DNA of 64,000 bases from Gammaproteobacteria bacterium (GTDB taxonomy: Bacteria; Pseudomonadota; Gammaproteobacteria; Pseudomonadales; Pseudohongiellaceae), in the NCBI GenBank assembly GCA_024639905.1, contig JAHEGE010000001.1, positions 62,001-126,000 on the forward strand, read 5' to 3'. Every line of letters starts with the position of its first letter. Position 1 is the first letter of the stretch. Shown one piece after another: positions 1 to 64,000 of the stretch. The notes beneath the pieces were generated by a model. The model was not told where the DNA came from and made no database searches. It worked only from the letters and a program-made list of their open reading frames with translations. Both the position numbers and the translations under genes were made by a program.

Positions 1-575
1 GCGATGAAATTCTTTATATCATTGCGCGTGACAGGCTGCGGCAGGATATCGAGTTTGGCGGAGTCGTTGGCACTCAGATGAGCAACCTAGGCCTGCAGCT
101 TGGTTTGGAGGCGCTAAACGTGCCCTTCACGCGCACGCCGGTTGGCGATCGCTACGTCATGCAGGAGATGATTCAGCGTGGATGGAGCCTCGGCGGCGAG
201 TCGTCTGGGCATGTGATCTGTCTGGATCTCTCGAGCACCGGCGATGGCATAATCTCTGCGCTGCAGGCGCTCGCCGCTGTTGTGCATGGTGGCAAGCCGC
301 TGGCAGAACTGCGGGCACAGATGAACAAGCTGCCACAGAAGATGATTAATGTGCGGATCAATCGCGGCACTGAGCTCGTGGGCAACGCGCCCATCGTCGC
401 CGCCGTGCATGCTGTCGAAGCAGAGCTCGGCGCGCGCGGTCGGGTGTTGCTGCGTCCCTCGGGTACCGAACCGGTATTACGGGTTATGGTCGAGGGTGAG
501 GATGCCGCGGAGGTGAGCCGGCTCGCGGAGCAACTCGCGGAAGCGGTAAGCGCTGAAGTGGGCTCCACCGGCTAG
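1..575 (+). CDS. glmM: Phosphoglucosamine mutase, C-terminal part (cut by window edge)
   Basis: C-terminal part of GlmM, which converts glucosamine-6-phosphate to glucosamine-1-phosphate for UDP-GlcNAc, peptidoglycan and LPS synthesis in the cytoplasm. The reading frame is already open at the left edge (first complete codon at 3) and reads DEILYIIAR and then GTQMSNLG. It continues with GGESSGHVI (sugar-binding loop) and RPSGTEPVLRVMVEG (phosphate-binding domain 4), both family hallmarks. The ATG at 78 is internal, not the start. It is followed by tpiA and secG, the usual gammaproteobacterial order. Only about 190 of the roughly 445 residues lie in the window, so the catalytic serine is not visible. 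Confidence 0.95.
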   Translation, partial: DEILYIIARDRLRQDIEFGGVVGTQMSNLGLQLGLEALNVPFTRTPVGDRYVMQEMIQRGWSLGGESSGHVICLDLSSTGDGIISALQALAAVVHGGKPLAELRAQMNKLPQKMINVRINRGTELVGNAPIVAAVHAVEAELGARGRVLLRPSGTEPVLRVMVEGEDAAEVSRLAEQLAEAVSAEVGSTG

Positions 576-681
576 CACCGCAGCGGCGGTATTCTTGCAT
601 CACCCCAGCATCTTATGTAGACTTGCCGCCCGTTTCGATCGCGCTCACGCGCGTTTCGTCTGAAGAGGATGCCAACACCCT

Positions 682-1467
682 ATGCGACGCAAACTGGTTA
701 TTGGCAACTGGAAGATGCACGGGTCGCTCGAAGCCAACCACGCCCTAATAAGCGGGCTGGCAAAGGCACTTGAGAGACTTAGCGAGGCAGATAAGACACA
801 GGTCGTGATCTGCCCAGTGAGTGTCCATCTTGCCGCAGCCGCGCAGCAGCTAAATGGCTTGCCGGGGCAAATCGGTTTAGGCGCACAGAACGTGAGTCAT
901 GCAGCAAGCGGAGCGTACACCGGCGAAGTCGCCGCGAGTATGCTAGCCGAAGCCGGAGTGACGCTCGTTTTAGTGGGGCATTCCGAACGCCGAGAGCTGT
1001 TTGGCGAGGGCGACGCACTAGTCGCCGACAAGGTAGCCGCTGTTTTAGACGCGGGCATGACACCGGTGCTGTGTGTGGGCGAGTCGCTCGCACAAAGGCA
1101 GACCGGCGAAACAGAATCAGTGGTATTGAGGCAACTCAATGCCGCGGTGCAGCGAGTCGGTGTCGAAGGCATAGCTCGCAGCATCGTCGCCTATGAGCCC
1201 ATTTGGGCAATAGGTACGGGCGAGACAGCGACGCCCGAGCAAGCGCAAGAAGTACACGAGGCACTACGTAAGCGCCTAGCAGAGTTAGACGAAGACTTGG
1301 CCGCTAACACGCCGATCCTCTACGGAGGCAGCGTCAAGGCGAGCAACGCCGATGCGTTATTTGCGCAGCCGGATATCGATGGTGGACTTGTGGGAGGCGC
1401 GTCGCTAGATGCCGAAGAGTTCAGCGCGATTTGCGCGAGCAGCGCACGCAGCGGAGCAAGTGCTTAA
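682..1467 (+). CDS. tpiA: Triosephosphate isomerase
   Basis: Glycolytic and gluconeogenic enzyme interconverting dihydroxyacetone phosphate and glyceraldehyde-3-phosphate in the cytoplasm. The 261-residue protein has the full TIM signature: GNWKMHG with the substrate-binding Asn and Lys near the N-terminus, VGHSERRELFGE with the electrophilic His, YEPIWAIGTGETAT with the catalytic Glu and the flexible loop, and GGSVKASNA plus GGLVGGASL for phosphate binding. Length and motif spacing are normal. It lies about 105 bp after glmM and about 85 bp before secG, all on the same strand, as in many gammaproteobacteria where this block leads into tRNA-Leu. Confidence 0.97.
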   Translation: MRRKLVIGNWKMHGSLEANHALISGLAKALERLSEADKTQVVICPVSVHLAAAAQQLNGLPGQIGLGAQNVSHAASGAYTGEVAASMLAEAGVTLVLVGHSERRELFGEGDALVADKVAAVLDAGMTPVLCVGESLAQRQTGETESVVLRQLNAAVQRVGVEGIARSIVAYEPIWAIGTGETATPEQAQEVHEALRKRLAELDEDLAANTPILYGGSVKASNADALFAQPDIDGGLVGGASLDAEEFSAICASSARSGASA

Positions 1468-1551
1468 AGCGCCAAAAGTTTAAAGCGCCAGAAGATAGAC
1501 GCAGAATATCGGAAACAGAAAGAACTCAAAGAACGAATTAAGAGAACGAAT

Positions 1552-1947
1552 ATGGAATCAATCATCGTCATCGTCCACGTCGTCGTGGCTGTCGCGATCG
1601 TCGGCCTAGTGCTCCTGCAGCAGGGCAAAGGCGCCGACGCAGGCGCGTCATTTGGCTCCGGCGCGTCGCAGACCGTCTTCGGTTCATCCGGTTCGGGCAA
1701 CTTCTTGGTCCGCGCCACTGCGGTCTGCGCAACAATTTTTTTCGTCACTAGCCTATCGCTTTCGCTCGTGGCAAAGAATCAAACGGGCTTCGGCTCGACT
1801 TCCGGTATGCCAGTCGTCGATCCTTCGCTCCTTGAAACCCTGTCTACCAGCCAGCAGTCTGACCTTCCTCAGTTAGACGAAGACATGCCGGCAGTGGAAG
1901 ACAGCCAGGCAGACGTTCCGAGTCTGCCGGCAGGCGATGATCTCTAG
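1552..1947 (+). CDS. secG: Preprotein translocase subunit SecG
   Basis: Small inner-membrane subunit of the SecYEG channel that assists protein export. The 131-residue protein has a first hydrophobic helix at about 2-22, the conserved cytoplasmic loop LLQQGKGADAGASFGSGAS, and a second helix at about 54-75. These are the SecG hallmarks. The C-terminal tail after residue 85 is acidic and rich in Pro and Ser, longer than in E. coli SecG, and variable in the family. It sits directly before tRNA-Leu, the standard gammaproteobacterial position. Confidence 0.95.
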   Translation: MESIIVIVHVVVAVAIVGLVLLQQGKGADAGASFGSGASQTVFGSSGSGNFLVRATAVCATIFFVTSLSLSLVAKNQTGFGSTSGMPVVDPSLLETLSTSQQSDLPQLDEDMPAVEDSQADVPSLPAGDDL

Positions 1948-1967
1948 CGAAAAAGTTAAAGCTAGGC

Positions 1968-1980
1968 GATAATGCGCGCC
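1968..1980 (+). promoter_or_regulatory. Candidate -10 element for tRNA-Leu
   Basis: GATAAT followed by a GC-rich discriminator (GCGCGCC) lies about 30 bp before tRNA-Leu, as in stringently controlled stable-RNA promoters. I see no good -35 hexamer at the right distance, so this is tentative. The tRNA could also be made by read-through from secG. Confidence 0.35.
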
Positions 1981-2002
1981 TGTTGTGAATCAACGGAAAC
2001 AT

Positions 2003-2087
2003 GCGGATGTGGCGGAATTGGTAGACGCGCTATCTTGAGGGGGTAGTAACTTAGGTTGTGGGGGTTCAAGTCCCCCCATCCGCACCA
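2003..2087 (+). tRNA. tRNA-Leu (anticodon GAG)
   Basis: Class II (long variable arm) tRNA, 85 nt including an encoded CCA. The acceptor strands GCGGATG and CATCCGC pair perfectly, followed by A and CCA. The anticodon loop CTTGAGG gives GAG, reading CUC/CUU leucine codons. The T-arm GGTTCAAGTCC is canonical. It follows secG as in other gammaproteobacteria, but here the next gene is not tRNA-fMet, which lies about 8 kb downstream. Confidence 0.97.
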
Positions 2088-2115
2088 CACAAAAGGCTCC
2101 TCGGAGTCGAGAAAA

Positions 2116-2140
2116 GCCCTCTTAGTGAGGGCTTTTTTTT
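2116..2140 (+). terminator. Rho-independent terminator after tRNA-Leu
   Basis: Perfect six-base-pair stem GCCCTC/GAGGGC with a five-base loop, followed by eight T residues. It ends the secG/tRNA-Leu transcript 16 bp before the start of the DUF5916 gene, so that gene needs its own promoter or read-through. Confidence 0.92.
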
Positions 2141-2158
2141 AGCCATAGGTAATGAAGT

Positions 2159-4402
2159 ATGCGACTCGCCGACGTGAGAAAGACGTTAAGCCTTACAGTC
2201 TCAATCGTATTTTTTATCGGCATGAGCGCATCCGTCCTTGCCCAAGAAACAAGTGTGCAGAGTCGCGGTGTTGAGGCCAAGAGCTTCCGTGCGGTGCGCG
2301 TTGAGTCCGCGCCCGTGCTCGATGGTGTGTTGGACGACGAGGTCTGGCAGCAAGCAGAGAAGATTACCGACTTCCACCAGAGTCGCCCAGGCGATCACAC
2401 CGAGCCATCCGAAGACACCGAGCTGTATGTCGTCTACACCAAAGACGCGCTGTACGTTGCCGCGCGCATGTACGACAGCGATCCCGAACTGATCTCCGCG
2501 CCGACTATCCGCCATGGCCAAGGCCTGCCCTTCGACGACCGCTTGGTTATCATCCTCGACCCTTTTAATCAGGGCCGCGCAGGCTATCGCTTCGAGACGA
2601 ATCTGTTCGGCGTGCGCCACGATTCACTCTACGAAACACCGACATCGTTCCGCTTAGACTGGAACACGATCTGGGATACGGCGACGAATGTTGATGGCAA
2701 CAGCTGGGTCGCTGAGGTTGAAATTCCGTTTAAGTCCTTGCCTTTCGACCCCGCGCTAGACACCTGGGGTTTCAATTTTGGTCGTGGTATTCGTCGACGT
2801 AACGAAGAGATGGCTTGGGTGTCATTAGATCGCACGTTTAATCCGACGATTATGGGTGAAATGACTGGCCTCGAAGGGCTAGACCAAGGCGTGGGGTTGG
2901 ACATCGTGCCGACACTCGTAGGCTTGCAGCAGCGCCAGTTCTCGCCTGCGCTTAAAGAGCAGACTGTCGAGCCGACGCTTGACGCTTTCTACAGGCTGAC
3001 GCCCTCACTCAATGCGGCGTTAACTGTAAACACCGATTTCTCAGCTGCCGATGTTGATAATCGGCAGGTAAACCTGACGCGCTTTAATCTGTTTTTCCCA
3101 GAGCGACGCGACTTTTTCTTGAACGACTCGGATCTCTTTCAGTTTGGCAGCATTAGCCGCATGTCGGCAGGCAACAGTGCCACAGGCGGCGCCAGTCGAG
3201 AGAACGCGAGACCCTATTTTTCGCGTAAGATCGGCCTCGCCGGTAACGGGTCGCCGGTAGATATCGAGTATGGCGGCCGTGTGAGTGGTCGCGTTGGGCG
3301 CTTTAACATCGGCACGCTCGCGGTTCGCCAAGGAAACACCGACGAGGTAGCAGCCGCGGACATGTTAGTCACGCGCATTTCAGCTAATGTGTTGTCTGAC
3401 TCGAGAGTAGGATTTATTTACACCAATGGTGACCCAACGTCGAACATCGACAACAGCGTCATCGGCATCGACTTCAACTACGTTGACAGCAATATCCGCG
3501 ACGGCAGGCAGCTGCAAAGCAATGTGTTTTTTCAGCAGTCCGACACGCCTGAGTTGAATGGCGACGACGCCTCTTATGGCTTTGGCGTAGCGCTGCCTGC
3601 AAGCGAGGGGCTTCGCTCTCGCATCGGTTATAAAGTAGTCGAAAAGAATTTCAATCCCGCGATGGGCTATATCAATCGGTCTAATATTGAAGATTACACC
3701 GCAGATGTGGGCTACACGCATTTCTTCGCAGAAGGGCTCTTCCAAACCGCTTTCTCTGGCATCGACATGCAGCGAATCGACGTGATCGACGGCGGACTCC
3801 AAAGCGAGGTGATTGCTTATCGAGTTCTTGAGCTTGAAACCGTCACTCGTGACAGCCTGCGCGTGAACTATGTTGCTAACCGCGAAGTGGTCTTGCGACC
3901 GTTCACCATTTATCGCGAGCCTGGAAAAGAGGTGGTCATTCAACCAGGCAATTACGAGTTTGATGAGCAGGAGATCGGTTTTAACACCGGTGGGCAAAGA
4001 GAATTTTCAGGTGGGCTGAGCTATCGCACTGGCGATTTCTATAATGGCGAACGCCAAAACATGAATGCGAGTTTCGCCTGGAATCAATCGCGTTACTTCC
4101 GCGCGACTGTACAGGTGGATTGGAATAGTATTGAACTGCCACAAGGTGATTTTATCACGCGCCTGAGCAGTGTTAATACCCAGGTCGCCTTCACGCCTGA
4201 GCTGTACTGGATTACCTTGGCCCAGTACGACAATATTTCAGAAGAAATTGGCATCAATACGCGGCTGCAGTGGATACCTAAGGCCGGCCAAGAGGCGCTG
4301 ATCGTTCTCAATCACAACATGCAGGATCAGGACAGAGACAATCGCTTCGATACCGCGCGCTCGGATTTTTCGCTGCGGCTGAGGTACACCTTCAGGTTCT
4401 AA
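2159..4402 (+). CDS. Exported DUF5916 / CBM9-like beta-barrel protein
   Basis: A 747-residue exported protein. It begins with a Sec signal peptide (about 1-28, ending VLAQ). A CBM9/DOMON-like domain spans about 45-240, with the typical start APVLDGVLDDEVWQQA and LYVAARMYDSDP. A large DUF5916 region, predicted to form an outer-membrane barrel, follows, with alternating strands and a terminal LRLRYTFRF ending in Phe. The family is common in marine heterotrophs; its substrate is unknown and sugar or glycan binding is only inferred from the CBM9 homology. First gene of the block between the two tRNA genes, just 16 bp after a strong terminator. Confidence 0.85.
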   Translation: MRLADVRKTLSLTVSIVFFIGMSASVLAQETSVQSRGVEAKSFRAVRVESAPVLDGVLDDEVWQQAEKITDFHQSRPGDHTEPSEDTELYVVYTKDALYVAARMYDSDPELISAPTIRHGQGLPFDDRLVIILDPFNQGRAGYRFETNLFGVRHDSLYETPTSFRLDWNTIWDTATNVDGNSWVAEVEIPFKSLPFDPALDTWGFNFGRGIRRRNEEMAWVSLDRTFNPTIMGEMTGLEGLDQGVGLDIVPTLVGLQQRQFSPALKEQTVEPTLDAFYRLTPSLNAALTVNTDFSAADVDNRQVNLTRFNLFFPERRDFFLNDSDLFQFGSISRMSAGNSATGGASRENARPYFSRKIGLAGNGSPVDIEYGGRVSGRVGRFNIGTLAVRQGNTDEVAAADMLVTRISANVLSDSRVGFIYTNGDPTSNIDNSVIGIDFNYVDSNIRDGRQLQSNVFFQQSDTPELNGDDASYGFGVALPASEGLRSRIGYKVVEKNFNPAMGYINRSNIEDYTADVGYTHFFAEGLFQTAFSGIDMQRIDVIDGGLQSEVIAYRVLELETVTRDSLRVNYVANREVVLRPFTIYREPGKEVVIQPGNYEFDEQEIGFNTGGQREFSGGLSYRTGDFYNGERQNMNASFAWNQSRYFRATVQVDWNSIELPQGDFITRLSSVNTQVAFTPELYWITLAQYDNISEEIGINTRLQWIPKAGQEALIVLNHNMQDQDRDNRFDTARSDFSLRLRYTFRF

Positions 4403-4472
4403 CGCAGCTTTGCTTCACGCCGACGCGTTTACCCGTTACTCTGCGAAGCTACGACAGCAGCGGAGCGAGAAG

Positions 4473-5393
4473 ATGCTACAGGCACAAAGCGCAAGATCCA
4501 TTCAAACCACACAGCGAGCTCGATGGGCGCAACGATCGCTGTGGGCGCTCGCTGCGCTGACGCTAGCCTGTGATAGCGCTCTCGCTCAAACGCCTGATCG
4601 CCTTAACAAGGCCATCGAACTTTTCGAGGCGGGCCAACCCGCCGTCGGCCTCCTCGCCTTCGATTACTCGCTTAACAATGCCCGCAGCCTCGCGCGGTCC
4701 GACCTCGATTTTATTATTATCGACATGGAACACGCGCCCTACGATGTCGAGCGCCTTCGTCAGTTCCTGCTCGGCATGACCGATAAGCGAGCGATTCTCG
4801 AGACCGGCTCGTTACAGCCTTCGGTGGTGCCTTTCGTGCGCATTCCCGCCATCGGTCAAGAGAACCTGCTGTCTATGACTAAACAGGTGCTCGACGTTGG
4901 CGCCTTCGGCGTGATGTTTCCGTCAATAAATTCGGCCGCCGAAGCTGAGAAAGCGGTGCGGGCGATGCGTTATCCACAGCTGCTCGGCGCCGAAGACTCT
5001 GAGCCCAAGGGGCTGCGCGGGCGCAACCCATCGAATGCGCGATGGTATTGGGGCATCGAAGACTACCATGCGCGTGCAGACGTGTGGCCGCTGGATCCTC
5101 GCGGCGAACTGCTCGCCATCATTCAAATCGAAACACTGGAAGCTGTAGAAGCTGCCGACGCCATCATGTCGGTACCAGGTGTAGGCGCGATCTTCATCGG
5201 GCCATTAGACCTCGCGACCGATATGGGCTACGCCAGCGCCTCGGCGCCGGAAGTCGAGGCTCAGATCCAGAAAGTATTGGCCGCCTGCCTGGCCCACGAC
5301 GTTCCCTGCGCCATCACCACCAACGCCGAATCCATCGAGCGCCGCCTCCAGCAGGGCTTCAGATTAGTCACCCGAGGCGTAGACGCAAACTAA
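4473..5393 (+). CDS. Exported HpcH/HpaI-type aldolase family protein
   Basis: About 306 residues when started at the ATG at 4473, which has GGAG seven bases upstream; an in-frame TTG at 4410 has none. The N-terminus is a signal peptide (basic stretch, then LWALAALTLA, cleavage near ALAQ), unlike the cytosolic HpaI aldolases. The barrel motifs are present: IIIDMEHAPYD, FVRIPA, GVMFPSINS, the metal-ligand Glu in IIQIETLEA and the Asp in IGPLDLATDMG. HpaI enzymes cleave 2-keto-3-deoxy acids; an exported role is unknown. The stop codon directly touches an inverted repeat at 5394, and the protein ends soon after the GFRLVTRG strand, so the tail may be truncated. Confidence 0.8.
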   Translation: MLQAQSARSIQTTQRARWAQRSLWALAALTLACDSALAQTPDRLNKAIELFEAGQPAVGLLAFDYSLNNARSLARSDLDFIIIDMEHAPYDVERLRQFLLGMTDKRAILETGSLQPSVVPFVRIPAIGQENLLSMTKQVLDVGAFGVMFPSINSAAEAEKAVRAMRYPQLLGAEDSEPKGLRGRNPSNARWYWGIEDYHARADVWPLDPRGELLAIIQIETLEAVEAADAIMSVPGVGAIFIGPLDLATDMGYASASAPEVEAQIQKVLAACLAHDVPCAITTNAESIERRLQQGFRLVTRGVDAN

Positions 5394-5472
5394 CCCGGGG
5401 TCAGGTCTTTCATCGATGCATTTAGCTGCACCTATCGCAATTATATGCATCGATGAAAGACCTGACCCCGGG
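5394..5472. repeat. REP-like inverted repeat, copy A
   Basis: Two 28-nt arms (5394-5421 and 5445-5472) are perfect reverse complements separated by 23 nt. The core is GGGGTCAGGTCTTTC. The element begins directly after the aldolase stop and ends 12 nt from the YeeE/YedE stop, so it sits between two convergent genes. There is no T-tract, so it is not a classical terminator. The same arm recurs at 6657, 9169 and 49950. Confidence 0.93.
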
Positions 5473-5483
5473 CGTTGCCGGCG

Positions 5484-6635
5484 TTAGAGTCGGAAGAGGG
5501 GGCGAAGTTTTGTGCCTAGTGTGCTGCCGGCGAAGGCTGCGACGAACCAGAGCCAGCCGTGTAGGCTGGTGGAAGAGATGCCGCCAAAATACGCGCCGAT
5601 ATTGCAGCCGTAAGCGATGCGAGCGCCATAGCCTAGCATCAGGCCGCCAATCACCGCGGCGAGTAGTGAGCGCAGTGGGAGCCGTAGCGAAGGCGCAAAT
5701 TTTCCGGCGAGACCTGCGGCCAACAGCGCGCCAAGCATGATACCGAAATTCATCACAGACGTGACGTCGGCGAGGACGCTTTTTTGAAGTGATGCGGCCG
5801 AACCTGCGCGCTCCCAATATTCCCAGCCCGAAACATCGAGGCCCACATAGGTGGCAATCTTGGCGCCCCAGAGCGTGAATGCTGACGTGACTCCCCACGG
5901 GCGCCCAGCCAGCATGAGTGTCGATACGTTGACTGCGGATAACGCCAGCGCACCGGCAATGAGCGGCCACGGCCCGCGTAAAAAGGTATAGCCATTGCTC
6001 GCAAAGTCGCGTGCTGTAACGACACCCCGCAGGCGTTGGTAGGCAACTGAGGCAGCCCAGACGCCTGCAAACAGCAGCAAACTCACGCCGATGCCGGCGC
6101 CGATGCCTAAGCGCTCTGTCAGCGCAAAGGGAGCGAGGCTTGGGACCGTCTGCCAAAACCCCCATTGCCAGCTACCGATGAGTGAGCCGGCAATAAATGC
6201 GGCGAGCGTGACGAGCATCCGCATATTGCCCCCGCCCGCGGTGAACAAGGTTCCCGATGCGCACCCTCCACCCAATTGCATCCCCACACCAAATAAGAAA
6301 GCGCCAAAAACGATGGCCATGCTGAGTGGAGCGACGCTGCCACGCAGAGGGGTGCCAGCCACTTCCCCTTGGGCGATGAGTAGTGAGAACACGACGACGG
6401 TAACCGCGAGCATGAACATTTGCGCTCTCAGTCCCTCGCCGTTGCCGGTAAGTGCGACCTCTCGCCATGCGGCGGTGAAACCGAACGCAGCGTGGTAGAG
6501 GATGATGCCGGCGCAGGTGCCAACGAAAAATAAGGCTGCTTGTCGCCAGCCGTAATTTACTGCGAGCAGTGCAGCGAGAGCGGCCACCCCAGCGAGGCTG
6601 CCGATGATCGCGCTTTGATTGACGTTCCGTGTCAC
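5484..6635 (-). CDS. YeeE/YedE (TsuA-type) sulfur-compound transporter
   Basis: Polytopic inner-membrane protein of 383 residues with about ten hydrophobic helices. The two family signatures are present: GMQLGGGCASGTLFTAGGG in the first half and GYGARIAYGCNIGAYFGG in the second. Their cysteines correspond to those that relay thiosulfate through TsuA, so import of thiosulfate or a related sulfur compound is likely; the exact substrate is inferred. GTG start with GGAG seven bases upstream. No adjacent TsuB/TusA-like partner is seen. The gene is bracketed by two copies of the same inverted repeat (5394-5472 and 6657-6734). Confidence 0.88.
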   Translation of the reverse strand: MTRNVNQSAIIGSLAGVAALAALLAVNYGWRQAALFFVGTCAGIILYHAAFGFTAAWREVALTGNGEGLRAQMFMLAVTVVVFSLLIAQGEVAGTPLRGSVAPLSMAIVFGAFLFGVGMQLGGGCASGTLFTAGGGNMRMLVTLAAFIAGSLIGSWQWGFWQTVPSLAPFALTERLGIGAGIGVSLLLFAGVWAASVAYQRLRGVVTARDFASNGYTFLRGPWPLIAGALALSAVNVSTLMLAGRPWGVTSAFTLWGAKIATYVGLDVSGWEYWERAGSAASLQKSVLADVTSVMNFGIMLGALLAAGLAGKFAPSLRLPLRSLLAAVIGGLMLGYGARIAYGCNIGAYFGGISSTSLHGWLWFVAAFAGSTLGTKLRPLFRL

Positions 6636-6656
6636 GGATGAACTCCCTAATTCAAA

Positions 6657-6734
6657 CCTGGGTCAGGTCTTTCATCGGCGCATCTAGTGGCGATAAATGC
6701 AGCTAAATGCATCGATGAAAGACCTGACCCCGGG
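6657..6734. repeat. REP-like inverted repeat, copy B
   Basis: Right arm 6707-6734 is identical to that of copy A. The left arm 6657-6683 is degenerate (one base shorter, GGCGCAT in place of GATGCAT). It lies between the YeeE/YedE start and the methyltransferase stop, two bases beyond the latter, on the minus-strand transcript. With copy A it brackets the transporter gene. Confidence 0.9.
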
Positions 6735-6736
6735 GT

Positions 6737-7486
6737 TCATTTTGTGTAGACGACTAGGAATTGGCTGGTGTTGCCGCGCACGGCGGGCGCGAAGACGCCG
6801 ACGTCTAGTGGGTCGTCGGCATTCTTGAGCAGATCGGAGGTGCGTGCGACGCTGAGTCCGGCGCCGCGTGCGAGATCAGTAATAACGCTCTCGGCGACGC
6901 GGTGAAGTGTGCCGCCGGCTTCGATGCCGGTGCCCTCTGGCGCAATGTGGTCGGATGCTACCAAGACACCGCCGGGTTTAAGCACGCGAGCGATTTCCGC
7001 GAAACTCTTAGCGGGGTCGCCCATGCTGTTGCCTTCGGGCGCGAAGCCTAGCTCGTGGGGGCCTTGGATCCACGTCACCATGTCGATGCTGTTGTCAGCA
7101 ACATCCAAGGCGTCAAAATTAGTGATGCTCACGGTGACGTTGGCCAAGCGATTGTTCGCCGTACGCAAGTCGATACCGTCACCCACAAAGCCCATGAGGC
7201 CGGGCGCATGTTGAAGGATCACACTGCCATTAGCGCCTACTGCTCGGCTCAAAATTTCGGTGTAATAGCCGCCGCCTGCTTCGAGCTCGAGCACCTGCAT
7301 GCCGGTCTCGAGGCCGGCGAAGTTGAGTACCTCGACCGGCATGCGGCGTGCATCAGCCTCGGCGTCGGCTGCCGGGCGGTCGGGATGCTGAAGCGCCGCC
7401 GCGACGTCAGCGTCTGCAGCTAAGATTTGCGAGCTGGTGAGTAAAAGCGCAATCGCGCTGGCGAAGAGCCGAGAGGTGAGAGTCAT
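6737..7486 (-). CDS. Exported class I SAM-dependent methyltransferase-like protein
   Basis: A 249-residue protein with a clear signal peptide (about 1-23, SAIALLLTSSQILAAD), followed by a Rossmann methyltransferase fold. Motif I reads VLELEAGGGYYTEIL at about residue 65, and FAEIARVLKPGGVLVASDH is the usual motif before strand 5. Export is odd because SAM is cytoplasmic; related exported proteins are widespread in marine proteobacteria and their activity is unproven. ATG start with GGAG eight bases upstream. It is divergent from the copper-monooxygenase gene at 7762 across a 275-bp gap. Confidence 0.82.
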   Translation of the reverse strand: MTLTSRLFASAIALLLTSSQILAADADVAAALQHPDRPAADAEADARRMPVEVLNFAGLETGMQVLELEAGGGYYTEILSRAVGANGSVILQHAPGLMGFVGDGIDLRTANNRLANVTVSITNFDALDVADNSIDMVTWIQGPHELGFAPEGNSMGDPAKSFAEIARVLKPGGVLVASDHIAPEGTGIEAGGTLHRVAESVITDLARGAGLSVARTSDLLKNADDPLDVGVFAPAVRGNTSQFLVVYTK

Positions 7487-7713
7487 TGCCTGTTCTCCAT
7501 TTAAGTGATGTGCTGTCGCAGCCTCTGCGTTACACAGGAATCTTGCGTTGGGCTTGGCGTTTACTAATGTCTTGATTAAACCCTACCCGAGGGCTGGCGG
7601 TCTAGCACTTAGCAGGAAGTGTGGAACAGAGAAGTACGCGCAGATACTGCGCATAACCCGCACCGCGAGCCCTCTCAGCATCGGCGCCAGTACTTGCGGA
7701 GAGCGCGGTTTCT

Positions 7714-7727
7714 ATGACATAAATCAA
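7714..7727. promoter_or_regulatory. Candidate FNR/Anr-type box upstream of copper monooxygenase
   Basis: ATGAC-N4-ATCAA matches the TTGAT-N4-ATCAA consensus at eight of ten positions. It lies 34 nt before the start codon at 7762. The remainder of the 7487-7761 gap shows no gene. If FNR acted as a class II activator the transcript would start almost at the ATG, so repression or another arrangement is equally possible. Confidence 0.4.
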
Positions 7728-7761
7728 CATTCAAAAATAATAATCAGTAAGGAGATGCTCC

Positions 7762-9156
7762 ATGCGCAGGAATCAGCTGTCAGATCGGATGCTAGCTTGC
7801 TCGACTTCTCGCTACTCTCATCACCTCCGCTTTGCGGTTCCAGCGCTGGCAGCACTATGTTTTGGCGCTGGCGCCGCTGCGCAAGAGGCGGCTCCCACTT
7901 TTTATGCGGATGCCTTACCACTGTTCGAGAAAAACTGTGCAGCCTGCCATCAGCCCGACGGCCCCCGTGTCGGCGGCATTACTGCCCCGATGTCGCTGCT
8001 TGATTACACACAGGCGCGCGCCTGGGCGCCGATGATCCGCAATGCACTAGTAACCGGTTACATGCCGCCGTGGGGCGCTCACGAGCGCCATCGTGGCGAG
8101 TTTAAAGATGAGCGCTACATCGACGAAGCCGAAAAGGCGTTACTTGTCGCGTGGGTAGATGGCGGTGCGCTGGAAGGCGACCCGGCACAGGCGCGCAGGC
8201 AGGACACCGCGGCAAGCAGCGGCACCGCTATGCCCGAGTCAGGCTGGTGGATTGGCAAGCCCGACCTAGAAGTGCAATTTGAGCAACCCGTAGAGGTCGC
8301 CGACAGTGTCGAAGACTGGCAGCCAACGATTCAAATGCCGGTACCGGAAGACGCGCACGCGGAACCGAAGTGGATTGCCAAAGCCGAGCTAAACCCCGGC
8401 GGCCCCTGGGTGCATCACATCGTCTCTAGCCACATGGGCGTCGGCGTGCCGGGCCGCGGCCCGTTTACCTACCCTGAGGGGTGGGGTGTCTTGATGCCGG
8501 AAGACCCCTTCATCACCGTGAACATGCACTACCATAAGAACCCTGGCGAGGGCACCGCGGTGACCGACATGACCAAGGCCGGCTTCGTGTTTTATGACGA
8601 CGGTGCGGTAATTGATCACGTGGTTGAGACCAACCTGTTGCCGCATAACGGCTGGACCATTCCCGCCGGCGATCCGAATTTTAAGGTGACCAATACCCAT
8701 GAGATCGAGGAGGACATCTTCTTGCTGTCTATGGGGCCGCATATGCACTATCGCGGCAAGGCGATGCGTTACGAGGTGGAATACCCCGACGGCGAGCGAG
8801 AGACGCTGTTGTGGGTGCCTGACTACGACTTCAACTGGCAGTTTTTGTACGAATACGAAGAACCGAAGTTCCTGCCTAAAGGCTCTGTACTTCACCTGTC
8901 GTGGTGGTTCGATAATTCGGCAAACAACCGCTTCAATCCCGATCCCAGCGCCGAGGTGGTTTACGGTCCTGAGACGACCGATGAGATGGCTAATGCCCGC
9001 ATCTATTTCGCCCCCACCACTAAGCGCGGCATAGTCGTCGGCGATGCTATCCCGCAGGATGTCTTGGATACCGCCCGCGAAGAAGACCAGCGTCGCCGCG
9101 CCAGTGCAGACCTGCTCGTATTAGGCGAAGACGACCTCTCCTGGCTGCAGGAATAA
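7762..9156 (+). CDS. Exported cytochrome c / PHM-type copper monooxygenase fusion
   Basis: A 464-residue exported protein. The signal peptide spans about 1-40 (ends GAAAQ), followed by a c-type haem site CAACH at 59-63 and then a domain resembling peptidylglycine/dopamine monooxygenases. All PHM copper ligands have apparent counterparts: HH near 218 (VHHIV), MHYH near 256, HMHYRG near 327-329 (aligning with PHM HTHHLG) and the Met in TTDEMANARIYF (PHM SSDEMCNLY). A two-copper hydroxylase fed electrons by the attached haem is inferred; the substrate is unknown. Strong AAGGAG site at 7749. A PEBP gene follows after a repeat. Confidence 0.85.
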   Translation: MRRNQLSDRMLACSTSRYSHHLRFAVPALAALCFGAGAAAQEAAPTFYADALPLFEKNCAACHQPDGPRVGGITAPMSLLDYTQARAWAPMIRNALVTGYMPPWGAHERHRGEFKDERYIDEAEKALLVAWVDGGALEGDPAQARRQDTAASSGTAMPESGWWIGKPDLEVQFEQPVEVADSVEDWQPTIQMPVPEDAHAEPKWIAKAELNPGGPWVHHIVSSHMGVGVPGRGPFTYPEGWGVLMPEDPFITVNMHYHKNPGEGTAVTDMTKAGFVFYDDGAVIDHVVETNLLPHNGWTIPAGDPNFKVTNTHEIEEDIFLLSMGPHMHYRGKAMRYEVEYPDGERETLLWVPDYDFNWQFLYEYEEPKFLPKGSVLHLSWWFDNSANNRFNPDPSAEVVYGPETTDEMANARIYFAPTTKRGIVVGDAIPQDVLDTAREEDQRRRASADLLVLGEDDLSWLQE

Positions 9157-9168
9157 CCCGAAGTCAAA

Positions 9169-9290
9169 CCCGGGGTCAGGTCTTTCATCGATGCATATTT
9201 CCTACAGAATGCGTGACGAACTGGGCTATCAACTCTACTATGCATCGATGCAAGACCTGACCCCCATGCATCGATGAAAGACCTGACCCA
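9169..9290. repeat. REP-like inverted repeat, copy C (compound)
   Basis: One left arm (9169-9196, identical to copy A) is followed by two right arms in tandem (9240-9265 and 9266-9290). The first of these has GATGCAAGAC in place of GATGAAAGAC. The 43-nt loop differs from that of copy A. It starts 12 nt after the copper-monooxygenase stop. The doubled arm suggests serial insertion or unequal exchange. Confidence 0.9.
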
Positions 9291-9349
9291 TTTACCGATG
9301 CACCAACCACCGCCCCCAACCACTGACCCCATCCACCTAGGAGATCATA

Positions 9350-9943
9350 ATGACACAGACTTTTTTCTCGAAAACCTTCGCTGCCTACTTATTCGCTGCC
9401 ACGGCATTCGGCATAAGCATCGCCAATGCCGCAGACGTGCCCGAAACTATCGAGGTTACTAGCAGCGTATTCGCCCATCACGGGATGGTGCCGGATGAGT
9501 ATTCCGCCTACGGCGCGAACAAATCTATCGATCTGAACTGGGCGAACTTGCCAGAGGGCACAGTGCAGTTGGCGGTGGTTTGCGACGACCCAAAAGTAGT
9601 CGAGCTTGGCATGATGCCGACGCCTTTCGTGCACTGGGTCGCCTATAACATTCCAGCAAGCGCGAGTGGCTTGCCAGAAGCCATGCCAAGTGATGCCGAA
9701 GTGGCAGGCATTGACGGTCTCGACGGTATGATTAACGGCGTTAATGGTCTGCGCCGCACCGGTTACTTCGGGCCGCGTCCACCCGCCAATGGTCAACTTC
9801 ATGCCTACCACTACCGCGTCTACGCAATCGATGCGGATCTCGGCCTCGAGGCTGGGCTCGGTCGCGATGAATTGCTCGCTGCGATCGACGGCCATGTCCT
9901 CGCCACGGGTATGTTGATGGGGCATTACGAGCGCAAAGAGTAG
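9350..9943 (+). CDS. Exported YbhB/YbcL-family (PEBP, Raf-kinase-inhibitor-like) protein
   Basis: A 197-residue protein with a signal peptide (about 1-26, FGISIANAAD). It is followed by a phosphatidylethanolamine-binding-protein fold: WANLPEGTVQLAVVCDDP matches the family's DPDAP-type strand, HWVAYNIPAS the ligand-pocket His segment, and YFGPRPPANGQLHAYHYRVYAID the GPxPP...HxYxF motif. The molecular function of bacterial PEBP proteins is unclear. AGGAG at the right distance supports the ATG at 9350. Last gene before tRNA-fMet. Confidence 0.9.
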   Translation: MTQTFFSKTFAAYLFAATAFGISIANAADVPETIEVTSSVFAHHGMVPDEYSAYGANKSIDLNWANLPEGTVQLAVVCDDPKVVELGMMPTPFVHWVAYNIPASASGLPEAMPSDAEVAGIDGLDGMINGVNGLRRTGYFGPRPPANGQLHAYHYRVYAIDADLGLEAGLGRDELLAAIDGHVLATGMLMGHYERKE

Positions 9944-9994
9944 TTCTCTCCGCAGAGCGCGCGTCCGTTGGTGGATGTTACACAGGGTGGGGCC

Positions 9995-10023
9995 TTGACG
10001 GAGGTTACAGCAAGGCCTATACT
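9995..10023 (+). promoter_or_regulatory. Sigma-70 promoter of tRNA-fMet
   Basis: TTGACG (9995-10000), a 17-bp spacer and TATACT (10018-10023), about 60 bp before the initiator tRNA. This is the best promoter match in the window and shows that the tRNA keeps its own promoter despite the inserted genes on both sides. Confidence 0.8.
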
Positions 10024-10083
10024 CTCGCTCCTTATCTAGTTGCGCTTCTAAGTGTAACGGCCAGTAAAGATTACCCAGTTTGT

Positions 10084-10160
<77 letters not shown>

Positions 10161-10210
10161 CTTTCCTTTGAGAGATGTTTTCGAGATGCCCGACAGGGCT
10201 CATCTCTTCA

Positions 10211-10261
10211 TGGGGCGCAGCCGCTCGAAGGTCGTAGATCCAAAATCTGCCCCCGATACCA
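10211..10261 (+). pseudogene. Degenerate tRNA-fMet copy lacking the anticodon arm
   Basis: A 51-nt segment 50 bp after tRNA-fMet. Its last 35 nt (10227-10261) match the tRNA 3' end at 30 of 35 positions, including the terminal ACCA. Before that, GCTCG runs directly into AAGGTCG, exactly as if the anticodon stem-loop had been deleted. It cannot form a tRNA. It may be a remnant of a tandem duplication or of an integration event at the tRNA 3' end. Confidence 0.75.
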
Positions 10262-10294
10262 CAACAACTTCCCGTCAGTGCCGAGAAGATAAAG

Positions 10295-10317
10295 AGCCCG
10301 CGAATGCGGGCTTTTTT
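10295..10317 (+). terminator. Rho-independent terminator after tRNA-fMet
   Basis: Stem GCCCGC/GCGGGC with a four-base loop and six Ts. It ends the tRNA-fMet transcript, separating it from the convergent amidohydrolase gene. It therefore also cuts the tRNA off from rimP, with which it is normally co-transcribed. Confidence 0.9.
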
Positions 10318-10353
10318 GTGCGCAGCAAAAAGTAGACTGTAGATAAGTCCTAC

Positions 10354-13300
10354 CTACCTAATCGACCCCTGCGGCGTAGTCTGCCAGTGGAAAGGCGTCA
10401 GCGCCTCAGTCCCCGTGACCTCCTCGCCAAGGTCGCCGGCACGGTAGAGGCGACCGTTGAGCATCACGTGGCTTATGCGGTCGGTGTTGCGAATGTCGTC
10501 GAGCGGATTCGCGTCGATGAGGATGAGGTCGGCGAGCTTGCCGGGCTCTAGCGAACCGAGGTCTTTATCCATGCCTAAATAGCGCGCGGGGTTAATGGTA
10601 GCCGTTGCAAGCGCCTCCATTGGTGTGAACCCGCCGCGTGCGAAGCTCCACATTTCCCAGTGGCTCGCGAGTCCTTCGCGCTGACCGTGTGCGCCAATGT
10701 TAACCATAATGCCGTCGAGCATGAGGATTCTCGCGGCCGCTGCGGCGTCATCATCGCGGTAGTCTTCTTCTGGCGCGGTGACGCGTCGTACTGAGCGTGC
10801 CTGCAACTCTGCTGGCGGCACGAAGTTACTCAAGATCGGGTGTTTCCACACTTCTGTATTCTGATAGAAATAGTCTTCCGAGGTGAGCCCGCCGTAGGTC
10901 ACTACTAGAGTTGGCGTGTAGCCGGCGCCAGACTGACGCCAGAACTGATGCACGTCGTCGTACATCTTTAGTGTAGGAACGTTGTGCTCGATACCGGTGA
11001 TGCCGTCGGCGATCATGCTCATGTCGAGCTGAAACAGCGAGCCGCCTTCGGCGACGCTGATTAAGCCTTCTTGGCGTGCGGCTTCTATCACCTGTTGACG
11101 CTGCTCGCGCCGCGGCTGGTTGTAGTTTTTCACGCTTATCGCGCCTTGGGCTGCGAGTCTGCGGACGTGGGCGAGCGCGTCGTCTAACTCGTCGATAGGC
11201 GCCCAGCTTGTGCTTCTAGCGCCGTACACGATCTCGCCAGTAGAGAAGATTCTCGGGCCTAGGATACGGCCAGCGCGCGCATATTCTGCGGCGGCAAAAG
11301 CAGACTTCGCGCTGCTCGAAGGATTGTGCACGGTGGTTACGCCAAGCGCCAGATGAGCGAGAAGATTCCAGTTCTGCTGAGGAATTATCTCGCCCGCGGC
11401 GTAGGGGCCGTGAGCATGAGCATCGACAATCCCTGGCATGACAGTCTTGCCGGCTGCGTCGATTTCAGTATAGCCCGCGGGCACGGCGCCGCCGCTACTA
11501 ATCGACTCGATGCGATTGCCGCGGATCAGCACGGTGGCATTGTCGATAACAGATCGAGCAGCGTCCATGGTAATAACGCGGGCATGAGTGATTGCCACAG
11601 TGGATTCTGGGTTGGCGTGATCCACCTGCATGCTGAGGTTGTTTGCAATGGCAGGTGGCTCGTAATCCGCCTGCATTAAGTCGTTGAGCGAGACGGTCTT
11701 AAACTCTGCCCCCACCGACCAACTAATCGTCTTACTATCACTAGACCAGGCGATATACGTCGCGCCAACCTCGCTCGCTTGACGCACTAAAAAGGCAGGC
11801 TTCGACGCATCTAGATCGAGCGTTCCCGAAAAATTCGATCGCGCGGCCACATGCAGTTGAAACTGGTTAATGAAGGCGATGTAGTTGCCATCAGGAGAAA
11901 GACGGAGCTCGCTAGCAAATTCCGCCTCTGCAACAGGCCGTCGGTCTTTGCCATTGCGGTCAATCGAGACCAGCTGGGTTACGGCTGTTGAGCTGCCGCG
12001 GCCTTCTGCGCTCTCGTTGCGCTCTTGCAGATAAATCCGGCCGTCGGGCCCGAAATGCGGATTAGACCCGCTGCTCGCCACGAAGCGCATGTCCTCGTTT
12101 TTAATGTCGTATAAATAAATGCCGGGCTCGTTGCCGAAATTGGGGTGAAGCAGGCTGCTCCCAGCTCGCTTTCTGATCAGCAGCTCGTCGCCGTTGGCGC
12201 TAATGGCTAGGTCATCGTACTGCCCCTTAGCGAGATCAAGCTGACGCGGCGCGCCGCCGCGGGCGCGAACCCGATACAGCGTGCTCAGGCTAGAGTCATT
12301 CCAGCGCAGAAAATAGATCGACTCTCCATCGGGCGAATAGATCGGTGAGTAGTCGAAACCGTCGTCTGCACCGCGCCCTGTGCGTCGGTAGAGGGGTTCG
12401 GGTGCTGCGTCGCCGCGCTTAATAAACAACTGTCCCAGCGATTCGAATACAACCGAATCTGCGCCGGGTGAGGGCTGAGGGTAGCGCACCATCTTCGTGT
12501 AAAACGTTGCTGGGGCGACGTCTACTGTTCCGCGTAGCGGTGGGTAGATCTGCCGAGTGTCGGCGACATGAAAAGGAATCTCTGCGACAGCTTCGGTAGC
12601 GATGTCTAATTTGAAGATTTTGCCGTCTGCCCAGAAGACGATCGCGCTGGAGTCTGGCAGCCAGTCCATAGTTGGATAAAAACCATGAACCGCCCACGTC
12701 TCCTGCATGTCGGGATCCAGCTGTGCGTAAACCATGCGCTCCTCGCCGGTGGCGAGGTTCATTACAAAAAGCCGCGACTCGGCCCTTACCCGCTTAACGT
12801 AGGCAAGCCTGCTGCCGTCAGGCGAAGGCGTGGGGCGCACCGCGCCACCAGGCCCACCTGCGACAGTGCTTATCGCTGCCGTCGGAAGGTCTAGCCGGCG
12901 AATTTGAAAAAGCTCGGTGTTGCTGTCTTCGTGATAAATAAACGTATTGCCCGGCGAGACATTGCGCACGAAGTAAAGCGCCTCTCCGCTTGGTGCGAAT
13001 GCTGGCTCTCCTTGTTCTTTCTGGAAATTGTCGCTCGGGCGCGCGACCAAGCGCTGCCCTGACAGAGACTCATCTCCCTGGGAGTCGTAAAGCCAAATCT
13101 CGCCAGTGCCTAGCGATCGAGACGTCGTAAAGTGCTTGCGCGCCGCGATATAGCGGCCATCGGGGCTCCATGACGGGCTATTTAATAGCCGAAACGATTC
13201 ATAGGTCACCTGATGCGTCTCCTGGCTCGCAAGGTCTAGTGTCCAGATGTTGTCGCCCCCGGCGCGGTCACTGGTGAACGCTATACGCTTTCCGTCTGGG

Positions 13301-13590
13301 CTGTACTGCGCCTGCATGTCCCACGCAAGGCCGCTGGTGAGTGCTGTGGCCTCGCCGCCGGTAATAGGCAATTCGTAAATATCCCCGAGTAGATCGAAGA
13401 GAACCGACTGCCCGTCTGGAGACACATCGATGTTCATCCACGTGCCTTCGCGCACATCGAGAGTCGCCGAAAGCGGTTCAGCGCCAAACGCCGGCGCGTC
13501 GACGCGCCATGTGTCAGCAGCAGATAAATGACCCGCGCACAGCGCGATGGACGCGGCAGTGGCCGCTAATAGGGGGTTTGTTAGTTCCAT
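10354..13590 (-). CDS. Exported TolB-like beta-propeller amidohydrolase
   Basis: About 1,078 residues with a signal peptide (MELTNPLLAATAAS...LSAAD). The first 650 residues carry many WD40/TolB-like blades with SPDGKRIAFTSDR-type repeats (for example near residues 85-170). The last 400 are an amidohydrolase with GKTVMPGIVDAHAHGP (HxH metal motif) and the closing LGSLEPGKLADLILIDANP. The family includes imidazolonepropionase- and prolidase-like enzymes; the substrate is unknown. I start at the ATG at 13590; a TTG seven codons earlier is possible. It runs towards tRNA-fMet and follows the rhodopsin gene on the same strand, separated by a strong terminator. Confidence 0.88.
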   Translation of the reverse strand: MELTNPLLAATAASIALCAGHLSAADTWRVDAPAFGAEPLSATLDVREGTWMNIDVSPDGQSVLFDLLGDIYELPITGGEATALTSGLAWDMQAQYSPDGKRIAFTSDRAGGDNIWTLDLASQETHQVTYESFRLLNSPSWSPDGRYIAARKHFTTSRSLGTGEIWLYDSQGDESLSGQRLVARPSDNFQKEQGEPAFAPSGEALYFVRNVSPGNTFIYHEDSNTELFQIRRLDLPTAAISTVAGGPGGAVRPTPSPDGSRLAYVKRVRAESRLFVMNLATGEERMVYAQLDPDMQETWAVHGFYPTMDWLPDSSAIVFWADGKIFKLDIATEAVAEIPFHVADTRQIYPPLRGTVDVAPATFYTKMVRYPQPSPGADSVVFESLGQLFIKRGDAAPEPLYRRTGRGADDGFDYSPIYSPDGESIYFLRWNDSSLSTLYRVRARGGAPRQLDLAKGQYDDLAISANGDELLIRKRAGSSLLHPNFGNEPGIYLYDIKNEDMRFVASSGSNPHFGPDGRIYLQERNESAEGRGSSTAVTQLVSIDRNGKDRRPVAEAEFASELRLSPDGNYIAFINQFQLHVAARSNFSGTLDLDASKPAFLVRQASEVGATYIAWSSDSKTISWSVGAEFKTVSLNDLMQADYEPPAIANNLSMQVDHANPESTVAITHARVITMDAARSVIDNATVLIRGNRIESISSGGAVPAGYTEIDAAGKTVMPGIVDAHAHGPYAAGEIIPQQNWNLLAHLALGVTTVHNPSSSAKSAFAAAEYARAGRILGPRIFSTGEIVYGARSTSWAPIDELDDALAHVRRLAAQGAISVKNYNQPRREQRQQVIEAARQEGLISVAEGGSLFQLDMSMIADGITGIEHNVPTLKMYDDVHQFWRQSGAGYTPTLVVTYGGLTSEDYFYQNTEVWKHPILSNFVPPAELQARSVRRVTAPEEDYRDDDAAAAARILMLDGIMVNIGAHGQREGLASHWEMWSFARGGFTPMEALATATINPARYLGMDKDLGSLEPGKLADLILIDANPLDDIRNTDRISHVMLNGRLYRAGDLGEEVTGTEALTPFHWQTTPQGSIR

Positions 13591-13725
13591 GATTTTTCGC
13601 CATTGTTGCAATAGACTTTAGGGTACACGCGTCGTTCTCGTTGTAAAAGAACTTGAGCGGCTAGCTGACTGTTATTGGTTATTGGTAGAGGCCGCGAAGA
13701 GGTGGCAAGAAACGGCCTACTAGCA

Positions 13726-13769
13726 ACAAAAAAGCCGCCACCGAGACTTATCAGGCCTCGGTGGCGGCT
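13726..13769 (-). terminator. Rho-independent terminator after rhodopsin
   Basis: A stem of about 13 bp (AGCCGCCACCGAG with its complement at about 13757-13769) followed, reading on the minus strand, by a run of six Ts. It ends the rhodopsin transcript about 55 bp beyond its stop codon, so rhodopsin is likely monocistronic. Confidence 0.92.
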
Positions 13770-13821
13770 TCGTCACAGCTTTTGTCGCAGGCCAGAGAAG
13801 TGGCCAGGTGCGAGTTTTAGC

Positions 13822-14601
13822 TTAAGCGTGGCTTTTCGCGTTGCTGTCTTCGTTCGCGGCGTACCAAATGAACAGGCCGAAGGCGATTTTGTTCAAGACG
13901 TCTGCGAGGTTGTACACGATGTTAAGCGTGCCTTCGTCGGTGCCGCCTGCTAGATAGCCGAGGAAGTAACCGATAGGGTAGATTGCCCAACCAATTGTGA
14001 CAGTCCACTTCATTAGGCCGTAAGCCTTTTGAACTGCGGGTGGCGCTTGACCCGCTGCAACCTTGCTGGCCTCTCCTGCGAAGATTTCGTAGAGAATGTA
14101 AGCCCAACCCAACATGCCAATGACAAAACCTACTGTCGCGTTAATGTAGCCTGCCTCACCCATGTAGCCGGGAACGAGCATGACCAACGTGCCGATTAGC
14201 AGGCGCCAGAAGATTCCGCCGGAAACAGTCGCGATAGCGGCAAGGATCAGATAAAACTCGATCATCAACAGCGGTACGGTTAGTAACCAATCGATATATC
14301 TAAAGTCGGTCGGAGTGTTACCTGTGGTAACCCACACGTCTCTCATATAGAAATAGTGGAACGCGGCAATAAATGTAACGAGTGCGCTTACCGTCAATGA
14401 GGTCGCCCACTTACCGCCTAGTCTAAGCGCTTCCATCAGGAAGAAAATCGTCGAGGCCGCTAGGGCCATTGATATCAGCCAAAATGAGTAGCCGACGAAG
14501 TCGCCGGACTGCAGCATGGCTGAGTCATTCGATGCAGCGAGGCTTATCTGACTTACAGTCAGCCCTGACAGCAGGAGCATAGCTTTAATCATCTTTTGCA
14601 T
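13822..14601 (-). CDS. Proteorhodopsin, green-absorbing proton pump type
   Basis: Seven-helix light-driven proton pump of the inner membrane, 259 residues, with a signal sequence at about 1-22. Key residues by alignment to green proteorhodopsin are all present: His82 (H75), Asp104 as proton acceptor (D97), Thr108 (T101), Leu112 at the tuning position (L105, green), Glu115 as proton donor (E108), Asp234 (D227) and the retinal Schiff-base Lys238 (K231). The DTE motif identifies an outward proton pump. ATG with GGAG seven bases upstream. It is transcribed divergently from crtE, with a 173-bp shared control region; the facing genes provide retinal. Confidence 0.97.
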   Translation of the reverse strand: MQKMIKAMLLLSGLTVSQISLAASNDSAMLQSGDFVGYSFWLISMALAASTIFFLMEALRLGGKWATSLTVSALVTFIAAFHYFYMRDVWVTTGNTPTDFRYIDWLLTVPLLMIEFYLILAAIATVSGGIFWRLLIGTLVMLVPGYMGEAGYINATVGFVIGMLGWAYILYEIFAGEASKVAAGQAPPAVQKAYGLMKWTVTIGWAIYPIGYFLGYLAGGTDEGTLNIVYNLADVLNKIAFGLFIWYAANEDSNAKSHA

Positions 14602-14659
14602 GTGAATCTCCAGTATTTATTGTTCTATTTTGTAATCTTTATGCGTTGTTTATGACGTT

Positions 14660-14674
14660 GTACACAATGTGTGC
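14660..14674. promoter_or_regulatory. Inverted repeat between rhodopsin and crtE (candidate operator)
   Basis: GTACACAATGTGTGC: ACACA and TGTGT are perfect arms around one A, with an outer G/C pair and one mismatch. It lies between the divergent rhodopsin and crtE genes, 59 bp from the rhodopsin start. A TTGTAC half on the minus strand could serve as a -35 element. TGTACA-type sites are used by light-responsive LitR/CarH-type MerR regulators, but only one half fits, so the regulator is a guess. Confidence 0.35.
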
Positions 14675-14728
14675 CTAATTTAGAACGATCTGCATTTAAC
14701 TTGAGATCACAAAGATTGATAACTCAGG

Positions 14729-14744
14729 TGCGAAAAATGTCGCA
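14729..14744. promoter_or_regulatory. TGCGA-N6-TCGCA inverted repeat before crtE
   Basis: Short dyad 30 bp upstream of the crtE start codon, flanked as GTGCGA....TGTCGCAT. A similar but longer palindrome (GTGCGACA.../TGTCGCAC) lies upstream of the copper-type TonB receptor at 46431. The spacer differs by one base, so a common regulator is possible but unproven. Confidence 0.3.
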
Positions 14745-14774
14745 TAAAACAATAAGTCAAAAGACGAGTTACTT

Positions 14775-15806
14775 ATGAAGCCGCAATCATTCGCAGTAAA
14801 AACAAGCAAATTCAATAATTTAATAGAACTTGTGCCGCCCAGCCTGACGTCTTCGGTGATAGAAAAAAGGCTCGGTCAAATAGCGAAAAATTTGAAGCCC
14901 CCGATTAGAGAAGCGTTCGAATACCATTTTGCGAACCCTGGAAAGATGATCAGGGCCAACATGGCCTACCAAGCAGCGAGGCTTCGCGGTCACAGTATTT
15001 CAGGTGCAGAGGCGTGGGCCGTCAGTATCGAATTGCTTCATAACGCATCTCTGGTACACGACGATGTCTGTGACAGCGACAGTTGCCGGCGAGACCAGCC
15101 CACGGTGAATAAGAAATTCGGCATAGAGACAGCGATTTGTCTCGGCGACGTCATTATGGCGTTGAGTTTTGACGAGGTATCGCGCGACGTAAACCTCGTG
15201 CAGACAATCCCTAACTTAGCGAGAACTGTAGGGGATCTTAGCGCAGGTCAGGCGTTAGAGTTTTCCCCAGATTTTGACTTTACGTGGTCTGAGTACGAAA
15301 GATTAGTTGCTCTTAAAACGGCACCATTATTCAGACTTCCGATTCTTGGTTTAGAGCTCGACAGGAGTAGGCTTGGGCATTCTAGTCGCTTGCTCGATCA
15401 CTATTTCGGGCTTGCAGCACTGGCCTACCAAATCGAGAACGACATCCGCGACATTTCTGAAGGGCTCAAAGAAAGTCGCATTGCCAGTGATTGTTTCGAC
15501 GGTCGGCCTAACGCGGTTGCAGTTCTGTTCCTTGACAGCCTATCTGACGAAGAGCGCAGAGCGTTTCTCAGCGAGGCCCGCGGTCTACGCGCCGCTGGGC
15601 AGCACGACGACAGCCTTTCGGTTATGAGTGAGAGTTGGTGGCGCCGGTTGATCGAATCCGATGCGCTGATGGCTTCGAAAGCAGTGGCGGCTAAAACGCT
15701 GCAGCAGGCGGAGAGCGTAGCCGACAACATAACACTCTACGAAAAACCACTCATTCTTCCAATGGCTAAATTTTTGTCGAAGAAGGTGGGTGAAGCCACA
15801 CTATAG
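14775..15806 (+). CDS. crtE: Polyprenyl diphosphate synthase (geranylgeranyl-PP synthase)
   Basis: Makes the C20 precursor GGPP from IPP and allylic diphosphates for carotenoid synthesis. 343 residues with the all-alpha prenyltransferase motifs: LLHNASLVHDDVCDSD (first Asp-rich motif), SAGQALEF, and ENDIRDISEG as the second Asp-rich motif, where Asn replaces the usual first Asp. LKTAPLFRLP matches the K-T/A-x segment. Identification as CrtE rather than another chain length rests mainly on its place at the head of the crtE-I-B-Y-blh-idi cluster. Only a weak ribosome site (GACGAG) precedes the ATG. Confidence 0.9.
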   Translation: MKPQSFAVKTSKFNNLIELVPPSLTSSVIEKRLGQIAKNLKPPIREAFEYHFANPGKMIRANMAYQAARLRGHSISGAEAWAVSIELLHNASLVHDDVCDSDSCRRDQPTVNKKFGIETAICLGDVIMALSFDEVSRDVNLVQTIPNLARTVGDLSAGQALEFSPDFDFTWSEYERLVALKTAPLFRLPILGLELDRSRLGHSSRLLDHYFGLAALAYQIENDIRDISEGLKESRIASDCFDGRPNAVAVLFLDSLSDEERRAFLSEARGLRAAGQHDDSLSVMSESWWRRLIESDALMASKAVAAKTLQQAESVADNITLYEKPLILPMAKFLSKKVGEATL

Positions 15807-15831
15807 ATATTCGTCATCAAACGGCATAAAA

Positions 15832-17322
15832 ATGGAAAACGCTAAAAATATTGTAGTAATCGGCGCCGGATTTGGCGGAATGGCCTCAGCGCTGCGAGCC
15901 CGAGCACAGGGCTACGACGTGACGCTAGTCGAGCGCTTGCCTGCCCTCGGGGGGCGAGCACAAACCTTTGAAAAAGCCGGATTCAAGCACGACGCCGGCC
16001 CCACGGTCATCACCGCGCCGTTCTTGTTCGAAGAGCTGTTTGCCTTGTTCAACAAGGATGCTTATGCCTACTACGATCAGGTAGCACTGGACACGTGGTA
16101 TGAGTTCATATTCGAAGACGGAGCGAGGTTTAAATACACGGGTGATCTTGAGCACACGTTCGCCGAAATAGGCAAGTTTTCAGAGGCAGATGTCGACGGA
16201 TATAAGCGGCTTCTAGGTATTTCTGAGGAAATCTTTAACATTGGATTTTCGCAATTAGCAGCCAAGCCCTTTACCTCTTTTTTCCCAATGCTGAAGCTCG
16301 TTCCGCAGTTAATCAGATTGAAAAGCTATAAGACGGTTTTCGCGCTGGTTACCAAATACATTAAGAATCCGTATCTTCAGAAAATCTTTTCAATTCATCC
16401 TCTGCTGGTCGGCGGTAACCCTTACTCCACGACGTCAATCTACACCCTCATTCACTATCTTGAACGAAGATGGGGTATTCACTTTATCATGGGTGGAACC
16501 TCAAGCCTCGTCGCGGCGCTGGAAAAGCTTATGCTGGAGGAGGGGATTCGCATTGAGAAGAACTTCGACACGACTTCCATCACTACGAATCCAGCAACAG
16601 GCAAAGCGGAATTCGTTGAATGCGCCGATGGTCGAAGGCTGAGCGCTGACGCGGTGATTTTTAACGGGGACCCTAGTTACGCTTACGAAAACTTGTTCGA
16701 TGATTTACCGAAGCGACCGAAGACGATGAAGCCTGCTGCACTGACCCAGTATTCGATGGGGCTTTACGTTTTGTATTTTGGCACGACGACGCAGTACCCT
16801 GGCGTCGCGCATCACACGATCTGGCTGGGAAAACGGCACGAAGAATTGCTACATGATATCTTTGATAAGAAAATAGAAACGCAGGATTTTTCGCTATACA
16901 TCCATCGACCAACAGCAACCGATCCGAGCTTCGCGCCCGAGGGCTGCGACAGTTTCTATGTGCTTTGCCCGGTTGCGAACTTGCAGTCTGGCGTCGATTG
17001 GGAAGTTGAGGGAAAGCCGCTGCGCGACCGCATTGTGAAGACATTGTCCGCAACGATGCTACCTAATCTAGAGGAGCATATCACCGCCGATTTCTGGATG
17101 ACTCCCAAGGATTTTGAAACCGATTACAAGAGCAAATGGGGCGCCGGATTCTCTATAGCGCCTTTGTTTTCTCAGTCTGCGTATTTCCGCTATAAGAACC
17201 AAGACCCAACCTGCAAGAATGTTTTTTTCGTCGGCGCGGGCACTCACCCCGGCGCAGGCCTCCCTGGTGTGGTAAGTTCTGCTAAGGTGACCCATACGCT
17301 ACTAACCGGATACTTAGGTTAG
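15832..17322 (+). CDS. crtI: Phytoene desaturase
   Basis: FAD-dependent enzyme that converts phytoene to lycopene by successive desaturations. The N-terminal dinucleotide-binding motif reads VVIGAGFGGMASALRARAQG, followed by GGRAQTFEKAGFKHDAGPT. The C-terminal signature FFVGAGTHPGAGLPGVVSSAKV is typical of CrtI. About 496 residues from the ATG at 15832; an in-frame GTG at 15790 would overlap crtE. It sits 25 bp after crtE and 26 bp before crtB in the same orientation. Confidence 0.96.
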   Translation: MENAKNIVVIGAGFGGMASALRARAQGYDVTLVERLPALGGRAQTFEKAGFKHDAGPTVITAPFLFEELFALFNKDAYAYYDQVALDTWYEFIFEDGARFKYTGDLEHTFAEIGKFSEADVDGYKRLLGISEEIFNIGFSQLAAKPFTSFFPMLKLVPQLIRLKSYKTVFALVTKYIKNPYLQKIFSIHPLLVGGNPYSTTSIYTLIHYLERRWGIHFIMGGTSSLVAALEKLMLEEGIRIEKNFDTTSITTNPATGKAEFVECADGRRLSADAVIFNGDPSYAYENLFDDLPKRPKTMKPAALTQYSMGLYVLYFGTTTQYPGVAHHTIWLGKRHEELLHDIFDKKIETQDFSLYIHRPTATDPSFAPEGCDSFYVLCPVANLQSGVDWEVEGKPLRDRIVKTLSATMLPNLEEHITADFWMTPKDFETDYKSKWGAGFSIAPLFSQSAYFRYKNQDPTCKNVFFVGAGTHPGAGLPGVVSSAKVTHTLLTGYLG

Positions 17323-17348
17323 CCCCACATTAACGCTGCGGACTGACC

Positions 17349-18269
17349 ATGACTCGTGCAGAGACTGAACACTTTAGTGTGCTTAAGGCGAATGGCCGCA
17401 CGTTCTGGTTAGCTTCTTTCTTACTAGACCGATCTACGGCCGATGCCGCAGCGAGACTCTATCAATTCTGTAGGGTGCTCGATGACATTGCAGATGCAGG
17501 AGAGCGCGCAGAGTCCTCTGCAGCCGAGAGGCTGGCTGCCATTCGTTCGCATTTTCTCGGTCAAGAGGACCGTGCGTTGCCGCTCTCGAGCGAAGACTTA
17601 GTGCTCGCCCAACTTGTGCAACCACTAAATGTCGATCCGCGAATTATTGTGGCCTTAATAGACGGTTTACTGTGGGATCTAGAGCATGAGCCATTTACCT
17701 CTGAGGCGCAGCTGCTGCGGTACTCCTATCGCGTGGCGGGTACGGTCGGCGTTCTCATGAGTGGCCTCTTGGGCTGCGAGCGCAACGAAGGGCGGTACCA
17801 CGCTATCGATCTTGGTATTGGCATGCAGCTGACCAACATTTCTCGAGATGTGTTAGAGGATGCCGGTATGGAGAGGCGCTACGTGCCGGTCGCGGTCGAT
17901 GTCGCCTCGCTCGCTGACGCGAGGCCCTCAGAGGACATGCAAAACGCCCTGGTTACTGTCATTGCGCTTTCTGAGAAGCATTATGACTCGGGTATAAAAG
18001 GGATACGTTATCTGCCAAGGCTTGTGCGGCCCTGCGTTTACCTCATGGCTGTGCTCTACCGGGCTATTTCACGCAAGATTGCCCGCAACACTTACGCGTG
18101 GCAGAGAGGGCGCACTACGCTCTCTTGGTTTGAGATCGCGCTCAGGATATTTGTCTCACTGCCCATGTGCTTGTCGCTGACAGTTTTGCCGGGCTTTAAA
18201 AATGGCGAGATGAAGCATCATGCAGGTTTGCATGACGCTCTTTCGGGATTGCCCGGTGTCAACGAATGA
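17349..18269 (+). CDS. crtB: Phytoene synthase
   Basis: Condenses two GGPP to phytoene, the committed step of carotenoid synthesis. 306 residues with both Asp-rich motifs of squalene/phytoene synthases: YQFCRVLDDIADAG near residue 45 and GIGMQLTNISRDVLEDAGMERRYVP near 160. AFTLARRT-like helices are replaced by FWLASFLLDRST, normal variation. Its TGA stop overlaps the crtY start (ATGA), which implies translational coupling. Confidence 0.96.
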   Translation: MTRAETEHFSVLKANGRTFWLASFLLDRSTADAAARLYQFCRVLDDIADAGERAESSAAERLAAIRSHFLGQEDRALPLSSEDLVLAQLVQPLNVDPRIIVALIDGLLWDLEHEPFTSEAQLLRYSYRVAGTVGVLMSGLLGCERNEGRYHAIDLGIGMQLTNISRDVLEDAGMERRYVPVAVDVASLADARPSEDMQNALVTVIALSEKHYDSGIKGIRYLPRLVRPCVYLMAVLYRAISRKIARNTYAWQRGRTTLSWFEIALRIFVSLPMCLSLTVLPGFKNGEMKHHAGLHDALSGLPGVNE

Positions 18270-19375
18270 CAGCGCAAGGCTCACAAAGCGCAATCGTGAT
18301 AGGTGCCGGTCTGTCCGGCCTGCTGACCAGTCGCGCACTGTTAGACAAAGGGCTCGACGTCACGCTTGTGGGCATGCCAGATACGCGGCACCAAACATTG
18401 TGCGCCTGGAGAAAATTGAGTGAGCCTCCGAGATTTCCTGAGCACTTAATGGGACAGTGGCAACAATGGGGTTTTTCCCATGGCAAGAGTTTCCTACACC
18501 AAGAATCTTCCGAGTACTGCTACGAAGCGGTAGACGGGTTGTCGCTTAAGTGCGCACTAGAACGGGAGTTCGATGCGCACGAGAAGGGCGTACGCAGCAA
18601 GGTCCTCGCGATCGATATAGTAAAAGACGCGCGGTATTTCACAGTCTCGACTGAATCGGCGAACATTCAGGCTGATCTCGTTTTCGACTCCAGGCCGCCG
18701 AGTTTCTGCGAGAACACGATGGTGCAGCAATTTGCGGGTATCGCAGTACACGGCAGGCCGAAGAGGCAGTTAGATGCGCCTTTGCTGATGGCGTTTGATC
18801 ATGAGCATCCCCTTGAGGACGCGCTAGTCTTTATTTACGTGCTGCCTTTAGCCGATGGGAGCTATCTTGTGGAGGCGACTCTCTTTGGAAACAATGCTGT
18901 ACCAGACGGCTACCTTGAGAGCGTTGCTCTTGAGTGGGCCTGTGTAAACATCGACGGGTTCGACAAAACAATGAGTCCAGTCTTCTCTGAATCTGGCATT
19001 CTTCCGATGGGTCCAGTAATGCCGCAAAGTGTGGCGCCTGCTATTGGCGTCGCCTCCGGATCGGCGCGCATGAGCTCGGGGTATTCATTGTCTGGGCTCG
19101 AGCGACAGTTGCAGAATTTTGCGCTTTCCAATGAGACGGCCACCCTGTCAGCCAACCCCTATTCGCGTGCCTCTGTGTGGATGGACACGCTGTTTCTCAA
19201 GGTTCTGTCTAACAATCCCCGGCTTGGGAGAGAGATGTTTCTGGCCATGGCCGAATCACTCAGCGGCGATGCCTTTGCACGATTTATGCTTGACCGCTTT
19301 ACGCTCGGCGATGCGCTTAGGGTTGTCGCCGCCATGCCCAAGCGCCCATTCATTAGAGCCTTGTGTCAATCATGA
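18266..19375 (+). CDS. crtY: Lycopene beta-cyclase (CrtY type)
   Basis: Cyclises both ends of lycopene to give beta-carotene. 369 residues with the N-terminal nucleotide-binding motif VIGAGLSGLLTSRALLDKG and the CrtY-like TLCAWRKL segment; FIYVLPLADGSYLVEATLF matches the conserved central lycopene-cyclase motif. The start overlaps the crtB stop (ATGA) and the stop overlaps the blh start by four bases, so the three genes form a tightly coupled operon. Confidence 0.93.
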   Translation: MTAQGSQSAIVIGAGLSGLLTSRALLDKGLDVTLVGMPDTRHQTLCAWRKLSEPPRFPEHLMGQWQQWGFSHGKSFLHQESSEYCYEAVDGLSLKCALEREFDAHEKGVRSKVLAIDIVKDARYFTVSTESANIQADLVFDSRPPSFCENTMVQQFAGIAVHGRPKRQLDAPLLMAFDHEHPLEDALVFIYVLPLADGSYLVEATLFGNNAVPDGYLESVALEWACVNIDGFDKTMSPVFSESGILPMGPVMPQSVAPAIGVASGSARMSSGYSLSGLERQLQNFALSNETATLSANPYSRASVWMDTLFLKVLSNNPRLGREMFLAMAESLSGDAFARFMLDRFTLGDALRVVAAMPKRPFIRALCQS

Positions 19376-20214
19376 GCCTCACATCGCTCGACATCATCGC
19401 CCTAATAGCGATAGTCATCGTTGGGACGCCGCACGGCGCTATGGATATTAACTTGGTTCTGAACGCGAGTGACGAAAGAGGTAAGAAAATCGCCGCGCAC
19501 GTTTTCTATCTCCTCATTGCGTTTCTGTCTTTCCTCGCTTGGGCGTCGTTTACTACCGTGTCGCTAGCCCTTTTCCTTATGATCAGCACTATTCATTTTG
19601 GCAGGTCTAATCCTGTAGGTATGGCGCTGGAAACTATAAAGGTGCGATGGCAGGGTTATGCTGCGGTTTTCTTTATGGGCGGTATAGCAACAATTTTTAT
19701 TCCCGCGCTTTATTGGAGTGAGGTACGCGCGCTTTTCGAGATCTTAGGCGCTGATGCGCAAGTAATTAAGGGTTTGGGCGTTGTTGGCGTCGTGACGTGG
19801 GCAGGCAGCGTTGTTATCTCGCTCGCACTGGTTAGGAGTAAGCGGGCCTTTATTGTGTGTTTGGCTTTGTGCCTTATTGCGCTCAACAAGTCGGTGTTCT
19901 CACCCCTGAGCTTGTTCGGGATCTATTTCTGTATTCTGCATTCATCGATACATTTTCTCCGGGCAATGCGTTTTCTGAAGGCGCCTATCGCCTCTCCGCC
20001 GACGATGTTTCTAGTTAATACCGTGCTGTCATGGTGTCTGATCCTCGCAGCCTACGGGTTCTTCCTCACCGAGGGCGATCGCCTAGCCGCGAGTTTGAGC
20101 GCGCTTTTCGCCGTGCTGTTTGCCCTAACCGTGCCGCATATGTTTCTGATCGATTTATTGCTGCCGAAATTTAAGCCGTATTGGCGTCTTAACCTGTCAG
20201 CAAGAGAGCTTTGA
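19372..20214 (+). CDS. blh: Beta-carotene 15,15'-dioxygenase, Brp/Blh family
   Basis: Integral-membrane iron oxygenase that splits beta-carotene into two retinal molecules. 280 residues, about eight helices. The family's metal-ligand histidines are visible in GTPHGAMDINL, MISTIHFGRS, ILHSSIHFLRAMRF and VPHMFLIDLL. I choose the ATG at 19372, giving a four-base overlap with crtY, over a GTG three codons earlier. Its presence beside proteorhodopsin shows that the cell makes its own chromophore. Confidence 0.95.
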   Translation: MSLTSLDIIALIAIVIVGTPHGAMDINLVLNASDERGKKIAAHVFYLLIAFLSFLAWASFTTVSLALFLMISTIHFGRSNPVGMALETIKVRWQGYAAVFFMGGIATIFIPALYWSEVRALFEILGADAQVIKGLGVVGVVTWAGSVVISLALVRSKRAFIVCLALCLIALNKSVFSPLSLFGIYFCILHSSIHFLRAMRFLKAPIASPPTMFLVNTVLSWCLILAAYGFFLTEGDRLAASLSALFAVLFALTVPHMFLIDLLLPKFKPYWRLNLSAREL

Positions 20215-20224
20215 AGGGGAGTCT

Positions 20225-21229
20225 ATGAGCGTAAAGATCGCGCACCGTAAAGCGGAGCATTTGGAGATAGCACAGGACCCGCTCTCGCAGTCCTCGCGCT
20301 CGCAACTCTGGGAGCAGCTTAGATTCGAGCCAAACGCCTTGCCTGAGCTGAATTTGAGCCAGATTGATTCCTCTGAGCGGTTCTTAGACCGCCGCATTTC
20401 GTGCCCGCTTCTCATTTCCTCAATGAGCGGGGGTATCGAGCACGCGGACAAAATGAACATACATCTTGCTGAGGCGGCAGCAGAGACCAACGTTGCCCTC
20501 GCGCTCGGCTCTATGCGAATAACGCTCGAAGATCAAAGTGGGGAGGCGAGTTTCAAGGTTGGGCGCTACCTTACGGGGCAACCCCTCATTGCGAACATCG
20601 GTGCCGCTCAGATCATTGGCGCACGGGGTCTGGATAACGCACTGCGCTGCGTTGAGCTGAGCGAGGCCTCTGGCCTGTTCGTGCATCTCAACCCGTTGCA
20701 AGAAGCACTGCAGCCTGAGGGGGATACCGACTGGGTCGGTATCAGTGACGCCATCGAGGCACTAGTGGCACGCTCGCCTGTGCCCGTGCTCATCAAAGAA
20801 GTGGGCCATGGCATTGGCTTGTCCGCTGCCAGGCGGCTGGTGCAACTTGGCGTTAAATGGATAGACGTGGCTGGCTGCGGCGGCACGAGTTGGGCACAAA
20901 TAGAGCATTCGAGGCATGCCGAGGGAGCGAGCATTTTTGCTGATTGGGGCATAGACACGGTGACTAGCCTCAAATCGATTACCGCGGCCAACTTGCCTGT
21001 TTCGCTGATCGCCTCCGGCGGCCTACGCAACGGCTTGGAGCTTGCCAAAGCGATCCGGCTCGGTGGGGTTCTCGGTGGAATGGCGCAGCCCTTTCTCGCG
21101 CCAGCACTCGAAAGTACTGCTGCTGTGGTAAAAAAAATCAATGAAATCAAGGATGAGCTGAGAATTGTACAGTTTTGCACGGGGAGTGGAGACATTGCAT
21201 CGCTGCGCAGTGCGCCCTGGCAGTGCTAG
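20225..21229 (+). CDS. fni: Isopentenyl-diphosphate delta-isomerase, type 2
   Basis: FMN-dependent isomerase balancing IPP and DMAPP for the isoprenoid pathway. 334 residues with type 2 signatures: RKAEHLEIA near the N-terminus, ISSMSGG, ALGSMRITLED, LFVHLNPLQEALQPEG, VLIKEVGHGIG, WIDVAGCGGTSWAQIE and IASGGLRNGLELAKAIRLG. AGGGGAG precedes the ATG. Last gene of the retinal cluster; about 305 bp of non-coding, structured sequence separate it from rimP. Confidence 0.95.
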   Translation: MSVKIAHRKAEHLEIAQDPLSQSSRSQLWEQLRFEPNALPELNLSQIDSSERFLDRRISCPLLISSMSGGIEHADKMNIHLAEAAAETNVALALGSMRITLEDQSGEASFKVGRYLTGQPLIANIGAAQIIGARGLDNALRCVELSEASGLFVHLNPLQEALQPEGDTDWVGISDAIEALVARSPVPVLIKEVGHGIGLSAARRLVQLGVKWIDVAGCGGTSWAQIEHSRHAEGASIFADWGIDTVTSLKSITAANLPVSLIASGGLRNGLELAKAIRLGGVLGGMAQPFLAPALESTAAVVKKINEIKDELRIVQFCTGSGDIASLRSAPWQC

Positions 21230-21253
21230 TTTGACACCCTGCGCTAGCGGTAT

Positions 21254-21466
21254 TTGAGAACATCGCTATTACTTTATAAGGTTAATTCTGCTAGTCTACG
21301 CATCCGAATTCGTGGGCCAAACCGTTTTGGCCAAAGAATGTCGGCTTGCCAGATTCCTTGGGGCTCGCTAGAGAGCCGCTGTGGGAAGGCAAATTACATT
21401 CGCTTTGCGCTGCTTTGTAATGAGGTAGTAGCAACGCATTAGGAATGGGCTTTAGGCCCATTTTTT
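21254..21466 (+). ncRNA. Structured leader or small-RNA candidate before rimP
   Basis: The 305-bp gap between fni and rimP holds no convincing gene but several strong dyads: GGCCAAA/TTTGGCC (21315-21332), GGCTC/GAGCC (21362-21377), ATTACA/TGTAAT (21393-21421) and a terminator at 21445. A weak promoter (TTGAGA 21254, TATAAG 21275, spacing 15) lies upstream. It could be a small RNA of about 180 nt, or a new leader with attenuator for the rimP operon, which here has lost the adjacent tRNA-fMet promoter. A 62-codon frame over this stretch resembles no protein I know. Confidence 0.35.
21445..21466 (+). terminator. Terminator upstream of rimP
   Basis: ATGGGC/GCCCAT stem with a five-base loop followed by TTTTT, about 70 bp before the rimP start. 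It ends transcripts from the retinal cluster or small-RNA candidate, or acts as an attenuator in the rimP-nusA-infB leader. Confidence 0.8.
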
Positions 21467-21534
21467 GTTGGTAAAGATTGTTGATTTAATAAAAATCAAT
21501 AGCTTACGGTTGGTTAGGTTTAGGTGCGAGAGAC

Positions 21535-21996
21535 GTGAAGAACGCCGCAGAACAGATAGCTGAATTAATCGCGCCCACCGTCGAGGCCTTAGGGCTCGAG
21601 CTGTGGGGTATAGAGCTGCAACAGCAGGGTAAATACTCGCTGCTGCGAATCTATATTGAGAATCGCGAAGACGGCGTTAGCATCGAAGACTGTGAGAAGG
21701 TGAGCAGGCAGGTCAGCGCCTTGCTCGACGTCGAAGACCCAATTTCTGGCGAGTACACCCTCGAGGTGTCGTCGCCGGGCATGGACAGGCCACTGTTCAC
21801 TGCCGAACAGTTCTCGCTCTACATTGGTGAGACAGTCAGCGTCCGCTTGCGTACGGCCCTGCAGGGGCGGCGCAAGTTTAAGGGTGTGATTAAGAGTGTA
21901 GTAGACACAACAATTGGCCTCGCGGTCGATACCGAAGACGGCGAGCTCGTGGAGCTTGCGATGCAAAATATAGACAAGGCCAACATTGAGTTTTAG
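21535..21996 (+). CDS. rimP: Ribosome maturation factor RimP
   Basis: Factor for maturation of the 30S subunit. 153 residues with family motifs: LELWGIELQQQGKYSLLRIYIE, GVSIEDCEKVSRQVSALLDVED and YTLEVSSPGMDRPLFT, then an SH3-like C-terminal domain. GTG start. First gene of the classic rimP-nusA-infB-rbfA-truB-rpsO-pnp block; 58 bp precede nusA. Confidence 0.97.
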   Translation: MKNAAEQIAELIAPTVEALGLELWGIELQQQGKYSLLRIYIENREDGVSIEDCEKVSRQVSALLDVEDPISGEYTLEVSSPGMDRPLFTAEQFSLYIGETVSVRLRTALQGRRKFKGVIKSVVDTTIGLAVDTEDGELVELAMQNIDKANIEF

Positions 21997-22054
21997 CGGG
22001 AAGTATTCATGCCTGGGATCGCCCAGCGCACGGTTCGAGTAAGGTGACACTGTT

Positions 22055-23542
22055 ATGATGAGTAAAGAAATATTGATGGTTGCAGACGCGGTCTCTAACG
22101 AGAAGGGCGTGTCGCGCGAGGTAATCTTCGAGGCAATTGAGTCTGCGCTGGCGATGGCGACCAAGAAGCTCAACGAAGAAGAAGAGATTGATTGCCGTGT
22201 TGCCGTCGATCGTAAAACCGGCGAGTACGAGACCTTCCGCATCTGGACAGTGGTAGCCGACGACGAATACGTCAACGAATTCACCCAGTATATGCTCGAG
22301 ATGGTTATCGAAAAGGATGCCACGCTCGAGGTCGGCAGCAAGATCGAAGAGAAGATCGAGAACGTGCCTTTCGGCCGTATCGCTGCGCAGACTGCAAAGC
22401 AGGTCATCGTGCAGAAGGTCCGCGACGCAGAGCGCGAGATCGTGCTCAACGAATACAAAGATCGCATTGGCGAGCTCGTGACGGGCACCGTAAAGAAAGT
22501 CACGCGTGAGAGCATCATCGTGGACCTAGGCGGCAACGCCGAGGCTATCCTGATGCGCGACCAGATGATCCCGCGCGAGACGTTCCGCATGAGCGACCGC
22601 ATTCGCGCGCTATTGATCGACGTGCGCCCCGAGCAGCGTGGCCCACAGCTTTTCCTAAGCCGCACCTCGCCAGACATGCTCATCGAGCTGTTTAAGATCG
22701 AAGTGCCCGAGATTAACGAGCAGATCATTACTATCCGTGCTGCGGCGCGTGATCCAGGATCACGTGCGAAGATCGTTGTCTCGACGAATGATGGCCGCAT
22801 CGATCCGGTCGGCGCGTGTGTCGGTATGCGCGGTTCACGCGTGCAGGTGGTGTCGGGCGAGCTCTCGAACGAGCGCATCGACATTATCCTGTGGGACGAT
22901 AACCCTGCGCAGCTCGTGATCAATGCGATGTCGCCCGCGGAAGTCGCATCGATCATCATGGACGAAGACAGCAATACGATGGACGTCGCAGTCGAGGAAG
23001 ATAACCTCGCGCAAGCGATCGGTCGTAACGGACAGAACGTGCGCCTTTCTGCCGAGCTCACCGGTTGGACGATTAATGTGATGAGCGAGGAAGATGCGGC
23101 GGAGAAGCAGCAGCAAGAGTCTGTTGGCCTCATCGAGATGTTCATGAATAAGCTCGACATCGACGACGAAACCGCCGAGGTGTTGGTGGGCGAAGGCTTT
23201 ACCTCGCTCGAAGAGATCGCCTACGTGCCTATGGAAGAGATTCTTTCCATCGATGGCTTCGACGAAGAGATCGCCGAAGAGCTCCGCAACCGGGCGAAAG
23301 ACGCACTGTTAACTCAGGCAATTGCTTCTGAAGAAGACCTCTCGTCAATGAATGTCGCAGACGACCTCATTAATATGGAAGGCATGGACAAGGAGCTCGC
23401 ACTCGAGCTTGCGAAGCGCAACATCCTCTGCATGGAAGATCTTGCCGAGCAGGCGACTGACGAGCTGATGGAGATTGCGGGTATGACCGAGGAGCGAGCG
23501 GGCGAGTTGATCATGACTGCACGTGCGCCATGGTTCGAATAG
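22055..23542 (+). CDS. nusA: Transcription termination/antitermination protein NusA
   Basis: RNA-polymerase-associated elongation factor controlling pausing, termination and antitermination. 495 residues: N-terminal polymerase-binding domain (about 1-130), S1 domain (about 135-200, [25 protein letters not shown]), two KH domains (about 230-345, [14 protein letters not shown] and [20 protein letters not shown]), and two acidic C-terminal repeats (about 360-490) as in E. coli NusA. Tandem ATGs at 22055 and 22058. A stretch rich in Glu codons produces long spurious antisense reading frames. Confidence 0.98.
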
Positions 23543-23688
23543 TGTTTAACCTAGGCACTGCGCCTAGTGGGTTCGAGGTCGAACCGATGAACTAATTTTT
23601 ATCAGGGCTGCGAGGCAGCCGGTCGCTGAAACCAAAGTAAGCGACACAAAGCGCGCCAACAGCGCGCAAGAAAACTGGAGTAGATTGA

Positions 23689-26205
23689 ATGGCCGATGTA
23701 ACCATAAGTGAACTCGCCAAAGTTGTCGGAGTAGACGTCGCGAAGCTGTTGTCGCAGGTTAAAGACGCAGGTTTGCCGCACACCAAAGCCGACGACACGA
23801 TTAGCAATGACGACAAGAATATTCTCTTGCAGTCGCTGCGAGGCAGTCACGGTGACGCCGAGGGCTCAGCTGCTCCGCGCAAAATCACGCTTAAGCGCAA
23901 GACGCTAGGCACGCTAAAAAGCGCGTCTAGCAGCAGCCGTGGCAAAACGGTTAACGTCGAGGTGCGCAAGAAGCGCACTTACGTGAAGCGTAGCGAAGTC
24001 GAAGAAGAGCCGGTTGTAGAAGAGGTCGCGGTTGTCGAGCCGGAGATCATTACTCCGGATCCGGTGGTGGCTGCCGAGGCTGCCATTGCCGCCGCTGCAG
24101 AAGAAGCGAAGGCCGCAGAAGAAACGGCAAAGGCTGCGCCTGTGAGCGCGCCTATTACGCCTGACGTGCCGTCCGAAGAAGCCGCCGCCGCGCGCGCCGA
24201 TAAGCCTGGCGCAAAGCGCAAAGCCCCGACTAAGAAAGAACTCGATGATGAAGCCGAGAAGAAGCGTCGTGAGGCTCGAAATACTAAAGGTAAGCCTGCC
24301 AAGCGACAGAATCGCACGCTTAAGGTTAACGACGACTTCGTGCTCGAAGGTGGCGACGACGGTGGTCGTGGTCGCAGAGGCGGCCGTCGCGGTCGCAATC
24401 GCCTTTCGGGTTCCACCCAAGCGTTCGAGAAGCCTACAGAGGCAGTCATACGCGACATCAAAATTGGTGAAGCGAACAAAGTAACCGATCTCGCCCAGCA
24501 AATGACAGTTAAGGCGGCAGAGGTCGTGAAGACGCTGTTTAAGATGGGCGTCATGGCGAATATCAATCACGTCGTCGATGCAGACACGGCGACGCTGCTA
24601 GTGGAAGAGATGGGCCACCGGCCTAATTTCGTGTCGGAAGACGCGCTAGAAGAGCAGCTCGCAGAATCACTCGCCGCCGAAGTCGGCGAAGAAAAGATTA
24701 CGCGTGCACCGGTTGTGACCGTCATGGGCCACGTAGACCACGGCAAGACGTCATTGCTCGACTACATTCGCAAATCTACTGTCGCCTCGCACGAAGCCGG
24801 CGGCATCACCCAGCATATCGGCGCCTATCACGTAGACACCGACCACGGCATGGTGAGCTTCCTCGACACGCCAGGACACGCGGCGTTTAGCGCCATGCGT
24901 TCGCGCGGCGCCAAAGCTACCGACGTTGTCGTTCTAGTTGTGGCGGCCGACGACGGCGTGAAGCCGCAGACGGAAGAGGCGGTGAAGCACGCGAAGGCAG
25001 CGGGTGTGCCAATGGTTGTGGCCATTAACAAGATGGATAAGGAAGGCGCTGATCCCGACCGCGCGAAGAACGAGCTGTCGGCATTGGAAGTCATCCCCGA
25101 CGACTGGGGCGGCGACACGCAGTTCATCCCGGTCTCTGCGCATACTGGCGACGGCATCGACAAGCTGCTCGAGGCGATCCTGCTGCAAGCAGAGTTGATG
25201 GAGCTTACCGCCTACACCGACGTACCAGGACAAGGTGTGGTCGTCGAATCGCGCTTAGACAAAGGCCGCGGCGCTGTCGCTTCGGTGCTAGTACAAAACG
25301 GTACACTGCGTACAGGCGATATTGTACTGGTCGGCAAAGAATATGGCCGCGTCCGTGCGCTGGTCGACGAGAACGGCGCCAATATTAAGTCTGCCGGTCC
25401 TTCTATTCCGGTTGAAATTCTCGGCCTAACAGGCGTGCCCGATGCGGGTGACGAGTTCGTCGTGCTTAACGATGAGAAGAAGGCCAAAGAAGTCGCCGAA
25501 TTCCGCCGTACGCGTCTTAAAGATTCCGTGCAGGCTAAGCAGCAAGCCTCGCTCGTGGACAATATGTTTGCGGGCATCGGCAAGCCGAACATGAGCACGT
25601 TCAATATTATTCTCAAGACCGACGTGCGTGGCACGCTCGAGGCGCTTACCGCCTCGCTGGTTGCGATGAATACCGACGAGGTGCAGGTCAAGATTGTCTC
25701 TTCTGGCGTTGGCGGTATCTCTGAGAACGACGTCCATCTCGCGGCGACGTCGAAGGCAATGATCGTCGGCTTCAACGTACGCGCAGACAAGACGGCCAAG
25801 GAAATTATCGACAACGAAAATCTCCAGCTGCGTTATTACAGCGTAATCTACAACGTCATCGACGATGTGAAGGCGATTATGGGTGGCATGCTCTCGCCTG
25901 AGATTCGTGAGGAAATCCTCGGCGTCGCCGAGGTACGTGAAATCTTTACTTCGCCTAAGTTCGGTCTCATCGCCGGCTCGATGGTTATTGAAGGCACTAT
26001 CTATCGCAGCAAGCGCATCCGCGTGTTGCGCGAAGACGTGGTGATCTACGAAGGCGAGCTCGAATCGCTGCGCCGCTTTAAAGACGAAGCCAACGAAGTA
26101 CGTAATGGCGTCGAATGTGGCATCGGTGTGAAGAACTACACCGACGTGAAAGTCGGTGACAAGATCGAGGTGTATCAAACTCACGAGATCGCGCGCTCGC
26201 TCTAG
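23689..26205 (+). CDS. infB: Translation initiation factor IF-2
   Basis: GTPase placing initiator tRNA on the 30S subunit and promoting 50S joining. 838 residues: N-terminal IF2N domain ([19 protein letters not shown]), a charged Ala/Glu/Lys-rich linker (about 90-230), a second IF2N domain, then the G domain with [32 protein letters not shown] and [11 protein letters not shown], and domains II-IV ending at [13 protein letters not shown] [11 protein letters not shown]. 146 bp after nusA and 19 bp before rbfA. Confidence 0.98.
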
Positions 26206-26224
26206 GGCGATTGCAGGGTAAACC

Positions 26225-26674
26225 ATGGCGAATATGACACCGAGAGGCCAACGCGTTGCGGATCAAATCCAGCGCGAACTGGCGACATTGATTCAGCTCG
26301 AGGTGAGCGACCCGCGCGTGGGTATGGTCTCGGTAACCGGCGTTGATGTGAGCCGCGACCTCGCGCACGCACGCGTGTTCGTGACAGTGTTGAACACGCC
26401 AGCGGCGAGCGATGAAGCGAACGACGCGCTGAGCAATCCCGGCGAACTCGACAAGCTCGAGGTTGAGCAAAATATTAAGGCGCTCAATCAGGCATCAGGA
26501 TTTTTGCGCACGCTGCTCGCAAAGCGTCTCGCGCTGCGTTCGGTACCCAAACTGCAGTTCCGCTACGACGCAAGTATCGAGAACGGCGCGCAGCTGTCTA
26601 GCCTCATCGACAGTGCTTTGAAGGCAGACCTTGCCCAGCACGGCGACGATCTGCCGGAAGATGACGAGAGCTAG
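26225..26674 (+). CDS. rbfA: Ribosome-binding factor A
   Basis: Late 30S maturation and cold-adaptation factor binding 16S rRNA helix 1. 149 residues with RGQRVADQIQRELATLIQLEVSDPRVGMVSVTGVDVSRDL and FLRTLLAKRLALRSVPKLQFRYD-type segments characteristic of the KH-like RbfA fold (quoted in pieces: VSDPRVGMVSVTGVDVS; LRSVPKLQFRYD). An acidic C-terminal tail (DDLPEDDES) follows. Its stop overlaps the truB start by one base, indicating coupling. Confidence 0.96.
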   Translation: MANMTPRGQRVADQIQRELATLIQLEVSDPRVGMVSVTGVDVSRDLAHARVFVTVLNTPAASDEANDALSNPGELDKLEVEQNIKALNQASGFLRTLLAKRLALRSVPKLQFRYDASIENGAQLSSLIDSALKADLAQHGDDLPEDDES

Positions 26675-27597
26675 TGGCGCGTAGAAACAACAAAGGCCGC
26701 TCAGTGCATGGCATTGTGGTGTTGGATAAGCCGCTAGGCGGCAGTTCTAACCGAGCGCTGCAACAGGTTAAACGGCTGTATAACGCGAACAAGGCAGGTC
26801 ACACCGGCGCGTTGGATCCACTAGCCACCGGCGTGTTACCTCTGTGCCTCGGCGAGGCAACCAAGGTGTCACAGTTTTTGCTGGACTCCGATAAGGCCTA
26901 TCTCGCACGCATCAAGCTCGGCGAGCGCACCGATACGGCAGACAGCGAAGGCGAGGTGATAGAGCGCGTCGAAGCCTTTGATCTCGATGAAGCCGCGGTT
27001 AAGGCTGCGCTTAAGACCTTCGAAGGTGAGATCGAACAGGTGCCGCCGATGTATTCGGCGCTTAAGAAAGACGGCCAGCCGCTGTATAAGCTGGCGCGCG
27101 AAGGCAAGACGGTGGAGCGCGAGGCGCGGCCGGTAACCATTTATTCGATCGCGCTGACGGCCTTCGATGCCGACGCACGAGAGATTGAAATCGAGGTTGA
27201 TTGCAGCAAGGGCACCTACATTCGAACGATTGCGGACGATTTGGGGCAGATTCTTGGCTGCGGAGGGCATATAATCGCGCTCCGGCGTCTGAAGGCAGGT
27301 GCGTTTACCCTCGCCGACAGCGTGACGCTAGACGCCCTCGAGGCGCTTGGTGACACTGGGTTTGCGGCACTCGATGCGCATCTAATGCCGATGGACAAGG
27401 CGATAGAGGCATTACCCGCGGTGGAGCTGACGGCCCATACCGCCGAGTTCCTCAAACATGGGCAAGCGGTGCAGGTGAATAAGCCCCCTGCCGAAGGCCT
27501 CGTGAGGCTTTACGAGGAAGGCGCGTTTATTGGCATCGGCGTCATCGACGACGATGGCAAGGTGGCGCCCAAGCGGCTGCTAGTGGCAGACGCCTAG
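26674..27597 (+). CDS. truB: tRNA pseudouridine(55) synthase
   Basis: Makes pseudouridine 55 in the T-loop of tRNAs. 307 residues with GIVVLDKPLGGSSN, the catalytic-Asp motif HTGALDPLATGVLPLCLGEATK, YLARIKLGERTDTAD, and VDCSKGTYIRTIADDLG with the conserved RTIADDLG segment. The initiation codon is GTG overlapping the rbfA stop. A C-terminal PUA-like domain follows. 217 bp without a recognisable gene precede rpsO. Confidence 0.97.
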   Translation: MARRNNKGRSVHGIVVLDKPLGGSSNRALQQVKRLYNANKAGHTGALDPLATGVLPLCLGEATKVSQFLLDSDKAYLARIKLGERTDTADSEGEVIERVEAFDLDEAAVKAALKTFEGEIEQVPPMYSALKKDGQPLYKLAREGKTVEREARPVTIYSIALTAFDADAREIEIEVDCSKGTYIRTIADDLGQILGCGGHIIALRRLKAGAFTLADSVTLDALEALGDTGFAALDAHLMPMDKAIEALPAVELTAHTAEFLKHGQAVQVNKPPAEGLVRLYEEGAFIGIGVIDDDGKVAPKRLLVADA

Positions 27598-27814
27598 CAC
27601 CTTAACCGGTTTGGGTTTAGGTGAGACAGAATTCAGAGTGCGAAGGACTGGATCTTTCCACTCGAATACGTGCATGAAGCACACAGGGAAGACCTCAGCT
27701 AACTACTAATATGCGTGGTTAGACTGATTGAAACGGATGTTGGGCCAGCAGAGCCCCGCGCGAGCGGAGACAAGGTTGGCCATTTTAAATAGCGCATATT
27801 TTTGGAGTAAGACA

Positions 27815-28084
27815 ATGGCTTTATCAGCTGAAGTAAAAGAAGGCATCATTAAGGAATACGCACAGGGCGAGGGCGACACAGGTTCACCCGAAGTCCAAGT
27901 GGCTCTTCTCACAGCGAATATCAATGAGCTGCAGGGGCACTTTAAAGAGCATATCCACGACCACCATTCGCGCCGCGGTCTCATCCGCATGGTGAACAGC
28001 CGCCGCAAGCTGCTGGACTACCTCAAGCGCAAGAGCGTTGATCGTTACTCTTCTTTGATCAAGCGCCTAGGCCTGCGTCGCTAA
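27815..28084 (+). CDS. rpsO: 30S ribosomal protein S15
   Basis: Primary 16S rRNA-binding protein of the platform. 89 residues, the standard length, with [28 protein letters not shown] core ([17 protein letters not shown]), the [12 protein letters not shown]-binding segment and [10 protein letters not shown]. The ATG at 27815 is preceded by GGAG; a longer in-frame extension to 27728 is not conserved. Autoregulation by an mRNA pseudoknot is known in E. coli; I cannot confirm it here. Confidence 0.98.
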
Positions 28085-28112
28085 TCAGCGCCGCACGTCT
28101 GCTAGCGACCTG

Positions 28113-28150
28113 CTGCGCAGAGGGCTCACGCCCTTCTGCGCAGTTTGGTT
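28113..28150 (+). terminator. Hairpin between rpsO and pnp
   Basis: CTGCGCAG/CTGCGCAG stem extended by AGGG/CCCTT, followed by TTTGGTTT. It probably acts as a partial terminator or RNase-processing site in the rpsO-pnp transcript, as in E. coli, where such a stem also controls pnp expression. Confidence 0.65.
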
Positions 28151-28267
28151 TCTAGCGGGTCCAAAACTGCAACAAAAATGATGTAAAAGTAAGACTCAAT
28201 TAACCGGATTAACTAGCGCTGCGCCTGATGAGTTGGCCTGCGTTTTTTAAAGAAAATAGGAAAATTT

Positions 28268-30388
28268 ATGTTTAATCCAGTCGTTAAAACGTTTCAGTAT
28301 GGCAAACAAACAGTCACGCTAGAAACGGGTAAAGTCGCGCGCCAAGCTACAGGCTCGGTCATCGTGACAATGGGCAACAGCCAAGTACTCGCCACGGTCG
28401 TAGGCCGCAAGAGCGCAAACCCTGGGCAGGACTTCTTCCCGCTCACTGTGAACTACCAAGAAAAGACCTACGCGGTCGGCAAAATCCCCGGTGGCTTCTT
28501 CAAGCGTGAAGGCCGTCCTACAGAAAAAGAGACGCTCACCTCGCGCCTTATCGACCGCCCTATTCGTCCACTTTTCCCTAAGGGATTCATGAACGAAGTG
28601 CAGGTCGTGTGTACTGTGATCTCTGCAGATAAGAACGAAGACGCGGACATCGCGGCGCTAATCGGCGCCTCCGCTGCACTCTCGATCTCTGGCATTCCTT
28701 TCGCGGAGCCCATTGGCGCCGCGCGCGTTGGCTACGACGCGGAGAAGGGCTATGTCCTTAACCCGACTAACAGCGAACTCCAAGAGTCACTGCTAGACAT
28801 GGTCGTTGCCGGCACTAAGGGCGCGGTTCTGATGGTTGAATCAGAGGCCAAAGAGCTAAGCGAAGACGAAATGCTGGGCGCCGTACTGTTTGCGCATCAA
28901 GAAATGCAGGCAGTGGTTACAGCGATCGAAGAGCTCAAAGCCGAAGCGGGCAAGCCTGCTTGGGAATGGGTGCCTGCGACTGAGAACACGTCACTCAAAG
29001 ACGCGCTCGCCGAGAAATTTGGTGCGGCGATAGTTGAGGCTTACCAGATCTCAGACAAGATGCAGCGCTATGAAAAGACCGGCGCCATTCAGGCGGAAGC
29101 AGTTGCTGCTTTGGTGAATGAAGAGGCCGGCGTGTCTGCGGCTGACGTCAAAGCGGCGTTCGGCAAGCTCGAGAAGAGCACCGTGCGTAATCGCATCCTC
29201 GACGGCGCACCGCGCATCGATGGCCGCGATACGAAGACCGTTCGCGCAATCGAAGTTGAGACTGGCATTTTGCCGAAGGCTCACGGTTCGGCGTTGTTCA
29301 CACGCGGTGAAACCCAAGCGGTTGTCGTTACTACGCTAGGTGCGCTGCGCGATTCGCAGATCATCGAAGACCTAGGCGGCTCGCGTAAAGACCCGTTCAT
29401 GCTCCATTACAACTTCCCTCCCTACTCTGTAGGCGAGACCGGCTTCATGAGTGGCCCTAAGCGCCGCGAAATTGGTCACGGCCGTCTCGCGCGCCGCGGC
29501 GTTGCAGCGGTGATGCCACGCGAAGAAGACTTCCCTTACGCGATCCGCGTGGTTTCTGAAATTACAGAGTCGAACGGCTCGAGCTCAATGGCTTCGGTGT
29601 GTGGTTCAAGCCTCGCAATGATGGACGCGGGTGTGCCTCTTAAAGCACCAGTAGCCGGCATCGCGATGGGTCTGATCAAAGAAGGCGAGCGCTTCGCGGT
29701 TCTCACCGACATCCTCGGCGACGAAGATCACCTCGGCGACATGGACTTTAAAGTGGCGGGTACCGACGAAGGCGTTACTGCGCTGCAGATGGACATCAAG
29801 ATCCAAGGCATTACCGAAGAGATCATGGAGATCGCCCTGGATCAAGCCAATACGGCGCGTAAGCATATCCTCGTTGAGATGAACAAGGTGCTCGCGAAGT
29901 CACGCGACAGCGTGTCTGAGAATGCACCGTCAATGGCGATGCTGAAAATCGATCCTGATAAGATCCGCGATGTGATCGGCAAGGGTGGCGCGGTCATTCG
30001 CGGCATCACTGAGCAGACTGGCGCGTCGGTCGATATCGACGACGACGGCAACGTGCGCATCTACGGCGAAGACGCGACATCGCGTGATGCGGCAATCGAG
30101 ATGGTGAACGCGATTACTGCTGAGGCAGAAGTCGGCCGCATCTACCGCGGCAAGGTTGCGCGTATCGTCGATTTCGGTGCGTTCGTGACGATCCTGCCTG
30201 GTAAAGACGGCTTGGTGCATATCTCGCAGATCTCTGACGAGCGTGTCGAAAGCGTTGAAGACTATCTCTCCGAAGGTCAGGAAATTCTCGTTAAGTGCCT
30301 AGACCTCGATGCGCGTGGCCGCATCAAGCTAAGCATGAAAGAGATCTCTGACGAAGAGAAGCAAGAAATGGCGGAAGCCGACGCCTAA
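28268..30388 (+). CDS. pnp: Polyribonucleotide nucleotidyltransferase
   Basis: Phosphorolytic 3'-5' exoribonuclease of the degradosome. 706 residues: first RNase PH domain (about 1-210, [20 protein letters not shown] and [20 protein letters not shown]), alpha-helical linker, second RNase PH domain (about 310-545, [11 protein letters not shown] and [20 protein letters not shown]), KH domain (about 555-615, [15 protein letters not shown]) and S1 domain (about 620-690, [16 protein letters not shown]). Last gene of the translation block; a strong terminator follows. Confidence 0.98.
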
Positions 30389-30430
30389 GGCGTGTAGGGC
30401 GGCTTAGGCCGCATCTAGCTAGTCAGAAAA

Positions 30431-30464
30431 AAGAGCTGCCGCATCGCGAGCAGCTCTTTTTTTT
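30431..30464 (+). terminator. Rho-independent terminator after pnp
   Basis: AAGAGCTG/CAGCTCTT stem with a 12-base loop partly paired, followed by eight Ts, 42 bp beyond the pnp stop. Confidence 0.93.
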
Positions 30465-30492
30465 GCTTGGCTGCTATGCCCGGCTCGTTTAG

Positions 30493-30506
30493 TTGACATA
30501 GATCAA
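30493..30506. promoter_or_regulatory. FNR/Anr-type box upstream of second copper protein
   Basis: TTGAC-N4-ATCAA, nine of ten consensus positions, 141 bp before the start at 30648 and after the pnp terminator, so it can only serve the downstream gene. A TATGTA/TGTAAT -10-like element lies at 30560-30567, about 60-70 bp further on, a distance compatible with class I activation. Confidence 0.6.
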
Positions 30507-30647
30507 GCGAAGTGAGAATCGCTCGCCACACTCACTGTGAGCCGCTAAATTCGACCGCCTATGTAATTTTGTGTCTTGACCACGCCTTATTTCGGGTCAA
30601 CAATCCAATCACCGCTAGTTAACTGATTGTTCACTATGGAGAAGACA

Positions 30648-32081
30648 ATGACTGTAAAGAATAAAATTGTCCCAGCCCTCGGTTTCGCTTTGGTATGCAG
30701 TGCCTTTGCAGGCTCCGCCGCAAGTGCCGCCGACGGGGTGACCTTCCACAAAGATATCGAGCCTATTCTGCAACGCAGCTGTCAGAACTGCCACCGCCCG
30801 GGCGGGGCGGGGCCTATGTCTTTGCTCACGTATGAAGAAGTCGCGCCCTTCGCCGGACTTATCGAATACAAGACAGGCCTGCGCGACCGCGCGGGGGCGA
30901 TGCCGCCTTGGTATATGGAAAAGAATATCGGCATACAGAATTACAAGAACGACCCCTCACTCACCGATGCCGAGCTCGAGGCGATATCCACGTGGGCACG
31001 CAGTGGCACACCCAAGGGTGACGAAGCCGATGCGCCGGCGGCGCTTGTCTTCGATGACAGCGTCAAATGGACGGCGGGGATGCCTGACCTCATTGTGACG
31101 ACCAACAGTGTCACCAAGCTGGCTGGCACGCCCGACTGGTGGGGCGAAATCGACCGCGTGCCGACAGGGCTTACTGAAGACCGCTGGGTAAAATCGGTGG
31201 AGATCGTCGAGGTAAACGATGTCGACAGCCAGCAAGGCACCGGCCGCGATACCGTGGGCGGACGCTATATTTTCCATCACATGATTTGGGGAACCGCCGA
31301 CCTCGACGAGAATGGTGAGCGCATCCCTAGCACCAACACCAGCTGGCCGGTGCACGAAGTAGGGCGCAACCCCGACGTCTTCGATCCCGACGGCGGCCGC
31401 TTGCTCAAGGCAGGCACGTACATCGTCTCAGACTCGGTGCATTTGCACTCCAATGGCAAAGACACCACCGGCCACCTCGAGATTGGCTTCCGCTTTCACG
31501 ACGAGGGCTATGAGCCCAAATATGAGCGCGTGAATGTCGGCCTCGGCAACGGCGTCGACATTTCGATCGCCGGTAATCAGAAGGATCAGGAGCTGCACGC
31601 GTACTCGGTGCTGCAACAGCACACCAAGATCATTACCTTCGAGCCTCATCTGCACGCCCCGGGCGAGCGCATGTGCCTCGAGGCGATCTGGGGCTATACC
31701 ATCGAGACGCTGTCCTGTGTGGGCTACGACCACAACTGGGTTCGCGGCTATGGCTACGCCGATACCGCGATGCCACTCCTGCCCAAGGGCACGATCCTGC
31801 ACATCGTCGGCTACATGAACAATACCGACAGCAACCCCAATATTCCCGATCCGCGCAACTGGCAGGGCTCGGGTAATCGTTCGGTGACTAATATGTTCAT
31901 CGACTTGGGCATGCGCGTCTCGATGAACGACGAGCAGTTTCATGCAGAAATGGCGAAGCGCCGAGATGATCTTAATCTCGGTCCCAACGATCATGTGATA
32001 GGATGCCCGCTGTGCTCTGCGCCGCTAGTTGCGCCTATCGCGCAGGCCAGAGATGCAGAGCCCAGTAGAGCGGCAGATTAA
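30648..32081 (+). CDS. Exported cytochrome c / PHM-like copper protein, second paralogue
   Basis: About 477 residues with a signal peptide (ending AASAAD) and a haem site CQNCH (near residue 45), then a domain related to that of the protein at 7762. Histidine motifs are FHHMIWG, VHLHSNG and EPHLHAPGERM (the HxH CuM pair). At the place where PHM has its Met ligand (DEMCN) this protein reads SVTNMFIDL, so the Met may be missing or shifted. The ATG at 30648 has GGAG six bases upstream. It probably forms an operon with the secreted protein at 32147. An FNR-type box lies upstream. Substrate unknown. Confidence 0.8.
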   Translation: MTVKNKIVPALGFALVCSAFAGSAASAADGVTFHKDIEPILQRSCQNCHRPGGAGPMSLLTYEEVAPFAGLIEYKTGLRDRAGAMPPWYMEKNIGIQNYKNDPSLTDAELEAISTWARSGTPKGDEADAPAALVFDDSVKWTAGMPDLIVTTNSVTKLAGTPDWWGEIDRVPTGLTEDRWVKSVEIVEVNDVDSQQGTGRDTVGGRYIFHHMIWGTADLDENGERIPSTNTSWPVHEVGRNPDVFDPDGGRLLKAGTYIVSDSVHLHSNGKDTTGHLEIGFRFHDEGYEPKYERVNVGLGNGVDISIAGNQKDQELHAYSVLQQHTKIITFEPHLHAPGERMCLEAIWGYTIETLSCVGYDHNWVRGYGYADTAMPLLPKGTILHIVGYMNNTDSNPNIPDPRNWQGSGNRSVTNMFIDLGMRVSMNDEQFHAEMAKRRDDLNLGPNDHVIGCPLCSAPLVAPIAQARDAEPSRAAD

Positions 32082-32146
32082 TCGCTTATTAGCTAGTAGG
32101 CTCGACGCCACAAGAAAAGACCTAACGAGAGAAACGGAGAGAACTC

Positions 32147-33139
32147 ATGCAGTATCACACCCCTTTGACGATCCGCACGCGGCTCGCAACCCTGGCGCTA
32201 GCCGCTTTTATGGCGCTGAGCTTTACGCAGGTTGCTAGCGCGAATAGTTTTACGCGCGGACAACATATTGAACCCGCCTATGAAGGTTGGCGCCCTAACG
32301 AAGACGGCACGTTCAGCTTTATGTTTGGCTACCAGAACGAAAACTGGGAAGAAGAGCCTAACGTCGAAATCGGCCCTGAAAACATGTTCTCGCCCGGCGA
32401 AGCTGATCGTGGCCAGCCCACACACTTCCTCCCGCGCCGCAATCGCTTCACCTTCGAGGTGCAAGTGCCTGCAGATTGGGGTGATCGCGAGCTTGTCTGG
32501 ACACTGAAGGTCAACGGTGTCGAGCGAAAAGCGTACGCAACACTCAAGGCTGACTACCAAGTCGATAATATTGTTATTGCCTCAGAAACGGGTTCACTCG
32601 GCGCGGGCACGAGCAGTCCCGAGTCGCGCTCGAACGTGCCGCCAGTTGTGACTGTGCAAGGGGATGACATCCGCACTGTGCGCGTTGGTGAGTCAATGAA
32701 TCTGAAGACCCTCGTCGCCGACGATGGTTTGCCGACTCCGGATAACGTGCTAGACGACGCACGTGAGTTTGCTGAGTTCGCGGGTGGCCCACTTGCCGCA
32801 GCGCTCGTGAACGCTGATAACGTCTACCAGCGTCGCCTAATGAGCCCGCCTACGCGCGTGACAGTAGGCAAGGTGAACGGACTCTATCTCTCATGGAACG
32901 TCTACCGCGGTGCCGGCAAAGTCACTTTCGATCCGCCAATGCCGAAAGTGTGGGAAGACACGCGCACCAGCGCTAACTCACCTTGGGGCGCGCTATGGAC
33001 GCCTCCGCCGATCCCTGAAGACGGCATCTACGATGTGAACGTGACCTTCGAAGAGCCGGGTACTTATGTGCTGTGGGGCCGCGCAGATGACGGTGGTCTG
33101 TACCACGATGGCTACGTGACGGTTAACGTCACTGAGTAA
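32147..33139 (+). CDS. Secreted protein of unknown function, partner of the copper protein
   Basis: 330 residues with a signal peptide (about 1-28, FTQVASANS). Two beta-rich parts are visible: residues about 30-135 with YEGWRPNEDGTFSFMFGYQNEN and WTLKVNGVERKAYATLKADYQ, and a C-terminal portion ending EPGTYVLWGRADDGGLYHDGYVTVNV, which looks immunoglobulin-like. No catalytic motif recognised. It begins 65 bp after the copper protein and ends at a short palindrome and terminator, so the two are likely co-transcribed. It could be a scaffold, substrate-binding or copper-handling partner; this is inference. Confidence 0.7.
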   Translation: MQYHTPLTIRTRLATLALAAFMALSFTQVASANSFTRGQHIEPAYEGWRPNEDGTFSFMFGYQNENWEEEPNVEIGPENMFSPGEADRGQPTHFLPRRNRFTFEVQVPADWGDRELVWTLKVNGVERKAYATLKADYQVDNIVIASETGSLGAGTSSPESRSNVPPVVTVQGDDIRTVRVGESMNLKTLVADDGLPTPDNVLDDAREFAEFAGGPLAAALVNADNVYQRRLMSPPTRVTVGKVNGLYLSWNVYRGAGKVTFDPPMPKVWEDTRTSANSPWGALWTPPPIPEDGIYDVNVTFEEPGTYVLWGRADDGGLYHDGYVTVNVTE

Positions 33140-33160
33140 AAGGGGTCTGACCCCTTTTAC
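33136..33160. repeat. Short palindrome, GGGGTCTGACCCC type
   Basis: Perfect 11-nt arms GTAAAAGGGGT/ACCCCTTTTAC around CTG. It overlaps the stop codon of the preceding gene (TAA at 33137-33139). Another palindrome with the same layout lies at 33254. This is a second REP-like family, different from the arms at 5394. Confidence 0.8.
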
Positions 33161-33191
33161 CTTTTGGATTGGGAGCTCCCGATCGGTGTCT

Positions 33192-33226
33192 AGGCCTCGA
33201 TGAGATCATCGGGGCCTTTCGCTTTT
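33192..33226. terminator. Bidirectional terminator between secreted protein and icmF
   Basis: Twelve-bp stem AGGCCTCGATGA/TCATCGGGGCCT (one wobble) with a two-base loop, followed by TTTCGCTTTT. It separates two convergent genes. Confidence 0.8.
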
Positions 33227-33253
33227 CTGGGGGGTAAGAAAAAGTGACTGTTT

Positions 33254-33278
33254 GCAAAAGGGGGCTGCCCCCTTTTAC
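33254..33278. repeat. Short palindrome, second copy
   Basis: AAAAGGGGGC/GCCCCCTTTT arms around T, 10 bp before the icmF stop. With the copy at 33136 it brackets the terminator between the convergent genes. The core base composition differs (GGGGGCTGCCCCC versus GGGGTCTGACCCC). Confidence 0.75.
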
Positions 33279-33287
33279 ATAACTTCT

Positions 33288-36200
33288 TTACATACTGCGC
33301 CGATACTGGCCGCCTACCTCGAAGAAGGTCTCGGTGATCTGCCCTAGCGAGCAGACGCGGACGGCGTTCATCAGTTCTGCAAACACATTCTCATCGTTGA
33401 TGGCAGCGTCGCGCAGGCGTTGGAGCGCGGCCTCGGACTCACCAGCATGCCGCGCCTTGAAATCATTCAAACGCGCGATCTGGCTTTCCTTCTCTTCGGT
33501 AGTCGATCGTGCGAGTTCGATCTCGAGCTCGGCTTCAGGCTCGTCGCTGAGGAAAGTATTCACGCCGATTAGCGGCAGACTGCCGTCGTGCTTGCGGTGT
33601 TCGTAAAGCATCGATTCGTCTTGAATCTTGCCGCGCTGGTAGCCGGTTTCCATCGCCCCCAATACGCCACCACGCTCAGAGATCGCCTCGAATTCCTTGA
33701 GCACAGCCTCTTCGACTAAATCGGTGAGTTCTTCGATGATGAAAGAACCCTGATTCGAATTCTCGTTGACCGCCAAGCCCCACTCTTTGTTGATGATGAG
33801 CTGAATCGCCATCGCGCGGCGCACGCTTTCCTCGGTAGGCGTGGTAATCGCCTCGTCGTAGGCATTGGTATGTAGGGAGTTGCAGTTGTCGTAGATCGCG
33901 ATGAGAGCCTGCAAGGTTGTACGGATGTCGTTGAATGACATCTCTTGTGCATGCAGCGAGCGGCCACTGGTTTGAATGTGGTATTTTAGTTTTTGGCTGC
34001 GCTCGTTAGCGCCGTAGCGGAAACGCATCGCAGTGGCCCAGATGCGGCGAGCAACTCGGCCTAGCACCGTGTACTCGGGATCCATGCCGTTAGAGAAGAA
34101 GAACGACAGGTTGTGGGCGAAATCGTCTACCTGCATGCCGCGCGCGAGATACGCCTCGACGAAGGTGAATCCATTCGATAGCGTGAACGCGAGTTGACTG
34201 ATCGGATTCGCGCCTGCCTCGGCGATGTGATAACCGGAAATCGACACCGAATAGAAATTGCGCACGCGGTTCTGCGTGAAGTAGGCCTGAATGTCGCCCA
34301 TGACTTTGAGGCTAAACTCGGTGGAGAAAATGCAGGTGTTTTGGCCTTGGTCTTCCTTGAGAATATCTGCTTGCACCGTGCCGCGGACGGTTTCGAGAGT
34401 CTGCGCGCGAATCGCCATTTCCTCTTCCGGGTTCGCTTCACGCGCGTTGTCTGCTGTGAATACCGCGAGCTGCTGATCTATTGCCGCATTCATATACATC
34501 GCGAGGATCGTCGGCGCAGGGCCGTTAATTGTCATCGAGACCGACGTGCTCGGCGCGCAAAGGTCGAAGCCTGCGTACAGCTCTTTGATGTCGTCGAGCG
34601 TGGCGATCGAAACGCCGGAGTTACCCACCTTGCCGTAGATATCAGGCTGATGGTCGGGATCGAAGCCATAGAGCGTCACAGAGTCGAAGGCGGTGCTTAG
34701 GCGCTTCGCCTCTGCGTGTTCCGACAGCTGCTTGAAGCGACGGTTGGTGCGGAAGGCATCGCCTTCGCCGGCGAACATGCGTGTTGGGTCTTCAGACTCA
34801 CGCTTAAACGGGAAGACACCTGCAGTGAATGGGAAGTGGCCGGGCAGGTTCTCGCGCATTAGCCAGCTGAGCAGGTCGCCGTGGTCGCTAAACGTCGGCA
34901 GTGCCACGCGTGAAATCTTGGTCCCGGAGAGTGTCGTTCGCGTAAGCGCAGTGCGCAGTTCTTTGTCGCGCACCTTAACGACGAGCTCGTCTCCGGAGTA
35001 GTCTTCCTTCACTTGTACCCAGCCGTTCAGTAGCTTGTTCGCCTCACCATCGATCGCCTCGTCGCGTGCGCTGATAAGCGAGTCTATGGCGTTGGCGTCG
35101 GCGTCTTCGGCAAGTAGCATGGCCTTGCTCGCTCGCAACTGCTGACGCTCGCGCGCGAGCTGTGCCTGTTCCATCACGCGGGCATGATAGCCGCGAACCT
35201 GTTCGGCAATCTCAGCAAGATAGCGCTGGTTCTGCGCGGGAATAATCACGGTGCGCTGTGACGAGGTCTTGTTCGTTGCCGGCGCTAGGCGCGAGTCATA
35301 GTTTGGCAAGCCGCGGTCGCGCAGGACCGCAACGAGCGCCTGATACAGCGCGGTGATGCCGTCATCGTTGAATTTCGAGGCTATCGTGCCGTACACAGGC
35401 ATCGCGTCGGGCATCACGCTAAACGCCTCTCGATTACGCTGTACTTGTTTGCACACATCGCGCAGCGCATCCTCGCTGCCTTTGCGATCGAATTTATTGA
35501 TCGCGAAGACATCCGCGTAGTCGAGCATGTCGATTTTTTCGAGCTGACTCGCCGCGCCAAACTCAGGCGTCATGACATAAAGTGAGGCATCGACGAAAGG
35601 CACAATGCCCGCGTCGCCCTGCCCGATACCTGGCGTCTCGACGATGATTAGGTCGAAGCCGCCGAGCTTGAGCGCGTCGATGAGGTTTTGAAGCCGGGCG
35701 GGAATCTCCATCGCCGCATCGCGAGTCGCGACCGAACGCATGTAAATATTGGGGTGGCTGATCGCGTTCATACGGATGCGGTCACCAAGCAGGGCGCCGC
35801 CGGTCTTGCGGCGCGTCGGATCTATAGCGAGTACCGCTATCTTAAGCGTGTCGTCCGCGTCCTGACGGAAGCGGCGAATAATCTCATCTGTCGTTGACGA
35901 CTTGCCGGCTCCGCCGGTACCTGTGATGCCGAGCACGGGCGTGGCGCTGGCAGCGGCACGTTCCGACAGCGTCTCGAGGTCGACGTCCGCATAGCCGTCG
36001 TTCTGTATGGCTGTGAGTGCGCGGGTGAGAGAGAGTCGATCATCCGCTGCGAGTGAGTCTAAGGCCGGCGGCGCGGGGCGGTCGTCGGCTGCACGGCACT
36101 TAGCCAGCATGTCGTCGATCATTCCCTGTAGGCCTATCGCCTGACCGTCCGCAGGCGAGTACAACCTAGTCACGCCGTACTCATGCAATTCTTCGATTTC

Positions 36201-36512
36201 CGCAGGGATGATAACGCCGCCGCCACCGCCAAAAATCTTAATATGGCCTGCGCCCAGTTCGCGCAGCTTGTCGACGAGATACTTGAAGTACTCGATATGC
36301 CCGCCTTGATAGGAGCTAATCGCTATCGCGTCTGCGTCCTCCTGCACGGCGGCTTCAACGATCTCTTGCACCGAGCGGTTATGGGCGAGGTGTATCACCT
36401 CCGCGCCGCTGGCCTGCAGGATGCGGCGCATAATGTTGATAGCGGCGTCGTGGCCATCGAATAAGCTCGCGGCGGTGACGAAGCGGAGGGGGAGTTGGGA
36501 TGCGGCGCTCAT
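33288..36512 (-). CDS. icmF: Fused isobutyryl-CoA mutase
   Basis: Adenosylcobalamin enzyme that interconverts isobutyryl-CoA and n-butyryl-CoA (or similar acyl-CoAs), with its own G-protein chaperone. 1,074 residues: B12-binding domain at about 1-135 with DGHD at 19-22 supplying the lower-ligand His; MeaI-type GTPase with P-loop [10 protein letters not shown] at about 198-207 and ETPGIGQGD; mutase barrel from about 520 with [20 protein letters not shown] and [12 protein letters not shown]. The icmF order and length are normal. It suggests branched-chain or valine-derived acyl-CoA metabolism. No cobalamin riboswitch is evident in the 202-bp upstream gap shared with the divergent PHP gene. Confidence 0.96.
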
Positions 36513-36714
36513 TGTGTTCTCTCTATTCTCTATTTATCGCGACTATTTTTAGATTGCCCGAGTTTAGCTGATTCTGGGCGGCGGGGCATCTAAGGCGAGG
36601 GTAATTGGGCCCCAATAGGCCGGCAGGCTAGTACGCGTTGTCATACCCTCGTAAACTGACTAAATTAACGTGTGTTCATCCCAATTTCGGTTCACCTAAA
36701 CCACGGACTCAATC

Positions 36715-38136
36715 ATGCTTCTTAATCGATCAGCGCTCGCAATCGCCTGTTTTAGCGGCCTCTTTTCTTCTAGCATTTTTGCCGCAGAAGAGGCCTACCA
36801 ATGGATCGCCGGCGATCACCACATTCACAGCCGCTACAGCACGGGTTGGGACCGCGAACAGGAGCCGCCCGCACCCATACTCGGGGGTGATGCGATCTAT
36901 CCGATACATATGAATGCGCTGATGGCGAAATACTTCGGGCTCGGCTGGATGGTCGCGACCGACCACGGTGGGCCTAATCACAGCAAGGTGAATCTCGAAC
37001 GCGCCTACCCTGAGCTGCAGCAATCGCGGCTTGTCGTTCCAGAGGTGTTGCAGTTCTGGGGCATGGAGTTAGACACCCCGGGCGCGGACCATTCGAGCCT
37101 GATCATCCCGCACAGTCATGAGGAGAGTCAGCAACTTTTTGATATCGAGTCGCGTTTTGCAAAACGGGAACCGTGGCCGGCAGACCCGAGTTGGGATACC
37201 GAGCCGCGTATGCTCGAAGCGCTCGCCTACATGGCGTCGCAGGAGCGCGCACCGGTGCTGATTGCTAACCACCCCTCGCGCTCCGCGAGTGACATCGGCG
37301 TGTACGGCCTCGACACACCGAGTGAGCTTAGGGATTGGAACGATACCGCGCCAAATATCGCGGTGGGCATGGCCGCCGCGCCGGGGCACCAGGCCGCGGC
37401 GCTAAACACCGACGGCAGTGTGGGTAGCAACCGACCACGTGGCTATTACAGCAACGCCAAGACTATGGGCGGCTTCGATCAGTACACCGCGATCGTTGGC
37501 GGCTTCTGGGATTCGATGCTCGGAGAAGGGCGGCGCTGGTGGGTTACGGCGAACTCGGATTCCCATGTGCATTACAGCGAGGGCGGCGTAGATTTTTGGC
37601 CGGGCGAATACTCCAAGACACACGTGTGGGCGCAGCGCAGTCACGACTCGATCCTCGAGGGGATCCGCAACGGGCGCGTGTTTGTCACCACCGGCGACCT
37701 GATCTCGGCGCTAGATTTTTCGGTGACGGTAGCCGGCGAGTCAGTGAGTTTGGGCGAGACGATAAAGGTCGCCGCGGGGAGCGAGCTTGCTGTCACCATC
37801 CGCTTCCTTGATCCCGAGTCGAATAATGCGCGAGGCGAGAACCCCAGTGTGAAGCGCGTCGACCTCATTCAAGGCGAGTTGACCGGCGCGGTTGCCGATC
37901 GTGGCGATGACGCGAATCCTACGGCTAAAGTGCAGCAGCGTTTTAGCGCGGCAGAGTGGTCTAAAACAGATGCCTACACCGAAGTGGAAACACGTGTAAC
38001 GGTCGAGCGGTCTGGTTATTTGCGTCTGCGCGGCACCAACGGCTATGAGAGTGAACCGACCCAAGATGAGATCGGCGAAGACCCCTGGTCTGACCTGTGG
38101 TTCTATTCGAATCCGATTTTTTTCGAGGTCGAGTAG
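36715..38136 (+). CDS. Exported PHP-domain metallohydrolase (CehA/McbA-like)
   Basis: 473 residues with a signal peptide (about 1-23, SSIFAAEEA). PHP-family metal motifs are visible: AGDHHIHSRYS near 33, ATDHGGPNHSK near 80, ANHPSRS near 183 and ANSDSHVHYSEGG near 282. Related exported enzymes hydrolyse phosphoesters or carbamates; the substrate here is unknown. A beta-sandwich-like C-terminus follows. It starts at ATG 36715, divergent from icmF. Confidence 0.85.
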   Translation: MLLNRSALAIACFSGLFSSSIFAAEEAYQWIAGDHHIHSRYSTGWDREQEPPAPILGGDAIYPIHMNALMAKYFGLGWMVATDHGGPNHSKVNLERAYPELQQSRLVVPEVLQFWGMELDTPGADHSSLIIPHSHEESQQLFDIESRFAKREPWPADPSWDTEPRMLEALAYMASQERAPVLIANHPSRSASDIGVYGLDTPSELRDWNDTAPNIAVGMAAAPGHQAAALNTDGSVGSNRPRGYYSNAKTMGGFDQYTAIVGGFWDSMLGEGRRWWVTANSDSHVHYSEGGVDFWPGEYSKTHVWAQRSHDSILEGIRNGRVFVTTGDLISALDFSVTVAGESVSLGETIKVAAGSELAVTIRFLDPESNNARGENPSVKRVDLIQGELTGAVADRGDDANPTAKVQQRFSAAEWSKTDAYTEVETRVTVERSGYLRLRGTNGYESEPTQDEIGEDPWSDLWFYSNPIFFEVE

Positions 38137-38216
38137 GCTCTAGAAATCGCTGGATTCCATCGACGGATGCCTATACCTTTGGTTGGCGCCCCTGTGGCAT
38201 TGATGGAGGAAACAGC

Positions 38217-38483
38217 ATGACTGAATCGACTACTCACGCGACCCATTTTAGTGAAGAGACTATTAGCGAAATCGAGTTGCTAACCCTGTTTTCGCTAACA
38301 AGCACGCTCGAAGGCATTAAGATTCATCACGATGCAGATCCCGCCCGCATTCGGGCTGGGCAGAGTCTCCACGCCAAAGGCTTTACGACTCAGCCAGACG
38401 GCGGTTACCTCACACCGCTTGGCATCGAAGCCGCCGAGCACGCTCAAGCTGTCGTGCAGCTCCTGCAGGCCTCCTCACACTAG
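38217..38483 (+). CDS. TIGR02647 family small protein
   Basis: 88 residues. Sequence such as IELLTLFSLTSTLEGIKIHH, SLHAKGFTTQPDGGYLTPLG and EAAEHAQAVVQLL fits the conserved gammaproteobacterial TIGR02647 family, which has a winged-helix-like look; its function is unknown. ATG at 38217 has GGAGG upstream; a frame extending to 38097 overlaps the PHP gene and is not credible. Convergent with yqaA. Confidence 0.8.
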   Translation: MTESTTHATHFSEETISEIELLTLFSLTSTLEGIKIHHDADPARIRAGQSLHAKGFTTQPDGGYLTPLGIEAAEHAQAVVQLLQASSH

Positions 38484-38501
38484 CAGCGCTGGATGTTGTG
38501 C

Positions 38502-38951
38502 TCACGAGATGAGCGCAGCAAGCAGTCCTGCGAGCGACAGATAACGAGCCAATTTTCCTGCGCCGGCTAAGAGGGCGAGCTGCCAGAGCGGCACTCGCGC
38601 CAAGCCTGCAATCACCGTTAGGGCATCGCCAACAATGGGCGCCCAAGCTAAGAGCAGGCTCCACTTGCCGTAGCGCGCGAACCATTCGGCCGCACGCGTC
38701 AATTCCTTCTCACTAAGTCGCAGGCGCGAGGTCCAGCGCCGCGCCCGTGCAGAATTCGCGTTATGCCGCAGCAGCGTGCCTAGCCACCAGTTCACACAGG
38801 CGCCGAGCGTATTGCCGAGCGTCGCCCAAAAAATCAGCGCCGCTGCGCTGTAGTCTTGGCTGAGCAGCGTTATGAATAACAGCTCAGAAGACAGAGGTAG
38901 GACGGTCGCTGCGAGGAAGGCGGTCAGGAAGAGGGAAGCGTAAACCAGCAT
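38502..38951 (-). CDS. yqaA: YqaA-family inner-membrane protein
   Basis: 149 residues, VTT/DedA superfamily. Features: ATVLPLSSELLF in the first helix, GNTLGACVNWWLGTLLR (the family's G-N-x-x-G...N-W-x-x-G signature) and WAPIVGDALTVIAGLARVP in the re-entrant region. Function unproven; DedA relatives act in lipid scrambling or transport. It lies five bases after the histidine-kinase stop, on the same strand, so may be the last gene of that operon. Confidence 0.9.
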   Translation of the reverse strand: MLVYASLFLTAFLAATVLPLSSELLFITLLSQDYSAAALIFWATLGNTLGACVNWWLGTLLRHNANSARARRWTSRLRLSEKELTRAAEWFARYGKWSLLLAWAPIVGDALTVIAGLARVPLWQLALLAGAGKLARYLSLAGLLAALIS

Positions 38952-38956
38952 CAGTG

Positions 38957-40909
38957 TCAGGCCGCGGAACTGCGTTTCATTGCCAATGCTTTCTCCAAAA
39001 CTTCGGCGAGCTGCACCTTCTGGAACGGCTTGGTGAGGTAGGCGTCGACCCCAGCGGCGAGCCCGAGATCGCGATCTGTAGTCATCGCATTGGCAGAACA
39101 GGCCACGATGGGCAGTGCGCCGCCGGCGTCAGCCAGCGCGCTGTCGCCTCGCCTAATCATCTCGGTGAGTTCTATCCCACCCATCTCAGGCATGCTGATA
39201 TCGGTGAGCAGGATATCGAAACGATTGGCCGACAGGGCGTCGAGCGCCTTCAATCCATTGCTCACAAGCGTGCAGTGATACCCCAGCGATTCGAGTTGAG
39301 TCTGAAAGAGAAGTTGATTGATCTCGTTGTCTTCGGCAACCAAGATTCTCAAGGCATTCTTGGGCGCGATTGGCGTTTTTGAAGCCGCGGCGCTCGCCGC
39401 GGGGGGCATCGTGGCAGCGCCGGTGCCCGGAGCCTCGGACTTGTTCATCGCCACGGGTTTGCAACAAGCCTTATCGAGTATTTCCTTAGACTCTCCCTCT
39501 GAAATTACCGCGGTTTGTAAGGTGATGCTGAACTCCGACCCGGTACCTTTCACGGATTTAACTTCTATACTCCCCTGCATAAGATCGACGATGCGTTGGC
39601 TAATAGTCAGGCCTATGCCTGTGCCATCTATAGAACTGGCGCTCTGGCTCAGGCGTTCGAAGGGCGCGAATATGCGGCCAGCCTCTTCTTGCGAAAAGCC
39701 GATGCCCGTATCGCGAACTCGAATGCTCACCGTGGCGGGAGTGTGCGAATCGACTTCGATATAAACCCTGCCACCCTTGCGGTTATATTTAATGGCGTTG
39801 CTTAACAGATTGATGATGACTTGTTTGAGGCGCAAAGGGTCGGCTTGCACGCAGCACACATCCGGCGCGAGTGGCAGAACGATGAGCGAGACGTCGTGGC
39901 TTGCCGCGAAGTGCGACGTCATCGATTGGCACTGGTCCAAAATATCGGGCAAGTAGACGGGTTGTAGGGTCACCTGCAGTGAGCCTGATTCAAGTCGTGA
40001 GAGGTCGAGAATTTCATTCACGAGTTCGAGGAGGTGATGGCCGGACTGATTAATGGCCTCGAACTGTCGTCGATGTTCGGCGCTGAGTTTCTCACTATTC
40101 AATCCTAGCCCGGAGAATCCCAGAACCGAATTCAGTGGCGTGCGCAGTTCGTGGCTCATGCGCGACATAAAACGTGACTTGGCGTTGTTCGCCTTCTCTG
40201 CGTCTTCCTTTAATTGGACGAGTTTTTTCTGCTGAGCCTGAGTTGTGCGACGGAAGCGGAAAAATTCACGGATTAGGTAGGAGATTTCACGACTGCGTGC
40301 GACCGGCAAGGGATAAGCGAAATCGCCCTTTGCCATCTTTTTGAACGCTGTCGTCAGTTCACGCACGGGCTTTGAGATGGCGGACTGTAAAAAGAGAATT
40401 GCGCCAAAGAGCGTAATGGCAACCAATAAGAAAAGCAGTAGCAGGAGTTTGTAGGTGAGGGCAAGCGCTTCGGCGAGTGCCTTTGAGTGATCGATGATGA
40501 GGTCGATACGCGCCAACGGGGTTGCGGCATTGCCGACTGGCGCTGAGACTAAGGTTTGAGAGCTCTCCAAGACCTCCGTCCACACACCGAGCGGATATAT
40601 TTGCTCGCCCGCAGTGTCTACGACGCGCATCCGCTTCCACGTCGGATCGCTGGCAAGCTGTGTGTCTAATCGGTAGTAGAGAAATTCATATTGCCTTGTG
40701 AGTAGCGGGTCGATGATGGTTGTTGCGAGTCCACCGAGCGATTGCCGTGCGGCTTCGTCGAGTCGTGCCTCCACGACTTCAGTTTGCCGCGGGATCACCA
40801 GGACAATCATAATCACTGCGACAAGCAGGGAAAAGATGCTGCTAATCGCTATCGAAATATGCAGCAGCGTTGGCCTTCTCATCTTCGATCTCGCTTCAGT
40901 TCTGGACAT
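38957..40909 (-). CDS. Hybrid sensor histidine kinase with receiver domain
   Basis: Membrane-bound hybrid kinase of 650 residues. Helix at about 17-40, extracytoplasmic loop to about 150, second helix about 152-178, a HAMP region about 178-235, dimerisation/phosphoacceptor motif FMSRMSHELRTPLNSVLGFS with His253, ATPase motifs NLLSNAIKYNRKGG and VRDTGIGFSQEE plus GTGIGLTIS, then a receiver domain with VAEDNEINQ and the phospho-acceptor Asp in LLTDISMPEMGG. No output domain, so a separate response regulator or phosphotransfer protein is needed; none is nearby. Its start overlaps the PhnD-like gene by 14 bp, implying that the binding protein is its ligand sensor. Confidence 0.93.
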   Translation of the reverse strand: MSRTEARSKMRRPTLLHISIAISSIFSLLVAVIMIVLVIPRQTEVVEARLDEAARQSLGGLATTIIDPLLTRQYEFLYYRLDTQLASDPTWKRMRVVDTAGEQIYPLGVWTEVLESSQTLVSAPVGNAATPLARIDLIIDHSKALAEALALTYKLLLLLFLLVAITLFGAILFLQSAISKPVRELTTAFKKMAKGDFAYPLPVARSREISYLIREFFRFRRTTQAQQKKLVQLKEDAEKANNAKSRFMSRMSHELRTPLNSVLGFSGLGLNSEKLSAEHRRQFEAINQSGHHLLELVNEILDLSRLESGSLQVTLQPVYLPDILDQCQSMTSHFAASHDVSLIVLPLAPDVCCVQADPLRLKQVIINLLSNAIKYNRKGGRVYIEVDSHTPATVSIRVRDTGIGFSQEEAGRIFAPFERLSQSASSIDGTGIGLTISQRIVDLMQGSIEVKSVKGTGSEFSITLQTAVISEGESKEILDKACCKPVAMNKSEAPGTGAATMPPAASAAASKTPIAPKNALRILVAEDNEINQLLFQTQLESLGYHCTLVSNGLKALDALSANRFDILLTDISMPEMGGIELTEMIRRGDSALADAGGALPIVACSANAMTTDRDLGLAAGVDAYLTKPFQKVQLAEVLEKALAMKRSSAA

Positions 40910-41726
40910 AGAAATCCCCCAGATTCCATTCGCGAAGAATCAGGTAGTCGTCGAGTGAGGCGGCGGCAGGCGCCTGTATCGGGACTTCTGCGAACAATGT
41001 AGCGCCGAGAGTAGACGCTGCGAAGTGATTAACAGCAATGATGAAACGGTCTCTTGCTTCGCTGCTCACGCGCGGATGAACGGAAATTGGGTGCGGCGAT
41101 ATTTCGCGAGTTTCATGGATCACCTTGAGTTGTTCCTGGATCGCGCTAGGCTGCGCGCGGAGCGTGCGCATGACACCGCCGCCTGCGATGCTCTTGCCCA
41201 GCGCTACATTGAGATAGACCGAAGGGTGTGTGCGCACGTAAAGCGGGAATACCTCAATGTTATAAAGCGTAGCGAGCTCAGCGCGCATGAGCAGCGAGGC
41301 GCCTAGCGCATTCGGAGAGGGGAAAGCGATCTCCGGTCGCTCGAGCTGCTCGATTCTGTTGATGCCGCTGTCGGCCCTAACCACGAGGACGCCCTTGAGG
41401 GTACTGGCGCCGTCGCGAATAATTGGAAGGTAACCCTGTGCTTCGTTCGCGATTACGCCGTGCCAGGGATTCATGTAGGCGAAGTCGTAGTCGCCGCGCT
41501 GGAAGGCGCTCTCGAACTCATTGATGTCGGGCTCTATGGTGAGCGTGTAAGTGTCGCCAGAGCGCGCCGATAGCTCGGCTAGCAGGGGCGACCAGATGTC
41601 GTTGATTCTTTGTGTGGTGAACTGCGGGACGACGCCGAAGGTAAACTCTTCGGCGAATAGATTGGCGCCAGCTAGGCTTAGCAGCAGAGCGAGGCTTAGT
41701 AGGGGATAGGCGAGCAACTTCTTCAT
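40896..41726 (-). CDS. PhnD-like periplasmic binding protein (sensor partner)
   Basis: 276 residues with a signal peptide (about 1-25, LAGANLFAEE). Domain as in phosphate/phosphite/phosphonate-binding ABC proteins: FGVVPQFTTQRINDIWSPLL, DYDFAYMNPWHGVIA and FPSPNALGASLLMRAELA. No ABC permease or ATPase adjoins, whereas the stop overlaps the start of the hybrid kinase. So the likely role is presenting a ligand to the kinase rather than transport. The ligand is not deducible. Confidence 0.87.
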   Translation of the reverse strand: MKKLLAYPLLSLALLLSLAGANLFAEEFTFGVVPQFTTQRINDIWSPLLAELSARSGDTYTLTIEPDINEFESAFQRGDYDFAYMNPWHGVIANEAQGYLPIIRDGASTLKGVLVVRADSGINRIEQLERPEIAFPSPNALGASLLMRAELATLYNIEVFPLYVRTHPSVYLNVALGKSIAGGGVMRTLRAQPSAIQEQLKVIHETREISPHPISVHPRVSSEARDRFIIAVNHFAASTLGATLFAEVPIQAPAAASLDDYLILREWNLGDFYVQN

Positions 41727-41835
41727 AGCGTGTCCAATTCATCGCCAGCGCAACGGCGATGTTATTCATCATATTGGACGAGACCCTCGGGGAGGGGATT
41801 TATCACGGTTTAGCTTGTATAAATTTGTATCAATT

Positions 41836-43548
41836 TTATGGTAAGGCGAAAACCCACACGACACCGCCCTGCGGCACGTAGGTGTTGGTGCCTTGTGACA
41901 TGTTGATTAGGTTCTGTTCGCGTTGGGCATCGACGCCCCAGCCAGCCTGCACGGCGACGTATTGCTTGCCCTCGACAGTGAAGGTCACTGGCACGCCGAT
42001 GACGCCAGAGTTGGTTGGGTACTCCCACAAGGTTTCGCCGCTGGCGGAATCGAATGCGCGAAACTTGCGATCGTTGGTGCCGCCCATGAAGACAAGGTCA
42101 CCACCGGTCGCTAAAGTGGGCCCCCAGTTGTGGCTGTCGAAGGTTGTCGTCCATGCGCGTTCGCCGGTATCGACATTCCAGGCTTGTAGCTCACCAATAT
42201 GGTCAGCGCCATCGCGGACATAGAAGCCGCCGTTCTCCGAGGTGCCACGCCCCATGTACGCGCGGCCAGGACTGTATTCGACTTCTTCGCCAACCATGGT
42301 GGAACACACATTCTCGTTAGCGGGGATGAAGAGTAGGCGCGACGCGGGGTCGAAGGACGCAGGGGGCCAGTCTTTGCCACCCCATAGTGAGGGGCAGAAG
42401 CTCGCTTCGTATCCAGTGCCCGGCTTCTTGCTCATGTCGTATTCGGGGCGCCCAGTTACTGAGTCCACGCTAGTGAAGACATCCTGATAGACATAGGGTG
42501 TGGCATCGACGAAATCGATCGCTTCGGCGCCTCGTTCAAGAAACCATAGATAGCCATTGCGCCCTGCATGCACGAGGCCCTTAACGCGCTGTCCTTCGCG
42601 CTCGTAGTCGATGAGCAGCGGCGCGGCAACCTCGTCCCAGTCCCACGAGTCGTTCCAGTGATACTGGTGGTGGTTCTTTAGCTCGCCAGTGCTGGGATCT
42701 ATCGCGATCACCGAAGTGGAATACAGGTTGTCGCCGGGACGCGTGTCACCCATCCAAGGCCCGCCGTTGCCAGTGCCCCAGTAGGTGAGATTGAGCTCGG
42801 GGTCATAAGAGCCGGTTATCCAAACGGGCACGCCACCGGTTTTCCAGCTGTCGCCGGGCCAAGATTCGGAGCCGGGCTCGCCCGGCGCAGGAATCGTATA
42901 AGTCTTCCACAGCTCTGCGCCAGTCTCAGCGTCATAGGCCGCGACGAAGCCGCGAATGCCAAGCTCGCCGCCGGACACGCCCACCATAACAACCCCGTCG
43001 ACGATAAGCGGCGCCATTGTCATGTAGTAGCCACTGTAATAGTCCTCAACGGCGACTTCCCAATCGACTTCGCCGGTGACAGCGTCGAGTGCGACAAGGT
43101 AAGAGTCGACGGTAGCAAGGTAGGCGCGCTCACCCCACAGGGCTACGCCGCGATTGGTTGGGTGAAACTGCTGGAGGTCGTCGGGCAAGTAGCGCACGTA
43201 GCGCCATAGCAGCTCGCCCGTCGCTGCATTCAGCGCCAGCACGTGGTTCTGGGGCGTTGCGACATACATGTAACCGGCGTTCACTATCGGCGGCGCTTGG
43301 TGCCCTTCGCGAAGGCCAGTAGAAAAGCTCCACACCGGCTCGAGGTCTGCGACCGTCTCCCGATCGATCTGATCGAGCGGGCTGTAGCCATGGGAATCGT
43401 AACTGCCGCGATAGAGTAGCCAGCTGTCGCTGTCTTGCTCAAGCAGTCGTTCGCCGGTAACAGGCTGATAGGGCTTCAATGCCTGAGCGCCTACCGATGA
43501 GACTGTCAAAATGGACAGCAAAGCGAAGAGGGGTCTTAAGTTGAACAT
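41836..43548 (-). CDS. PQQ-dependent dehydrogenase
   Basis: Exported quinoprotein of 570 residues with a signal peptide (about 1-20, VSSVGAQ). Eight-bladed propeller features: YSPLDQIDRETVADLEPVWS, VLALNAATGELLWRY, GNGGPWMGDTRPGDNLYSTSV, and WYQWDYD-like NSWDWDEVAAPLLID. The adjacent vicinal cysteine pair of methanol dehydrogenases is not visible (GVSGGELGIRG lies in the region), so it is probably an alcohol or aldehyde dehydrogenase of another type. It follows a Rieske protein by 66 bp on the same strand, likely electron acceptor. RBS GAGG upstream of ATG. Confidence 0.88.
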   Translation of the reverse strand: MFNLRPLFALLSILTVSSVGAQALKPYQPVTGERLLEQDSDSWLLYRGSYDSHGYSPLDQIDRETVADLEPVWSFSTGLREGHQAPPIVNAGYMYVATPQNHVLALNAATGELLWRYVRYLPDDLQQFHPTNRGVALWGERAYLATVDSYLVALDAVTGEVDWEVAVEDYYSGYYMTMAPLIVDGVVMVGVSGGELGIRGFVAAYDAETGAELWKTYTIPAPGEPGSESWPGDSWKTGGVPVWITGSYDPELNLTYWGTGNGGPWMGDTRPGDNLYSTSVIAIDPSTGELKNHHQYHWNDSWDWDEVAAPLLIDYEREGQRVKGLVHAGRNGYLWFLERGAEAIDFVDATPYVYQDVFTSVDSVTGRPEYDMSKKPGTGYEASFCPSLWGGKDWPPASFDPASRLLFIPANENVCSTMVGEEVEYSPGRAYMGRGTSENGGFYVRDGADHIGELQAWNVDTGERAWTTTFDSHNWGPTLATGGDLVFMGGTNDRKFRAFDSASGETLWEYPTNSGVIGVPVTFTVEGKQYVAVQAGWGVDAQREQNLINMSQGTNTYVPQGGVVWVFALP

Positions 43549-43614
43549 GCGGTGGCGCCTCTATAAGGGGGGGCGCGAGATACTGAAACTAGGCAGCGCC
43601 GAAAGGTGATGAAG

Positions 43615-44181
43615 TTAGAACTGCTGGGTGAAACCGACTCTGCCAGTAAATCCCGCAGCAACGACTACGCTGCCAGATTCAAGTGACAGCGGTAAAATAG
43701 CAAGGGGGCGAGGAGCAGGTCCGCCAACAACATTGGCGCCGTTATACACGTCAAAATGGGACTCGTGACAAGGACAAGCCATAAGCAGTTTGTCTTCGAC
43801 CCAGTTGATCACGTCACAGCCTGTATGAGTGCACACGGCAGAGAAGGCAATAACGCCCGCCGCGGCGTGAGGCTTGGTCGCTTCGCTGAGCTTTGTCGGA
43901 TCTAGGCGCGTGATCATTACGCGATTGAGTCTGGATCCATCGCGAAGCGTGCTTGTTGCTGGGTCTTTGGCAAGAGCCGCAACGGGGCGCTGCTCGAGCG
44001 CTAATAGGTCTGGCGTAATGCGCTGCCCGCTGTTCTCACCGCCATCGAAAACAAGCCAGTCTCCCGGCTGCGGGCGCGCACGATTGGGTGGTTGGGCCCA
44101 ACTTTTCGTAGGGATTGCGATACCGACGCCGAGCCCTGCTTTCAGGAGCGCTCGGCGATCGAGAGTGGTGCGATTGGTCAT
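43615..44181 (-). CDS. Exported Rieske [2Fe-2S] protein
   Basis: 188 residues with an N-terminal twin-arginine motif TLDRRALLKAGLGVG. Rieske cluster ligands are in CTHTGC and CPCHESHFD near residues 118-143. It resembles the Rieske proteins that accompany exported oxidoreductases rather than the bc1 Rieske, since no cytochrome b or c1 gene adjoins. It precedes the PQQ dehydrogenase in the same direction and may take electrons from it; inferred. Confidence 0.87.
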   Translation of the reverse strand: MTNRTTLDRRALLKAGLGVGIAIPTKSWAQPPNRARPQPGDWLVFDGGENSGQRITPDLLALEQRPVAALAKDPATSTLRDGSRLNRVMITRLDPTKLSEATKPHAAAGVIAFSAVCTHTGCDVINWVEDKLLMACPCHESHFDVYNGANVVGGPAPRPLAILPLSLESGSVVVAAGFTGRVGFTQQF

Positions 44182-44231
44182 GGGTTCGACTTTTGCTTAA
44201 TGTCTATAACCCAAGAATGTATCACGAAAGT

Positions 44232-46367
44232 TTAAAAATTCCACATCACACGCGCATAGAGGTTGCGCCCCAGGCCCGGCATGCGGCTGCGCCCAGCGAT
44301 GTCTGGGTTGTAGGCACGGTTATACGCAGCGAGGTGATCGAGATACTCTTCGTCGAGCAAGTTCTCCGCGCCCACACGCACTTCAATACCCTCGGCGATT
44401 TCGGTTCTTGCCATCACGTTGATGAGCGAATACCCCTCCGTCGCCTGCTCTAGGTTCGTTACTGCGATGCGGTTTTGGTCTGCATAGTTCACGCCCTCGA
44501 TTGACGCGCTCCAGCCCTGACCACGGTAATCTAGCGCGACGAGCAGGTTGTCTGGCGAGACGCGGTAGAGGTTGTCGTTAATGTCGCGGCGTTCGGCGCG
44601 GACGATATTAAGAATCGCACGCAGAGTCACGCTGTCATTAAGTGCGTAATGAGCGTCGACATCCATGCCATAAAAGCGCGCGTCGACATTGCTAAACTCT
44701 AGCGGGTTGGGTAGGCCCATGCCCATATTCGCCATCATCTGCGCGAAGTTCACTGCGGTCATATTGCTCGACGGCGTGCCTTGAATGTAATCGTTCACGC
44801 GCTTGTAGAAGGCGCGTGGATAGATGCCGTAGCGAGCGTTTTCGTAGTCGAGGCCGAGTTCGATTTCGTGAGCGACTTCGGGCTTAAGACGAGGATTACC
44901 GGTGTAGGTTTTGCCATCGGCGAGTCCGCCGGTCGCCTCGAGCGGTATCCACAGGTAGCGTTCTTGGTAGGAGGGCGAGCGCGTCTTGCGCGCGGCACCG
45001 ACATACCACGTCGCGTCGCCATCGGTCTCATAGCTCAGGCGCGCGAAGGCATCGACGTTGGTGTCTGATTGGTCGAGGTCGCTATTGTTGAACTGTGTCG
45101 ACAGCATACCTGCCATGTTGTTCATCATGACGGGCATGCCCATCATCATATTCATCGGATTGAGGTTGGCGGAGACGGGTAGGGAGCCCATTTCGACCTG
45201 ATTCACGCGGATGCCCGCTTCCAGACCGGTACGTGCGTTGAGTGAAACTTCGCGCTCGACGAAGGCGCCGATAATGTCGCGATTGACGTCGTGGAAATTC
45301 GCTATAAGGAATGCCGCCGCGTTCGGGTTAGTGATTATCGAGCGATGTTCGGCGAAGTGGCCGTCGATGCCGAACAGCCAGCTGCCGTCGTCGGTGAGCT
45401 GCTTGAGGTTTACCGCAAAACCGTAATTCTCACTCACCGCCCAGTTGCGGCGATAGCGCATCGTGCCTGCACCCATCATGTTGTCCTGTGGAGGACGCCT
45501 TAAGTGGTAGTTGGTCATCCAGTGTTCGTTGTCGCTGGCCGAGAGTTCGACGGTAAATACGCGGTCGTCCGCATCGTAAACATAACGCGAGCGAAACAGG
45601 TCGCTGTCTATCGACAGGATGTCCATCGGCAATGAGGCGGTGCCGGCATCTTTGGTGTTATTGCGCGCGAAATCGAAAGTGAAAGAATGCGGGCCGCTTT
45701 GAAAGCTATAGCCGAGATCGAAGCGTTCTCGCTCGTATTCCGACGGTCTGATTTCACCGCCTGGGAATTCGAGATCGTCGCCCTGTTCCTGCATCGCGAA
45801 GCCGCGGAACAGATGAGTGTCGTTGGCGACCGAAAAGAATCCGCTCAGCACAGTGCCGCCATTCACCGTTTGGCCGCCGGTGTAGGCGCGACCACCGAAC
45901 TCGAAGTCGCTACCCGCGCCGAAGTCGCCGGCATAGGTTTTGGCCTCGACATAGCCGCCGAGTGTCTCTTGGCCCTTGCTAACGGGCACGATGCCGCGGT
46001 TGATGGTGAGCGACTCGAGTATCGCAACCGGGGCATAGTGCAGGGGTGCGTCCATTGCGTTGGGGCCTGCACCATTGATCTGAGCGCCATCGACGGCGAC
46101 GCGGATACGGTCGCCGAACATGCCGCGGTACTGTGCGATTCCCGTGAGTTCACCGTTCTTGTTCACATTCGCGCCGGGCATCTTGCGCAGCAGCTGCGCC
46201 GTATCGGGCGTGGCAACAAGCGTGTCGTCAACGATTACCGTGTGTGAATCACGCACGCCTACTACCGTGATTTCTTCGATGCGCTGGGCATCTTGCGCAA
46301 GCGCGAGCTGGCTCATGGGCAGGGCGCTGGCAATAGCAAAGGCGAGTGACTGACGCTTGATGTTCAT
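44232..46367 (-). CDS. TonB-dependent receptor, copper-type
   Basis: Outer-membrane barrel of about 711 residues. Signal peptide MNIKRQSLAFAIASALPMSQLALAQ-type (ends ALAQ), then a plug domain (RIEEITVVGVRDSHTV, LRKMPGANVNKNGELTGIAQYRGMFG in pieces) and a barrel ending in RVMWNF. Methionine clusters stand out: NMMGAGTMRYRRNW near residues 292-306 and NPMNMMMGMPVMMNNMAGML near 397-421. These resemble copper-type receptors (NosA/OprC). ATG at 46367 has GGAG upstream. Two candidate operators, an FNR box and a 23-nt palindrome, lie in the 304-bp gap to the divergent lipoprotein gene. Copper is inferred from the Met motifs. Confidence 0.85.
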   Translation of the reverse strand: MNIKRQSLAFAIASALPMSQLALAQDAQRIEEITVVGVRDSHTVIVDDTLVATPDTAQLLRKMPGANVNKNGELTGIAQYRGMFGDRIRVAVDGAQINGAGPNAMDAPLHYAPVAILESLTINRGIVPVSKGQETLGGYVEAKTYAGDFGAGSDFEFGGRAYTGGQTVNGGTVLSGFFSVANDTHLFRGFAMQEQGDDLEFPGGEIRPSEYERERFDLGYSFQSGPHSFTFDFARNNTKDAGTASLPMDILSIDSDLFRSRYVYDADDRVFTVELSASDNEHWMTNYHLRRPPQDNMMGAGTMRYRRNWAVSENYGFAVNLKQLTDDGSWLFGIDGHFAEHRSIITNPNAAAFLIANFHDVNRDIIGAFVEREVSLNARTGLEAGIRVNQVEMGSLPVSANLNPMNMMMGMPVMMNNMAGMLSTQFNNSDLDQSDTNVDAFARLSYETDGDATWYVGAARKTRSPSYQERYLWIPLEATGGLADGKTYTGNPRLKPEVAHEIELGLDYENARYGIYPRAFYKRVNDYIQGTPSSNMTAVNFAQMMANMGMGLPNPLEFSNVDARFYGMDVDAHYALNDSVTLRAILNIVRAERRDINDNLYRVSPDNLLVALDYRGQGWSASIEGVNYADQNRIAVTNLEQATEGYSLINVMARTEIAEGIEVRVGAENLLDEEYLDHLAAYNRAYNPDIAGRSRMPGLGRNLYARVMWNF

Positions 46368-46430
46368 AAGGGTTCTCCGTGATAGCTGTCTAATTTTCAG
46401 GGCGCATTCTAAGCGTTCCGCGCCGAGGGA

Positions 46431-46453
46431 GGGTGCGACACGATGTCGCACCC
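46431..46453. promoter_or_regulatory. Perfect palindrome upstream of the copper-type receptor
   Basis: GGGTGCGACA/TGTCGCACCC, ten-nt perfect arms around CGA, about 64 bp before the receptor start. It is the strongest short dyad in the gap and looks like an operator rather than a terminator, having no T-run. A related GTGCGA...TGTCGCAT dyad lies before crtE (14729). Confidence 0.55.
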
Positions 46454-46474
46454 AGCGGCTTACTCCTCGATTGA

Positions 46475-46488
46475 TTGATGTGGATCAA
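46475..46488. promoter_or_regulatory. Perfect FNR/Anr box
   Basis: TTGAT-GTGG-ATCAA matches the FNR consensus at all ten positions. It lies 108 bp before the copper-type receptor (minus strand) and 184 bp before the lipoprotein at 46672 (plus strand). With the boxes at 7714 and 30493 it suggests oxygen-responsive control of copper genes. Confidence 0.7.
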
Positions 46489-46671
46489 GCGGCTCACCTG
46501 CGATCACGTCGATCCTCGCGTCCGGGTGCTCAAAGGCCTGTAGTAGATCAATAGGCGCTTTGCTTAGCGCGTTAAGCTGGCATTGCCAGTGTGATTTAGT
46601 AGTCAGCGGATTCGAAGCTGCTGGTGAACAGTCTTTTTATTGGGAGCAGAATTAACTATGAGGAGTCGAGT

Positions 46672-47193
46672 ATGAGGTTTTGGCAAAGAATTGTAGCGGT
46701 TACAGGGATGGCGGTGCTGCTGAGCAGCTGCACGCAGTCAGCGGGTTCCCAGATTGGAAGTTCACCCCTACTTTGTTGTCCTGGCGACTACGCGAGCTAC
46801 ACCGAGTACAGCCTCAAGACAGAAGGGCTGCCCTTGTTCCTGCGCGACTATGTCGTCGCCGAATTCGAGAGAGCCTTCGATGAAAAAGGCCTGACCCGCA
46901 ACGATCGCTTGCACGACATCGAGGTTGTGCTCGCCTATAACCACATCAATCTGTATCCCGAACAGCAAGACATCGATCCATTCATTCGCATGGAGGCGCT
47001 CAATGTCGAATTGAGTTATGTGGCACAAATCCAGATTGAGATCGTAGAAACTGATACGCGGGACGTCGTATGGGCCGGTGCGATAAGCCGCATCCATCAG
47101 GTTACGCCGGGGGAGTACATGCACGAGGAGCGGGCGGCGCCGGCATTCTACGCAGCCTTCGCGCGGGTGCTCGAGAACTACCCAGCGCGCTAG
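46672..47193 (+). CDS. Lipoprotein of unknown function
   Basis: About 173 residues. The signal ends with the lipobox VLLSSC (Cys20). The mature part has SPLLCCPGDYASYTEYSL near the start, YVVAEFERAFDEKGLTRND and the strand VWAGAISRIHQVTPGEYMHE, similar in layout to DUF4136-like lipoproteins, but I do not recognise it firmly. ATG at 46672 preceded by GAGGAG; a GTG at 46624 is less likely. Divergent from the copper receptor, sharing the FNR box and palindrome. The paired CC in the mature N-terminus is noteworthy. Confidence 0.7.
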   Translation: MRFWQRIVAVTGMAVLLSSCTQSAGSQIGSSPLLCCPGDYASYTEYSLKTEGLPLFLRDYVVAEFERAFDEKGLTRNDRLHDIEVVLAYNHINLYPEQQDIDPFIRMEALNVELSYVAQIQIEIVETDTRDVVWAGAISRIHQVTPGEYMHEERAAPAFYAAFARVLENYPAR

Positions 47194-47296
47194 CGCGAAG
47201 AGTGGAATCGGCCGCGAATCTAGACCGCAAATCACATCCGCGCTATCTTGAGTGACTTTGGCGTGGCGGTTGCCTCGCCTCGCCACTGGATACCCT

Positions 47297-48853
47297 ATGG
47301 ATTCTCTTCTCGCGATCGCGCCGTCGCTTCTCGCCCTCGTCATGGCGTTTACTACGCGGCGCGTTATCCTCTCGCTATTCAGTGCTGTGGCGCTAGGCTT
47401 TTTCATCCTCAATGGCTATCAGCCGCTTGCCACCTCGATAGCGATTTTCGAACAGGGCATTTTTCAGCAGCTCGAGGGCAGCAACGCGCAGATTGTCATC
47501 GTCATTACGGTGATTTCTGGCTTTATCTATCTCCTCGAGGCATCGAGTACGATGCGCGCCTTCTCCACGTTAATGGGAAGCCGCGTGCGCTCTGCGGCGA
47601 AGCTCAAACTCAGCACTCTCGCGTCGGGCATCTTGATCTTCTTCACCGATTCTGGCAACTCGTTGATACTCGGACCGGTGTACAGGCCGGTATACGACAA
47701 GCTCAAGATCTGTCGCGAGAAACTCGCGTACATCATCGACTCCACGTCCTCGCCTGTGTGTGTGCTCATTCCCATTATTAGCTGGGGCGCCTACAGCATG
47801 GGACTTATGGAGCAGGCGTATGCCAACGAAGGCATAGACAAAGACGGCTTCACAGCATTTCGCGAAGTGTGGCTCTATCAACTTTACCCTTTGTTAACAC
47901 TCGGCGGCGTCGCCTTTGTCGCCTGGTTTAATGTGTATCTGGGTAGCATGGCGAAGGCGCAGCGGTCGTTGCTCGCCGGAGAACTTCACTATGACGACAC
48001 GACGACTGCCGACGAGGCGCTGTCGCCTCAGTTGCAGCGTTACGGCGCGCGCATAGTAGTGGCGGCTCTCGGCACGCTGTTCGTGTCGATGCTCATCCTC
48101 TTTACCCTGTTCGTCTCGCAGCAAGGCGGGCTGAGTGGTCCGACCATCCGTGTCACTCTTGCGCTGTCGTATACCATAGCGACGCTAGTCACGATCATGG
48201 CGCTGAGCCGGCTTGGGCTGTTTAGTTTTTCGCAGAGCTCTGCGAGCTTTTTCAGCGGCATGGGTAAGATCATGCCCATCTTGTGCATTCTAGTGCTGGC
48301 GTGGACGCTGAGCGATGTGCTCACCGAGCTGGAAACCGGCGCGGCCATCGCGGCGCTGTTGCAAGCGATTAATTTTCCGACGTGGATGCTTGCCAGTATG
48401 ATCTTCTTGATCGGTGCTGGCTTATCGCTGGCTACAGGCTCGTCGTGGGGCACTTTCGCGTTGGTTATTCCTATCGTCGTGCCCATCGCCGCGGCGCTCG
48501 ATGCCTCGATTCCTATTTGCCTCGGTGCTGCACTCAGCGGTGGGCTCTTTGGCGATCAGACATCACCGATCTCCGACACCACGGTGCTGTCGTCTATGTC
48601 TTCGGGCGTGAATCACATGGCTCACGTCGAAACGCAGTTTCCCTATGCGCTTCTCACTGCTGCCTTTGCCTTTACTGGATTTATCGTGGCCTCGCTAACA
48701 CTCGGTGCAGCGCCTGCGTATTTGCCAGTTGTGTTGATGCTGTTGGGCTTGGGTATGGCGTATTATGCACTATCTAAAACCTCTCTCGGCCGCATCAGTG
48801 AGGATAACTCGGCGCATCCGGCGGCGAGTGAAATAAGCGGGAGGCCGGTGTAA
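47297..48853 (+). CDS. NhaC-family Na+/H+ antiporter-like carrier
   Basis: Inner-membrane carrier of about 518 residues and eleven to twelve helices. The NhaC signatures appear: FTDSGNSLILGPVYRPVYDK, IPIISWGAYSMGL, LATGSSWGTFALVIPIVVP and SGGLFGDQTSPISDTTVLSS. Members exchange sodium or amines/amino acids for protons. Its stop overlaps by one base the start of a saccharopine dehydrogenase-type gene, so a lysine-related substrate is possible; inferred. ATG at 47297 gives the normal N-terminus. Confidence 0.9.
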   Translation: MDSLLAIAPSLLALVMAFTTRRVILSLFSAVALGFFILNGYQPLATSIAIFEQGIFQQLEGSNAQIVIVITVISGFIYLLEASSTMRAFSTLMGSRVRSAAKLKLSTLASGILIFFTDSGNSLILGPVYRPVYDKLKICREKLAYIIDSTSSPVCVLIPIISWGAYSMGLMEQAYANEGIDKDGFTAFREVWLYQLYPLLTLGGVAFVAWFNVYLGSMAKAQRSLLAGELHYDDTTTADEALSPQLQRYGARIVVAALGTLFVSMLILFTLFVSQQGGLSGPTIRVTLALSYTIATLVTIMALSRLGLFSFSQSSASFFSGMGKIMPILCILVLAWTLSDVLTELETGAAIAALLQAINFPTWMLASMIFLIGAGLSLATGSSWGTFALVIPIVVPIAAALDASIPICLGAALSGGLFGDQTSPISDTTVLSSMSSGVNHMAHVETQFPYALLTAAFAFTGFIVASLTLGAAPAYLPVVLMLLGLGMAYYALSKTSLGRISEDNSAHPAASEISGRPV

Positions 48854-49986
48854 TGAAAGACCTCTGGCTTCGCAGGGAAGACAAGGCCGGCGAGCGACGC
48901 GTGCCTATTACGCCGGTCGAGGTTGCCGCCCTGGTTAAAAGCGGCGTTCAGGTGACGATCGAGCGCTCAACCGAGCGCTGTTTTTCCGATGCCGATTATG
49001 CCGCAGCCGGTGCGACGCTAACTGCCGCGTCATGGAAAGACGCACCGCTCGATACGGTGATTATCGCGCTTAAGGAGTTGGAAGAATCTGCCGCGCCGAT
49101 TGCCCATACCCAAATCCATTTTTCGCACACCTTCAAGGGTCAAGACGGTGCGCAGGAGGTGCTCGCGAGATATTCGCGCGGCGGTGGCACGCTCTACGAT
49201 CTCGAATTTTTGTTTGATACACAAGGTCGCCGTGTGGCTGCTTTTGGCTACTGGGCGGGATTCGTCGGCGCAGCCCTCGGCCTGCTCGGCGTCGCCCACT
49301 TCAGTCAAGAAGTCGCAGGATCGGGTGTGCTCGCGGGAAGCTCTACACCTTTTCCGAAGCTGAGCCCCTTCGCCGACCGCGTGGCGCTGGTTACCGCTGT
49401 CAACGCGGCGCTATCGGGCTGTGCGACGGAAACGCCGCTGCGTGCACTCATCATGGGTGCTTTAGGCCGATGCGGCAGCGGCGCCCGTGATCTTATCGAG
49501 AGTCTCGCCACGCCGATAGAAGTCAGTGCGTGGGATCTTGCAGAATTCTCAGCGGTGCAGAAACCCTTAGCCGCGGCCTTGGCGCACGACCTGTTCGTTA
49601 ACTGTGTGTATTTGCGCGAGGCTATTGATCCTATGATCGACGAGGCGCTGCTCGCAGGCAATGGCCGCTTGAAAGTGATTAGCGATATTAGCTGCGACCC
49701 CACCAGCCCCGATAACCCGATTCGCGTCTATGATGCCATCACCAGCCTTGAGCAGCCTTTCGTGCGCGCTCGCGGCACGGGCGCGCCGGTGTACGTGCAG
49801 GCTATCGATCATCTGCCCACACTGTTACCACGCGAATCGTCGCAGGAATACGCAGTTGCGCTGTTTCCCTATCTGCACGATTTCCTCACGAGCCCAAACC
49901 CAAGCGCCACCTGGCAAAACGCTAAAACCCTCTTCACCCAAACCGTAAACCCGGGGTCAGGTCTTTCATCGATGCATTTTTCCTAG
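48853..49986 (+). CDS. Saccharopine dehydrogenase (NAD+, L-lysine-forming type)
   Basis: 377 residues in the alanine dehydrogenase/PNT superfamily, related to yeast Lys1. Visible: LRREDKAGERRVPITP at the N-terminus, HFSHTFKGQDGAQEVL, LYDLEFLFD, FGYWAGFVGAALGL, IMGALGRCGSGA and VISDISCDPTSPDNPIRVYD near 290. In the family these enzymes act on lysine/saccharopine; the direction is unknown here. Translation starts at the stop of the NhaC gene. The last 11 residues (PGSGLSSMHFS) are read from the inverted-repeat arm at 49950, which seems to have inserted into the end of the gene. Confidence 0.87.
   Translation: MKDLWLRREDKAGERRVPITPVEVAALVKSGVQVTIERSTERCFSDADYAAAGATLTAASWKDAPLDTVIIALKELEESAAPIAHTQIHFSHTFKGQDGAQEVLARYSRGGGTLYDLEFLFDTQGRRVAAFGYWAGFVGAALGLLGVAHFSQEVAGSGVLAGSSTPFPKLSPFADRVALVTAVNAALSGCATETPLRALIMGALGRCGSGARDLIESLATPIEVSAWDLAEFSAVQKPLAAALAHDLFVNCVYLREAIDPMIDEALLAGNGRLKVISDISCDPTSPDNPIRVYDAITSLEQPFVRARGTGAPVYVQAIDHLPTLLPRESSQEYAVALFPYLHDFLTSPNPSATWQNAKTLFTQTVNPGSGLSSMHFS
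49950..49977. repeat. REP-like repeat, solo arm (copy D)
   Basis: One 28-nt arm identical to the left arm of copies A and C, with no matching right arm nearby. It lies inside the reading frame of the saccharopine dehydrogenase, supplying its C-terminal residues and, with TTTTTCCTAG after it, the stop codon. It shows that the repeat can land within coding sequence. Confidence 0.9.
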
Positions 49987-50083
49987 GTTTTTCGGGGGCC
50001 TCGCGTCGCAGCGCAGGCGGTCAATGAATTTTATAAGGGTCAAAGAATTTTATAAGAGAGACGAGCTGGAGAACTTGGAGAAC

Positions 50084-51193
50084 ATGGCGAGCATAACGAG
50101 TGTAAAGAGCCCAATGAATCAGCCCCCTATGAGTTCAAACCGGGCGCGGCGCTTTGCAGCGCTTTTTTGTCTGATTTCTCTGCTGCTGCCCTGCGCAGCC
50201 TATCCACAGTCCGAGGCCCGTCACGGCGTGACAGTCACACGCCTGCTCGACCATCCCATTATCGCGCCCGGAATCGATCCGAGCATCGGCGAGAACATTC
50301 AGGGGCCTTCGCTGATTCGAGTGCCGGCTTGGGTAGAAAACCCACTCGGGAAATACTATCTCTATTTCGCCGATCACAAAGGGCTTTATATTCGCCTCGC
50401 CTACGCAGATGAGATTACCGGACCGTGGAAGATTTATGTGCCTGGCAGCCTGCGTATCGAGGACTCCTTCTTTGCGCCGACACGCCCCGAGATCGAACCC
50501 GAGCGTCTCGCCGAGTTAGTCGCGCAGCGAGAGGCGAGTGGCGTCAAAATCATGCATGATTTTGCCAAGGAGCTGACCGAACCTCATATTGCCTCACCCG
50601 ATGTGCATGTCGACAACGAGAACCAGCGCATTGTGATGTATTTTCATGGCTTGGAGGCGGCGGCACAGCAACATTCACGAGTGGCGACATCAACCAACGG
50701 CATCGATTTTGTGACGTTGCCGGGCGACATTGGCCGCACGTATTACCGCGCCTTCGCCTGGGAGGGTTTAACTTATGCGATCGCCATGCCTGGTCAGTTT
50801 TACCGCTCGGTGGATGGGCTGACGAATTTCGAGGAAGGTCCACGATTGTTCGAAGGCACCATGCGCCATTCTGCGGTGATGGTGCGAGGCAACACATTGT
50901 TTGTCTTTTGGACGCGCGTTGGCGATGCGCCCGAAACCATCATGTTAAGTACGATCGAGCTGACGGAAAATTGGAACGATTGGGTAGAATCACCGGAGGT
51001 GGAGCTACTGAGGCCAGAGTTTAGTTGGGAAGGGGCTGATGCGCCGATCGAGCCGTCTGTGCGTTCGACCGCGTACGGCCGCGTCAATCAATTGCGCGAT
51101 CCTGCGTTGTTCGAAGAGGACGGCTTGGTCTATTTGCTCTATGCCGTTGCCGGCGAAAGCGGTATTGCACTGGCGCGGGTCGATTTCTACTGA
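50084..51193 (+). CDS. Exported GH43-like five-bladed beta-propeller protein
   Basis: About 369 residues. The N-terminus is hydrophobic (LFCLISLLLPCAAYPQ, signal peptide). Blade-like motifs include NIQGPSLIRVPAWVENP, GKYYLYFADHKG, GPWKIYVPG, ASPDVHVDNENQRIVMYFHG and QLRDPALFEEDGLVYLLYAV. Such propellers include arabinanases and glycoside hydrolase-like proteins; catalytic residues are not assigned. I start at the ATG at 50084 (GGAG just upstream); an ATG at 50024 precedes it. The leader holds two near-identical AATTTTATAAG(G/A)G segments at 50028 and 50047. Confidence 0.72.
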   Translation: MASITSVKSPMNQPPMSSNRARRFAALFCLISLLLPCAAYPQSEARHGVTVTRLLDHPIIAPGIDPSIGENIQGPSLIRVPAWVENPLGKYYLYFADHKGLYIRLAYADEITGPWKIYVPGSLRIEDSFFAPTRPEIEPERLAELVAQREASGVKIMHDFAKELTEPHIASPDVHVDNENQRIVMYFHGLEAAAQQHSRVATSTNGIDFVTLPGDIGRTYYRAFAWEGLTYAIAMPGQFYRSVDGLTNFEEGPRLFEGTMRHSAVMVRGNTLFVFWTRVGDAPETIMLSTIELTENWNDWVESPEVELLRPEFSWEGADAPIEPSVRSTAYGRVNQLRDPALFEEDGLVYLLYAVAGESGIALARVDFY

Positions 51194-51285
51194 GCGCCTT
51201 GTGATAAGAAACCTATAAGCTAGTGAAAATATAGCTAGTTGCTCATCTTCGGCTCTGAGAAAAGAGCTAACCTCGGGGATACTTC

Positions 51286-51954
51286 TTGTTCTCCGAGTCC
51301 ACAGTGCCCTCGTACTCTCTTTTAGCCACGACACTACTGATAAGCGGCTGCGTGGGACTCGCACTCTCTCATTCGATTACCGATCTTGAGTTTATTCATG
51401 CCGAGGATGGCATCCTTGAAAGCCTGCAAGCGATCCTGCTTGGCTGTGCCGCCTTTTGCTTCTTGCTCGTAAGTTCCGTTGCCAGTCGCGGCATCCAGCG
51501 GCTTGAGTATTTGGGTTTAACCCTCCTATGCTTCAGCTTTGTTTTACGCGAAGTGGATTTTGAAACCTGGGACCTACCGAGTTTGCTGTCGCATTTAGTC
51601 GTAGGTAATGGCCGTACCGTGACGCTGCTTATACTGTGGTTTGGATTATTTGCCTTCGTTGCGCGCGCGATCGACCTGACGCGGCTATCGTCGATTCGAC
51701 ACCTCGTCAGACGCCAAGTTTCTAACGGCTTCGTCGTCTACCTTTCTGTTGCAGCGTTACTGCTCGTCGCAGGAGGAGTATTGGATAGGGAGCTGTTTGA
51801 GGTGCGCCACTTCCAATTCTGGGAAGAGTTTTTAGAAACCCACGCTTATTTACTCCTGCTCCTTTTGTCCTTGAGGCAGGCGAGACTCCATCGGCGGGGC
51901 GCGGCGCTCCGTCCTGCGCAAAACCCTGTAGCTGTTGAAGTCGCGTCAGACTAG
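51286..51954 (+). CDS. Membrane protein of unknown function
   Basis: 222 residues with about six transmembrane helices. Charged pieces between or within helices stand out: FIHAEDGILESLQAILLG, VLREVDFETWDLPS and FWEEFLETHAYLLLLLL, each with paired acidic residues that might bind metal. No family recognised. Possible start is TTG at 51286 or GTG at 51304 (GTG CCC TCG). It ends 22 bp from the convergent MFS gene. Confidence 0.6.
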   Translation: MFSESTVPSYSLLATTLLISGCVGLALSHSITDLEFIHAEDGILESLQAILLGCAAFCFLLVSSVASRGIQRLEYLGLTLLCFSFVLREVDFETWDLPSLLSHLVVGNGRTVTLLILWFGLFAFVARAIDLTRLSSIRHLVRRQVSNGFVVYLSVAALLLVAGGVLDRELFEVRHFQFWEEFLETHAYLLLLLLSLRQARLHRRGAALRPAQNPVAVEVASD

Positions 51955-51975
51955 GCGAGCAGGCCAGCGCCGCAA

Positions 51976-53379
51976 TTACTCGTCGTCTTCTGCTCTGCGC
52001 GTCGGTTTTTTGTCCACGCTTGTCCAATCAAGCGACACTCCAGAGACGGCGTTGACGCGTGAGATGCGGAAGATGATCTGCAGGAGTTTAGGTCGCTTAC
52101 GCAGTGTGGGCTCCTCGAGCTTAGGCAGAAAATAAGCAACGATGGCGAGTCGCAGTAGAGTGGTTGCCACGAACACCACGAAGAGTTCGCTGGGCAAATC
52201 AAAGTCGGGTAATAGCCACTGCACAAGCGCGCTAGAGCGGCTCGCGAGTAGACCTCCGAGAATCCCCCCAGTGCAGACCGCTAATGCGCTTGTGCCAGAT
52301 TGAATTGCGGCATAGAGCGCGAAATTGGTCTGATGCGGGCGGATGTCGTAAAGATAGTTAGCCGTGCTGAGTGTAAATCCGCTCCAAAAAACTCCCGAGA
52401 TAATTTGCACCACAATTAAATAATACGGGTGCTCAGAGAGCATCCACAGTATCGGAATGAGCGGAATGCTTGCTGCACAAATCACCATTACGAGGTGGTT
52501 GCCAAAGCGATCGCTAAAACGCCCCCAGAAGCGCAGCAGCAAGAACTGCGTTGCTATGGAGGCGACGCTATTGATACTGAACTGCAGATAGGTGAACTGG
52601 AGGTCGCGCAGCATATAGACGGCGAAGAAGGGCGCGGATACGGCGACAGCACCCTGTAGGCTCGCCACGAACAGACTGTAACGCCTAAACGCAGGGTCGC
52701 GCAGTGATTCCTTTATATGCAGCCAGCTATCGCGAAGTCGCATCGCGTTAGCGCCCGCATCGGGCTCGGGGTCATGCATACGCCACAGCAGCAGGGCAGA
52801 GATGAAACGCCCGAGCGCAGCGCAGCCGAAAAGCACAGCGAAACCCAGCCACGCGTTGCCGATTTCGGCGCTCGCGTTGAGCAGCAAGCCGCCTGCGACG
52901 AAGATGATAAGGGTCGTGAGCATCGTTAGCCGTGAGCGGGCAGCGAAGAAGACGCCGCGGCGTTGCCTTGGCACGATTCCTCCCATCCACGCGCGCCAGT
53001 GGGGCTGCACGACGTTGATGCAGATGTAATAGCCCACTGCCAGAGCGATGAGCAATTGCACGGGGCCTGCGGGCAGGATTTCGGCGACTGGCAAGGCTAC
53101 AAAAGCCATGCCTGCAACCACGAAGCTCTGCGACAGTGCGGTGAGCACAACCAGGGGTTTGCGCGGGACATGATTGCCTAGCCACACCGAAACGATTTGC
53201 ATGATGGCCCCGGCGAGCTGGGGCAGGGCAGTCAGCCAGCCTAGCTGCAATGCGCTGGCTTGCAGAGAGATGGCGAAAGCATTGAGGAAATTGTCGCTTG
53301 TGCCCGTCATGGTTGCCGACGCCACCGCTTCTTGCTGCGAATAGCGAAGGGTATTGCGAAGGCGGCTGCGTGTTTGCAT
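51976..53379 (-). CDS. MFS transporter
   Basis: 467 residues, twelve predicted helices. The first part reads SATMTGTSDNFLNAFAISLQ and GNHVPRKPLVVLTALSQS (MFS loop 2-3), with a cytoplasmic middle (MHDPEPDAGANAM) and a second half containing FWGRFSDRFGNHLVM (loop 8-9). The substrate cannot be told. It is followed by convergent membrane-protein gene 51286 and lies about 40 bp downstream of the flavin reductase gene on the same strand. Confidence 0.82.
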   Translation of the reverse strand: MQTRSRLRNTLRYSQQEAVASATMTGTSDNFLNAFAISLQASALQLGWLTALPQLAGAIMQIVSVWLGNHVPRKPLVVLTALSQSFVVAGMAFVALPVAEILPAGPVQLLIALAVGYYICINVVQPHWRAWMGGIVPRQRRGVFFAARSRLTMLTTLIIFVAGGLLLNASAEIGNAWLGFAVLFGCAALGRFISALLLWRMHDPEPDAGANAMRLRDSWLHIKESLRDPAFRRYSLFVASLQGAVAVSAPFFAVYMLRDLQFTYLQFSINSVASIATQFLLLRFWGRFSDRFGNHLVMVICAASIPLIPILWMLSEHPYYLIVVQIISGVFWSGFTLSTANYLYDIRPHQTNFALYAAIQSGTSALAVCTGGILGGLLASRSSALVQWLLPDFDLPSELFVVFVATTLLRLAIVAYFLPKLEEPTLRKRPKLLQIIFRISRVNAVSGVSLDWTSVDKKPTRRAEDDE

Positions 53380-53420
53380 GGGTGAGGCTGCTGGGTTGAG
53401 GCGCAGTATTTTATCCCTTT

Positions 53421-54044
53421 CTAGCCCGGCCGCTCCATGCTAAATACGCTTTCGCCATCGACACGCGCGTAGTCGTTATAGCCGAGTCGACTAATAATAC
53501 CCATCTTGCGAATGTCGACGAGCCCCTCATCGGTAAGCACCGCATCGTCGATATGAATGCCGATGACCTCGCCGAATATCACTTTGTAGTTGTCGGCCTC
53601 GGTCCATCCTGGGATGTCTACGGTTTTGATATAGCGGCACTCTAAATGCACCGGCGCTTGTTGAATGCGCGGCGCCTTGACCAGCTGCGAAGGCAGTGGG
53701 GTGAGGCCTGCCAGGGCGATTTCATCGACCTCGGGGCCGGCGCTGATCGAACTCAAATTCATCGCGTCCCGCGTGTCCCATGTGGCGAGGTTGCACACGA
53801 ACTCTCCGGTCGCCTCGATATTTCGTGCAGAGTCTTTGAGCCGGTCGTCGCCCGCGCCTGCGCCGGCGGAGAACATCACTGTGGGCGGCTGATAGCTCAC
53901 CGCATTGAAAAAGCTGTAAGGCGCGAGGTTGCAGACGCCCGCGGTGTCTACTGAGCTAATCCAGCCGATCGGACGTGGCACTATGAGGCTGTTGAATGGG
54001 TTCTTCGGCAGGCCGTGATTCTTCTTCTTGGGTTCATAAAACAT
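53421..54044 (-). CDS. Flavin reductase-like FMN-binding split-barrel protein
   Basis: About 207 residues from MFYEPKKKNHG at 54044. Family features: NSLIVPRPIGWISSVDTAGV, NLAPYSFFNAVSYQPPTVMF, KDSARNIEATGEFVCNLAT and HLECRYIKTVDI, typical of the ferric/flavin reductase split-barrel family. The reductase or oxidase partner is unknown. The in-frame GTG at 54116 adds 24 residues with no ribosome site; the shorter start fits family lengths. Divergent from katG. Confidence 0.85.
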   Translation of the reverse strand: MFYEPKKKNHGLPKNPFNSLIVPRPIGWISSVDTAGVCNLAPYSFFNAVSYQPPTVMFSAGAGAGDDRLKDSARNIEATGEFVCNLATWDTRDAMNLSSISAGPEVDEIALAGLTPLPSQLVKAPRIQQAPVHLECRYIKTVDIPGWTEADNYKVIFGEVIGIHIDDAVLTDEGLVDIRKMGIISRLGYNDYARVDGESVFSMERPG

Positions 54045-54204
54045 GAGCGTGGATCCGACGAGTGGGGATTGGAAGACGATAGCGCGGATCTCGAGCCTGC
54101 GGAAGAGGGGAGCCACTGTTCGTAAAAAACGATCACCTTGATCGAAACAAAGCGTTGTCTCGATTTTTAATAAGTCGCTATCTTGCTATCTGTTAAACAC
54201 ATCC

Positions 54205-54260
54205 GAGCGCGAACTGCGCTCGTTTAGTACTTATGTCCGGTATGAAGCCGGTCTTTTTTC
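54205..54260 (+). promoter_or_regulatory. Two leader hairpins upstream of katG
   Basis: A stable hairpin GAGCGC/GCGCTC (54205-54221, loop GAACT) is followed by a short CCGG/CCGG dyad (54237-54251) and TCTTTTTT, ending 22 bp before the katG start codon. The second resembles a small intrinsic terminator within a 5' leader and could attenuate expression. The stem is only about four bp, so it may be incidental. I do not find a clear OxyR site in the 54117-54281 gap. Confidence 0.35.
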
Positions 54261-54266
54261 ATTTGA

Positions 54267-56489
<2,223 letters not shown>

Positions 56490-56528
56490 GCCTAGATAGG
56501 CGGCGCCGAGCCGGCGCCGCCAAACAAA

Positions 56529-56564
56529 AATGGCGATGTCCTTGCGGGCATCGCCATTTTTTTT
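56529..56564 (+). terminator. Rho-independent terminator after katG
   Basis: Ten-bp stem AATGGCGATG/CATCGCCATT and a run of eight Ts; also works on the opposite strand for the convergent nitroreductase because of the A-rich left side. Confidence 0.92.
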
Positions 56565-56585
56565 GCCGAAAACTTTGGCTGTGTA

Positions 56586-57263
56586 CTAGTCGTCGAAGCC
56601 GACGAAATTCACAAAAGAAGCTTCGTCTGCGCGCGTAGACTTCACCTGATTTGCCGAGAAGTCATCGTTGGGATAGCCCATCGCGATGCAGGTGAGGATA
56701 GCCTGAGTATCAGGAATGCCTGCGTGCTCGCGCACCACCGGCGTCTGCATGACGCCCTGACCATTGATCACTGTGCCGAGGCCGCGTTCCCATGCAGCAA
56801 GGCAGATCGCATAGGAAATCGCGCCTAGATCGAATTGGCCGATCGCGGCGGGCTCCAAAATCTTGTCGTAGGTTAGAACGATAGAAACCGGCGCATCGAA
56901 CTGTCTGAAGCCACGCATCACCCAGTCCTGGCGCATCTCTTTGTCGTCGCGGGCAATGCCCATAGCGGCGAAAAGCTGTTTCGCGATCTCCACCTGACGT
57001 TCGCGGTGGATGCCCTCATAGGCCTCTTTGGTCGGGAAATCGCGCTGCGGCTTTACGCCGGCTAGCATGCGCTCGGTGTTGCCCGCGCGGATCTTGTCCA
57101 GCGGCTCGCCGGTAACGACGTAGAGGTTCCACGGCTGGGTATTCATCGAAGACGGCGCGCCCTTGGCGACGTCGATAATCTCTTGAATCACCTGCTTGGG
57201 AACGGGGTCAGGCTTGTACCCGCGAACGCTACGGCGGGTACGAACTAGCGTTTCGAAATCCAT
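56586..57263 (-). CDS. Nitroreductase family protein
   Basis: 225 residues, FMN-dependent NAD(P)H oxidoreductase fold. Motifs: TRRSVRGYKPDPVPKQVIQ at the N-terminus, AKGAPSSMNTQPWNLYVV (FMN site), FDLGAISYAICLAAWERGLG and AILTCIAMGYPNDDFSANQVK. The usual substrate is a quinone or nitroaromatic; unknown here. It starts seven bases after a 35-residue membrane peptide on the same strand, so the two form an operon. Confidence 0.93.
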   Translation of the reverse strand: MDFETLVRTRRSVRGYKPDPVPKQVIQEIIDVAKGAPSSMNTQPWNLYVVTGEPLDKIRAGNTERMLAGVKPQRDFPTKEAYEGIHRERQVEIAKQLFAAMGIARDDKEMRQDWVMRGFRQFDAPVSIVLTYDKILEPAAIGQFDLGAISYAICLAAWERGLGTVINGQGVMQTPVVREHAGIPDTQAILTCIAMGYPNDDFSANQVKSTRADEASFVNFVGFDD

Positions 57264-57269
57264 GGGGAT

Positions 57270-57377
57270 TTAGAACAACCAAGCAGAGAGGACAACGCCG
57301 CAGAGGACTAGGCCGACGAGCGTGACGCCGATAACGATGTTAGAACCGGTGTTTGAATCTTGATCGTGTGCTGACAT
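57270..57377 (-). CDS. Small single-pass membrane peptide (35 residues)
   Basis: An ATG at 57377 is preceded by GAGGA about nine bases upstream. The frame encodes a polar N-terminus MSAHDQDSNTGSN, a hydrophobic helix IVIGVTLVGLVLCGVVL and SAWLF. Stop TAA at 57270, six bases before the nitroreductase start codon on the same strand. A clean ribosome site, hydrophobic profile and tight linkage argue for a real gene, but I recognise no family. Confidence 0.6.
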   Translation of the reverse strand: MSAHDQDSNTGSNIVIGVTLVGLVLCGVVLSAWLF

Positions 57378-57455
57378 GGGTAGTTCCTCAATAAATGGTG
57401 TGTGCACCTGACGCGCAAGCACGGGGTGGGCCAAGGCCGCAAAAACTGGGCGTAA

Positions 57456-58661
57456 TCATAAAGAGTTAGCGTCGATTTGGGTAGCTTTTCGTGCGCCGAA
57501 GCGCGCAGTGGCGGCGAGGGTGATGAATGCGTAGAAGGGCAGGAAGAAGCGGTCCCAGCTCCCCGCGAGTGGAAACAGGACGAAGTACGCGCCAAAGAGC
57601 GGTAGGGTGAGCAGGGCGAGCTGGTTAAGCGAGATAGCGTTACGGGGCGCCAGGAAGGCGGTGTACTGATGGCGCCAGCCTCCTACCAGAGTAACTGCGA
57701 GCAAGAGCCCGAAGAGGGGCATCGCGGTGGCAAGCGCAGCCCCGCCAGCGACGAGTTGCCCCGCTGCAGCCACAACCACGGCCCTGTAGGCGGCGAACGA
57801 GAAGGGCTGCGTGAAGGCGGCGATGTCTGTCTGGCTTTCGATGAAGGTGTGATAGAAGAGCCGCCACCACTGATAGTCGAAGGCAGCATTAAGCGCGAAA
57901 TAGAGCGCGCAGCTGGCGGCGAAGCTGGCGGCAATCAGCACCATTTCGCGTCTGTGTCGCGCGGGATCCAAGGAGGTGCGGCTTTGCGCGTAGGCCGACC
58001 AGCCCAGCCAGCTGAGCAACAGTCCCGCGAAGAGGATGTTGTTGGTGCGCACCGCAACGGACAGAATCAAAAGCCCCATGGCAGTCACGAGCCAGCGCTT
58101 GACGAGTAACGCGTAGGCAGCGGCGAGCAGCACCAGTGCCGAGAATGTGTCGGGCACGGGCACTCGGCTAAGGTCGGTAATGCGTGCTGCGAGCGCGAAT
58201 AAAACCACCAAGAGTGAAGCCTGAAACGCGTGAGTATGCCGCGCGAGCCAGATAAACAGCAGCAGGCAGAGCAGCACGCCTGGGACCAGCGACATCATGC
58301 CTAGCGCAGCGAGGGGCTCTATGCCGAGCGCGCCCAGACCGCGCAGGGCCATGACATAGGCGGGCTTAATCTCATACATGGGCAGCTGGCTGGCAAAATG
58401 GGCGGGGTTAATCGACAGATCGTGTGCATAGGCCCCGGCGACCAACGGTGCGTATTGCTCCGGCGCAAGATTGGCCTGCAGATAGCCGTAGGTCTTGGCG
58501 TGGAGTGTCGCCGCATCGTCTGTGCTGGCGGCAAGAGTTACCGCGGTATAGGGCACGGTGTCCCAGGTGTAGAGAGGTCGTGCCTGCGCAAAGACGATGA
58601 GGAAGCCGAGGTAAGCCAGCAGGGGCGCGATCGATAGGATCTGGATAACACTCTTGGGCAC
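57456..58661 (-). CDS. Multi-pass membrane protein, GT-C-like
   Basis: 401 residues, about ten hydrophobic segments. The first loop has YTWDTVPYTAV, with an Asp in the position where GT-C glycosyltransferases carry a catalytic acid. AFAARITDLSRVPVPDTFSALVLL (in pieces ITDLSRVPVPDTFSALVL) and LSVAVRTNNILFAGLLLSWL also look GT-C-like (mannosyl/arabinosyl-transferase type). Function unproven. GTG start with GAGGAG upstream. The adjacent 242-bp gap upstream to the SpeE-fusion shows no gene. Confidence 0.6.
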   Translation of the reverse strand: MPKSVIQILSIAPLLAYLGFLIVFAQARPLYTWDTVPYTAVTLAASTDDAATLHAKTYGYLQANLAPEQYAPLVAGAYAHDLSINPAHFASQLPMYEIKPAYVMALRGLGALGIEPLAALGMMSLVPGVLLCLLLFIWLARHTHAFQASLLVVLFALAARITDLSRVPVPDTFSALVLLAAAYALLVKRWLVTAMGLLILSVAVRTNNILFAGLLLSWLGWSAYAQSRTSLDPARHRREMVLIAASFAASCALYFALNAAFDYQWWRLFYHTFIESQTDIAAFTQPFSFAAYRAVVVAAAGQLVAGGAALATAMPLFGLLLAVTLVGGWRHQYTAFLAPRNAISLNQLALLTLPLFGAYFVLFPLAGSWDRFFLPFYAFITLAATARFGARKATQIDANSL

Positions 58662-58903
58662 TGCGTGCTCCTCTCTGTGTTTGGCGGCAACGAGTTGGCG
58701 TCTGATGGTCTTCTGTTGGCCGCGAGAGCGCTGTTAGAAAAGCATCAGAAGAGTCGAGCCGGCCATACTGATTCCAGTGCGTATCGACTATCATGCACAT
58801 TCCGGCGGCCAGCTTGCGCACGCGTGCAGCGCATTATGCGTCTAAGCGGCCGATAAATGAAGATAAGGTCTCAGGGCCAGCCAATAACTGACAGGGAGTC
58901 CGC

Positions 58904-61351
58904 GTGACCATGAGCACCGCAGCCACACAAAGTCCGGCCGGGGAAACGACTAATCGCTTCTTTCTGCTAGGCCTATTCCTGATTACCAGCGCCACGCTGT
59001 TGCTGGAGATACTCAACACGAGGCTGCTATCGGTTGTGACTTGGTACCACCTGTCGTTCTTCGCGGTGTCGATGGCCATGTTCGGCATGGCGGCAGGCGC
59101 GCTATGGGTGTATCTCAAACCCCAGCGGTTTCCTCGGGACGACGCCTTTGCGTCGCTTTACCGCTATTCGATCCTGTTCGCACTCAGCACGCTGGTCTGC
59201 CATTTACTGATTTTGTTCACGCCGCTTAACACGCTAACCGGCTGGGACGTGGCGAACGTGCTGAAGATGACTCTCATTACCCTCGCAGTCGCCGTGCCTT
59301 TCGCCTTCTCAGGCGTAGTCGTAACCGTTGCGCTCACCCAAGTGCCTGGCAACAGCGGCTTGATCTACGCGGTGGATCTCGTTGGCGCTGCGCTTGGTAG
59401 TCTTGCTTGCCTCGTCTTGCTGAGCTTCCTCGATATCAGCAGCGCGACCATCGCCTCGACCGTGGTCACGTTGCTTGCTGTGCTGTGTTTTCAGCGCGCG
59501 CACACTGGGCGCAGCGATACGCGCTGGATCTTTCTCGCCGCCGTACTGACGATCGGCGCACTGGTGAACAGCCAACTGACTGCGGGCCTACGGGTGTATT
59601 ACCCCAAGGGCAATGAGGTCGTTTACAGTGATGAGACTATCGAGTACTGGACCATCCACGGGCAAATTTTGCTCTCGCCCGCTGAGGAGCGGGTGGGGCC
59701 GTTCTATTGGGGTGCGGGTGCAGGCGCGCCGGTGATAGAAGGCATGAAGCTGCAAGGGTTGGTGATCGATGGCGAAGCAGGCACCGCAGTCACGCAGTGG
59801 AATGGGGACAGGGCCGAGCTCGATTGGCCGCGTTTTGATGTCACCTCGCTGCCCTATCATTTACGCCGCGGCGGCGAGGTCGCGGTTATCGGTGTAGGCG
59901 GGGGGCGCGACATCCTTACTGCGTTGGGTGCTGACAGCACAGCGATTACTGGCATCGAGATCAATGGCGCAATACTTGACATTCTTCAGGACCATCGCCG
60001 CGACTTCGTAAACCTCGACCAACAGCCTGAAGTGACGTTTGTACACGACGAGGCGCGCTCCTATTTGACGCGCACTGAGTCTCGCTACGACGTCATTCAG
60101 ATGTCGCTCATCGATACTTGGGCGGCAACGGGCGCCGGGGCGTTCACGCTATCGGAGAATGGGCTTTATACAGTCGAGGGCTGGCAGGTGTTCTTCGAGC
60201 ATTTGAAGCCCGATGGGCTGCTGAGCGTATCGCGCTGGTACTCGCCCGAAGCGCTGTCAGAAACCAATCGCCTCATCTCTCTTGCCGCCATGTCTTTACT
60301 GGAACGAGGCATTGAGAATCCCGGAAAGCATGCGGTGCTCGTTGCGCGCAATACGGTGGCGACGCTGCTGGTTTCGCCCACCCCGTTTAGCGACGCCGAC
60401 CTCGACATGCTCGATGCAGTGGCCGCTGAGCTGGAGTTCACCATTTTGCACTCCCCGCGCCAGCCGAGCGCTGAACGACTTATTCGCGATGCGTTCGCCA
60501 GCACGAGTGCCGATGAGCTTCGCACCGCGACTGCCCATGAGTTCTTAGACTTCTCGCCACCGCTAGACAGTCGGCCGTATTTTTTCAACATACTCAAGCC
60601 ATCGGCACTGATGAGCACGAGCGCCGAATTAGGCGAGCTCGGCATTGTTGCGGGCGGTAACCTGCTCGCGACTTACACCTTAATGCTGTTGTGTCTGCTC
60701 GCGTTCATCGGCGTCTCGCTAGTGATTGGTGTGCCGCTGCTCCTCTCCGGCAAGCCGCAATTACCCGAGGGTATTTTTGCCAGCGGGCTCTTGTATTTCG
60801 CCTGCATCGGCACCGGGTTTATGATGGTGCAGATTCCCTTAATACAGCGCTTCTCCGTCTATTTAGGGCATCCCGTGTACGCGGTGTCGGTGCTACTGTT
60901 CTCGATGATTCTCGCGGCGGGACTCGGCAGTTCGCTGTCGGATCGCATTGATGTGGCACGCGATAGGCGCTGGACAGTCGTGCTCCCCGTGATCATCGTC
61001 GCGCTGTTGGCGATGATTTACGCAGTGTCCGGCCCGCTTATCGCGGCCACGCTGTCGCAGGGATTGTTCCTGCGTTGCCTCATCGTAGTCGCGCTCGTGG
61101 CAACAGCGGCAGTACCCATGGGGATGTGCTTCCCGCTGGGCCTGCGACTCTTCCGCACGCATTCGGATGACTGCCTGCCGTGGATGTGGGGCGTGAATGG
61201 CGCAACCGGCGTGCTGGCGAGCGTGCTTGCCGTGGCTATCTCTATGTGGAGTGGGATTAACACGAGCCTGCTGGTGGCGATGGCGTGCTACGCGCTATTG
61301 ATCATTCCGGCGCGGCGCTTGAGCCTGGGCGTCGCCACGCGCCGAGTTTGA
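58904..61351 (+). CDS. Spermidine synthase-like domain fused to two membrane regions
   Basis: 815 residues. The N-terminus (about 1-215) has seven hydrophobic segments, as in the membrane-fused SpeE-like proteins. The middle (about 225-540) is a methyltransferase-like aminopropyltransferase domain: VAVIGVGGGRDILTALGADS near 328, DEARSYLTR, YDVIQMSLIDTW and LKPDGLLSVSRWYSPEA. The C-terminus (about 580-810) has further helices. The role is unknown; a SAM-like nucleotide is bound by the middle part. GTG start with GGGAG; ATG two codons later is possible. It overlaps the MATE gene tail to tail by 50 bp. Confidence 0.8.
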   Translation: MTMSTAATQSPAGETTNRFFLLGLFLITSATLLLEILNTRLLSVVTWYHLSFFAVSMAMFGMAAGALWVYLKPQRFPRDDAFASLYRYSILFALSTLVCHLLILFTPLNTLTGWDVANVLKMTLITLAVAVPFAFSGVVVTVALTQVPGNSGLIYAVDLVGAALGSLACLVLLSFLDISSATIASTVVTLLAVLCFQRAHTGRSDTRWIFLAAVLTIGALVNSQLTAGLRVYYPKGNEVVYSDETIEYWTIHGQILLSPAEERVGPFYWGAGAGAPVIEGMKLQGLVIDGEAGTAVTQWNGDRAELDWPRFDVTSLPYHLRRGGEVAVIGVGGGRDILTALGADSTAITGIEINGAILDILQDHRRDFVNLDQQPEVTFVHDEARSYLTRTESRYDVIQMSLIDTWAATGAGAFTLSENGLYTVEGWQVFFEHLKPDGLLSVSRWYSPEALSETNRLISLAAMSLLERGIENPGKHAVLVARNTVATLLVSPTPFSDADLDMLDAVAAELEFTILHSPRQPSAERLIRDAFASTSADELRTATAHEFLDFSPPLDSRPYFFNILKPSALMSTSAELGELGIVAGGNLLATYTLMLLCLLAFIGVSLVIGVPLLLSGKPQLPEGIFASGLLYFACIGTGFMMVQIPLIQRFSVYLGHPVYAVSVLLFSMILAAGLGSSLSDRIDVARDRRWTVVLPVIIVALLAMIYAVSGPLIAATLSQGLFLRCLIVVALVATAAVPMGMCFPLGLRLFRTHSDDCLPWMWGVNGATGVLASVLAVAISMWSGINTSLLVAMACYALLIIPARRLSLGVATRRV

Positions 61352-62669
61352 GCGCGGCGGCGATGACCGCACCATAGAAGACCATCGCGATCGCTGCTGC
61401 GTAAAACACGCCCTCTAAGCCCATGCCTATGACGCGAGTGAATACTAAAGCACCGCCTACTGCGACCAAGATACGTGTCGCTGTCGCCGTGACCGGCCAC
61501 AGCATGGCGCCTGCCCCTTGCGAGGCGAAATAAAGCGAAAATCCAAGGCCCATAAAAGCAAAGCAGGGCGCGACTATGCGCATATATGCCAGTGCCGCGG
61601 CATGTATTTCGGGGTCTTGAGTGAATACCGGGATCCAAGCGTTTGCCTTGAATGCGAGTAGCAGGCCAATGCTGCCTGCGAGCACCGACGCGCAGCAACT
61701 GCCTATCCACCCGATACGTTCTGCGCGGGCCTGGTCCCCTGCGCCGATCGCCATGCCGACCAGAGAGGTCATTGCCGCCCCCAAGCCGAAGATGAGAGGA
61801 ATCATCAGGAACTCGATCCGCGATCCAATGCCATAGCCGGCTAACGCTTTTTCGCCGAAGCTGCCAACGATAGCGGTGAGACTGACGATGGTGGCGACGG
61901 TAAGCAGTGGCGAGAGAGAGGCGGGGGCAAACACGCGCAGGATGTCAGCGAAAAGCTCGCGAGAAAAAATCGACGGTTGCCGTCGCAGGCTGATGAGCGT
62001 GTTGCCGTAGATCAAACGCAAGAGCATGAGCGTGCTCACTAGCGCAGCCACCACCACGGCTGAGACGGCGGCACCAGCAACACCGAGGGCCGGTAGCCCA
62101 AATGCGCCTGTGACGAGGCAGATCGACAGGGGGACTTGAATCATTGCGTTGACAATCATCATGCTGGCGGGAAAGCGCATATCACCCATGCCGCGGTAGA
62201 TCGCGGTCACCACGCCGACTAGCCAAAGGCCCAAGCCGCCCAGACTCAGGATAAACCCATAGCGATAGGCGTAGTCGAGAATCAATTCGCTACCCCCGAG
62301 GAAGCGCAGGAATGCATAGCCACCGAGCGTGAAGGTGAGCAAGATCAACCCGGCTCCCGCCGCCGCAAGTGCAAGCGCATGCCAGATAAGGCGCTCTGCG
62401 CGTTCCGGCTTACCGGCACCTAGCGCCCGCGCAATCGACGAGGCCACGGCTCCGCCTAGTGCGCCACCAGGGAGTGTCTGCATCAACATGAGGAGCGGGA
62501 AAGCGAGCGCGATGGCCGCAAGCGGGGCTGTGCCCAACGTGCCGATTACCCACACCTCCGCCATGCTAACGAACGACTGGATAAAAAAGGCAATGCTATT
62601 GGGCGTTGCGAGGCCAATAAGCAAGCCGAGAGGGGGTGCGGTAAGGAGATGCTGAGTCTTTGAATCCAT
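61302..62669 (-). CDS. MATE family efflux transporter
   Basis: About 455 residues from MDSKTQHLL, twelve helices. MATE motifs: GLATPNSIAFFIQSFVSMAEVWVIGTLG (in pieces), GGALGGAVASSIARALGAGKPERAE, and MATE second-half AGYGIGSRIEFLMIPLIFGLGAAMTSLVGMAIGAGDQARAERIG (in pieces). It exports cationic drugs or similar against Na+/H+. A longer start at 62732 is possible. Its last 50 bases overlap the end of the SpeE fusion on the opposite strand. Confidence 0.87.
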   Translation of the reverse strand: MDSKTQHLLTAPPLGLLIGLATPNSIAFFIQSFVSMAEVWVIGTLGTAPLAAIALAFPLLMLMQTLPGGALGGAVASSIARALGAGKPERAERLIWHALALAAAGAGLILLTFTLGGYAFLRFLGGSELILDYAYRYGFILSLGGLGLWLVGVVTAIYRGMGDMRFPASMMIVNAMIQVPLSICLVTGAFGLPALGVAGAAVSAVVVAALVSTLMLLRLIYGNTLISLRRQPSIFSRELFADILRVFAPASLSPLLTVATIVSLTAIVGSFGEKALAGYGIGSRIEFLMIPLIFGLGAAMTSLVGMAIGAGDQARAERIGWIGSCCASVLAGSIGLLLAFKANAWIPVFTQDPEIHAAALAYMRIVAPCFAFMGLGFSLYFASQGAGAMLWPVTATATRILVAVGGALVFTRVIGMGLEGVFYAAAIAMVFYGAVIAAALKLGAWRRPGSSAAPE

Positions 62670-62841
62670 GGCGGCGTCATCAATGCGTGCAAAGAGCCTC
62701 AGTCTAGCAGCACACGAAACAATTCGTGACATTTCTACCTAGTTTTGTCGGAAGCCCGAGCATAGACTGTGTCTCAGCACAGGAAGTGTCCAAGCTTTAG
62801 CTTAATTGATGCAGTTCATCGATTAGTTGCGACGTGTAGAG

Positions 62842-63444
62842 ATGATAAACAGATATTTCGTCATAGACGATTTTTACAACGACCCCGACCGCCTGGTCGA
62901 GGCCGCGCTCAATGCGCAGCGCGATGGTGCCTCGCGGGGCAATTATGCGGGTGTCATGACGAAAGAGTCGTTCCTGTCTGTTGATCAACGCGACTTCTTC
63001 GAAAAGCTGCTCCAGCAGGCGCCCATCAACGCGTCCACCGAGCTCAATGGCAAGATTCGTTTCTCGAAACTCGGCGACCCCTACACGCAACATATCCATT
63101 TCGATGCGGGCAATACGCATTGGTCGGGCGTGGTCTATTTATCGAAAGAGCATCCCAAGGTCGACGGCACCGTCTTCTGGAAGCATCTGCGCACAGGCCT
63201 AGAAGAGATTCCCCGCACGCTCGAAGGCGCACACGCGGCAGGATTCACCACGCCTGAGAAGGTGCAGCACTTTCTGCAAGTCGACGGCGTCGATGAATCA
63301 TTGTGGGAGAAGACTCTCTCAATACCGTACAAATATAATCGGCTAGTGCTGTTCCGTCCGTGGATGTTCCACTCCCCCGGCCCGCAGTTCGGTGAGTCGT
63401 TGGAATCTAGCCGCAAGGTACAGACGCTTTTCCTAGGAGCGTAG
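62842..63444 (+). CDS. DUF6445 family protein (2OG-oxygenase-like)
   Basis: 200 residues starting at ATG 62842. Motifs TQHIHFDAGNTHWSGVVYLS (H-x-H-x-D), FWKHLRTGLEE and LVLFRPWMFHSPGPQFGE look like the metal-binding core of a double-stranded beta-helix dioxygenase. Family DUF6445 often stands beside TonB receptors and tryptophan halogenases; none is adjacent here. Function unproven. It is divergent from the MATE gene. Confidence 0.75.
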   Translation: MINRYFVIDDFYNDPDRLVEAALNAQRDGASRGNYAGVMTKESFLSVDQRDFFEKLLQQAPINASTELNGKIRFSKLGDPYTQHIHFDAGNTHWSGVVYLSKEHPKVDGTVFWKHLRTGLEEIPRTLEGAHAAGFTTPEKVQHFLQVDGVDESLWEKTLSIPYKYNRLVLFRPWMFHSPGPQFGESLESSRKVQTLFLGA

Positions 63445-63512
63445 CCCCTCTTTCATTCGGCGGGTGATAAACACTATGATGCTGTGGCACAGCTTATAAA
63501 AGGGCCGCAGTA

Positions 63513-64000
63513 ATGACAGAGTTTTCGCGTACGCCGGACAGTAATTTCGATTCGCTAATAGACTACGATTTCGAACCTCACTACCACCAGTGGGCCGACC
63601 TGCGCATGCACTACCTCGATGAAGGGCCGCGAGACGGCCCCGTGGTGCTTATGGTGCATGGCATGCCTACCTGGAGCTATTTGTACCGTGATTTCATTGC
63701 GCCTTTAGTAGCCGCAGGCTACCGCTGTATCGCGCCCGATCATTTTGGATTCGGTAAATCGGATAAACCGACGGATCCGCATTGGTATAGCATCGCGCGT
63801 CACACAGAGGTGCTCACCAGCCTTATTGTCGAGTTGGATCTGCAGGACATCACGCTAGTGTGCCAAGACTGGGGCGGGCCACTCGGTCTTGCACAGGCGA
63901 TGACAATGCCCGATCGCTTCTCGCGCTTGGTGATTATGAACACGTGGCTGCATCACCCCGACTACGAGTACTCAGAGGCGATACTGCGCTGGAATAAAGC
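63513..64000 (+). CDS. Haloalkane dehalogenase (cut by window edge)
   Basis: 162 residues are visible, ATG at 63513, with no stop before the window end. Alpha/beta hydrolase with VMVHGMPTWSYLYRDFIAP (oxyanion loop), IAPDHFGFGKSDKP, YSIARHTEVLTSL and the nucleophile elbow VCQDWGGPLGL, where Asp acts and the next Trp binds halide. HGxPTWSYLYR resembles haloalkane dehalogenase subfamily I. The catalytic His and acid would be beyond the edge. A hydrolase with other substrate is also possible. Confidence 0.85.
   Translation, partial: MTEFSRTPDSNFDSLIDYDFEPHYHQWADLRMHYLDEGPRDGPVVLMVHGMPTWSYLYRDFIAPLVAAGYRCIAPDHFGFGKSDKPTDPHWYSIARHTEVLTSLIVELDLQDITLVCQDWGGPLGLAQAMTMPDRFSRLVIMNTWLHHPDYEYSEAILRWNK

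Follow-up and report, generated by a model that had tools for sequence, protein, structure and literature searches.

We analyzed a stretch of 64,000 nucleotides (the window) from a 2.668-Mb gammaproteobacterial genome assembled in 26 contigs. The window encodes a TonB-dependent receptor related to the copper receptor OprC and two fusions of cytochrome c to a PHM-like domain (Table 1). An earlier note on this DNA had placed FNR-type boxes before all three genes and proposed a regulon answering to copper and oxygen. The letters and coordinates of the three boxes proved correct when checked against the sequence, and the genes had been described correctly in kind, the fusions having conserved PHM-type copper ligands and the receptor no PDB relatives at E ≤ 0.001 other than OprC sequences (best E 1.8e-20). 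The receptor nevertheless scores far below the threshold of the copper-receptor family TIGR01778 (145.6 bits, cut-off 472), and the CxxxM-HxM copper site of OprC is incomplete in it and in its relatives: Gly replaces OprC Cys143 in all 30 readable loci among 70 examined, the other 40 having been dropped for want of a pattern match in the plug motif, Met147 is kept, and an HxM-type motif, the counterpart of His323-x-Met325, occurs in 26 of the 30. We describe the protein as copper-receptor-like; it may work like a copper receptor and is not classified within OprC/NosA. Its closest named relatives come from uncultured gammaproteobacteria, including an OM182 bacterium. In four of the five loci whose receptors are at least 79% identical, and in none of the others, the Rieske-domain gene lies behind the receptor gene.

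Table 1. Features of the window, with one related gene from another contig of the same genome
Feature	Position	Strand	Details
FNR-type box ATGACATAAATCAA	7714..7727		2 mismatches to TTGATN4ATCAA; unconserved, most likely chance
Cytochrome c–PHM-like fusion	7762..9156	+	PF03712 only at E 0.0036, below cut-off
FNR-type box TTGACATAGATCAA	30493..30506		1 mismatch; L107 and L109, the closest relatives, have perfect boxes
Sigma-70-like element TTGACC-17-AACAAT	30576..30604	+	Found by eye; common to this genome, L107 and L109; downstream of the box at 30493
Cytochrome c–PHM-like fusion	30648..32081	+	Directly downstream of pnp
PQQ-dependent alcohol dehydrogenase family protein	41836..43548	-	TIGR03075 549 bits, over cut-off; third gene in line
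Rieske-domain protein	43615..44181	-	Directly follows the receptor gene
TonB-dependent receptor related to OprC (copper)	44232..46367	-	ATG at 46367
Predicted -10 hexamer TAGAAT, receptor promoter	46406..46411	-	31 bp from palindrome centre
Candidate RegA/PrrA-type palindrome TGCGACA-N3-TGTCGCA	46434..46450		Centre 46442, ~-43; between FNR box and receptor
FNR-type box TTGATGTGGATCAA	46475..46488		0 mismatches; centre 46481.5, ~-82.5 from predicted receptor transcription start
Third PHM-like gene	contig C1, 32843-34108		Outside the window; CTGATTTAGATCAA upstream

FNR-type boxes in the window were counted at three stringencies: 34 matches against 18.6 expected with at most two mismatches, four against 1.4 with at most one (P 0.045), and one against 0.04 for the perfect box (P 0.04). 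Because so many two-mismatch matches occur, a lone site of that quality, such as the one at 7714, carries no weight. The whole genome holds 80 boxes with at most one mismatch, three of them perfect; by the ORF rule used, only the perfect box at 46475 lies outside ORFs, and one of the other two lies in the last codons of an ORF. Among the 51 boxes that were placed, 38 fall inside ORFs and 13 outside, above the 12.3% expected (P 0.008). Within 350 bp downstream of these 13 boxes are 13 genes, including the receptor gene and two PHM-like genes; three copper-type genes among 13 give a rough hypergeometric P of 6e-5, calculated for an extrapolated total of 2001 genes and with 51 of the 80 boxes placed. 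Also among the downstream genes, mostly named by eye, are fnr, uspA, and genes for a bc1 Rieske protein, a c-type cytochrome, an ion-channel-like protein, and a NosR-like protein. The remaining genes downstream of boxes outside ORFs look unrelated. The genome encodes FNR (NF008365, 270 bits, cut-off 228), and the protein displays cluster cysteines and a recognition helix, which we take to be the FNR cluster ligands and the DNA-recognition element; one-mismatch boxes precede fnr itself and the neighboring UspA gene.

The box in front of the receptor is conserved. It is present with at most one mismatch within 450 bp in 19 of the 24 loci that have upstream DNA and a receptor at least 57% identical (L185 and L209, which have no usable upstream DNA, were left out of the receptor counts), and in seven of nine same-genus orthologs of 60–80% identity, the exceptions being L025, without a box nearby, and L032, with two-mismatch words only. 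The two receptor sets share species and include near-duplicates, so that their counts are not independent. At the genome-wide box density, 1.4% of 480-bp segments would be expected to contain such a box, a figure that may run higher in intergenic DNA. No box with at most one mismatch was found in the other five of the 24 loci (L168, L179, L186, L189, and L205); in L186 and L189 a two-mismatch box occupies the same distance from the palindrome described below as in the box-bearing loci, 39.5 bp in L186 (Pseudohongiella nitratireducens), whose palindrome is perfect. Among relatives, the half-sites of the box are constant and its central four bases variable. Receptors of less than 50% identity have a box in only three of 18 loci in one set and five of 14 in the set that includes the same-genus orthologs, those five boxes all being of type TTGACxTGxATCAA. 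FNR-type control of the receptor, as the earlier note had it, thus gains support from a box kept in most loci and from an encoded FNR above its family cut-off; the concern that similar sites might be equally common at random applies to the site at 7714 and not to that at 46475.

Between the box and the receptor gene lies a perfect palindrome whose core sits in a perfect 23-bp inverted repeat (46431-46453). This element, which the earlier note did not mention, is conserved more broadly than the FNR box. Six of the nine same-genus orthologs (L024, L025, L026, L028, L029, and L030) have it in perfect form, L027 and L031 with one mismatch, and L032 with three. Receptors of three other families that have no FNR box nearby also possess it, perfect in L033 and L035 and with one mismatch in L034. 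The gene upstream of the receptor changes among relatives while the box and the palindrome persist, so the two elements most likely serve the receptor; for the same reason the divergent lipoprotein gene was ruled out as the target of the box. A CRP-type site was also considered and rejected for the palindrome, in which TGCGA and TCGCA stand 7 bp apart, the spacing of CRP half-sites being 6 bp. A literature search on the two half-site words gave only unrelated papers among the matches listed.

The two elements keep a regular geometry. Across the 19 box-bearing loci, the distance between the centers of box and palindrome is 38.5–39.5 bp in four, 49.5–50.5 bp in 10, and 115.5–126.5 bp in five, which places the box 38.5–50.5 bp from the palindrome in 14 loci and sets the two main spacing classes one helical turn apart; the palindrome of L181 has three mismatches. 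A -10-like hexamer, defined as TAnnnT agreeing with TATAAT at four or more positions, begins 31 or 32 bp from the center of the palindrome in 19 of 31 receptor promoters and is lacking there in the other 12; the next commonest distance, 41 and 42 bp, accounts for five matches. The 31 promoters are that of the window and 30 others with a palindrome of at most two mismatches, 12 of 42 other loci having been excluded for lacking one. Measured from the predicted -10 hexamer, the center of the palindrome would fall near -43 and that of the FNR box near -82.5 (-92.5 in the other spacing class). Such predicted positions would suit activation.

Over the whole genome the palindrome occurs three times in perfect form, never with a single mismatch, and 18 times with two mismatches, against 16 occurrences in all for the reversed control. 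The perfect copies lie before the receptor gene, before copC-copD, and in the gap separating an ABC-F-like gene from a receptor fragment. CopC and CopD score over the Pfam cut-offs and under those of NCBIfam. The fragment, of 141 residues, is read as a broken receptor from its likeness to L097 and has itself no family match among the Pfam and NCBIfam profiles. A perfect palindrome is found in 34 of 145 genomes of the order, this one included, and the reversed pattern in three of 145. We took one locus from each of 29 of the 33 other palindrome-bearing genomes, reading L084, L086, and L103 by eye. Eleven of the 29 read as receptor loci, and in seven the palindrome is directly followed by the gene of a RegB-like kinase, one of these being a receptor locus as well; in L084, kinase and regulator genes stand beside it. 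Three encode a DUF1775 protein (L088), an MbnP protein (L093), and a Met/His-rich protein (L089); DUF1775 is presumably the copper (YcnI) domain. Four are respiratory, with ccoN (L078), cydA at 213 bp (L094), petA at 165 bp (L101), and a gene for an FMN-binding protein (L087). L082, L091, L095, and L100 are ambiguous.

The form of the palindrome, GCGnCAnnnTGnCGC, is also that of the better RegA sites determined by ChIP-seq in Rhodobacter capsulatus, to judge from the part of that report available (PMC5359404); examples there are GCGTCAATATGGCGC and GTGACAATTTGTCCC, the latter preceding cydA. Many, indeed most, R. capsulatus sites in the same part of the source are more degenerate than the palindrome found here. 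Positions 46434-46450 fit GCGnC-N5-GnCGC, a general form that we summarized from the sites given there, and the available part of a second paper (PMC4064962) yielded no consensus. By its form, the palindrome appears to be a candidate RegA/PrrA-type site.

A possible partner is encoded in the genome, which has one RegB-like kinase gene followed by a regulator gene. Their best family matches are ActS/PrrB/RegB (215 bits, NCBIfam cut-off 350) and ActR/PrrA/RegA (182 bits, cut-off 250); both scores are below the cut-offs, and the pair is related to RegB/RegA and not filed as members. GGxxNP, one cysteine, and His columns are invariant in 12 aligned kinases; we take GGxxNP to be the RegB quinone site and the invariant cysteine to be the redox cysteine. 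No palindrome with at most three mismatches lies near the kinase gene of this genome. The kinase (E ≤ 1e-40) occurs in all 24 genomes that have the receptor (E ≤ 1e-50) and in 30 of 54 that do not (Fisher P 2e-5, uncorrected for ancestry), and within the genus in 20 of 20 with the receptor and 18 of 29 without (P 0.001, likewise uncorrected for ancestry). Kinase or regulator genes stand beside the receptor gene in L085, L194, and L198, and a regulator gene lies about 1 kb away in L179, these neighbors being named by eye except in L085.

FNR-type control finds support for some of the PHM-like genes, of which the genome has 12 (E ≤ 0.001, split matches joined). In 17 sequences, H210, H211, H265, and M416 are invariant and H334 and H336 are present in at least 90%; we take these HH, H, HxH, and M residues to be the PHM copper ligands. 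For each PHM-like family, 30 loci were taken from a larger number of matches, and L114, L163, L262, L266, L269, and L275 (no ORF) and L108 and L273 (little upstream DNA) were excluded from the counts that follow. For the gene at 30648, a box with at most one mismatch is found in five of 21 loci behind pnp (this genome, L107, L109, L118, and L120) and in seven of all 28 loci of the family, the additional two being L119 and L132, which are not among the 21. No box of this kind occurs within 320 bp of the gene's nearest paralog in this genome (80% identity). The box is thus kept in the nearest relatives and is probably real in a narrow lineage, but by eye it lies about 105–112 bp before the transcription start expected from the shared sigma-70-like element, which is not a standard FNR position. 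For the gene at 7762, none of 28 relatives has a box with at most one mismatch, including those of 84–86% identity; this family serves as a matched negative for the boxes that are kept. With two mismatches of its own, the site at 7714 was rejected as an FNR site and is most likely a chance occurrence.

The third PHM-like gene, on contig C1, makes a better case. Among the nine orthologs examined that are at least 78% identical, the box is present with at most one mismatch in six and, as a variant of the same type with two mismatches, in two more, and is absent from L263; none of 15 loci below 78% identity has it. A -10-like hexamer lies 28.5–29.5 bp from the box center, a class II distance, in L255, L259, L260, and L261, and the nearest one in our C1 gene is at 34.5 bp. 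Conserved boxes thus support FNR control for two of the 12 PHM-like genes, the one at 30648 and that on contig C1, only the former being in the window; the gene at 7762, whose box is unconserved, drops out. The idea of a copper/oxygen regulon is partly right accordingly, in that copper uptake appears to be its core and two PHM-like genes join the receptor.

From this evidence we consider it likely that the box at 46475 functions as an FNR site, in the promoter of a putative outer-membrane importer of copper, and acts jointly with the RegA-type site. It is under this joint control that copper uptake appears to form the core of the regulon. In the mechanism that we envisage, the phosphorylated RegA-like regulator would bind near -43 and activate next to RNA polymerase, and FNR, active at low oxygen, would bind further up, at -82.5 or -92.5, and add activation. 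Copper import would then rise when oxygen falls or when the respiratory chain is over-reduced, a state that a copper shortage for the oxidases would also cause. The PHM-like genes at 30648 and on contig C1 would join through their own FNR boxes, and the gene at 7762 would not. Heme-copper oxidases and PHM-like enzymes are the likely users of the copper, and supply to the exported PHM-like enzymes is possible. A bolder version, which we put forward tentatively and would not ourselves favor, makes the RegB/RegA-like pair a sensor of copper supply read via the respiratory chain, with FNR as a second input matching demand to low oxygen. Low copper would stall the oxidases, the resulting over-reduced quinone pool would switch the RegB-like kinase, and the RegA-like regulator would drive import; the genes driven would be those of the receptor and CopC-CopD and, in relatives, those of the DUF1775 and MbnP proteins.

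The same distribution of palindromes could be explained if they were operators of a dedicated copper-responsive regulator that is not RegA-like, with FNR only adding to its action. The perfect copies in this genome, at the copper-type receptor, copC-copD, and the receptor fragment, agree with that, as do the DUF1775 (L088) and MbnP (L093) genes that have the palindrome elsewhere, and copper represses oprC and NosA according to the part of PMC8610252 available. Evidence against a dedicated copper regulator comes from the RegB-like kinase genes downstream of the palindrome in seven of 29 loci, from ccoN, cydA, and petA adjoining it in three, and from its sharing the form of RegA sites (PMC5359404, in the part available); no other regulator gene was noticed directly downstream on reading the 29 loci, and a position near -43 suits an activator. 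We judge this explanation unlikely. It is quite improbable that copper is not the substrate and that the receptor imports something else, such as a metal needed by the PQQ dehydrogenase whose gene lies behind its own, as might be thought from the Rieske and PQQ dehydrogenase genes that follow it in the window and from the replacement of OprC Cys143 by Gly. Both genes follow only in close relatives whereas the promoter elements persist elsewhere, PepSY-like genes, named by eye, follow in L175, L176, and L195, and copC-copD has the same palindrome as the receptor; OprC, moreover, is the only PDB relative at the threshold used, and Met147 is retained, as is the HxM pair in most cases.

That the boxes are chance words fits the site at 7714, one of an excess of two-mismatch sites and unconserved, and it is in keeping with the many placed boxes inside ORFs; it fails by conservation for the box at 46475 and that of the C1 gene, the box at 30493 being a weaker case (five of 21 syntenic loci), and as a general explanation it is very improbable. 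Scarcely credible to us is that copper uptake under FNR feeds nitrous oxide reductase, as proposed for NosA, whose history invites the comparison (PMC8610252, in the part available). The NosR-like gene with an FNR-type box in this genome points the same way, but none of 49 genomes of the genus, this one included, has a match to TIGR04244 over the cut-off, some having short weak matches. Control on behalf of an enzyme of the TIGR04244 type was rejected on that ground; the model may miss other types of NosZ. Joint control of copper import by FNR and a RegA-type regulator is the reading that we retain.

If this reading is true, copper uptake would be tied to oxygen and to the redox state of the respiratory chain, not to copper alone; because two conserved, named sites stand in a compact promoter, the question is open to point mutations. 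What is new is the combination of known regulators, FNR and a RegA-type protein, on a known kind of target: the copper-uptake promoter of a marine gammaproteobacterium appears, by its sequence, to combine an FNR box with a RegA-type box at a helix-phased distance. We found no link between a RegA- or RoxR-type site and a copper receptor in the open-licence literature searched. OprC of Pseudomonas aeruginosa and NosA of P. stutzeri resemble the receptor described here in the counterparts of Met147 and His323-x-Met325, and differ from it in Cys143, replaced here by Gly, in the TIGR01778 score (145 bits here against the cut-off of 472), and in the two promoter elements proposed here. In the part of PMC8610252 available, both are made under anaerobic conditions, and expression of OprC is induced when oxygen is absent and repressed by copper, the mechanism of down-regulation being described as unsolved in 2021. 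Another TonB-dependent copper importer tied to respiratory oxidases, CrtA (BfrG) of Bordetella pertussis, has PepSY_TM neighbors and clusters separately from OprC; as far as the available part of the source goes (PMC12914433), it is regulated post-transcriptionally via the upstream ORF CruR, whereas we propose control at the promoter.

RegB/RegA, PrrB/PrrA, and ActS/ActR are the best family matches of the kinase–regulator pair in this genome and share with it the GGxxNP, Cys, and His columns and the form of the proposed DNA site; the pair differs in falling below the curated cut-offs and in its proposed target, copper uptake. Metal acquisition is already represented among RegA targets, in that the R. 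capsulatus regulon includes iron transport (PMC5359404) and Methylomonas RegA acts directly on feo and apparently indirectly on a TonB receptor for iron uptake (PMC13274454), both as stated in the parts of these papers available. With the gammaproteobacterial FNR regulon, finally, the genome has in common FNR itself and boxes before fnr and the genes for UspA, the bc1 Rieske protein, and a c-type cytochrome (names partly by eye), and it differs in counting a copper-type receptor and PHM-like fusions among the putative members.

The gene order of receptor, Rieske protein and PQQ dehydrogenase was found only in close relatives when the neighborhoods of receptor loci were compared. A second receptor-like gene of the own genome is associated with the RegA/PrrA-type palindrome (L066, C26:93188), and it looks broken, being a fragment of 141 residues. 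A second receptor subfamily, at 36-38% identity (loci L036, L037, L038, L042, and L044), has a degenerate palindrome and keeps the box TTGACxTGxATCAA, which lies ~110-130 bp upstream of the palindrome.

In five loci (L079, L080, L083, L089, and L104), the palindrome adjoins a gene for a Met/His-rich protein with a start of the type SRPDxHAPIxVMxDHxH, which has the RegB-like kinase as a neighbor in four of them. None of the four proteins tested (L080, L083, L089, and L104) matched an NCBIfam model, and that of L083 gave a PF13557 match below the cut-off. The protein is a candidate copper protein or co-sensor.

An FNR-type box was also detected upstream of a NosR-like gene, which is followed by a peroxiredoxin-like gene; nosZ was not found, with 0 of 49 genus genomes, the own genome included, exceeding the TIGR04244 cut-off. 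The catalase-peroxidase-like protein has an apparent signal peptide, judged by eye from the translation.

Coordinates of the features
Feature	Location	Remarks
NosR-like gene	L251 (own genome, contig C12) 10984-13020	
Bacteriorhodopsin-family protein	window 13822-14601	PF01036, 148 bits
Consecutive genes for the receptor, Rieske protein, and PQQ dehydrogenase	window 41836-46367	minus strand
Catalase-peroxidase-like protein	window 54267-56489	named by eye from translation

The genus has an expanded family of cytochrome c–PHM-like fusions (loci L049-L063, L107-L165, and L254-L282): the own genome encodes 12 such fusions, four of them together on contig C1 (35.5 kb), and its relatives encode many per genome.
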